DNA of 64,000 nt from contig CM026402.1 of the NCBI GenBank assembly GCA_014843695.1, forward strand, positions 16,647,545 to 16,711,544, written 5' to 3'. This stretch comes from Archivesica marissinica. Taxonomy: Eukaryota > Mollusca > Bivalvia > Venerida > Vesicomyidae. The stretch's first letter is position 1. Each line of letters opens with the position of its first letter. Made by a program: the position numbers and the translations under genes. Below the pieces are notes generated by a model that was not told where the DNA came from, did no database searches, and worked only from the letters and a program-made list of their open reading frames with translations. Below are positions 1 to 64,000 of this stretch, in pieces.

Positions 1-2462
1 AAACTACAGCATGTGGGCACTCTTTCCTTGTTGATAAACTACAGCATGTGGGCACTCTTTCCTTGTTGATAAACTACAGCATGTGGGCACTCTTTCCTTG
101 TTGATAAACTACAGCATGTGGGCACTCTTTCCTTGTTGATAAACTACAGCATGTGGGCACTCTTTCCTTGTTGATAAACTACAGCATGTGGGCACTCTTT
201 CCTTGTTGATAAACTACAGCATGTGGGCACTCTTTCCTTGTTGATAAACTACAGCATGTGGGCACTCTTTCCTTATTGATAAACTACAGCATGTGGGCAC
301 TCTTTCCTTGTTGATAAACTACAGCATGTGGGCACTCTTTCCTTGTTGATAAACTACAGCATGTGGGCACTCTTTCCTTGTTGATAAACTACAGCATGTG
401 GGCACTCTTTCCTTGTTGATAAACTACAGCATGTGGGCACTCTTTCCTTGTTGATAAACTACAGCATGTGGGCACTCTTTCCTTGTTGATAAACTACAGC
501 ATGTGGGCACTCTTTCCTTGTTGATAAACTACAGCATGTGGGCACTCTTTCCTTGTTGATAAACTACAGCATGTGGGCACTCTTTCCTTGTTGATAAACT
601 ACAGCATGTGGGCACTCTTTCCTTGTTGATAAACTACAGCATGTGGGCACTCTTTCCTTATTGATAAACTACAGCATGTGGGCACTCTTTCCTTGTTGAT
701 AAACTACAGCATGTGGGCACTCTTTCCTTGTTGATAAACTACAGCATGTGGGCACTCTTTCCTTATTGATAAACTACAGCATGTGGGCACTCTTTCCTTG
801 TTGATAAACTACAGCATGTGGGCACTCTTTCCTTGTTGATAAACTACAGCATGTGGGCACTCTTTCCTTGTTGATAAACTACAGCATGTGGGCACTCTTT
901 CCTTGTTGATAAACTACAGCATGTGTATATTCTTTCCTTGTTGATAAACTACAGCATGTGGGCACTCTTTCCTTGTTGATAAACTACAGCATGTGTGTAT
1001 ATTCTTTCCTTGTTGATAAACTACAGCATGTGGGCACTCTTTCCTTATTGATAAACTTCAGAATGTGGGCACTCTTTCCTTGTTGATAAACTTCAGAATG
1101 TGGGCACTCTTTCCTTGTTAATAAACTACAGCATGTGGGCACTCTTTCCTTGTTGATAAACTACAGCATGTGGGCACTCTTTCCTTGTTGATAAACTTCA
1201 GCATGTGGGCACTCTTTCCTTGTTAATAAACTACAGCATGTGGGCACTCTTTCCTTGTTGATAAACTACAGCATGTGTATATTCTTTCCTTGTTGATAAA
1301 CTACAGCATGTGGGCACTCTTTCCTTGTTGATAAACTACAGCATATGGACACACTTTCCTTGTTGATAAACTACAGCATGTGGGCACTCTTTCCTTGTTA
1401 ATAAACTACAGCATGTGGGCACTCTTTCCTTGTTGATAAACTACAGCATGTGGGCACTCTTTCCTTGTTGATAAACTTCAGCATCTGGGCACTCTTTCCT
1501 TGTTAATAAACTACAGCATGTAGGCACTCTTTCCTTGTTGATAAACTACAGCATGTGTATATTCTTTCCTTGTTGATAAACTACAGCATGTGGGCACTCT
1601 TTCCTTGTTGATAAACTACAGCATATGGACACACTTTCCTTGTTGATAAACTACAGCATGTGGGCACTCTTTCCTTGTTGATAAACTTCAGCATGTGGGC
1701 ACTCTTTCCTTGTTAATAAATTACAGCATGTGGGCACTCTTTCCTTGTTGATAAACTACAGCATGTGTGCATTCTTACCTTGTTGATAAACTACAGCATG
1801 TGGGCACTCTTTCCTTGTTGATAAACTACAGCATGTGGACACTCTTTCCTTATTGATAAACTTCAACATGTGGGCACTCTTTCCTTGTTGATAAACTTCA
1901 GAATGTGAGCACTCTTTCCTTGTTGATAAACTACAGCATATGTACACTCTTTCCTTGTTGATAAACTACAGCATGTGGGCACTCTTTCCTTGCTGATAAA
2001 TATCAGCATGTGGGCACACTTTCCTTGTTGATAAACTTCAGCATGTGGGCACTCTTTCCTTGCTGATAAACCTCAGCATGTGGGCACTCTTTCCTTGTTG
2101 ATAAACTACAGCATATGTACACTCTTTCCTTATTGATAAACTACAGCATATGGACACTTTCCTTGTTGATAAACTACAGCATGTGGGCACTCTTTCCTTA
2201 TTGATAAACTACAGCATGTGGACACTCTTTCCTTATTGATAAACTTCAGCATGTGGGCACACTTTCCTTGTTGATAAACTTCAGCATATGGGCACTCTAT
2301 CCTTGTTAATAAACTACAGCATGTGGACACTCTTTCCTTATTGATAAACTACAGCATGTGGGCACTCTTTCCTTGTTGATAAACTACAGCATGTGGGCAC
2401 TCTATCCTTGTTAATAAACTTCAGCATGTGGGCACACTTTCCTTGTTGATAAACTTCAGCAT
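1..2462. repeat. 35-bp tandem array
   Basis: About 70 head-to-tail copies of a 35-bp unit containing ACAGCATGTGGGCACTCTTT. The first half is almost invariant; the right half carries variants (TTCAGAATG, ATATGGACAC, TGTGTATATT), as expected for older array edges. It starts at base 1, so it continues off the left edge. It ends about 50 bp before the MAM1 acceptor. Confidence 0.97.
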
Positions 2463-2511
2463 GTGCATGGTACTTTTGTAATGATTTCATTATGTTATTT
2501 TTGTATTACAG

Positions 2512-2691
2512 GATCTGTAACCCCACCTCCAGGACACACAGGTACAGTAACATGTAACTTTGAGACCAGCAACATGTGTGGGTATACCCAGTCTAGAGGG
2601 GACGACCAGTTTGACTGGGTTTGGTTCACGGGCCGATCACCGACAACGGGTACCGGACCATCAAATGACCACACCCAGCAGTCTGCTAGAG
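2512..2691 (+). CDS. MAM1 exon a (N-terminal segment)
   Basis: Acceptor TTTTTGTATTACAG precedes base 2512 and donor GTAATG follows 2691; both junctions are phase 1. Residues 1-60 of the joined protein. After a short Pro/Gly/Thr lead ([13 protein letters not shown]) comes the MAM opening CNFE, then MCGYTQ, DQFDW and GPSNDHT. The two cysteines are the first conserved MAM pair. It is the first exon of this gene in the window; upstream lies only the 35-bp array, so an earlier exon must be off the left edge. The segment is full-length compared with the eight sister copies here. Confidence 0.93.
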
Positions 2692-5600
2692 GTAATGATT
2701 TTTTTTAATAGACTGAAAGCAAAAAATCTACACAAGATGTAAAAAGAAAAATGACTTGGATGAGATGGTTATTATGATCATGCAAATATATTTCGCATAG
2801 CGAGTACATCGCTAGGTTACTACATCGCTAGGTTACTACATCGCTAGGTTACTACATCGCTAGGTTACTACATCGCTAGGTTACTACATCGCTAGGTTAC
2901 TATACTACATCGCTAGGTTACTACATCGCTAGGTTACTACATCGCTAGGTTACTATACTACATCGCTAGGTTACTATACTACATCGCTAGGTTACTACAT
3001 CGCTAGGTTACTACATCGCTAGGTTACTATACTACATCGCTAGGTTACTACATCGCTAGGTTACTACATCGCTAGGTTACTACATCGCTAGGTTACTACA
3101 ACATCGCTAGGTTACTACTACCTCTCTAGGTTACTACATCGCACATCGCTAGTTTACTACATCGCTAGGTTACGCAGTATGTACTAGGTATATAGAATGC
3201 TTTGGGTTTCAAATTCCTTCATGAGAGGAAGCTACCCAACTGGCTTGTGGAATGTGGATGGTTGTACCCGGCTCCCTGTCCGTGTCTGATATAATGTGCT
3301 GAGAGGAGTACCAGGGGTGTACATCCACCAAGTCTGATATAATGTGCTGGGTGGGGCACCAGGAGTGTACATCCACCAAGTCTGATATAATGTGCTGGGT
3401 GGGGCACCAGGGGTGTACATCCACCAAGTCTGATATAATGTGCTGGGTGGGGCACCAGGAGTGTACATCCACCAAGTCTGATATAATGTGCTGGGTGGGG
3501 CACCAGGAGTGTACATCCACCAAGTCTGATATAATGTGCTGGGTGGGGCACCAGGGGTGTACATCCACCAAGTCTGATATAATGTGCTGGGTGGGGCACC
3601 AGGGGTGTACATCCACCAAGTCTGACATAATGTGCTTGGTGGGGCACCAGGGGTGTACATCCACCAAGTCTGATATAATGTGCTTGGTGGGGCACCAGGA
3701 GTGTACATCCACCAAGTCTGATATAATGTGCTGGGAGGGACACCAGGGGTGTACATCCACCAAGTCTGATATAATGTGCTGGGTGGGGCACCAGGAGTGT
3801 ACATCCACCAAGTCCTGGGAGAGGCATAATATTAATCTTTCCATAATCTTTCCATTATCTATGTTTTTAGTTCATAATCTTTCCATTATCTATGTTTTTA
3901 GTTCATAATCTTTCCATTATCTATGTTTTTAGTTCATAATCTTTCCATTATCTATGTTTTTAGTTCATAATCTTTCCATTATCTATGTTTTTAGTTCATA
4001 ATCTTTCCATTATCTATGTTTTTAGTTCATAATCTTTCCATTATCTGTTTTTAGTTCATGATCTTTCCATTATCTGTGTTTTTAGTTCATAAAATCTTTC
4101 CATTATCTGTTTTTAAAAATATTTTTCATCAGTGTATCACATTTTGAATAGCTCTCTGAAATGAAAAAACTGTGTTCCAGGCCATTACATGCTGATGGAG
4201 TCTAACGGCCATAGACGGAATCAGAAGTGTAGACTGCTGTCTCCCACGACCGTTTCTAGGCAACCCATGTGTCTACAGTTCTACTATTATATGTATGGAC
4301 CAAATGTGAACAGGCTATCTGTGTACACAAAGGTCAATAGACATGTGGGCCGTGCCCTGTGGTCCAAACGGGGCAATCAGGGTGCAACATGGCAAGTAGG
4401 ACAGGTCACGCTAAATTATGGAAGCCGCAATTTTCAGGTGAGTTTGTATTTGGAATAATTCTTCAATTATAAAGAATGTTTCTATCAAGTACTGTGGGTG
4501 TCTGCTCACAAGAAATAAATAAAACAATAAAATCAGAAACAATAATCCAGGGATCGCAGGAGTTTGATCCCCCGTCTGACCCTAATAAAATGAACAGTCT
4601 TTCAGATGGGAATTTAAACCAAGGTCTCGTGTCGGTGCTGTACACCGTGCACGTAAAAGAACCAGAGGAGACTCTGGAATGGGTCTTGGTCTGTATCATT
4701 GCACTATCCTCCAAAAATCTAAAATGACTAATCTCTTCAGGAGGCGTCGCTCATATGGGCGACCGGTAGCGACGATAAATAAACGTAAAACACACACACA
4801 AAACAATAGAACATAATAGGAATTCACGAATATGTTTAATTCAACTACAGTTATAAACGCGCTTGGCACATATATGTGATATTTGTTCCTTTGAAGCTAT
4901 CCTCACCACCATTTATGGAAGAGCCATAATATATCGTATCTCATATTCATGTGTGTTCCCATGACCACAGACCAAAGCCATGCCATAACTTGCCGATTCA
5001 TTGCTTGATATATTGTGTTATTATGGGTTGTATTTGAAGCATTATGGGTATTACAGGTTGTATTTGAAGCATTATGGGTGTTACAGGTTGTATTTGAAGC
5101 ATTATTACAGGTTGTATTTGTAGCATTATGGGTATTACAGGTTGTATTTGAAGCATTATGGGTATTACAGGTATTTGAAGCATTATGGGTATTACAGGTT
5201 GTATTTGAAGCATTATGGGTATTACAGGTTGTATTTGAAGCATTATGGGTATTACAGGTTGTATTTGAAGCATTATGGGTATTACAGGTTGTATTTGTAG
5301 CATTATGGGTATTACAGGTTGTATTTGAAGCATTATGGGTATTACAGGTTGTATTTGAAGCATTATGGGTATTACAGGTTGTATTTGAAGCATTATGGGT
5401 ATTACAGGTATTTGAAGCATTATGGGTATTACAGGTTGTATTTGTAGCATTATGGGTATTACAGGTTGTATTTGAAGCATTACGAGGTACTGGTAACTCT
5501 GGAGATATTGCAATTGATGATGTAGTCACTCACAGTGGCAGATGTCCGTCGCCTGGCACCTGTGATTTTGAGAAGGGTCTGTGTACATGGTCAAACTCAA

Positions 5601-8600
5601 AGGGAGATGATTTTGATTGGATACAGAAAGTGGGAAGTACAAGTACTCGTACAACTGGACCTTCAACTGATCATACCACTGGACAGGGACAAGGTGTGCA
5701 AACTTTCACCATGTTCTTTTTACATAAAGATATATTTCTGTTTAGTTTATACAAATTTATTTTAGCTCGATTGCGAAACAAGTTCTTACAATTTATATTA
5801 ATCACTCCGGTTACATCGAGATGGAATCCATCGCCATGAGGGAGAGAGAAGAGGCCACGGGGAATTTAAATACCCTGCTGTCTAAGGGCACACTTGTAAC
5901 GGCTCCAGCTGGGCTCGAACTCCGAGGCCGTTCAAACTGATTGCCGCAATTTCTAAAATGTTGCTATCATACAATTGTATTTGTTACACAATCAGTATTA
6001 CACAAGATTTGCAGTAATGAAACACGATCATTTTATACAACCTTTTAATGTCTTGGAAAACTGTTGAAAAATATATAATCTTGTTTTGACTAGATTACGG
6101 ACTCACTTCGTAGCTACATTTCTCCGTAACCAATCATAACAGCAATGAAATGAATGTGCATAAATCACGTTTAGTACAGTCTACATCCATGATGTCGAAT
6201 TCCGTCGAACCAAACAAAATAGTTCGACATAACCGAAGTTTGACTTAACGAAATTCGATATAAACAGATCCAGTTACAGTCAAACCTGTCTTAGTTTAGT
6301 TTATACAAATTTATTTTAGCTCGATTGCGAAACAAGTTTTTTCAACTTATATTAATCACTCTCGAGACCTCATTCAGGATGGAATCCATCACCATGAAGG
6401 AGAGAGAAGAGGCAATGTGGAATTTAAATGCCTTGCCTAAGGGCACAATCGTAACGGCTCCAGCGGGGCTCGAACTCCGGACTTTTCGCACCCGAAGCGA
6501 ACGCGCATCCACTGTGCTATCACGACTTCCACAAGTCTTAAACCTGTCTTAAACAGCCAGCCAAGGGAATCACAGAAAATGGCTGCTTAGCACAGGTGGT
6601 TGCTTAATAGAGGTGAAATGTATAATAAAACAACACATTGGGAATATGTTAACTGTCTGCTTAATACAGGTTGGCTGCTTATTAGAGGTGACCACTAACA
6701 CAGGTTTGACTGTATATATAAAATGATAGTGTCTGAAATGGGACTTTGATCTGACTTCGAGATAACCGGAGAATTCGACATAACCGACTTTGACATTTGA
6801 CTTTGATGTAGACTGTATATTAATATGAAATAGCCTCTACCGGGAAAATACTACTAAAAAGTTAAATTCAATTACTGAAATAGACATTATAGAAGGAATA
6901 TAACCACATCTCATCTCATTTGTTATGTAATTGATGATTTAGTGATAGTGATTTATGACTATTGTTAGGTTCATTTCTTGTGATTTGTAATTTTGTCTGC
7001 AGGTATTTATTCTTTCATTTAGTTTAATGGTTTGATTTAGCAATTCCAATTCCAATTTATAATAATAGTCATAGGTTTAGGTTAAAGCAGCATTACATCG
7101 TAATAAAGGATGTTTTGGGTAAAATATAAATATTAATGTGTGTGTGTTTGCAAAAATCGAAATAGTGGCTCAGAAACGATAAAATTCCAATAAATTTAAA
7201 CCGTCGTATACGCGAATATGTTTATCAACACACGAAATGTAAACACGCACAGCACACATGCGTGAAGCAACAGAGGATGTAGAAAACAACGTATATATTT
7301 TGAACATGAAAGACTATCTATCTATCTTCCTCTAATGACGAACCCCTCGCGGGGATGTAGAAATGTCCCTAAAAGACTTAGCTAACAGAGGTATGAATCA
7401 ACATATCAAGTAATTGAATTAAAAAGACAACGTGGGACAAATGGGGACGATGCATTCCGAATGTAAATAAGTGCGGACGATGCGTTCCGGTTGTAAACAA
7501 GTGCGTGGCCGATCGACTCGGAAAGTCCTACTTTCGGTTTCGAGTTTGTTTTATCGCAAAAAACACTGTTTACCAAATGAACATAAGCATACAAAGTATA
7601 ATGTTAGAATGTGTAGCACCATTGCTACCCATACGTAAAATTTGAATTTTCAAATATCTTTTATTTCATACGATGTAATGCTGCTTTAAGTTTTAGTGAT
7701 TTATTGTTTAGTTTTGGTTCAGTTATAGCAGTTAATTGTAGATTTATGTTCAAATTTAGTGATTAGATTTAAATTATAGGAATTTATTATTAGGTTTAGG
7801 TTCAAGTTTAGTGCCTTATGATAAGGTTAAGAATTAGTGAAGCATATGTGTTTGGAATACTTAAATATAGGATTAGTTATGAAACAGTGGCCGGCCAATT
7901 CTAAAAGTGTTCCAATGGCTGGCATCTGGAAATTGAACTGTAAAGATTAATTTAATTACAGTCAAACCTGTGTTAGTGGTCACCTCTAATAAGCAGCCAA
8001 CCTGTATTAAGCAGCCAGTTAACATATTCCCAATGTGTTGTTTTATTATACATTTGACCTCTATTAAGCAGCCACCTGTGCTAAGCAGCCACTTTCTGTG
8101 ATTCCCTTGGCTGGCTGCTTAAGACAGGTTTGACTGTAGTACACCTACACTATTACAATCAAATCTGTCTCAAGCAGCCTGCCAAGGGATCACAGAAATT
8201 GGGTGCTTAGTTCAGATGGCTGTTTAATAGAGGTCAAATGTATAATAATACAACATATTGGGAATCTGGAAACTGGCTGCTTAATACAGGTTGGCTGCTT
8301 AATAGAGGTCAAATGTATAATAATACAACATATTGGGAATCTGGAAACTGGCTGCTTAATACAGGTTGGCTGCTTAATAGAGGTGAGCACTAATACAGGT
8401 TTGACTGTACTGTCTAATGTTTCATTCAACTTATGATTGTATCAAATTGTAATGTGTGTTGTTTTTATTTCCAGGTCATTACATATACATTGAAGCTAGC
8501 AATCCAAGACGGCCGAATGACAAGGCTCAGTTAGTCAGCCAGACCTTAAATGGGTCAAATCGTCCCCTTTGCTTCCAGTTCTGGTACAGTATGGTAGGGG

Positions 8601-11600
8601 CCACCATTGGGTCCCTAAATGTTTATAAACAGCAGATTACTGGGCAGAACACTGCCATGACACTGATGTGGTCCTTATCTGGCAACCAGCAAAAGCAGTG
8701 GATTCAAGGAAAATTTCATATCACCTCAAGAACTAGTTTCAAGGTTTGTTATTGGTTTGATGTTCCCAGCTATGAACCTTTTTATTTGAATTATCCATAC
8801 ATACAATATCTGCAATTATCCATACATACAATATCTGCAATTATCCATACATACAATATCTGCAATTATCCATACATATAATATCTGCAATTATCCATAC
8901 ATACAATATCTGCAATTATCCATACATACAATATCTGCAATTATCCATACATACAATATCTGCAATTATCCATACATACAATATCTGCAATTATCCATAC
9001 ATACAATATCTGCAATTATCCATACATACAATATCTGCAATTATCCATACATACAATATCTGCAATTATCCATACATACAATATTTGCAATTATCCATAC
9101 ATACAATATCTGCAATTATCCATACATACAATATTTGCAATTATCCATACATACAATATCTGCAATTATCCATACATACAATATCTGCAATTATCCATAC
9201 ATACAATATCTGCAATTATCCATACATACAATATCTGCAATCCATTCAGACAAACTTTAACAGTTTTCACATTCGGGATGGGAGGAGGGTGTAACTGAAT
9301 TTAATTTAGTGGAAGTCGTCATCGCACAGTGGTAAGCGCGTTCGCTCCAGGTGTGAAAAGCCCAGGGTTCGTGCCCAGCTGTAGCTGTTACGATTGTGTC
9401 CTTAGGCAATTTTGTGTTCGATTAGCGCAGTGGTTAGTGTGCTCGCTTCTCACCAATGCAACCCAGTTTCGATCCTCAGACCGGGAAGTATGTGAGATGG
9501 TACGGTGGTCGCCAGATCGGACAGGTGGGTTTTCTCCGGGTATTCCGGTTTCCTCCCACCTCCGGTTTCCTCCCACACAAATGACCACATTTACGCTTTC
9601 ATCCGCACCAACTGGAGTGATTAATATAAGTATATAAGTTGTTAGAACTTGCATCGCAATCGTTTAAAAAAAAAAAAGGCTATAGCTTTCTGTTCTAATC
9701 CTTTTTCATTCATGTATCTAAGTTTTGTGTAAAATATATATCTGTATAAGTTTCATTGTTTGAAATAAATGTTTAAGCTACCCACAGTTGTTGCATGGTT
9801 TTCTTCTGTTTCTTTCAGGTTGTGATTGAGGGGGTGAGGGGAACCGGTATAACGGGCGATATTGCAATTGATGACATCAGAACTAGCCTTAGCAGCTGTG
9901 CACGTAAGTCTATATATAGCTTGGCTTGCACTGTAGTGGAAAGCAAGATATAGCAGTCACATTTCGATTGACGGTGATGTTGGCACCATCATTAAAATCA
10001 TACAATATTACATGTAACTAATAAACCGTATAAAACAGTCTACATCCGTTATGTCGAATTCCATCGGACCGAACAAAATACTTCGACATAACCGACTTTG
10101 ACATAACGGATGTAGACTGTATTTATACGGTTCATTAGTTACTTTGATAAGTTGGATACTGTTTCTAGGTGTTGGTCTGTGTCCCCCTAACAAGTCCACC
10201 CCCTTAGGGTGACCTAGAACTTCAATTTTGGCAAAATAATGGTGTAGTGTTCAGAAATATTTGACATGTCCAAAACAGAACTTTACATTATTATATCTCA
10301 AACTGTTAAAGATGTTGCTTTGAAACTTTGCATGCACATACAAGGACAAATTACTCTAAACCCACAGTAAATCCTAACCCAATCAGCGACCGTGAACTTG
10401 ATGATGATTGAGTTTATTTACCCTCGCCTCCGGCGAACCATATGGGCGAGCGCACTAAGAAGATTAGTAGACATCTAAGTTGTTTATGTAGACAGCTGGG
10501 AAGGCATCTTCATTCTTCGCAGAGTGACAAGTCCTGTATCCTCTTTTGAAGGGGTCCCTTGAACTTGAAATTTGGCCAAATATATAAATTATTTATAAAA
10601 AAATCACATCAAATTTATTGTTTTGAAACATGGACTTATACAGCCAATCACGTGTGGTGATACACACTAGGGGTGGTGACCTTGCTGGAAATACAACTTA
10701 TACAGCCAATCACGTGTGGTGACACACACTAGGGGTGGTGACCTTGCTGGAAATACAACTTATACAGCCAATCACGTGTGGTGACACACACTAGGGGTGG
10801 TGACCTTGCTGGAAATACAACTTATACAGCCAATCACGTGTGGTGACACACACTAGGGGTGGTGACCTTGCTGGAAATACAACTTATACAGCCAATCATG
10901 TGTGGTGACACACACTAGGGGTGGTGACCTTGCTGGAAATACAACTTATACAGCCAATCACGTGTGGTGACACACACTAGGGGTGGTGACCTTGCTGGAA
11001 ATACAACTTATACAGCCAATCACGTGTGGTGACACACACTAGGGGTGGTGACCTTGCTGGAAATACAACTTATACAGCCAATCACGTGTGGTGATACACA
11101 CTAGGGGTGGTGACCTTGCTGGAAATACAACTTATACAGCCAATCATGTGTGGTGACACACACTAGGGGTGGTGACCTTGCTGGAAATACAACTTATACA
11201 GCCAATCACGTGTGGTGACACACACTAGGGGTGGTGACCTTGCTGGAAATACAACTTATACAGCCAATCATGTGTGGTGACACACACTAGGGGTAGTATG
11301 TATGTTCCTTTAATGTGGGAACAGATAGGTGGTGACCTTGCTGGAAATACAACTTATACAGCCAATCACGTGTGGTGACACACACTAGGGGTGGTGACCT
11401 TGCTGGAAATACAACTTATACAGCCAATCACGTGTGGTGACACACACTAGGGGTGGTGACCTTGCTGGAAATACAACTTATACAGCCAATCACGTGTGGT
11501 GACACACACTAGGGGTATGTATGTATGTTCCTTTAATGTGGGAACTTAGATAGGTGGTGACCTTGCTGGAAATACAACTTATACAGCCAATCACGTGTGG

Positions 11601-14600
11601 TGAAACACACTAGGGGTATGTATGTATGTTCCTTTAATGTGGGAACTTAGATAGGTGGTGACCTTGCTGGAAATACAACTTATACAGCCAATCACGTGTG
11701 TTGAAACACACTAGGGGTGGTGACCTTGCTGGAAATACAACTTATACAGCCAATCATGTGTGGTGAAACACACTAGGGGTGGTGACCTTGCTGGAAATAC
11801 AACTTTACAGCCAATCTGGGGGTGATTGTGAAATACCTTTAGTATGTGTGGTGACACATAGGGGTGGTGACCTTGCTGGAAATACAACTTATACAGCCAA
11901 TCACGTGTGGTGACATACACTAGGGGTGGTGACCTTGCTGGAAATACAACTTATACAGCCAATCAGGTGACCTTGCTGGAAATACAACTTATACAGCCAA
12001 TCACGTGTGGTGACATACACTAGGGGTGGTGACCTTGCTGGAAATACAACTTATACAGCCAATCATGTGTGGTGAAACACCCTAGGGGTGGTGACCTTGC
12101 TGGAAATACAACTTATACAGCCAATCACGTGTGGTGACCTTGCTGGAAATACAACTTATACAGCCAATCACGTGTGGTGACCTTGCTGGAAATACAACTT
12201 ATACAGCCAATCACGTGTGGTGAAACACACTAGGGGTTGTGACCTTGCTGGAAATACAACTTATACAGCCAATCACTTGTGGTGACACACACTAGGGGTG
12301 GTGACCTTGCTGGAAATAGAAGTGGAGTTATTGTGATGGTTAGATCGACATCTTTCCATCCTTCACTAATGCTGCTGTACCATTCCTACCTTTTTTAACG
12401 TCATAGACTTGTAATATTAAAAACGCCCAATGAGATTTTGTTTCACATGAAGATCAGTTTAGTTAATACAAATTTATCTTGGCTCGATTGCGAAGCAAGT
12501 TCTTACAACTTATTTTAATCACTCTCGAGATCCCATTCCTGATGGAATACATTGCCACCAGGGAGAGAGAAGAGGCAACTTGGAATGTAAATGCCTTGCT
12601 TGCCTAAGGGCAGAATCATAATGGCTCCAGCGGGGGAGGGAACTCCGGGTCTTTCGCACCTGAAGCAAATGCCATTGCGCTATCACGACTTCCACTTGAA
12701 GAATAATGGAACCTTTAACTTTAGTTTAAAGCAGCATTACATCGTGTGAAATAAAAGATATTTGAAAATTTCAATTTTTACGTATGGTTAGCAATGCTGC
12801 TACACATTCTAACATTATACTTTGTATGCTTATGTTCATTTGGTAAACAGTGTTGTTTTGCAATAAAATAAACTCGAAACCGAAAGTAGGACTTTCCGAG
12901 TCGATAGCTCACGCACTTGTTTACAACCGGAACGCATCGTCCGCACTTGTTTACATTCGGAATGCATCGTCTCCATTTGCCCCACGTTGTCTTTTTAAAT
13001 TAAATTACTTGATATGTTGATTCATACCTCTGTTAGCTAAGTCTTTTAGGGACATTTCTACATCCCCGCGAGGGGTTCGACATTAGAGGAAGATAGATAG
13101 AGAGTCTTTCATGTTCAAAATATATAAGTTGTTTTCTACATCTCTGTTGTTTCACGCATGCGCGTTGTGCGTGTTTATATTTCGTGTGTTGATAAACAAA
13201 TTCGCGTATACGACGGTTTAAATTTATTGGAATTTTTATCGTTTCTGAGCGACTATTTCGATTTTTGTAAACACACACACATTTGTATTTACATTTTACC
13301 CAAAACAATCTTTATTTCGATGTAATGCTGCTTTATTTCGATGTAATGCTGCTTTATTTCGATGTAATGCTGCTTTATTTCGATGTAATGCTGCTTTATT
13401 TCGATGTAATGCTGCTTTATTTCGATGTAATGCTGCTTTATTTCGATGTAATGCTGCTTTATTTCGATGTAATGCTGCTTTAAGCATTTTGTTATTTTGT
13501 TATTTATAAATTAAACAGTAATACACCTATATATCAACCTGCGATTTAAGGCAAAGTCTTCATTGTTCAATTTAAAATGTTTGTGTTTTTCAACAGTGAC
13601 ACCATCAAAAGCCAGACCTACCGCAACAACAGCTGCAGCAAGCACAACAACAAGGAGCACACCCGTTACCACGGTGCACGTGAAAACAAACACAGTCACG
13701 TGCAACTTCGATTATGACCTTTGTGGCTGGATACAGCTTAGGAATGACCAGTTTGATTGGAAAAGACAAAGGGGTGGTACCATCCTACCAGGGACTGGAC
13801 CGCCCGGGGATCACACCTCGGGGAGTAAGTCATGCAGATTTTCTCAAATGATAGCGGGTTGCTATGTATAGATACATGTCAAATTTTAGCTTGTTGCTAT
13901 GTATCGATGCATGTCAAATTTTAGCTGGTTGCTATGTATAGATGCATGTCAAATTACAGCGGGTTGCTATGTATAGATGCATGTCAAATTTCAGCATGTT
14001 ACTATGTATAGATGCATGTCAGATTTCAGTGGGTTACTATATATAGATGCATGTCAAATTTCAGCATGTTACTATGTTACTATATATAGATGCATGTCAA
14101 ATTTCAGCTTGTTACTATATATAGATGCATGTCAAATTTCAGCGGGTTACTATATATAGATGCATGTCAAATTTCAGCATGTTACTATGTATAGATGCAT
14201 GTCAAATTTCAGCGGGTTGCTATATATAGATGCATGTCAAATTTCAGCAGGTTACTATATATAGATGCATGTCAAATTTCAGCATGTTACTATATATAGA
14301 TACATGTCAAATTTCAGCATGTTACTATGTTACTATATATAGATGCATGTCAAATTTCAGCATGTTACTATGTATAGATGCATGTCAAATTTCAGCGGGT
14401 TGCTATATATAGATGCATGTCAAATTTCAGCATGTTACTATATATAGATGCATGTCAAATTTCAGCAGGTTACTATATATAGATGCATGTCAAATTTCAG
14501 CGGGTTACTATATATAGATGCATGTCAAATTTCAGCGGGTTACTATATATAGATGCATGTCAAATTTCAGCGGGTTACTATATATAGATGCATGTCAAAT

Positions 14601-17600
14601 TTCAGCATGTTACTATATATAGATGCATGTCAAATTTCAGCGGGTTACTATATATAGATGCATGTCAAATTTCAGCGGGTTACTATATATAGATGCATGT
14701 CAAATTTCAGCGGGTTACTATATATAGATGCATGTCAAATTTCAGCATGTTACTATATATAGATGCATGTCAAATTTCAGTGGGTTACTATATATAGATG
14801 CATGTCAAATTTCAGCGGGTTACTATATATAGATGCATGTCAAATTTCAGCATGTTACTATATATAGATGCATGTCAAATTTCAGTGGGTTACTATATAT
14901 AGATGCATGTCAAATTTCAGCGGGTTACTATATATAGATGCATGTCAAATTTCAGCATGTTACTATATATAGATGCATGTCAAATTTCAGTGGGTTACTA
15001 TATATAGATGCATGTCAAATTTCAGCGGGTTACTATATATAGATGCATGTCAAATTTCAGCGGGTTACTATGTGTTCACTACTGCCTCTGTGAGGTACGC
15101 CAATAAGACCGGAAGAATCCAGAGCTCGCAGATAACACCGCATGGTAGATCACAGTGTCTCACGTTCTGGTACCACATGTATGGACCTAATATAGGGGTG
15201 ATGAACCTCTATGTGAAAATGAGACCCTCGCTTGGTCACCCACTGTGGACACGGGCAGGGTCAAAGGGCAATCAGTGGCTACAGGGAACTGTGACCCTCC
15301 CCAGCACAGGATCCTACTCGGTGAGTACTGTATGAGTGTATGACGGAACTGTGACCCTCCCCAGTACAGGATCCTACTCGGTGAGTACTGTATGAGTGTA
15401 TGACGGAACTGTGACCCTCCCCAGTACAGTATCCTGCTCTGTGAGTGTTACTGGGGTGTATGACGGAATTGTGAACTGCCCCAGTACAGGATCCTACACA
15501 GCCATATTGTTTTTGTTTGTCGACTGTTTCACGTTACTGTGTCACATGTTCTTAGGGACAGAGCGATAGGGCAATTGGCGACTGGTTAATTGCATTCACA
15601 ACTTATGACATCTGGGTATAAGTCATGTCATTGTCAATAGAAACACATTGTTGCTTGTGTTTGAAAGTATCAATGGGAATAGTTTCCATGGAGAAATGGT
15701 TTGAATTAATTTGTTTGTTTTTCTTGTGTTTGAACGTATTAATAGGTATGGTTTCCATGGAGACATGGTTTGAATTAATTTGTTTGTTTTTCTTGTGTTT
15801 GAACGTATTAATAAGTATGGTTTCCATGGAGACATGGTTTGAATTAATTTGTTTGATTTCAGCTTGTGTTTGAAAGTATCAATGGGAATGGTATCCGTGG
15901 AGACATGGCTCTGGATGATGTGTTGCTGCAGTCGTGTGCAGGTACATGTATACTAACTGTACCCATCGAGTGTAAGACATAATCCCCTTCATGTCTTCTA
16001 ACAAAGGCATACATAATCCCCTTCATGTCTTCTAACACAGGCATACATAATCCCCTTCATGTCTTCTAACAAAGGCATACATAATCCCCTTCATGTCTTC
16101 TAACAAAGGCATACATAATCCCCTCCATGTCTTCTAACAAAGGCATACATAATCCCCTCCATGTCCTCTAACACAGGCATACATAATCCCCTCCATGTCC
16201 TCTAACACAGGCATACATAATCCCCTCCATGTCCTCTAACACAGGCATACATAATCCCCTCCATGTCCTCTAACACAGGCATACATAATCCCCTCCATGT
16301 CCTCTAACACAGGCATACATAATCCCCTTCATGTCTTCTAACACAGGCATACATAATCCCCTCCATGTCTTCTAACAAAGGCATACATAATCCCCTCCAT
16401 GTCCTCTAACACAGGCATACATAATCCCCTCCATGTCTTCTAACACAGGCATACATAATCCCCTCCATGTCTTCTAACACAGGCATACATAATCCCCTCC
16501 ATGTCCTCTAACACAGGCATACATAATCCCCTCCATGTCCTCTAACACAGGCATACATAATCCCCTCCATGTCCTCTAACACAGGCATACATAATCCCCT
16601 CCATGTCTTCTAACACAGGCATACATAATCCCCTCCATGTCTTCTAACAAAGGCATACATAATCCCCTCCATGTCTTCTAACAAAGGCATACATAATCCC
16701 CTCCATGTCCTCTAACCAGGCATACATAATCCCCTCCATGTCTTCTAACAAAGGCATACATAATCCCCTCCATGTCTTCTAACAAAGGCATACATAATCC
16801 CCTCCATGTCTTCTAACAAAGGCATACATAATCCCCTCCATGTCTTCTAACAAAGGCATACATAATCCCCTCCATGTCTTCTAACAAAGGCATACATAAT
16901 CCCCTCCATGTCTTCTAACAAGGCATACATAATCCCCTCCATGTCTTCTAACAAAGGCATACATAATCCCCTCCATGTCTTCTAACAAAGGCATACATAA
17001 TCCCCTCCATGTCTTCTAACACAGGCATACATAATCCCCTCCATGTCTTCTAACACAGGCATACATAATCCCCTCCATGTCTTCTAACACAGGCATACAT
17101 AATCCCCTCCATGTCTTCTAACAAAGGCATACATAATCCCCTCCATGTCTTCTAACAAAGGCATACATAATCCCCTCCATGTCTTCTAACAAAGGCATAC
17201 ATAATCCCCTCCATGTCTTCTAACACAGGCATACATAATCCCCTCCATGTCTTCTAACACAGGCATACATAATCCCCTCCATGTCTTCTAACAAAGGCAT
17301 ACATAATCCCCTCCATGTCTTCTAACACAGGCATACATAATCCCCTCCATGTCTTCTAACACAGGCATACATAATCCCCTCCATGTCTTCTAACAAGGCA
17401 TACATAATCCCCTCCATGTCTTCTAACAAAGGCATACATAATCCCCTCCATGTCTTCTAACACAGGCATACATAATCCCCTCCATGTCTTCTAACACAGG
17501 CATACATAATCTCCTTCATGTCTTCTAACACAGGCATACATAATCCCCTCCATGTCTTCTAACAAAGGCATACATAATCCCCTCCATGTCTTCTAACAAA

Positions 17601-20600
17601 GGCATACATAATCCCCTCCATGTCTTCTAACAAAGGCATACATAATCCCCTCCATGTCTTCTAACAAAGGCATACATAATCCCCTCCATGTCCTCTAACA
17701 AAGGCATACATAATCCCCTCCATGTCCTCTAACACAGGCATACATAATCCCCTCCATGTCCTCTAACACAGGCATACATAATCCCCTCCATGTCTTCTAA
17801 CAAAGGCATACATAATCCCCTCTATGTCTTCTAACACAGGCATACATAATCCCCTCCATGTCTTCTAACAAAGGCATACATAATCCCCTCCATGTCTTCT
17901 AACAAAGGCATACATAATCCCCTCCATGTCTTCTAACAAAGGCATACATAATCCCCTCCATGTCTTCTAACAAAGGCATACATAATCCCCTCCATGTCTT
18001 CTAACAAAGGCATACATAATCCCCTCTATGTCTTCTAACACAGGCATACATAATCCCCTCCATGTCTTCTAACAAAGGCATACATAATCCCCTCCATGTC
18101 TTCTAACAAAGGCATACATAATCCCCTCCATGTCTTCTAACAAAGGCATACATAATCCCCTCCATGTCTTCTAACACAGGCATACATAATCCCCTCCATG
18201 TCTTCTAACACAGGCATACATAATCTCCTTCATGTCTTCTAACACAGGCATACATAATCCCCTCCATTCAGATTCAAGGTAGGACCCTAAACCTAGATGA
18301 GGCAATTTAATCCTCCTTTGTTAAGAAACTTCGGAGGATTATGTCCATATCCCATCGGTATAAGACATATAAGCATATAATACATATCAACAGGCTTGAG
18401 AAGACGGTATACACTATGTGTACATAAGTGCTGTCGTTATTTGCACCCTTATCCAACACGGAGTACGGTAAAACCTGTCTTAAATGGGCAAGTCCATACT
18501 TTCCGGTTTGGTAGGGCTATGTAAATTACTGTACAATAAACACTGATTGAATACATGATAGTATTAGATATTATAGGTATACTACACCAATATATTGTAG
18601 GTACTACACCAAACCCAGGTTTGACTGTCACACCATCCAGTACTTTATAATAGTATTATATATTGTAGGTATTACTACACCAAACCCAGATGTGACTGTC
18701 ACACCATCCAGTACTTTATAATAGTATTAAATATTGTAGGTAACTACACCAAACCCAGATGTGACTGTCACACCATCCAGTACGTTATAATAGTATTAAA
18801 TATTGTAGGTAACTACACCAAACCCAGATGTGACTGTCACACCATCCAGTACTTTATAATAGTATTAAATATTGTAGGTAACTACACCAAACCCAGATGT
18901 GACTGTCACACCATCCAGTACTTTATAATAGTATTAAATATTGTAGGTAACTACACCAAACCCAGATGTGACTGTCACACCCTCCAGTACTTTATAATAG
19001 TATTAAATATTGTAGGTAACTACACCAAACCCAGATGTGACTGTCACACCCTCCAGTACTTTATAATAGTATTAATATTGTAGGTATTACTACACCAAAC
19101 CCAGATGTGACTGTCACACCGTCCAGTACTTTATAATAGTATTAAATATTGTAGTTGTACTACACCAAACCCAGATGTGACTGTCACACCCTCCAGTACT
19201 TTATAATAGTATTAAATATTGTAGGTAACTACACCAAACCCAGATGTGACTGTCACACCATCCAGTACGTTATAATAGTATTAAATATTGTAGGTACTAC
19301 ACCAAACCCAGGTTTGACTGTCACACCATCCAGTACTTTATAATAGTATTATATATTGTAGGTATTACTACACCAAACCCAGATGTGACTGTCACACCCT
19401 CCAGTACTTTATAATAGTATTAAATATTGTAGGTAACTACACCAAACCCAGATGTGACTGTCACACCCTCCAGTACTTTATAATAGTATTAAATATTGTA
19501 GGTATTACTACACCAAACCCAGATGTGACTGTCACACCGTCCAGTACTTTATAATAGTATTAAATATTGTAGTTGTACTACACCAAACCCAGATGTGACT
19601 GTCACACCCTCCAGTACTTTATAATAGTATTAAATATTGTAGGTAACTACACCAAACCCAGATGTGACTGTCACACCATCCAGTACGTTATAATAGTATT
19701 AAATATTGTAGGTAACTACACCAAACCCAGATGTGACTGTCACACCATCCAGTACTTTATAATAGTATTAAATATTGTAGGTAACTACACCAAACCCAGA
19801 TGTGACTGTCACACCCTCCAGTACTTTATAATAGTATTAAATATTGTAGGTAACTACACCAAACCCAGATGTGACTGTCACACCGTCCAGTACTTTATAA
19901 TAGTATTAAATATTGTAGGTAACTACACCAAACCCAGATGTGACTGTCACACCATCCAGTACTTTATAATAGTATTATATATTGTAGGTATTACTACACC
20001 AAACCCAGATGTGACTGTCACACCCTCCAGTACTTTATAATAGTATTAAATATTGTAGGTAACTACACCAAACCCAGGTTTGACTGTCACACCATCCAGT
20101 ACTTTATAATAGTATTAAATATTGTAGGTAACTACACCAAACCCAGGTTTGACTGTCACACCCTCCAGTACTTTATAATAGTATTAAATATTGTAGGTAA
20201 CTACACCAAACCCAGGTTTGACTGTCACACCCTCCAGTACTTTATAATAGTATTAAATATTGTAGGTATTACTACACCAAACCCAGATGTGACTGTTACA
20301 CCCTCCACTGGGAATTTAGCATCACGCAAATGTACATTTGAGCAAAGAAATATTTGTGGGTACACGCAGGATCGGACAGACAATTTTGATTGGACGAGAG
20401 ACAACAGTGGAACAACCTCGTCAGCCACAGGCCCGGCTCAGGATCACACTTACAAGACATCTAGAGGTACATACCTGCTATATTATCTGTCCAATTATTG
20501 CAACCCAAATTCGATCCTCAGACTAGGAAGTATGTGAGGGTACAGTGGTCGCGGGACCGGACAGGTGGGTTTTCTCTGAGTACTCCGGTGTACTTCCACA

Positions 20601-23600
20601 CGAACGACCACGCCATCGAGCGTGATTAAGATAAGTTGTTAAAACTTATTTCGCAATATTTATAAATTAAAAAATAAATAAGTTGATTAGTACCATGTAC
20701 TATCTGGCTCGTTTTAGTTTATACCAATATAGTTTATCTCGATTGCGAAACAAGTTCTTATAACTTATATCAATCACTCTCGAGACCTCATTCCTGATGG
20801 AATCCATCGCCACGAGGGAGAGAGAAGAGGCGATGTTGAATTTAAATGCCTTGCCTAAGGACACTATCGTAACGGCTCCAGCGGGACTCGAACTCCGGGC
20901 CTTTCGCACATGAAGCGAACACGGTACCACTGAGCTATCACGACTTCCACTGGCTCATTTTAAACGTACAAATTGATAATTGCATTTGGAAATGGTTTGG
21001 ACGTACTCATAAGCTGTAGAATGCATGTATCGTCGTCTGGTTTTATGTGCTTGGCTTGAGAGTTGTTGGTATATTATTATTATCTTGTTAAGAATCTTGT
21101 TGCTTTTTGCTACTTCCTGTCACTCAGAATTATAGAGTGTGTGTTTTACGTTTATTTATCGTCGCTACCGGTTGCCCATATGAGTGACGCCTCCTGAAGA
21201 GATTAGTCATTTTAGATATTTGGAGGATAGTGCAATGATACAGACAGAGACCTATTCCAGAGTATCCTCTGGTTCTTTTACGTGCACGGTGTAAATCTTA
21301 TGTTAATTTTATTAGGGTCAGACGGGGGATCGAGCCTGCGATCCCTGGATTACCAGTCCATATATATCTTTATTTATAGAGGGTGACCTAATTAGTTTGA
21401 ACTAATCCCCTATTTATAGAGGGTGATCTATTTAGTTTTTAACTAATCCCTTATTTATAGAGGGTGACCTAATTAGTTTTGAACTAATCCCCTATTTATA
21501 GAGGGTGACCTAATTAGTTTTGAACTAATCCCCTATTTATAGAGGGTGACCTAATTAGTTTTGAACTAATCCCCTATTTATAGAGGGTGACCTAATTAGT
21601 TTTGAACTAATCCCCTATTTATAGAGGGTGACCTAATTAATTTTGAACTAATCCCCTATTTATAGAGGGTGACCTAATTAATTTTGAACTAATCCCCTAT
21701 TTATAGAGGGTGACCTAATTAGTTTTGAACTAATCCCATATTTATAGAGGGTGACCTAATTAGTTTTGAAATAATCCACCTTAAGGCACTCATAAATATT
21801 TAACATTATAGCACACATTTACATACATAATAATAATAGCAAGCGTACATACTTACACCATGCTATATACATGTACAATGCTGTATAATGTAGCTGAAAC
21901 AACAGCATAAATCAATCGGGTCATTTAATCCAAATACAAAACGGGTCATTTAATCCAAATACAAAATGGGTTATTTAATCCAAATACAAAATGGGTCATT
22001 TAATCCAAATACAAAACAGGTCATTTAATCCAAATACAAAACAGGTCATTTAATCCAAATACAAAACTGGTCATTTAATCCAAATACAACACAGGTCATT
22101 TAATCCAAATACAAAACGGGTCATTTAATCCAAATACAAAACGGGTCATTTAATCCAAATACAAAACGACATAAGCATATTGAATTACAATCACTATATC
22201 AGTCTAACGATTAAAATGTTGGTGTACCGATACTTTCCATTTTGTCTTGAAGATATTTAAAGATGTCTTAATTTCAAATGGTAGAAAGAGACGACAACAA
22301 TAAGCTGTATAGCTTTCTGTCCAATTCCTTACTTCAATTGTTGTAAATAATCATGTACATGATAGAAAATAAATATGTTTAAACCAAGTAGGGCCTCTTA
22401 GAGGAGAGGACAACCATAAGCTGTATAGCTTTCTGTCCAATTCCTTATTTCAATTGTTGTAAATAATCATGTACATGATAGAAAATAAATATGTTTAAAC
22501 CAAGTAGGCCCTCTTAGAGGAGAGGACAACCATAAGCTGTATAGCATTCTGTCCAATTCATTATATCAATTGTTGTAAATAATCATGTACATGATAGAAA
22601 ATTAGAATAGACTGTTCAATAACTTTGAACCAGAGTATTCTAAATATTTCTTTTCTTGTGCATTTCACAGATCAAAATTTGAAACATATCTCAATGTCAT
22701 AATATAATATTTCTATTATATGTTGGCGGATCTTTTACAGGCCATTATATGTATATTGAGACGTCGGCCCCGCGTAGGCCCGGTGACATTGCACGATTGG
22801 TGTCTCCTGCTTACAGAGACAGCGATGACGTGTGTGTCAAGTTCTGGTATCACATGTATGGCAACACGATAGGCGCACTCAACGTCTATGTGAAGGTATG
22901 CTGCTTTTATTATCATCCAATATGTGTTCCATTTCTGCAATACTAAATAGTTGTTTTTATACGCGGAAAACGGTGCCGGTCAGGGTTGTACTACCAATAG
23001 ATAACATGTACAAGACAAGTGTACTGCAATACTAAATACTTCATTTCATACGGGGAAAACCCGAACGGTGCCGGTCCGGGTTGTACCACCAATAGATAAC
23101 ATGTACAAGACAAGTGTACTACAATACTAAATACTTCATTTCATACGGGGAAAACCCGAACGGTGCCGGTCAGGGTTGTACTACCAATAGATAACATGTA
23201 CAAGACAAGTGTACTACAATACTAAATACTTCATTTCATCCGGGGAAAACCCGAACGGTGCCGGTCAGGGTTGTACTACCAATAGATAACATGTACAAGA
23301 CTGGTGTGCACAAAATATTCATGAAAAAGAACCTAAAACATTCCATTTCAAATATCTAAATCTACAATACTACAGTCAAACCTGTCTTAAGCAGCCAGCC
23401 AAGGGAATCACAGAAAGTGGCTGCTTTGCAGAGGTGGCTGTTTAATAGAGGTTAAATGTATAATAAAACAACATGTTTGGAATCTTGAAACTGGCTGCTT
23501 AATACAGGTTGGCTGCTTAATAGAGATGACCACTAAAACAGGTTTGACTATACAATAATTTTCCGGTAAGCTCATGTGTTGTCAATTACACGATATCACC

Positions 23601-26600
23601 GTTTTAAACTTGTATATAGCCGCTGCATGTTGAAATGTTGTCAACGCGAACGTTTTCAGACTCAAGCTGTTAGTGACGTGATTTGTGACTCAATTATGAC
23701 GTCATTTTTGGTCGTCTAAACACGACATTCTAGCGCCATTTAGCGGACAGTTGCATCGTTTTCTATCATAAAAACACTTTTCAGTCTTTGTTGCTTAAGT
23801 GAATGATCGAATATTTCATTTATGAACATAGAAAGCTATAATGGTCGCCACTCATGATATAATGCTTTTCAATGTTCATTCAGTGAAATATATAGAGGAT
23901 ATTTGTTTGTTTTGAATGAATATGGAATATATCTCACTGAGAAGTGAGAAAATTTCAAATATTAAAATGTTCTCACTTCGAGGTGAGATATATTCCATAT
24001 TCACTCAAAACAAATAAATTTTCTTTTTATTTTATGCTAATTGGTGAAAAACAAACACAAAATGAAGAAATTAAAATAGCTGGCCGCCGAGTTTTTGCGC
24101 AGATGAATACATTGACGACCATACGTCGTGAGTCGATACACAAATCTGCCGCCATCTTGAATTTAAAATTGAATCGAGGAAATATACATGAAAACATTTA
24201 TTGGATTTATTGTTACAATTTGCAGTGACAAAATTCGAGACATTGTCAGTTGTATTTCGCTTTTGATTTGAAACAATAATACAGGTAAATAGTGTCATTG
24301 AAGCCAGGTAGACGGTGAAAATTAAATGACACGTGTGACACGGTGAAGAATAGTGTATTGGGAAGGGAGATAATAAAAAAAGTAGTCCGGCATAATACAA
24401 TGAGTGATATGCAGTGAGTGATATGGATTATATCTCACTGATAGAACACTGTATTTCATCAATTAGCATAAAATAAAATTCGATCATACTCTGAAACAAA
24501 CAAATATCCTCTTAATCTTCCTTAGATTTTGACCTAAACCTTTTTATTGGCTTTCCTAGTTGATATGTAGTGCCTATTTCATATTATTCTATTAGTAATG
24601 TGTTAAAATCCTGCAGAAATATACAAATCAAATTATCACCAGATATTTGGTTGAAGGGAGACAACTCTAAATCACAAGTCTATTGTTTATGATTGTTATT
24701 CGATTCTTGAAAATATATTTGTGTATTTGAAACATTTCCCACCTTTTTGTGGCGTCAAAATGGGGAAAAAAGAAGGAAATTTGTATAATTACTCTAGGAA
24801 ATAATCTGTTTTATGTCTACCATCTCAAGTATGCTCTCTATGTTAAATACCATCTCTTTTTAGAGACTTCCCCTTATTTGATCACTAAGTCTTGTCTTAA
24901 GAGGCAATGTTTTGTTGGCTTCTTACTTAGACCGATTGTACATCAACTATGTTGTTGTACTTTTCAGGTTGGATCGAGCCTAGGACCTCCAGTATTTACG
25001 ATGAATGGTACCCAAGGCAACAAGTGGGTCATTGGTAGTGCCTCGATCCCACAGTCCACAGCCTCACAGGGATATAAGGTCATTAAATACTGTTACATGT
25101 ATTTACATTCTCTAGTAATATCTAGTACATGACACTCTCCGTGGCTGAGTGGTTACGGTCGCTGACTTGTATATCACTGTAGCCTATCATCACTGGTTCG
25201 AGCCCCACTCAGGCCATGTCACATTGATATGAAAAAGTTGGCAGTTTCGACGGAAGGTTGGTGCATCAAGTACTGGTTAACTGCTGGAGCCTGCCCATGA
25301 AAGGTATTGCTATGTAAACTGCCCGTCGACAATATAGCCCAAAATGGTGTTGATGAAGGCGTAAAACCCAAACAAACAAACTGTCTGTATCAAGTAACTG
25401 TAACCCAAGGTTGATTGCTTTGTGGATCACAAAATAAGAAATGTACTGTTCAATAAAGGACCATGTGGAAGATTAGCCAATCCGTGGCTAAACCTGTTAT
25501 GCTCCCTAAAGAATTTTTATGTTTTACGTTTATATATCGTTGCTACCGGTTGCCCATATGAGCGACACCTCCTGAAGAGATTAGCCATTTTAGATTTTGG
25601 AAGATAATGCAATGATACAGACAGAGACCAATTCCAGAGTCTCCTCTGGTTCTTTTACGTGCACGGTGTAAAGCACCGACACAAGACCTCGGTTTAACGT
25701 CCCATCTGAAAGACTGTTAATTTTATTATGGTCAGACGGGTGATTGAACCTATGATCCCTGGATTACCAGTCCAGCGTGTTACCACTGGACTACAGATCT
25801 GTCGAACATATAGATTTATATATACCATGTACATTTTATTGTATATTGTTACCATGGTTACAGGTTGTATTTGAGGGTGTTAGAGGGAATAATGTACGTG
25901 GAGACATTGCTATCGATGACATCAGCTTCATGGCAGGATCTTGTGGAAACCCAGGTCAGTGTGTTCAGTCATAGCTACATAGGGTGTGTTTGTCTACGAA
26001 TTACGGAGGACTGGTTTATATGATTCTACATCAGCGGACATGATCTGTGTTTGTGTTAACTAACATCTGTTTCACTCTTCCTCTCACCGAGGTTGTATGC
26101 CTCAACTGAGGGAGCTTTCAGGCTTGCTTGTGGGAGGTCTGTGGTTCTATCCTGGTGCCTGCTTGTGTTTGCAATCATAGCTACATAGGGTGTGTTTGTC
26201 TACGAATTACAGAGTACTGGTTTATATGATTCTACATCAGCAGACATGTGTATCACTCTTCCTCTCACCGAGGTTGTATGCCTCAACTGAGGGGGCTTTC
26301 AGGCTTGCTTGTGGGAGGTCTGTGGTTCTATCCTGGTGTTTGCAATCAATGCTTGGGGAGGGGTACCTGACATGTTTCTCCACTGCTCTAAGTTGGAGTT
26401 GGAGTGTCACAACTATATCTGACCATTAGCAGCCGTGTATGTATGTATGTTCCATTAATGCCAAACCCCTTGCGGGGACGTAGACATGTTTTCCTGGGCA
26501 AGCTTAGCCGACCTTGCTCTACCTTGCCATGTTGCTCTAAATATAAAACAAACTGCTTTGCATTTCATGATCACAAATAGTTCAAATTTAAAGCACACTT

Positions 26601-29600
26601 TTCTCTGTATAATTAATAGGGATGGCAATGGATATTCGCTCGGACGTCCGAATATCCGAATACTATTCAAGTATTCGGAATAAAATATTATATAATTTGC
26701 AAATATGAAATAATCTGTCAGATACGTTGTTTTCTTTTGAAACCATAATAAAACATTCCAATACAATAGAAATTGCCCCAGGATGTGTAAATAAACCATG
26801 TTAATTGACACTCTACCATGTAATCGGATAATTACATAGGTGGTAAGGTAGGTAGTGTTTAATTATGATGTCAAAACTGTTTAGACGAGAAATGACCTTT
26901 GAAATATTACAGACAGTTACAGACAACCACCCCCATGTATCTTACATTTTTAATTAACTGCTCAGTATTACCAAAAAGTACTATATGAAGTACAATTTTT
27001 ATTATATTGTCTTCAAACATGTCAATTTGAGTGATTTTGAATTTTTGATAGAATTATATCGAATATTCGAATACCTTCCCGACCGAATATATTCAATCCT
27101 ATAGTAAAATCGCTATTCGTTGCCATCCCTAATAATTAATGAACATGATTGAATAAATTTGCATATCCTTGTTACTGTTTCACCACCTCTGTTGTCTACA
27201 GGTGACTGCGACTTCGACCATGGATTATGTACCTGGAGAAATGTAAGAAATTCAGGTGACGGCTTCGACTGGACACAGCAATCTGGTAAAACTGCTTCCG
27301 GAACCACAGGACCCACGCAGGATCACACCCAGGGAAATATTCAAGGTATGTCATCTTAAGAGCCATATTGAGCTTCCGTGACCGAGATGTCTAAGTGCTG
27401 TTGATAGCACTCTCCTTTCACCGCTATCATCAGGGTTGCAGGTTCGCTCCCTATCAGGGACACAAGTGATAAATGGTGAAATGGTAATGTGTGAGAAAGT
27501 TGTCAGTTGATTACGGAGTTTGGGGAGTTGAGTACTGGTTCTTGCCCAGGAAATGCGGGTGGTCTACTCTCAGCCACAACAGACTGACCTGCAAGTAACA
27601 CCTGCCGCGATAGGAGTTGACAATATTCAGAGATAGATAGATAAGATAGACAGATACTCTGGAGAGTATTTTGGAGAGTAATTTGCATAAGTTGTTTTTC
27701 CAAACTTGATTTCTAATCTGTTCATGCATATATATTGTGTGTGAATATTATTAGAAAATATATTTCTGTTTAACATAATCTGATTTTATCAATTTATGTC
27801 AATGTTCCATGAACACATAGAATCTATAAGCCTGTCAGTAAGTCGTAATGCCCAGTTTAGGCGCCATGGCTCAATTGTAGTACCTCATTATTTCAATGTT
27901 CCGCATGTGCTGTAACGTGGAAGGTGAGATATTGCCCAGTATTCCAATAGCAACATTACAATATGCCATTGCACAATAGCAACATTACAATATGCCATTG
28001 CACAATAGCAACATTACAATATGCCATTGCACAATAGCAACATTACAATATGCCATTGCACAATAGCAACCAACATTACAATATGCCATTGCACAATAGC
28101 AACATTACAATATGCCATATATTTCTGTTTAACATAATCTGATTTTATCAATTTATGTCAATGTTCCATGAACACATAGAATCTATAAGCCTGTCAGTAA
28201 GTCGTAATGCCCAGTTTAGGCGCCATGGCTCAATTGTAGTACCTCATTATTTCAATGTTCCGCATGTGCTGTAACGTGGAAGGTGAGATATTGCCCAGTA
28301 TTCCAATAGCAACATTACAATATGCCATTGCACAATAGCAACATTACAATATGCCATTGCACAATAGCAACATTACAATATACCGTTTCACAATAGCAAC
28401 ATTACAATATGCCATTGCACAATAGCAACCAACATTACAATATGCCATTGCACAATAGCAACATTACAATATGCCATTGCACAATAGCAACATTACAATA
28501 TGCCATTGCACAATAGCAACATTACAATATGCCATTGCACAATAGCAACATTACAATATGCCGTTGCACAATAGCAACATTACAATATGCCATTGCACAA
28601 TAGCAACATTACAATATGCCATTGCACAATAGCAACATTACAATATGCCATTGCACAATAGCAACATTACAATATGCCGTTGCACAATAGCAACATTACA
28701 ATATGCCATTGCACAATAGCAACATTACAATATGCCATTGCACAATCGCAACATTACAATATGCCATTGCACAATAGCAACCAACATTACAATATGCCAT
28801 TGCACAATAGCAACATTACAATATGCCATTGCACAATAGCAACATTACAATATGCCATTGCACAATAGCAACATTACAATATGCCATTGCACAATAGCAA
28901 CATTACAATATGCCATTGCACAATAGCAACATTACAATATGCCGTTGCACAATAGCAACATTACAATATGCCATTGCACAATAGCAACATTACAATATGC
29001 CATTGCACAATAGCAACATTACAATATGCCATTGCACAATAGCAACATTACAATATTTTACAACGATTGTGAACAACTTATATTAATCACTCTCGTTGGT
29101 CTGGATGAATGCGTATATGTGGTCATTCGTGTGGGAGGATACCGGAGTACCCGGAGAAAACCCACCTGTCCAATCTGGTGACAACCGTACCATCTCACAT
29201 ACTTCCCAGTCCGAGGATCGAACTCATATTGCATTGGTGAGAAGAGAGCGCGTTTCGACAGTTATACAGTCTACATCTACTATGTCAAAGTCGGCTATGT
29301 CGGCGACCACCGTACCATCTCACATACTTCCCGGTCCGAGAATCTAACCCGTGTTGCATACATTCATAATGGTTAATGGTTTCAGGAAAGTACATGTTTA
29401 TTGAGACATCTACACCACGGCGAAGTGGTGACGTAGCATGGCTGGTTAGCCAGGTGTTCCAGCGGAGCCCCAGTGGACGTTGCGTCAGCTTCTGGTACAA
29501 CATGTACGGGCGAACTGTTGACACACTCAATGTGTATGTTCTACCAACAGGTAAATTATATGGACCCCTGCATGAAAGTTTAAGATACCGATTATAGTGT

Positions 29601-32600
29601 TCTAAAATGTTTAGCATCATACACAGTAACAGGCATTGTACGTAGAAACTAGCATCATACACAGTAACAGGCATTGTACGTAGAAACTAGCATCATACAC
29701 AGTAACAGGCATTGTACGTAGAAATTAGCATCATACACAGTAACAGGCATTGTACGTAGAAACTAGCATCATACACAGTAACAGGCATTGTACATATAGA
29801 AACTAGCATCATACACAGTAACAGGCATTGTACATATAGAAACTAGCATCATACACAGTAACAGGCATTGTACGTAGAAACTAGCATCATACACAGTAAC
29901 AGGCATTGTACATATAGAAACTAGCATCATACACAGTAACAGGCATTGTACATATAGAAACTAGCATCATACACAGTAACAGGCATTGTACATAGAAACT
30001 AGCATCATACACAGTAACAGGCATTGTACATATAGAAACTAGCATCATACACAGTAACAGGCATTGTACCTAGAAACTAGCATCATACACAGTAACAGGC
30101 ATTGTACATATAGAAACTAGCATCATACACAGTAACAGGCATTGTACATATAGAAACTAGCATCATACACAGTAACAGGCATTGTACATATAGAAACTAG
30201 CATCATACACAGTAACAGGCATTGTACATATAGAAACTAGCATCATACACAGTAACAGGCATTGTACATATAGAAACTAGCATCATACACAGTAACAGGC
30301 ATTGTACGTAGAAACTAGCATCATACACAGTAACAGGCATTGTACATATAGAAACTAGCATCATACACAGTAACAGGCATTGTACGTAGAAACTAGCATC
30401 ATACACAGTAACAGGCATTGTACGTAGAAACTAGCATCATACACAGTAACAGGCATTGTACATATAGAAACTAGCATCATACACAGTAACAGGCATTGTA
30501 CATATAGAAACTAGCATCATACACAGTAACAGGCATTGTACGTAGAAACTAGCATCATACACAGTAACAGGCATTGTACATATAGAAACTAGCATCATAC
30601 ACAGTAACAGGCATTGTACGTAGAAACTAGCATCATACACAGTAACAGGCATTGTACATATAGAAACTAGCATCATACACAGTAACAGGCATTGTACATA
30701 TAGAAACTAGCATCATACACAGTAACAGGCATTGTACGTAGAAACTAGCATCATACACAGTAACAGGCATTGTACATATAGAAACTAGCATCATACACAG
30801 TAACAGGCATTGTACATATAGAAACTAGCATCATACACAGTAACAGGCATTGTACATATAGAAACTAGCATCATACACAGTAACAGGCATTGTAGATATA
30901 GAAACTAGCATCATACACAGTAACAGGCATTGTACATATAGAAACTAGCATCATACACAGTAACAGGCATTGTACATATAGAAACTAGCATCATACACAG
31001 TAACAGGCATTGTACATATAGAAACTAGCATCATACACAGTAACAGGCATTGTACATATAGAAACTAGCATCATACACAGTAACAGGCATTATACATATA
31101 GAAACTAGCATCATACACAGTAACAGGCATTGTACATATAGAAACTAGCATCATACACAGTAACAGGCATTGTACATATAGAAACTAGCATCATACACAG
31201 TAACAGGCATTGTACATTTAGAAACTAGCATCATACACAGTAATATGCATTGTACATATAGAAACTAGCATCACACACAGTAACAGGCATTGTACCTAGA
31301 AACTAGCATCATACACAGTAACAGGCATTGTACATATAGAAACTAGCATCATACACAGTAACAGGCATTGTACGTAGAAACTAGCATCATACACAGTAAC
31401 AGGCATTGTACGTAGAAACTAGCATCATACACAGTAACAGGCATTGTACATATAGAAACTAGCATCATACACAGTAACAGGCATTGTACATATAGAAACT
31501 AGCATCATACACAGTAACAGGCATTGTACATATAGAAACTAGCATCATACACAGTAACAGGCATTGTACGTAGAAACTAGCATCATACACAGTAACAGGC
31601 ATTGTACATATAGAAACTAGCATCATACACAGTAACAGGCATTGTACGTAGAAACTAGCATCATACACAGTAACAGGCATTGTAGATATAGAAACTAGCA
31701 TCATACACAGTAACAGGCATTGTACATATAGAAACTAGCATCATACACAGTAACAGGCATTGTACATATAGAAACTAGCATCATACACAGTAACAGGCAT
31801 TGTACGTAGAAACTAGCATCATACACAGTAACAGGCATTGTACATATAGAAACTAGCATCATACACAGTAATAGGCATTGTACATATAGAAACTAGCATC
31901 ATACACAGTAACAGGCATTGTACATATAGAAACTAGCATCATACACAGTAACAGGCATTGTAGATATAGAAACTAGCATCATACACAGTAACAGGCATTG
32001 TACATATAGAAACTAGCATCATACACAGTAACAGGCATTGTACATATAGAAACTAGCATCATACACAGTAACAGGCATTGTACATATAGAAACTAGCATC
32101 ATACACAGTAACAGGCATTGTACATATAGAAACTAGCATCATACACAGTAACAGGCATTGTACGTAGAAACTAGCATCATACACAGTAACAGGCATTGTA
32201 CGTAGAAACTAGCATCATACACAGTAACAGGCATTGTACGTAGAATAGAAACTAGCATCAACTAGCATCGGCACAACCTCGTCTCTGGTAACATATTCTG
32301 ACCACTCGGGTAGAATATCCTTGTCCCACACCAGGGCATATGAAGGATGCTATTATTCTTTCGCTTGCTTCTGTACGCTAAGTGACTCTTTCCCTTCCTA
32401 TTGTGAATGGAAGAAGTGTTTTTACTCTACCTACTGTACGATAAGTGACTCTTTCCCTTCCTATTGTAGATGGAAGGAAGAAGTGTTTTTTCTCTATCTA
32501 CTGTATGCTAAGTCACTCTTTCCCGTCCTATTGTGAATGGAAGAAGTGTTTTTACTCTACCTACTATATGATAAGTGACTCTTTTCCTTCCTATAGTGAA

Positions 32601-35600
32601 TGGAAGAAGTGTTTTTACTCTACCTACTATATGATAAGTGACTCTTTTCCTTCCTATAGTGAATGGAAGAAGTGTTCTTTCTCTACCTACTATATGATAA
32701 GTGACTCTTTCCCTTCCTATTGTAGATGGAAGAAGTGTTTTTTCTCTACCTACTATACGATAAGTGACTCTTTTCCTTCCTATAGTGAATGGAAGAAGTG
32801 TTCTTTCTCTACCTACTGTATGATAAGTCACTCTTTTCCTTCCTATTGTAGATGGAAGAAGTGTTTTTTCTCTACCTACTATACGATAAGTCACTCTTTC
32901 CCTTCCTATAGTGAATGGAAGAAGTGTTTTTTCTCTACCTACTATACGATAAGTCACTCTTTCCCTTCCTATTGTGAATGGAAGAAGTGTTTTTACTCTA
33001 CCTACTGTATGATAAGTCACTCTTTCCCTTCCTATTGTAGATGGAAGAAGTGTTTTTACTCTACCTATTATACGCTAAGTGACTCTTTCCCTTCCTATTG
33101 TGAATGGAAGAAGTGTTTTTACTCTACCTACTATACGATAAGTCACTCTTTCCCTTCCTATTGTAGATGGAAGAAGTGTTTTTATTCTACCTACTATATG
33201 ATAAGTCACTCTTTCCCTTCCTATTGTAGATGGAAGAAGTGATTTTACCCTACCTACTGTATGATAAGTCACTCTTTCCCTTCCTATTGTGAATGGAAGA
33301 AGTGTTTTTTCTCTACCTATTATATGATAAATCACTCTTTTAGGGTCATCAAATAGAACAATATGGCATCTCTCTGGCAACCAAAATCAGCAATGGCATC
33401 AGGGCCAAGCTCCGATACCGAGTCTAAGCACATCATACAAGATCGTGTTTGAAGGCAGACGAGGAAAGAGCTACACCGGAGATATTGCTATAGATGATGT
33501 AGCATTCACAAGTTCTAACTGTGGAGGTAAATATGTAAAAACGATCACTCCTCAATATGTAACGATCACTCCTCAATATGTAACAATCACTCCTCAATAT
33601 GTAACGATCACTCCTCAATATGTAACGATCACTCCTCAATATGTAACGATCACTCCTCAATATGTAAAGATCACTCCTCAATATGTAACGATCACTCCTC
33701 AATATGTAACGATCACTCCTCAATATGTAACGATCACTCCTCAATATGTAACGATCACTCCTCAATATGTAATGATCACTCCTCAATATTTAATGATCAC
33801 TCCTCAATATGTAATGATCACTCCTCAATATGTAACGATCACTCAATATGTAACGATCACTCCTCAATATGTAACGATCACTCCTCAATATGTAACGATC
33901 ACTCCTCAATATGTAACGATCACTCCTCAATTTTGAATAATTTTCACAAATTTAAGTATGCATCTTTAAATTTATTTAAAACAAAATTTAATAAATTTCA
34001 CCCATTTCATTTCATTCAATCATTTAGCCAAACGGATACTGTATTTTCCGTATTTATTCAGATACGATATTTCCGTTATGTATTTGGCCATCATATTAAT
34101 GTTTGCAAGGAATTCATGTTTGCCAAATACATAGTGGAAATATTGTTCTGGGTATGTATCTCCTGTCAGAAGTTACTGGCCGTTTGACATTGTATGTGTG
34201 TGTTTTACGTTTATTTATCGTCGCTACCGGTTGCCCATATGAGCGACGCCTCCTGAAGAGATTAGTCATTTTAGATTTTGGAGGATAGTGCAATGATACA
34301 GACAGAGACCCATTCCAGAGTCTCCTCTGGTTCTTTTACGTGCACGGTGTAAAGCACCGACACGAGACCTCGGTTTAACGACCCATCTGAAAGACTGTTA
34401 ATTTTATTAGGGTCAGACGAGGGATCGAACCTGCGATCCCTGGATTACCAGTCCAGCGTGTTACCACTGGACTACAGATCCGTCTTCTCTTGACATTGTA
34501 GCAGTTTACTAGAGCCATTAACTAGAGCATAGCACTTGGTACAAGAACACATGTCTGATTTTACAATGTTATATAGTCAATGACTGACAGTTTACTGACT
34601 TACTTAATGACAGACCGTGACCAGTTTATACAGATTTATTTTAGCTTGGTTGCGAAACAAGTTCTTAAAACTTATATTAATCACTCTCGACATCCTCATT
34701 CCTGATGGAATCCATCGTCATGAGGGAGAGAGAAGAGGCAATGTGGATAAGGGAACAATCGTAACGGCTCCAGCGGGGCTCGAACTCTGAAGCGAACGTG
34801 CTACCACTGAGCTATCACGACTTCCACTAAGTTTCTTACAGTAATTGTGTACACTGTATACAAGTTAGTTCAGATTTCAATTGTCTTGCAGTACTTCCAT
34901 CACCAGCAGTTCCTCCTGTACAGACAACAGCCGCCGCTACAGTAGCTATGACTACGGCAACGCCTGCACAGGCAAACTGTAGCTTTGACTCAGGATTATG
35001 TGGCTGGAGACAGGACTCGACGGATACGTTCAACTGGTCCCGACAGAGAGGTCCGACTGGTTCATCAGGCACTGGTCCAACCAGGGATCACACGGGAGGT
35101 AAGATCTTGTTACAGTCAATTTTAAACACTGTTAGTCAGAACTCTGATTAACCCCAGCTCTGTTATGTTAAACTTCTGATTAACTTCAGCTCTGTTATGT
35201 TAAACTTCTGATTAACTCCAGCTGTTATGTTAAACTTCTGATTAACTCCAGCTGTTATGTTAAATTTCTGATTAACTCCAGCTGTTATGTTAAACTTCTG
35301 ATTAACTCCAGCTGTTATGTTAAGCTTCTGATTAACTCCAGCTGTTATGTTAAACTTCTGATTAACTCCAGCTGTTATGTTAAACTTCTGATTAACTCCA
35401 GATCTGTTATGTTAAACTTCTGATTAACTCCAGCTGTTATGTTAAACTTCTGATTAACCCCAGATCTGTTATGTTAAACTACTGAGAAACTCCAGATCTG
35501 TTATGTTAAGCTTCTGATTAACTCCAGATCTGTTATGTTAAACTACTGATTAACTCAAGATTTGTTATGTTAAACTCCTGATTAACCCCAGATCTGTTAT

Positions 35601-38600
35601 GTTAAACTTCTGATTAACTCCAGATCTGTTATGTTAAACTTCTGATTAACCCCAGATCTGTTATGTTAAACTACTGAGAAACTCCAGATCTGTTATGTTA
35701 AGCTTCTGATTAACTCCAGATATGTTATGTTAAACTCCTGATTAACCCCAGATCTGTTATGTTAAACTTCTGATTAACTCCAGATCTGTTATGTTAAACT
35801 CCTGATTAACCCCAGATCTGTTATGTTAAACTTCTGATTAACTCCAGATCTGTTATGTTAAACTTCTGATTAACTCCAGATCTGTTATGTTAAACTTCTG
35901 ATTAACCCCAGATATGTTATGTTAAACTACTGAGAAACTCCAGATATGTTATGTTAAGCTTCTGATTAACTCCAGATCTGTTATGTTAAACTTCTGATTA
36001 ACCCCAGATCTGTTATGTTAAGCTTCTGATTAATTCCAGCTCTGTTATGTTAAACTCCTGATTAACCCCAGATATGTTATGTTAAACTTCTGATTAATGC
36101 CAGATCTGTTATGTTAAGCTTCTGATTAACCCCAGCTCTGTTATGTTAAACTTCTGATTAATTCCAGCTCTGTTATGTTAAACTTCTGATTAACTCCAGA
36201 TCTGTTATGTTAAACTTCTGATTAACCCCAGATCTGTTATGTTAAACTACTGAGAAACTCCAGATATGTTATGTTAAGCTTCTGATTAACTCCAGATATG
36301 TTATGTTAAACTCCTGATTAACTCCAGATCTGTTATGTTAAACTTCTGATTAACTCCAGATATGTTATGTTAAACTTCTGATTAACTCCAGATATGTTAT
36401 GTTAAACTTCTGATTAACCCCAGCTCTGTTATGTTAAACTTCTGATTAACCCCAGATCTGTTATGTTAAACTACTGAGAAACTCCAGATATGTTATGTTA
36501 AGCTTCTGATTAACTCCAGATATGTTATGTTAAACTCCTGATTAACTCCAGATCTGTTATGTTAAACTTCTGATTAACTCCAGATATGTTATGTTAAACT
36601 TCTGATTAACTCCAGATATGTTATGTTAAACTTCTGATTAACCCCAGCTCTGTTATGTTAAACTTCTGATTAACCCCAGATCTGTTATGTTAAACTACTG
36701 AGAAACTCCAGATATGTTATGTTAAGCTTCTGATTAACTCCAGATATGTTATGTTAAACTCCTGATTAACTCCAGATCTGTTATGTTAAACTTCTGATTA
36801 ACTCCAGATATGTTATGTTAAACTTCTGATTAACTCCAGATATGTTATGTTAAACTTCTGATTAACCCCAGCTCTGTTATGTTAAACTTCTGAGTAACCC
36901 CCGATCTGTTATGTTAAACTTTTGATTAACTCCAGATCTGTTATGTTAAACTTCTGATTAACTCCAGATCTGTTATGCTAAACTTCTGATTAACTCCAGA
37001 TCTGTTATGCTAAACTACTGATTAACTCGGTCAAAGCGCTATATAGTATACACTCTGCCATTACAGACACTTGTTTAATTCTAACCCTGTTAAATCCAAC
37101 TCCAGTTTAATTCAAAGCTTGGTAACTCCTGCTTAACTCAAAGTCTGTTAATGAAGAAGCCTGTTTAGACTACTGTTAAACTCGATTACTCTTCAATTCA
37201 ACTAGTGTTTCTCTCAGAGCATGTTTAGTGCAATTCATACCGTATTATTTCAAAGTACTATTGGACTTGTACGTTATTATGTCAAAACTACTTAGATATT
37301 GGTATGTCAAACTCATATTTTAAACTAGTGATTTTATATTTCATTTTAAGGCCACTATCCGGGTAACCCCGTTTATTTCTTTATATATATACACATTCAT
37401 TTCTTTATATATTTTAACTAGTTTTTTTAAATAACATTATATTTTAAACTAGTGACTTTATTTTTTGAGGCCCCTATCCGGGTGACCCCTTTTATTTCTT
37501 TATGTATATACATTCATTTCTTTATATATTTTAACTAGTTTTTTTAAATAACATTTTAAACTAGTGATTTTATTTTTCATTTTAAGGCCCCTATCCAGTG
37601 ACCCCGTTTATTTCTTTATACATATACATTCAATTTCTTTATATATTTTAACTAGTTTTTTTTAAATAACATTATATTTTAAACTAGTGATTTAGTTGTT
37701 CTGATATGTAGCTTGTGACTGGGTTTGAACAAACTGAAAATGAAATTCTAATCTGGTTTCTCTAAGTAGGTTATGTAGACTGCTACAATGCTTATGCAGA
37801 CATTCGAAGAGGCATCCGACAAGTCCTGTATCCTTTCTTTCGAAGGCGGTCCCTTTTAGGGCCACAACCTCAACATGTGTCATCCCGCAGTAGCAGAAAC
37901 CGGTTCAGGTATCCTCTTCAAGGGTCTTCGTCATATCAAGGCATCCCGGGCTGTTCCCCTCTCATGCCGGGACCGACCATAGTACACGAGGGACCGAGTT
38001 TGTGTTGATGAGGCAAAGTCTTGAATGAGCTGCTACTGCGGAACGTCACGACGTGCACGTTGTGGAGGTCAACCTGGAAAATGAAATTAGTGTTGCTGTA
38101 GTGTTTATGTAAGGAGCTTCTTTCATTGACCCGGTGATCTAGTTTCACTATAGAAATGGCAACTCATTGCAGCGAACATGACCATTCAAATGTCACTTAT
38201 CACAGCTCAGAAGTAGGTTGTAGAAGGTATAGATTATTGCTTGTGAATTTCAGCTGGTTCCTACACGTATATAGAGACATCAGGCCAGAAACAAGGCGCC
38301 AAAGCCCGTCTGATCAGTCCGCAGATACCACCTAATCAACAAGGTCAGAAATGTTTCACCTTCTGGTACCACATGTACGGGCAGCATGTGGACCGGCTCA
38401 ATGTCTACGTACAGTTTGGACTCTTGCTACCGTCATCAGCTCTCTGGTCCAAACAAGGAACACAAGGGAACCAGTGGAAGAAAGCCAGTCTTACGTTCAC
38501 AGCTGCACGACCATTCAACGTATGTTTTGTATAGTAGTTCGGATAAATAAACAAATCACTCATCTAGCCCTAACTGCATTTAGTGTTTTATTCATCGGTC

Positions 38601-41600
38601 AATTTTCAAAGAGTTAATTTTATATCCTGAAATACTGTCTGTATGGTGGCACCTAGGTCTCCAGTCTCCACTGTCTGTATGGTGGCACCTAGGTCTCCAG
38701 TCTCCACTGTCTGTATGGTGGCACCTAGGTCTCCAGTCTCCACTGTCTGTATGGTGGCACCTAGGTCTCCAGTCTCCACTGTCTGTATGGTGGCACCTAG
38801 GTCTCCAGTCTCCACTGTCTGTATGGTGGCACCTAGGTCTCCAGTCTCCACTGTCTGTATGGTGGCACCTAGGTCTCCAGTCTCCACTGTCTGTATGGTG
38901 GCACCTAGGTCTCCAGTCTCCACTGTCTGTATGGTGGCACCTAGGTCTCCAGTCTCCACTGTCTGTATGGTGGCACCTAGGTCTCCAGTCTCCACTGTCT
39001 GTATGGTGGCACCTAGGTCTCCAGTCTCCACTGTCTGTATGGTGGCACCTAGGTCTCCAGTCTCCACTGTCTGTATGGTGGCACCTAGGTCTCCACTGTC
39101 TGTATGGTGGCACCTAGGTCTCCAGTCTCCACTATGGCAGTAGGTCTCCAGTCTCCACTGTCTGTATGGTGGCACCTAGGTCTCCAGTCTCCACTGTCTG
39201 TATGGTGGCACCTAGGTCTCCAGACTCCACTCTGTATGGTGGCACCTAGGTCTCCAGACTCCACTCTGTATGGTGGCACCTAGGTCTCCAGTCTCCACTG
39301 TGTATGGTGGCACCTAGGTCTCCAGTCTCCACTGTCTGTATGGTGGCACCTAGGTCTCCAGTCTCCACTGTCTGTATGGTGGCACCTAAGTCTCCAGTCT
39401 CCACTGTCTGTATGGTGGCACCTAGGTCTCCAGTCTCCACTGTTATGGTGGCACCTAGGTCTCCAGTCTCCACTGTCTGTATGGTGGCACCTAGGTCTCC
39501 AGACTCCACTTGTATGGGGCACCTAGGTCTCCACTGCTGTATGGCACCTAGGTCTCCAGTCTCCACTGTCTGTATGGTGGCACCTAGGTCTCCAGTCTCC
39601 ACTGTCTGTATGGTGGCACCTAGGTCTCCACTGTCTGTATGGTGGCACCTAGGTCTCCAGTCTCCACTATGGCACTTAGGTCTCCAGTCTCCACTGTCTG
39701 TATGGTGGCACCTAGGTCTCCAGTCTCCACTGTCTGTATGGTGGCACCTAGGTCTCCAGTCTCCACTGTCTGTATGGTGGCACCTAGGTCTCCAGTCTCC
39801 ACTGTCTGTATGGTGGCACCTAGGTCTCCAGTCTCCACTGTCTGTATGGTGGCACCTAGTCTCCAGCTCCACTCTGTATGGTGGCACCTAGGTCTCCAGT
39901 CTCCACTGTCTGTATGGTGGCACCTAGGTCTCCAGTCTCCACTGTCTGTATGGTGGCACCTAGGTCTCCAGTTTCCACTGTCTGTATGGTGGCACCTAGG
40001 TCTCCAGTCTCCACTGTCTGTATGGTGGCACCTAAGTCTCCAGTCTCCACTGTCTGTATGGTGGCACCTAGGTCTCCAGTCTCCACTGTCTGTATGGTGG
40101 CACCTAGGTCTCCAGACTCCACTCTGTATGGTGGCACCTAGGTCTCCAGACTATTAATTAATACCTAACTATTTCTTAAAAGATTTTGGTAATAAATTCT
40201 TCATTTTTTATTGCAACTTGGTTCAATTAAGAATATACCTCTTAACAATATGTCCGATTTCTACAAAAATTTAATTGACATTTGGACACAAACAAAACTG
40301 GAAACAGAAACTCTCAAAACCACCTCATTCCAATGGACAAGGCAACAGATAATTTGGGGAAATAAACACATCAGAATTAACAATAAATGTCTATTTTTCC
40401 ACGAATGGATAAACTCAAACATAATTTTTATTAATGACATAGTAAATAATGAAGGAAAAATCGACCAGAATGTTATAGTAATCAAAGTAAACTGTCTATC
40501 TGAACTGCATCAAATTGTTCAAGCAATTCCTAAATCATGGAAGTTGGATGAATCCGTTAAAACAAAGGTCAAGACTGAAAAATATCTCTATCTAAACGGA
40601 AAACTATTGCATACCATGGAAACTAAAAGCATATACGCGATATTAGTTAATAAACGATTCACCAAACCATACCTACATGATTATTGGTCTCGTACTCTTC
40701 AATGCGAAATCATGTGGAAAGATATTTATTCTTTTATAAAACAGATCCCAGACAACAGATATAAACAATTTAAATATAGATTACTGACCAAAGTTTCACA
40801 AGCAGAGCAATTCTGAATTCCTGGAAAATGGTACAAAACCCTTTGTGTTTAAAATGTAACACAATAGAAGACTACACTCATTTATTCATCGACTGCGCTG
40901 CAGTGAATATATTCTGGAATAAAGTACAAAATCTATTTAACATGTGTGGAATCTAAAGAAATATTCGAAGCTTAAAATTTATTATTTTAGGATATAATAT
41001 TTCTGATCCCCAATACTTTTTCATCAATATTGTTATCATGATTGTTGGTTTTAACATTTACAAATCGTACTTTTGTAGCGAGAATTGGACTAAACAATAT
41101 GATATTTTCAAATTGTTTAAAAGCGAAATTAAAATGATAGCGGCTTATTACAAGTATAAGAATGTATTCAACCAATTTATTGAAAAAATGCTGAAAACTA
41201 TCAAAGACCTTTCATAGTACACAACTGTATTATAATAACTATTCTATTGATTCATGTTCACAGAACTCAATCCACATACTAGTGGTATTGTTATATTTGT
41301 ATGCCGGTTGACTATGTACATAATGTAAGTACTATTACGGAAAAAAATAATTCTGGTTGCGATATTTTGTATCCTATTACAATATTTCTAAGCAATCGTA
41401 AGTTGGAATTTATTCCGATATGTCGCATCGCTTCTATTAGATGCTTCCAGGGATCGTTTACAGAAGGGCATGTGATAAATACATGTTCATATGATTCCGG
41501 TACATCACAAACAGAGCAGTTAGGGGAAGCTACCATTTTCCACTTGTATCTCAGTATCTTAGACGGAAAGATTATATTCAGTAGTTTAAATCTAAACTGT

Positions 41601-44600
41601 TTTACCTTGTTGTCTTGTATATTGTTTATGAATCTGTAAATAGGTACCCAGTCGTATACTTCACCAAATTTTTCCGACCAGAATTTATGAATATATGGTT
41701 TTGTAAATTTCTTCTTCACCAGGTATTGATAAATAAATTTATTAGTTGTTTCTGCCAAAAAAAAAAAAAAAAAAATAGGTCTCCAGACTCCACTGTCTGT
41801 ATTGTGGCACCTAGGTCTCCAGTCTCCACTGTCTGTATGGTGGCACCTAGGTCTCCAGTCTCCACTGTCTGTATTGTGGCACCTAGGTCTCCAGTCTCCA
41901 CTGTCTGTATGGTGGCACCTAGGTCTCCAGTCTCCACTGTCTGTATGGTGGCACCTAGGTCTCCAGTCTCCACTGTCTGTATGGTGGCACCTAGGTCTCC
42001 AGTCTCCACTGTCTGTATGGTGGCACCTAGGTCTCCACTGTCTGTATGGTGGCACCTAGGTCTCCAGTCTCCACTATGGCAGTTAGGTCTCCAGTCTCCA
42101 CTGTCTGTATGGTGGCACCTAGGTCTCCAGTCTCCACTGTCTGTATGGTGGCACCTAGGTCTCCACTGTCTGTATGGTGGCACCTAGGTCTCCAGTCTCC
42201 ACTATGGCAGTTAGGTCTCCAGTCTCCACTGTCTGTATGGTGGCACCTAGGTCTCCAGTCTCACTGTCTGTATGGTGGCACCTAGGTTTCCAATCTCCAC
42301 TGTCTGTATGGTGGCACCTAGGTCTCCATACTCCACTATGGCACCTAGGTCTCCATACTCCACTATGGCACCTATGTCTCCATACTCCACTATGGCACCT
42401 AGGTCTCCATACTCCACTATGGCACCTAGGTCTCCATACTCCACTATGGCACCTAGGTCTCCATACTCCACTATGGCACCTATCTCTCCATACTCCACTA
42501 TGGCACCTAGGTCTCCAGTCTCCACTGTCTGTATGGTGGCACCTAGGTCTCCATACTCCACTATGGCACCTATGTCTCCAGACTCCACTATGGCACCTAG
42601 GTCTCCAGACTCCACTATGGCACCTAGGTCTCCAGACTCCACTGTCTGTATGGTGGCACCTATGTCTCCAGTCTCCACTGTCTGTATGGTGGCACCTAGC
42701 TCTCCATACTCCACTATGGCACCTAGGTCTCCACTGTCTGTATGGTGGCACCTAGGTCTCCAGTCTCCACTGTCTGTATGGTGGCACCTAGCTCTCCATA
42801 CTCCACTATGGCACCTAGGTCTCCACTGTCTGTATGGTGGCACCTAGGTCTCCAGTCTCCACTGTCTGTATGGTGGCACCTAGGTCTCCATACTCCACTA
42901 TGGCACCTAGGTCTCCAGACTCCACTATGGCACCTAGGTCTCCATACTCCACTATGGCACCTAGGTCTCCAGACTCCATTGTCTGTATGGTGGCACCTAG
43001 GTCTCCATACTCCACTATGACACCTATGTCTCCATACTCCACTATGGCACCTAGGTCTCCATACTCCACTATGGCACCTAGGTCTCCATACTCCACTATG
43101 GCACCTAGGTCTCCATACTCCACTATGGCACCTAGGTCTCCATACTCCACTATGGCACCTAGGTCTCCAGACTCCATTGTCTGTATGGTGGCACCTAGGT
43201 CTCCAGTCTCCACTGTCTGTATGGTGGCACTTAGGTCTCTGGTCATCAATATAAACTGACAGTGTAACTATTAACCCTAACGGTGACGAGCAAACAAACA
43301 ATTGTTTTACTGTAGCCATACTGCAGCTCAATTGTAACAAATACATGTAGATATTTCGTAGATAATGGAACTTTGTCAGATGTGTAGTGTATTCCAGAGT
43401 GTGTAGAACATCGGCCCAGCTAGCTCAGTTGGTAGAGCTGTCCGACTAGTGTTCGGGAGGTCGTGGGTTCAAGTCACACGTCGGGTCACTAACATTTCCG
43501 CGCTTTCTTTGCTTGGTCACTTTAGATGTGTTTCATCCACACAATAACATGAACACAAACTCTTCCAGCTATATAAAAGTGATGTGATCTATGTTGCAGC
43601 TGGTGCTGGAAGGGATCCGAGGAAATGGTTTCCGTGGTGATATAGCTGTGGATGATGTCTCAGTAACAGACGGTCCTTGTTCAGGTCAGACTACTATTTA
43701 TGTATCCTGGGTATACCCGTAACCGGTGACATAAGCAATAGTCTGTGTATTTGTGTTCCAAAATGAGGCTGTGCAAATAATGTTCACTCTCAATTAAGCA
43801 TAATCATATTTATGTTATTGTATGCAATATTAGTTAGTAAGAAATAAATCATAACTGAATCAAAAACAAAGTGAAAGCAACAGCACATGTCTCCATCTTT
43901 TATTTACGCGGTGATACCAATGACCGGTGACTATGTAAATTTCGCCTTACAAGTTTATACCAGTAGCAATACATACCATATAAGGCAATCATGTGACGTC
44001 ACATGAGTAGCGGGCACCTTACAAATGTCAAATGCAGCCGATAGATAACAAATTCATTGACATTCACCTAAATATTGACTACATGAACGAAAACTTACAA
44101 GTGTTTGAGGAAAAAACAAGTTTTGAACAAATTAAGGTAAATTTACCCGTAGAAATGACATTTCAGCTAGTTTTTGCTATGGACAGTTGTAGAAATCCGA
44201 CGGAAATTGGCAATAGTAAGCACAAAATGAATATGTGCGGTTCATTTCGATTCATTCTGATATCACCGATATTAGGGTCACTGGGGATACATGTACATTG
44301 TTGCTATGGATACTATATTCTACTTGAGATATGATTAGTATGTGATAAAACTATCCAGTAGATTGTAGGAAGGTATCATATAGGTTCCTTGTATATTCCA
44401 GTAAGTCCAACCTCCAGCTCACTTGGTAATGCTAACACGACACAGTGTGACTTTGAGTCCCGAAGCATCTGTGGATTTACCCAGGAACACAGTGGGGCTG
44501 ACAGGTTTGACTGGTCCTGGGACACTCTTGGGACCACGAGCAGTCAGACTGGACCCACCGTCGACCATACGTTAGGAACCAGAAATGGTAAGTAAATTCT

Positions 44601-47600
44601 CCACGTAAACAGCAGTACGTGATCAATTCATTTCGAAGCTCAAAAATTGTGAATATTAGATTTGCGATTATTGAAAAAGACTCATAAGCGCGATATTTGT
44701 AAAATACTCGAATATAACGTGATATACAGTATTGTCTCGTTAAAATGTATTTTATATCTTAGGACATTACATGTACATCGAGGCGTCAGCACCGCGGCAC
44801 CGAGGCGACAAAGCCCGTCTGCTCAGCCCCATCTACAACACGACGACTCAGCCTTCCTGTGTCAAGTATTGGTACAGCATGTATGGACGGACCATGGGAA
44901 CTCTCAACGTATATACCGTTATAAAAGGGGTTTACAGGAAGGCCTGGTTTAAGTCAGGTCAGTTTGCATTATCTATGCTTTTATATTTCTGGATGCTTGA
45001 AAAAATTTGGTGGTTTTGAAATGATATTTTCAAGACTGTAATTTACTGAGGAAAATGGATTCATATATGGTAGTGTATGGAGCCCATATATCCAAGTATA
45101 CGGTAGTGTACGGAGCCAATATATCTAAGTATACGGTAATGTACAGAGCACATATATCCAAGTATACGGTAGTGTACGGAGCCCATATATCCGGTAGTGT
45201 ACAGAGCACATATATCCAAGTATACGGTAGTGTACGGAGCCCATATATCTAAGTATACGGTAGTGTATGGAGCCCATATATCCAAGTATACAGTAGTGTA
45301 TGGAGCCCATATATCCAAGTATACGGTAGTGTACGGAGCACGTATATCCAAGTATACGGTAGTGTACGGAGCACATATATCCAAGTATACGGTAGTGTAT
45401 GGAGCACATATATCCAAGTATACGGTAGTGTACAGAGCCCATATATCCAAGTATATGGTAGTGTGCAGAGCTCATATATCCAAGTATATGGTAGTGTATG
45501 GAGCTCATATATCCAAGTATACGGTAGTGTACAGAGCACATATATCCAAGTATACGGTAGTGTACGGAGCTCATATATCCAAGTATACGGTAGTGTACGG
45601 AGCACATATATCCAAGTATACGGTAGTGTACGGAGCACATATATCCAAGTATACGGAGCACATATATCCAAGTATATGTTAGTGTACGGAGCCCATATAT
45701 CCAAGTATACGGTAGTGTACGGAGCCCATATATCCAAGTATATGATAGTGTACCGAGCCCATATATCCAAGTATACGGTAGTGTACGGAGCTCATATATC
45801 CAAGTATACGGTAGTGTACGGAGCTCATATATCCAAGTATACGGTAGTGTACGGAGCTCATATATCCAAGTATACGGTAGTGTACGGAGCTCATATATCC
45901 AAGTATACGGTAGTGTACAGAGCTCATATATCCAAGTATATGGAAGTGTACAGAGCTCATATATCCAAGTATACAGAGTTTTCAGATACAAGCAAGAAAC
46001 CAGATTAATGAATTGTCATCTGTACAATTATTTGAGTTATTTATAGGCTGTATTTTACCCAGCATGCAAAGTGGTAATGCTTCCTATATTGTAATCGTTC
46101 ACTATTACATGTTCAGGTAACCAGGGTAGCGCTTGGAACATTGCATCTTTCACGGTGCCAGCCACCAGTGGAACGTTCCGGATAGTGTTTGAAGGAATTG
46201 TGGGTAGAGGTGTACAAGGCGATATCGCCATCGACGACTACAGTATCACGCCAGGGTCCTGCTCTGCCTCGGGTAAGCATTCCATTCTAGATGTTATATA
46301 CTACTTTAGATACAGAAGTAATAATGTACGGGTATAGTCATATTAATTAACATGACGCCGATGAGACTATAGCTCCTCCCACTAGTCATGTGATAAGAAT
46401 TTTCTCGACACCGATAATCATGACAAGTTGTCGAGGAAAATGGCAGCTGTTTGATAACCTATTACGGTTGCTGAAGGTGTGTCGCTATATCGATCGCTGA
46501 TTGGCTTATCGGATTATCGCTGGCTGGGTTGATTGACAGCTCGCGTCATGTTAATTTTATCACAAATTCCAAAAAAGTTGTTACCATACAATTGTATTTA
46601 TTACAACACCAGTATTACCCAAGTTTTACAGTAATGAAATCCAACCGTTTTTAATGGGTTTTTTTTTAATTGGCTGTCCGATTAGCGAAGTGGTTAGCCC
46701 GCTCGCTTCTCACCAATGCAACCCGGGTTCGATCCTCGGACCAGGGAAGTATGTGAGACGGTACGGTGGTCGCCAGATCGGATAGGTGGGTTTTCTCCGG
46801 GTACTCCGGTTTCCTCCCACGCGAATGACCACATACCACATCATCCGCGCCAACAAGAGTGATTAATATAAGTTGTTGAAACTTGTTACACAATTGTTGT
46901 AAAATAAATAAAGTTTAAATTAAACGTTTTTAATCATTTTAATGTAATTGAACATTGTGTTGAAAAATATATAAAGTCAAACCTGTGTTAGTGGTCACCT
47001 ATTAAGCAGCCAACCTGTATTAAGCAGCCAGTTTCCAGATTCCCAATATGTGGTTTTATTATATATTTGACCTCTATTAAGCTGCAAACCTGTATTAAGC
47101 AGCCAGTTTCCAGATTCCCAATATGTTGTTTTATTATACATTAACCTCTATTAAGCAGCCACCTGTGCTAAGCAGCCATTTTCTGTGATTCCCAAATATG
47201 TTGTTTTATTATACATTTAAACTATTAAGCAGCCACCTGTGCTAAGCAGCCACTTTCTGTTATTCCCTTGGCTGGCTGCTTAAGGCAGGTTTAACTGTAA
47301 CCTTATTTTGACCAGGATGGATGTTGTTTCATCATCTGGTACTTTACGTAGCTACATTTCTCAAGAATTCGTCCGCCTCCGTGGTCGAGCGGTTACGGTC
47401 GACTGTAACCTATCACCACTGATGGTCACGGGTTCGAGACCCGCTCAGGCCGTGTCTCATTTATATGAAAAGTTGGCAGTTTCTTACGGAGGTTGGTGCA
47501 CCCAAGTACTGGTTAACCGCTGGAGCCTGCCAAGGAAAGGTGTTGTTAGGTAAACTGCCCACCGGCGATATAGCCCAAAATGTGGCTGAAGCAAGCGTAA

Positions 47601-50600
47601 AACCCGAAATATAACATATATATATATATATGTGCGTAAATCACTTTTAGCATGGTTTTTATTAAATTTTCTGGCAGAAAAAACGCGGACACTCGCATAC
47701 AAAGTAATTTTGTGTATGTAACAGGAATATGACTTTATTCTCTTGGAGGATTTCTGTGTGATTTACTTGGTCTGAAGAGTTTTACGCAGGCTCAGGAACA
47801 TTGATGTCATGTTCATTTCTATAATTACTTGATATGGAACCAAGTCTTGTAACATTTTGTACAGGGTCGGGAACCAAGTCTTGTAACATTTTGTACATGG
47901 TCGGGAACCAAGTCTTTTAACATTTTCCATCCATGTTCATTTGTACGTTTACAGGGTCGGGAACCAAGTCTTGTAGCATTTTGTACAGGGTCGGGAACCA
48001 AGTCTTGTAGCATTTTGTACAGGGTCGGGAACCAAGTATTGTAGCATTTTGTACAGGGTCGGGAACCAAGTCTTGTAACATTTTGTACAGGGTCGGGAAC
48101 CAAGTCTTGTAGCATTTTGTACAGGGTCGGGAACCAAGTCTTGTAGCATTTTGTACAGGGTCGGGAACCAAGTATTGTAGCATTTTGTACAGGGTCGGGA
48201 ACCAAGTCTTGTAACATTTTGTACAGGGTCGGGAACCAAGTCTTGTAGCATTTTGTACAGGGTCGGGAACCAAGTCTTGTAGCATTTTGTACAGGGTCGG
48301 GAACCAAGTCTTGTAACATTTTGTACAGGGTCGGGAACCAAGTCTTGTAACATTTTCCATCCATGTTCATTTGTCGTTTACAGGGTCGGGAACCAAGTCT
48401 TGTACCATTTTCCATCCATATTCATTTGTACGTTTATAGGGTCGGGAACCAAGTCTTGTAACATTTTCCATCCATGTTCATTTGTCGTTTACAGGGTCGG
48501 GAACCAAGTCCTGTAACATTTTCCATCCATATTCATTTGTACGTTTACAGTGTCGGGAACCAAGTCCTGTACCATTTTTCATCCAAGTTCATTACAGTGT
48601 CGGGAACCAAGTCCTGTACCATTTTTCATCCAAGTTCATTACAGTGTCGGGAACCAAGTCCTGTACCATTTTTCATCCAAGTTCATTACAGTGTCGGGAA
48701 CCAAGTCCTGTAACATTTTCCATCCATGTTCATTTGTACATTTACAGTGTCGGGAACCAAATCCTGTAACATTTTCCATCCATGTTCATTTGTACGTTTA
48801 CAGTGTCGGGAACCAAGTCCTGTAACATTTTCCATCCATGTTCATTTGTACGTTTACAGGGTCGGGAACCAAATCCTGTAACATTTTCCATCCATGTTCA
48901 TTTGTACATTTACAGTGTCGGGAACCAAGTCCTGTAACATTTTCCATCCATGTTCATTTGTACGTTTACAGGGTCGGGAACCAAATCCTGTAACATTTTC
49001 CATCCATGTTCATTTGTACGTTTACAGGGTCGGGAACAACGTCCTGTAACTTTGACAATAGGAATCTCTGCACATGGACCAATGACCACGGGCATGATCA
49101 ATTTGACTGGCAAATGAGGCATGGTCTGACGCCCAGTTCACAAACTGGACCAACAAACGATCATACTAAGAAAACCTCCCAAGGTATGCCATATTAACCC
49201 ATTCAACACCAAGTAACTCACATGGACTGGTCCATGATATTTTTAGACCAATAAATTAATAACAAAATTACATTTGGATCAGTTCATTTATCAAAATGGG
49301 TAAAAAAAAATTCTAAAAATAGTTATATTACTTGAAAAAAGTGCAGATCCTGATGAGACGGCTCGTCACGAGCCGGCTCATCTGGATCTACACTTTTTTG
49401 TAAGCCAATTTAGAGGTCTGTGGTGTTGAAAGGGTTAACCACTCTATTATTTCAGCAGAACATGTCGGTTTAATCCTACCTTCACTCCTTCAGGCCAAAA
49501 CTGCCTGCTGTATAATTGTTTATTTATTCGGCACCGTTGGAAAGAAAACTTACGATGTCATATCACTGTGAAATCATATCGCTGAGACGTGTGCTCACTG
49601 GTTGTATTATAAACTTGTGATGTCATATCGCTGTGACGTATGTATGCTGGTTGTATTATAAACTTGTGATGTCATATCGCTGTGACGTATGCTCATTGGT
49701 TGTATTATAAACTTGTGATGTCATATCGCTGTGACGTATGCTCAATGGTTGTATTATAAACTTGTGATGTCATATCGCTGTGACGTTTGCTCACAGGTCA
49801 TATTATAAACTTGTGATGTCATATCGCTGTGTCATATGTATGCTGGTTGTATTATAAACTTGTGATGTCATATCGCTGTGACGTATGCTCACAGGTTGTA
49901 TTATAAACTTGTGATGTCATATCGCTGTGTTGTATGTATACTGGTTGTATTATAAACTTGTGATGTCATATCGCTGTGACGTATGCTCACAGGTTGTATT
50001 ATAAACTTGTGATGTCATATTGCTGTGACGTATGTATGCTGGTTGTATTATAAACTTGTGATGTCATATCGCTGTGACGTATGTATGCTGGTTGTATTAT
50101 AAACTTGTGATGTCATATCGCTGTGACGTATGTATGCTGGTTGTATTATAAACTTGTGATGTCATATCGCTGTGACGTATGCTCACAGGTTGTATTATAA
50201 ACTTGTGATGTCATATCGCTGTGACGTATGTATGCTGGTTGTATTATAAACTTGTGATGTCATATCACTGTGACGTGTGTATAATGGTTGTATTATAAAC
50301 TTGTGATGTCATATCGCTGTGACGTATGCTCACAGGTTGTATTATAAACTTGTGATGTCATATCGCTGTGACGTATGCTCACAGGTTGTATTATAAACTT
50401 GTGATGTCATATCGCTGTGACGTATGCTCAATGGTTGTTTTATAAACTTGTGATGTCATATCGCTGTGACGTATGCTCACAGGTTGTATTATAAACTTGT
50501 GATGTCATATCGCTGTGACGTATGTATACTGGTTGTATTATAAACTTGTGATGTCATATCGCTGTGACGTATGCTCACAGGTTGTTTTATAAACTTGTGA

Positions 50601-53600
50601 TGTCATATCGCTGTGACGTATGCTCACAGGTTGTTTTATAAACTTGTGATGTCATATCGCTGTGACGTTTTCTCACAGGTTTTTTTGTAAACTTGTGATG
50701 TCATATCGCTGTGACGTATGCTCACAGGTTGTTTTATAAACTTGTGATGTCATATCGCTGTGACGTTTGCTCACAGGTTGTATTATAAACTTGTGATGTC
50801 ATATCGCTGTGACGTATGCTCACAGGTTGTATTATAAACTTGTGATGTCATATCGCTGTGACGTATGTATACTGGTTGTATTATAAACTTGTGATGTCAT
50901 ATCGCTGTGACGTATGCTCACAGGTTGTTTTATAAACTTGTGATGTCATATCGCTGTGACGTATGCTCACAGGTTGTTTTATAAACTTGTGATGTCATAT
51001 CGCTGTGACGTTTTCTCACAGGTTTTTTTGTAAACTTGTGATGTCATATCGCTGTGACGTATGCTCACAGGTTGTTTTATAAACTTGTGATGTCATATCG
51101 CTGTGACGTTTGCTCACAGGTTGTATTATAAACTTGTGATGTCATATCGCTGTGACGTATGTATACAGGTTGTATTATAAACTTGTGATGTCATATCGCT
51201 GTGACGTATGCTCACAGGTTGTATTATAAACTTGTGATGTCATATCGCTGTGACGTTTGCTCACAGATTGTATTATAAACTTGTGATGTCATATCGCTGT
51301 GACGTATGTATACAGGTTGTATTATAAACTTGTGATGTCATATCGCTGTGACGTATGCTCACAGGATGTATTATAAACTTGTGATGTCATATCGCTGTGA
51401 CGTTTGCTCACAGATTGTATTATAAACTTGTGATGTCATATCGCTGTGACGTATGTATACAGGTTGTATTATAAACTTGTGATGTCATATCGCTGTGACG
51501 TATGCTCACAGGATGTATTATAAACTTGTGATGTCATATCGCTGTGACGTATGTATACTGGTTGTTTTATAAACTTGTGATGTCATATCGCTGTGACGTA
51601 TGCATACTGGTTGTATTATAAACTTGTGATGTCATATCGCTGTGACGTATGTTTACCCTTTGAGCCTACAGAACACGTGCATAGCATGACTATCACATGT
51701 ACTGCATCACTATCAATACATCTCCTTGGTGATTAGCTACTTCCTTTTCCATTCCATCTAACATCAATGTTACCAAGCCAACACAATTTCTCTGATTTAC
51801 TTGCTGAATGTTAACGACAGCAATATTTAATATGAATTATGTGTTTCAGGTACATACATATTTATTGAGGTGTCTAGTCCAAGGATCACGGGTGACAGAG
51901 CATGGCTAGTCAGTGAAGGGTTCCCCGCGGGGTCCACACACTGTCTTTCATTCTGGTATAGCATGAATGGTAACAGCATTGGGGCACTGAGAGTGTGGGT
52001 GTGGGCTCAAAATGGGGCTCGAACCCCAATTTGGGAGCTGAAAGGCAGACAAGGTGCTAACTGGCTCCCTGGGATAATCAGCATACCGACACAGACACTG
52101 TCTTACAAGGTAATACTTGCATGAATAACCAATCAGTAAATGTCTTGCAAGGTAATACTGGCATGAATAACCAATCAGTAAATGTCTTACAAGGTAATAC
52201 TTGCATGAATAACCAATCAGTAAATGTCTTACAAGGTAATACTTGCATGAATAACCAATCAGTAAATGTCTCACAAGGTAATACTTGCATGAATAACCAA
52301 TCAGTAAATGTCTCACAAGGTAATACTTGCATGCATAACCAATCAGTAAATGTCTTACAAGGTAATACTTGCATGAATAACCAATCAGTGAATGTCTTAC
52401 AAGGTAATACTTGCATGAATAACCAATCAGTAAATGTCTTACAAGGTAATACTTGCATGAATAACCAATCAGTAAATGTCTTACAAGGTAATACTTGCAT
52501 GAATAACCAATCAGTAAATGTCTTACAAGGTAATACTTGCATGAATAACCAATCAGTAAATGTCTTACAAGGTAATACTTGCATGAATAACCAATCAGTA
52601 AATGTCTTACAAGGTAATACTTGCATGAATAACCAATCAGTAAATGTCTTACAAGGTAATACTTGCATGAATAACCAATCAGTAAATGTCTTACAAGGTA
52701 ATACTTGCATGAATAACCAATCAGTAAATGTCTTACAAGGTAATACTTGCATGAATAACCAATCAGTAAATGTCTTACAAGGTAATACTTGCATGAATAA
52801 CCAATCAGTAAATGTCTTACAAGGTAATACTTGCATGAATAACCAATCAGTAAATGTCTTACAAGGTAATACTTGCATGAATAACCAATCAGTAAATGTC
52901 TTACAAGGTAATACTTGCATGAATAACCAATCAGTAAATGTCTTACAAGGTAATACTTGCATGAATAACCAAATCAGTAAATGTCTTACAAGGTAATACT
53001 TGCATGAATAACCAATCAGTAAATGTCTTACACAGTAATACTTGCATGAATAACCAATCAGTAAATGTCTTACAAGGTAATACTTGCACGAATAACCAAT
53101 TAGTAATTGTCTTACAAGGTAATACTTGCATGAATAACCAATCAGTAAATGTATTGCAAGGTAATACTGGCATGAATAACCAATCAGTAAATGTATTGCA
53201 AGGTAATACTTGCATGAATAACCAATCAGTAAATGTCCTGCAAGGTAATACTTGCATGAATAACCAATCAGTAAATGTCTTGCAAGGTAATACTGGCATG
53301 AATAACCAATCAGTGAATGTCTTACAAGGTAACACTTGCATGAATAACCAATCAGTAAATGTAAATTATTTTTGTGTTTGTCCTAATCACTATGGACAGT
53401 TATTTTTGTGTTTGTCCCCATCACTATGGAGAGTTATTTTGTGTTTGTCCCCATCACTATGGAGAGTTATTTTGTGTTTGTCCCCATCACTATGGAGAGT
53501 TATTTTTGTGTTTGTCCCCATCACTATGGAGAGTTATTTTTGTGTTTGTCCCCATCACTATGGAGAGTTATTTTGTGTTTGTCCCCATCACTATGGAGAG

Positions 53601-56600
53601 TTATTTTGTGTTTGTCCCCATCACTATGGAGAGTTATTTTTGTGTTTGTCCCCATCACTATGGAGAGTTATTTTGTGTTTGTCCCCATCACTATGGAGAG
53701 TTATTTTGTGTTTGTCCCCATCACTATGGAGAGTTATTTTGTGTTTGTCCCCATCACTATGGAGAGTTATTTTTGTGTTTGTCCCCATCACTATGGAGAG
53801 TTATTTTTGTGTTTGTCCCCATCACTATGGAGAGTTATATTTGTGTTTGTCCCCATCACTATGTAGAGTTATTTTTGTGTTTGTCCCCATCACTATGGAG
53901 AGTTATTTTGTGTTTGTCCCCATCACTATGGAGAGTTATTTTTGTGTTTGTCCCCATCACTATGTAGAGTTATTTTTGTGTTTGTCCCCATCACTATGGA
54001 GAGTTATGTTTGTCCCCATCACTATTTGTCCCCATCACTATGGAGAGTTATTTTTGTGTTTGTCCCCATCACTATGGAGAGTTATTTTTGTGTTTTTCTT
54101 GATCAATTTTGATAGTTATTCTGTGTTTCTCTAGATCATTATGGAGGGTACCAAAGGAACGAATGTTACCGGGGACATAGCACTTGATGACATCAGTGTC
54201 ACCAACACAACCTCGTGTGCAAGTATGCAACTTTTCCTATCTCTTTCCTGTTTCAATTTGGACATTTATTATGTATTTTGTACACACAGGGAGCCAACTC
54301 GCACATTTCTTTAATCATATTGGTTTTTTTATTTTACTATGCTTTCCAATTAAATATAGAAATTTATCGCTACACAATTAAATAGAATATTGGTATGCCA
54401 TGACACAACATAAAAAAATACCACAAAAAAAGAAACTCACTTCCCTCCTAAGTTGGCTACGGTATTTTAATTACTGTTGACTTTTTCTGGTAACAAATGT
54501 CGAATCGAGTCGAGTCAAGTCGAATGTAGAGGAGAAGAATTATATAAGACTATGTCTTCCATTCTAATCCTGTTTCTGTATTCTGATTATGTGTGGTTGT
54601 TCAATATGTATTATATTGGGAAATAAAATATGTTTTAAGTCGAATGTAATGTTTCTTCTATGCAGATTTATTTTAGAAAAACAAGATTTTACAACATTAG
54701 ATTAATCGCTTTTAATGCCTCATTCCGGATGGAATCCTTTGCCACGAGGTCGAGAGAAGAGGCATTGTGCATATAAGTGTCTTGCCTAAGGACTCTACCA
54801 GTCTACTCTGACCGGGCTCGAATTCATAACATCTCGGTTGCAAAGCGGACACTGAATCCTTTGCACCATAGTTGTAATGGTTAGAGGGTTGATGATTTGT
54901 TGACTCATTTATCGTTAGCGTTTAAGCATTTTCAGTGAAACCCCTATAAAGCAAATGACCAGCACACCAGGCTTGACGGTTAGAAAATTGTTCTATACCC
55001 TCAAAGTTTGGTGCTTCTGTTTGGTTCAGATAAGTGTAATTCCCAGAATCGATTGATTAATCAAATCATTAGAGCTCGTGTTTGAGATTGAGAAATGTTT
55101 TATAATCTCCGACCCTGATCTGGAACTTATAAATCATGCCTCAGATCTCTAAGTGTCTTTCATGTAATTTGATTGGATGAGTATGAGATTTTCATTCAGC
55201 TACCGTACATACTCCCCGCTAAGACGTTCACGACTATAAGACGACCACCCTCAACTTTGGTCATAAATCAGTGGTATTTTGCATAGACCCGCGTAAGAAG
55301 CCACTCAGAATCAAAGACCAAACACATTAATTGAAGACTGTAAATTATGTATGTCAACTGCACTATTGCACAACAATAAATTTGATTTGTTAAAATGCTA
55401 TAGACAAGTTCAGTTTATTCAGAGCTATGAAAGTCTATGTTTTTGTTACACCCTTTGAGTTATTTCAATATAATGTCATCATTTATTGAATCATACATTT
55501 AACAAACCGATTTTTATCACTCGCTTATAAGACGGGAAGCCACGTTTAGGGCAAAATATTGTGATAAAAACCGCGTCTTATAGGCAAGTAAGGATGGTAA
55601 GCCAATCAGAAAGCTTTAGACTGAATTTGAGATTGAAGAAGTGCTTTCTAGCCTCCAGGCCAAGTGAAGGGTTTGGTGTGTGGACAATGTTTTCAGTTAA
55701 AGAGGTTTAGATGGATTTTCATACTTGGTTGAGATTTATGCTAAATTTGTTAACCCTTTCCTTCATAGAGATTACGGTTAATATACTATTATATCTCCAT
55801 ACAAACGACAGCCATTTAACTATCATGCAGTGGATAAGTAGTCACCATATCTATCCCATCTCCATAGATATTACTGGGACTACATGAGATTCTGGCCTTT
55901 ATTTTATGAACATTGGTTTGGTAACTACATTGTCAATGTATGTCGTATTGGTAATGGCGTCAAGAGGTTCTTCTATGAGGGAAAGGGTTTTAATAATGTA
56001 TGTTATATTGGTAATGGCGTGAAGAGGTGCTTCTATGAGGGAAAGGGTTAATAATGTATGTCATATTGGTAATGGCGTGAAGAGGTGCTTCTATGAGGGA
56101 AAGGGTTAATAATATATGTCATATTGGTAATGGCGTCAAGAGGTGCTTCTATGAGGGAAAGGGTTAATAATGTATGTCATATTGGTAATGGCATCAAGAG
56201 GTGCTTCTATGAGGGAAAGGGTTAATGTATGTCATATTGGTAATGGCGTGAAGAGGTGCTTCTATGAGGGAAAGGGTTAATAATGTATGTCATATTGGTA
56301 ATGGCGTGAAGAGGTGCTTCTATGAGGGAAAGGGTTAATAATGTATGTCATATTGGTAATGGCGTGAAGAGGTGCTTCTATGAGGGAAAGGGTTAATAAT
56401 GTATGTCATATTGGTAATGGCGTGAAGAGGTGCTTCTATGAGGGAAAGGGTTAATAATGTATGTTATATTGGTAATGGCGTGAAGAGGTGCTTCTATGAG
56501 GGAAAGGGTTAAACAAAGCTTAGAAGGAGGCTGAGATATGGTTATACTTTGGCAGATAGGAAAGACTTAGATGTAGTAGAAAATATTTCGAAAAAAAAAT

Positions 56601-59600
56601 AGATGAAAATTGATTTGAAATGATACATCAGTAATGAAGACAAATCACTTCCATTTACAGTGATCATTTCATGTTGAAATAAGTACAGTCAAACCTGTGT
56701 TAGTGGTCACCTCCATTAAGCAGCCAACCAGTATTAGGCAGCCAGTTTGCATATTCCCAATATCTTATTATACATTTGCCCTCTATTAAGCAGCCCCCTG
56801 CACTAAGCAGCCACTTTCTGTGATTCCCTTGGCTGGCTGCTTAATACAGGTTTGACTGTACATATTTGTCCGAAAATGTGTTAAGTTTTTCGGAAATTAG
56901 GTTGTTTGTATACAATTAACCAATTTGATTCTGGATACCGTTCAAACAGTATTTGCAAAGAACATAGAGCCAGATCAGCTGCCATGGAACGTGCCGTCTG
57001 ATCAGGCTCTATGCTGTTTGCTATTCAGATGATCTTGATAAGACACTTGGCTATGTAGCAAACAACATAGATCCTGATCAGCATGCAGCGTTATGCTGTG
57101 GCTGATCTGGATCTAAGTTGTTTGCAAAAGCCTTTAAATGTATCCAGAATGAAATGGTTTAAGAAGGGCATTATCAGTACGAAGCAATTTTGTTGATTTG
57201 GAGGAAATTCCAGTTTGTACTGTTCTCGATGAATTACTTTATGTGTAAATATGTTAATTTAGCAGCGAAATAATGTTTTGTGTTTATAAACATGATAGGG
57301 ACACCTGAGAATTCGCTGGCCTCGATACCCAAAGTCACCCCCACAGGCACATTGTCTACCAGCACAATGGTGCATACCACTCCGAAACTAACGGCAGCGA
57401 TGACTAGACCATCGACACTCAAACCAACAGGTACACAGCCATATAAACATGTTGTATCATGCATCTACGGCACACAGAGCCTCATGCATCTACGGCACAC
57501 AGAGCCTCATGCATCTATGGTACACAGCCATATAAACATGTTGTATCATGCATCTACGGCACACAGAGCCTCATGCATCTACGGCACACAGAGCCTCATG
57601 CATCTACGGCACACAGAGCCTCATGCATCTACGGCACACAGAGCCACAGAAACATGCTGTATCATGCATCTACGACACACAGAGCCACAGAAACATGCTG
57701 TATCATGCATCTATGGCACACAGAGCCACATAAACATGCTGTATCATGCATCTACGGCACACAGAAACATGTTGTATCATGCATCTACAGCACACAGAGC
57801 CACAGAAACATGCTGTATCATGCATCTACAGCACACATAGCCACAGAAACATGCTGTATCATGCATTTACAGCACACATAGCCACAGAAACATGCTGAAT
57901 CATGCATCTAAAGCACACAGAGCAACAGAAATATGCTGTATCATGCATCTATGGCACACAGAGCAACAGAAACATGCTGTATCATGCATATATGGCACAC
58001 AGAGCCACAGAAACATGCTGTATCATGCATCTATGGCACACAGAGCAACAGAAACATGCTGTATCATGCATATATGGCACACAGAGCAACAGAAGCATGC
58101 TGTATCATGCATATATGGCACACAGAGCAACAGAAACATGCTGTATCATGCATATATGGCACACAGAGCCACAGACACATGCTGTATCATGCATATACGG
58201 ATCTTGACAGCTACTTAAATCATCTTCTTATTTGCCATACCAGTAAATATAGAGATTTAACCCATTCAACACCAAGTAACTGACATGGACTGGTGCATGA
58301 TATTTTTAGACCAATAAATTAATAAGAAAATTACATTTGAACCAGTTTATTTATTAAAATGGGTAATTTTGTCTAAAAATAGTAATATTACTGGCAAAAA
58401 GTGCAGATCCTGATGAGACGGCTCGTCATGAGCCAGATCATATGGAGAGGGCCCTCAGGAAGATTAGTTCAGAACTAATTGGGCAACCCTCTATAAATAA
58501 AGATATCTTATCTATCTACACGTTTTGTAAGCCTATTTAGAGGTGTGTAGTGTTGAAAAGGATACATAGGATAATAAATATATATAAGGGAATAATACTT
58601 GTACATCTGATACATTATTATTACACTTTGTCTACTAGCCAAAATTATACAGTCAAACCTGTGTTAGTGGTCACCTCCATTAAGCAGCCAATCTGTATTA
58701 AGCAGCCAGTTTCCAGATTCCCAATCGGTTATTTTATTATATATTTGACCTCTATTAAGCAGCCACCTGTGCTAAGCACAGCCACTTTCTCTGACTCCCT
58801 TGGCTGGCTGCTTAAGACAGGTTTGTCATTGGTCAAATAAACTTATGACAAATTAGCAAGAAATAAACAGCATTCTTTAACCCTTCAGCAGATGCTATTG
58901 GGGAAAACACAGGGTAATTGTCCTGTGCTTAAATCTGGAAATCTAGTTTGTAAGAAACACTGAATTGACTTTCAATTTCTGCTAGTTTTTAGTTGATTTT
59001 CAAACAAATTTATTTTAGCTCTTACAACTTATATTAATCATTCTCGTGACCTCATTCCTGATGGAATCCATCACCACGAGGGAGAGAGAAGAGGCAATGT
59101 GGAATTTAAATGCCTTGCCTAAGGGCACAATCGTAACGGCTCTAGAGAGTCTAGAACTCCGGGCCTTTCACACCTGATCACTGTGCTATCAAGACTTCCA
59201 CGTGCTAGTTTTAGAGTGAGTTGTGAGTGGGACCCTATGCTATCATGACTTCCACGTGCTAGTTTTAGAGTGAGTTGTGAGTGGGACCCTACGCTATCAT
59301 GACTTCCACGTGCTAGTTTTAGAGTGAGTTGTGAGTGGGACCCTACGCTATCATGACTTCCACGTGCTAGTTTTAGAGTGAGTTGTGAGTGGGACCCTAC
59401 GCTATCATGACTTCCACGTGCTAGTTTTAGAGTGAGTTGTGAGTGGGACCCTACGCTATGACGACTTCCACGTGCTAGTTTTAGAGTGAGTTGTGAGTGG
59501 GACCCTATGCTATCACGACTTCCACGTGCTAGTTTTAGAGTGAGTTGTGAGTGGGACCCTACGCTATCACGACTTCCACATGCTAGTTTTAGAGTGAGTT

Positions 59601-62444: not shown

Positions 62445-62513
62445 GTGCGTATTTATTCTATGTTTATTTGTTTACCTATGTTGCTATGACGTCCTATCAT
62501 TATGTTTATATTT

Positions 62514-63045
62514 TGTTTATACAAATTTATTTTAGCTCGATTGCGAAACAAGTTATTTCAACTTCTATTAATCACTCTCGAGACCTTATTCCTGATGGTA
62601 TCCATCGTCATGAGGGAGTGTGTGTTTTTACGTTTATTTATCGTCGCTACCGGTTGCCCATATGAGCGACGCCTCCTGAAGAGATTAGTTATTTTAGATT
62701 TTTGGAGGATAGTGCAATGATACAGAGAGAGACCCATTCCAGAGTCTCCCCTGGTTCTTTTACGTGCACGCTGTAAAGCACCGACACGAGACCTCAGTTT
62801 AACGTCCCATCTGAAAGACTGTTAATTTTATTAGGGTCAGGCGGGGGATCGAACCTGCGATCACTGGATTACCAGTCCAGCGAGTTACCACTGGACTACA
62901 TATCCGTCTATCACGAGGGAGAGAGAAGAGGTGGACTTTAAATGCCTTGCCTAAGGGCACAATCGTAATGGCTCCAGCGGGACTCAAACTGCATACCTTT
63001 CGCACCTGAAGCGAACGCGCATCCACTGCGCTATCACGACTATCC
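62514..63045 (-). mobile_element. SINE-A copy split by a SINE-B insertion
   Basis: The tail half is at 62514-62608 (TTTGTTTATACAAATTTATT to GTCATGAGGGAG). The head half resumes near 62910 (ACGAGGGAGAGAGAAGAGG) and ends about 63045 (CTATCACGAC). TCATGAGGGAG and TCACGAGGGAG on either side fit an 11-bp duplication with one mismatch. Confidence 0.84.
62617..62908 (-). mobile_element. SINE-B copy nested in SINE-A
   Basis: Complete family member from GTGTGTTTTTACGTTTATTT to GTTACCACTGGACTACATAT. The minus strand head contains GTAGTCCAGTGGTAACTCGC. Confidence 0.87.
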
Positions 63046-63344
63046 TATCATTAGTAACTATGGGACACCCATGTATTCTAGAACATGGATCACTAGCATA
63101 ACCTTGATTGAGCATAAAAGAAAACTAATAGGGCGTGAATACCTGGTTCCACTGCATCTCTGTGACTCTAGATGTGAATATTTGAGTTGCACATCTTATC
63201 TATTATTTTGATGCAACTTATTATTTAGTCCACTAGTTTAGCTATATAGATGTGTCATATAATACACATGTCATATAATCCCAGTTCAATAACAAGAATT
63301 ATATGGATGGGGAACTTGTGGCGAAATGTCTGCTGCACAGATAC

Positions 63345-64000
63345 TAGTTTTGTTCGTATATGGTCTGTCCGAGTATTCTCTGCTTTCCATATATGGTCTG
63401 TCCGAGCATTCACTGCTTTCCATATATGGTCTGTCCGAGTATACTCTGCTTTCTATATATGGTCTGTCCTAGTATACTCTGCTTTCCATATATGTCTTGT
63501 CCGAGTATTATCTGCTTTCCATATATGGTCTGTCCGAGTATACTCTGCTTTCCATATATGGTCTGTCCGAGTATACTCTGCTTTCTATATATGGTCTGTC
63601 CTAGTATACTCTGCTTTCCATATATGGTCTTGTCCGAGCATTCTCTGCTTTCCATATATGGTCTGTCCGAGCATTCACTGCTTTCCATATATGGTCTGTC
63701 CGAGTATACTCTGCTTTCCATATATGGTCTGTCCTAGTATACTCTGCTTTCCATATATGTCTTGTCCGAGTATTATCTGCTTTCCATATATGGTCTGTCC
63801 GAGTATACTCTGCTTTCCATAAATGGTCTGTCCTAGTATAATCTGCTTTCCATATATGTCTTGTCCGAGTATTATCTGCTTTCCATATATGTCTTGTCCG
63901 AGTATTATCTGCTTTCCATATATGGTCTGTCCTAGTATACTCTGCTTTCCATATATGTCCTGTCCAAGTATACTCTGCTTTCCATATATGGTCTGTCCGA
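63345..64000. repeat. 33-bp tandem array, runs off the right edge
   Basis: About 20 copies with TTTCCATATATGGTCTGTCC and GAGTATACTCTGC. Sub-types (GAGCATTCACTG, TCTTGTCCGAGTATTATCTG) are ordered in a repeated pattern, suggesting higher-order duplication. The missing MAM9 d exon must lie to the right. Confidence 0.95.

Follow-up and report, generated by a model that had tools for sequence, protein, structure and literature searches.

Tandem repeats at exon-intron boundaries in other genomes

Tandem repeats that run across exon-intron boundaries have been described in amphioxus under the name of mirages. They were reported in the Adh3 and globin genes in PMC3087553, which in its passages on these repeats credits the Adh3 work of 2002 for them, and the corresponding passages of PMC3902484 add mirages in the troponin C gene and similar imperfect repeats in PGBD5. 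The original prediction for the present locus, which held that no such class had been described, was therefore wrong on this point. Related arrangements include internal tandem repeats at exon-intron boundaries in human segmental duplications, with units of ~30 bp on average and 27 intron modifications, according to the part of PMC2812944 that deals with them. Another is the Rogers model, as told in PMC3087553, in which introns arise when genomic AG/GT sites are duplicated in tandem. In the open-licence papers listed by our literature searches, mirages were not reported from any mollusc.

We analyzed a stretch of 64,000 nucleotides (hereafter “the window”; C17:16647545-16711544) from a genome of 1.54 Gb. 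The window covers part of a MAM-domain exon locus of very large size, and its junction-spanning arrays are of the mirage kind: a real and tidy example, probably from a new lineage. Mirages are characterized by a boundary inside the repeat unit, the occurrence of both boundary types, retention of AG/GT in many copies, copy-number differences between haplotypes, and normal splicing. At the C17 locus, the boundary lies inside the tandem unit in 8 cases in the window and 5 elsewhere, both acceptors and donors are present among these 13 cases, and many but not all copies carry AG or GT.

The same features are described for the amphioxus mirages in the passages on Adh3, BflGb6, BflGb9 and troponin C, where either 5' or 3' exon boundaries are spanned and many AG/GT are kept. 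Unlike those mirages, the C17 cases probably belong to a different lineage, the named relatives of highest identity to a giant exon of the locus being bivalves (among the 120 matches listed of 660). The C17 locus also has more cases than are given per locus in those passages (13 of 148 modelled boundaries), and its arrays reach up to ~35 copies, compared with 3 copies in one BflGb6 haplotype and 6 in the other, as described in PMC3087553. A null test for random seeding was applied to C17; the mirage passages of the two papers contain none. The human repeats are either retained or removed by splicing, and are tied to novel introns with transcript support in the relevant part of PMC2812944, whereas the C17 arrays are known from the genome alone. 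As in the intron-gain model recounted in PMC3087553, sequence bearing splice signals has been duplicated at C17, but the arrays lengthen existing introns.

The MAM-exon locus and its arrays

All MAM matches at C17 16.65-17.11 Mb lie on the + strand (among 150 scored of 330 genome candidates). The MAM profile was built from 14 domains of a giant open exon of 3545 aa (C17:17065256-17075891; L007-L019, L021, L025-L027, L031), in which 18 MAM matches were found among the same 150 scored candidates and LDL-receptor-A-like stretches were recognized by eye. Among the 120 matches listed of 660, the top-scoring named relative of this exon is from Branchiostoma lanceolatum (40% over the whole query), followed by Gigantopelta (48%), and identity is highest to two bivalves, Dreissena polymorpha (62%, with 66% of the query aligned) and Pecten maximus (52%, with 70% aligned). 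Judging from these identities, the animal is probably a bivalve. COX1 from a stretch on C18 matched unnamed entries at 94 and 75% and, as best named animals among 7996 scored candidates, insects, mites and a gastropod at 63-67%, which does not place the genome. A mollusc haemocyanin profile gave a match neither in the genome nor in a control. Upstream, domains homologous to those of the giant exon are each split by two or three introns. The giant exon looks like the outcome of wholesale intron loss, perhaps via a cDNA copy.

The exon models number 59, of which 26 lie in the window (Table 1) and the remainder in the 80 kb that follow. MAM matches below 6 bits or below 12 bits were dropped, the cut-off depending on the stretch. 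Splice-phase rules were derived from clear cases and do not amount to an independent check of the exon models. The exons at 5561 and 122676 were joined to the preceding exon, and exon 140547 was left out of the repeat-profile set and restored for the seed counts. Acceptors 13597, 15061 and 20266 and donors 122796 and 130798 (the latter a GC donor) were set by hand. One acceptor was scored as 12175 though phase favours 12161; the array there spans both. Five array copies of one L050 exon and two L053 matches were dropped from the exon models. Boundary denominators refer to MAM exons, with non-MAM linker exons left out.

Table 1. Modelled exons and tandem arrays at splice junctions, in window coordinates
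Feature	Positions	Strand	Relation to junction
Modelled MAM exons, n = 26 in window	2512..62444	+	First acceptor 2512, last in-window donor 62444
Array, 30-bp unit, ~15 copies	5019..5482	+	Spans acceptor 5465, 18 exon bases
Array, 35-bp unit, ~34 copies	13853..15071	+	Spans acceptor 15061, 11 exon bases; AG in 35/35 copies found
Array, 60-bp unit, 3.5 copies	15285..15497	+	Spans donor 15320, 36 exon bases
Array, 69-bp unit, 3.7 copies	15654..15908	+	Spans acceptor 15863, 46 exon bases
Array, 69-bp unit, ~25 copies	18592..20307	+	Spans acceptor 20266 (hand-set, uncertain without RNA), 42 exon bases
Array, 56-bp unit, ~13 copies	48324..49050	+	Spans acceptor 49028, 23 exon bases
Array, 42-bp unit, 30 copies	52099..53362	+	Spans donor 52109, 11 exon bases; GT in 30/30 copies found
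Overlapping TRF rows, 34-bp unit, ~23 copies	53366..54146	+	Row 54034-54146 spans acceptor 54135, 12 exon bases
Array, 21-bp unit	33540..33931	+	Starts 14 bases past donor 33526; junction not repeated
Array	57430..57616	+	Starts on last exon base at donor 57430; junction not repeated

In the window, TRF identified 47 independent arrays, which occupy 56% of the intron sequence, and it recovered an array at every place named in the original prediction. At the eight boundaries where the units had been said to contain the splice junction plus exon bases, they do so, and the arrays reach 11-46 bases into the exon. Two further donors had been described as flanked by the start of an array, and this wording fits both. 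AG or GT is preserved in nearly all copies of 6 of the 8 window arrays, and is restricted to the real copy at acceptors 15863 (1 of 4 copies) and 54135 (1 of 23). When ten junctions of the locus were examined, nearly all copies carried the dinucleotide at eight and the real copy only at two.

Several other repeats were observed in the introns. An 18-bp unit, TGGCTGCTTAATACAGGT, and its variants occur in both orientations at 8195-8384 and 46999-47257 of the window and at 84104-85024 of the extended sequence, as would a repeat that travels with a dispersed element. A 30-bp repeat pair at 7437-7505 and 12912-12971, apparently in opposite orientation, is found again at L045 6294-6362 near another MAM exon, which suggests a dispersed repeat family. 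Near-identical intronic peptides are encoded at window 21199-21282 and at 67471-67554 of the extended sequence and are probably fragments of a dispersed element. Related blocks with a 27/36-bp unit family (TGGCACCTAGGTCTCCAG...) at 38634-40149 and 41776-43239 occupy much of one intron.

Junction arrays counted against random seeding

For the seed test, we collapsed every array to a single unit, taken as its likely seed. Expectation in the pooled version was the share of collapsed intron lying in seeds; in the per-intron version, each seed was placed at random inside its own collapsed intron. By TRF count, 8 of the 52 modelled boundaries in the window were covered by arrays with 3.9 expected (P = 0.039). 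The pooled seed test gave 4.2 expected (P = 0.055) and the per-intron collapse 5.3 (P = 0.14), and the overlap can therefore not be called more than chance, as had been claimed. In the pooled test, 2 junction arrays were seen in the next 75 kb with 2.7 expected, and 1 in a further 25 kb with 0.7 expected. At L050, which also belongs to the C17 locus, 2 of 12 boundaries were spanned with 0.2-0.3 expected (P = 0.015-0.018). The stretches of the locus examined outside the window, which the earlier reader had not seen, gave 5 of 96 boundaries, with 3.7 (pooled, P = 0.30) or 4.2 (per-intron, P = 0.41) expected, and the whole C17 locus 13 of 148, with 7.8 (pooled, P = 0.056) or 9.5 (per-intron, P = 0.14) expected. 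The ratio of observed to expected at the locus is thus 1.4-1.7, with 95% limits of 0.7-2.8, and a seeding bias under about threefold remains compatible with the counts.

Other cuts of the window or of all data, with arrays of at least three copies or with a 20-mer criterion that includes four matches of 16-17/20, gave P values from 0.0003 to 0.025. Should junction arrays carry a fitness cost, the expected number would be an overestimate and would mask any true bias in seeding. With raw array coverage as reference, 10 of 117 junctions are covered and about half would be expected, a strong depletion; this null was rejected because selection on exons alone makes junctions look depleted. Random array ends were not used as a null, since the introns are filled with arrays.

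The distribution of repeats across junctions was profiled with 20-mers, a second copy being scored within 2 kb at 16/20 identity or more (shuffle background 0.5%). Over the 59 exons, the repeat share falls from 0.46 at 300-600 intron bases to 0.30 at 51-80 and 0.14 at 21-30 bases, is 0.07-0.10 within 10 bases of the junction, and reaches 0.02 at 31-45 bases into the exon. The junction bin (0.10) lies between neighbouring bins of 0.09 and 0.08. A strong junction hotspot would give a peak, and the profile has none apart from a step of 0.01-0.02 that can be explained by four weak matches at chance level. Such 20-mer matches at 9819, 13824, 82631 and 113824 (16-17/20) were not counted. The 20-mer test misses the arrays at 15863 and 54135, both of which were found by TRF. 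No fixed place of the junction within the repeat unit was found among ten arrays, their exonic share ranging from 26 to 67% (KS test against uniform, P = 0.17); the register thus offers no sign of an origin linked to splicing.

As a control, we used a MAM cluster on C2 with exons homologous to those on C17, represented by three stretches of 10 kb. Arrays make up 1-4% of the intron there, and no multi-copy junction array was found at its 62 boundaries. A 134-bp tandem duplication (1.8 copies) of a whole short MAM exon with both its splice sites is present at L051 8618-8861, and the three boundaries under it were not counted as minisatellite. The difference between C17 and C2 has a Fisher P of 0.012 without these three boundaries and 0.40 with them, and L051 and L053 hold near-copies, so that their 52 boundaries are not independent. 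Junction arrays thus occur where arrays are common. In a small sample of ten 1-kb stretches, one at an arbitrary position on each of ten contigs, array coverage was 36% and three stretches were wholly array. This suggests that array saturation is not peculiar to the MAM locus on C17; as the C2 cluster demonstrates, it is uneven across the genome. At C18:57969556-57970428 (L047), a stretch of mitochondrial DNA, partly read as N, has a COX1 match and, by eye, a cytochrome-oxidase-subunit-3-like frame, with TGA read as Trp; it is either a nuclear insert or a misassembly.

Probable selection, decoy splice sites and the proposed origin

Not one array was found wholly inside the 59 modelled exons, compared with about 10 expected at the intron seed rate. 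The original prediction had also allowed that copying from a junction is tolerated since it merely multiplies splice sites. This part agrees with our results, in which exonic arrays are missing and junction arrays occur at about the rate of random seeding. The best account, and in our judgement a likely one, is random birth of arrays combined with loss of exonic arrays and tolerance of junction arrays. Minisatellites would arise at roughly random intron positions and then expand until the introns are filled, and a few seed units would straddle a splice junction by chance. Junction arrays would be tolerated because the exon-side copy would keep the complete exon and its own splice site, with the extra copies staying intronic. 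Splicing would take the exon-proximal copy, presumably via exon definition. Arrays seeded within an exon would alter the protein and be lost. The pattern thus seems to be shaped by selection more than by a hotspot, although selection as the cause is what we infer from it.

It appears unlikely that tandem duplication starts preferentially at exon-intron boundaries, for instance where transcription or splicing leads to breaks. The absence of a clear peak at junctions, the variable unit register and the near-expected count outside the window all speak against such a preference, which the original prediction had offered as one of two readings, and the counts fit random seeding. The window count leans the other way, as do the two boundaries at L050 and the upper limit of the C17 ratio, but the window had been selected by the earlier reader. 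Misassembly that created or lengthened the arrays is very improbable. Tandem arrays are difficult to assemble and the copy numbers here come from the assembly alone, but contig C1862 aligns with C17:17.03 Mb in two long pieces of 95-99.5% identity and has the same array units, and the units of one array differ from each other by substitutions. A 19-bp unit has 35 copies on C1862 and 36 on C17, a 21-bp unit 57 and 54, respectively, and a 91-bp array with 3.7 copies on C17 was not reported as an array on C1862. These arrays, which are non-junction ones near another MAM exon, thus differ in copy number as alleles would.

The ten junctions hold 152 decoys with AG or GT, most of which a simple consensus score rates about as high as the real site; upstream of one acceptor lie 34 decoys that are about equal to it on this measure. 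An open frame would be left by 18 of the 152 if used. Since most decoys would break the frame, correct splicing must mostly choose the exon-proximal copy. This argues against a role of the arrays in splicing, whereby decoys would serve as alternative sites or hold splicing factors and give rise to proteins of variable length, a role that judging from the sequence is very unlikely. It would be best represented by acceptor 5465, where all 14 decoy acceptors lie in frame and leave it open, and the three length variants (-6, -3, -3) are all multiples of three, compared with 37 of 315 length variants in the other arrays with at least five copies. However, this array is one of ten inspected and two of its variants seem to derive from a single inherited event, which makes the frame pattern a lead only, and an insert at 5465 would fall within the MAM fold. 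We would accordingly give only a very small chance to the idea that some junction arrays, chiefly the 30-bp array at 5465, are banks of equal in-frame acceptors from which one gene would make proteins with a variable number of inserted decapeptides, the frame having been kept by selection on the array.

Random birth followed by selection, as preferred here, suggests that array saturation can give rise to junction-spanning minisatellites without a special mechanism, and the C17 locus suggests that they are not confined to lancelets. Claims of seeding can be tested by collapsing arrays to their seeds before counting. Junctions rich in decoys are natural tests of splice-site choice, and if RNA shows exon-proximal use only, this would be exon definition acting in vivo on dozens of near-identical sites.
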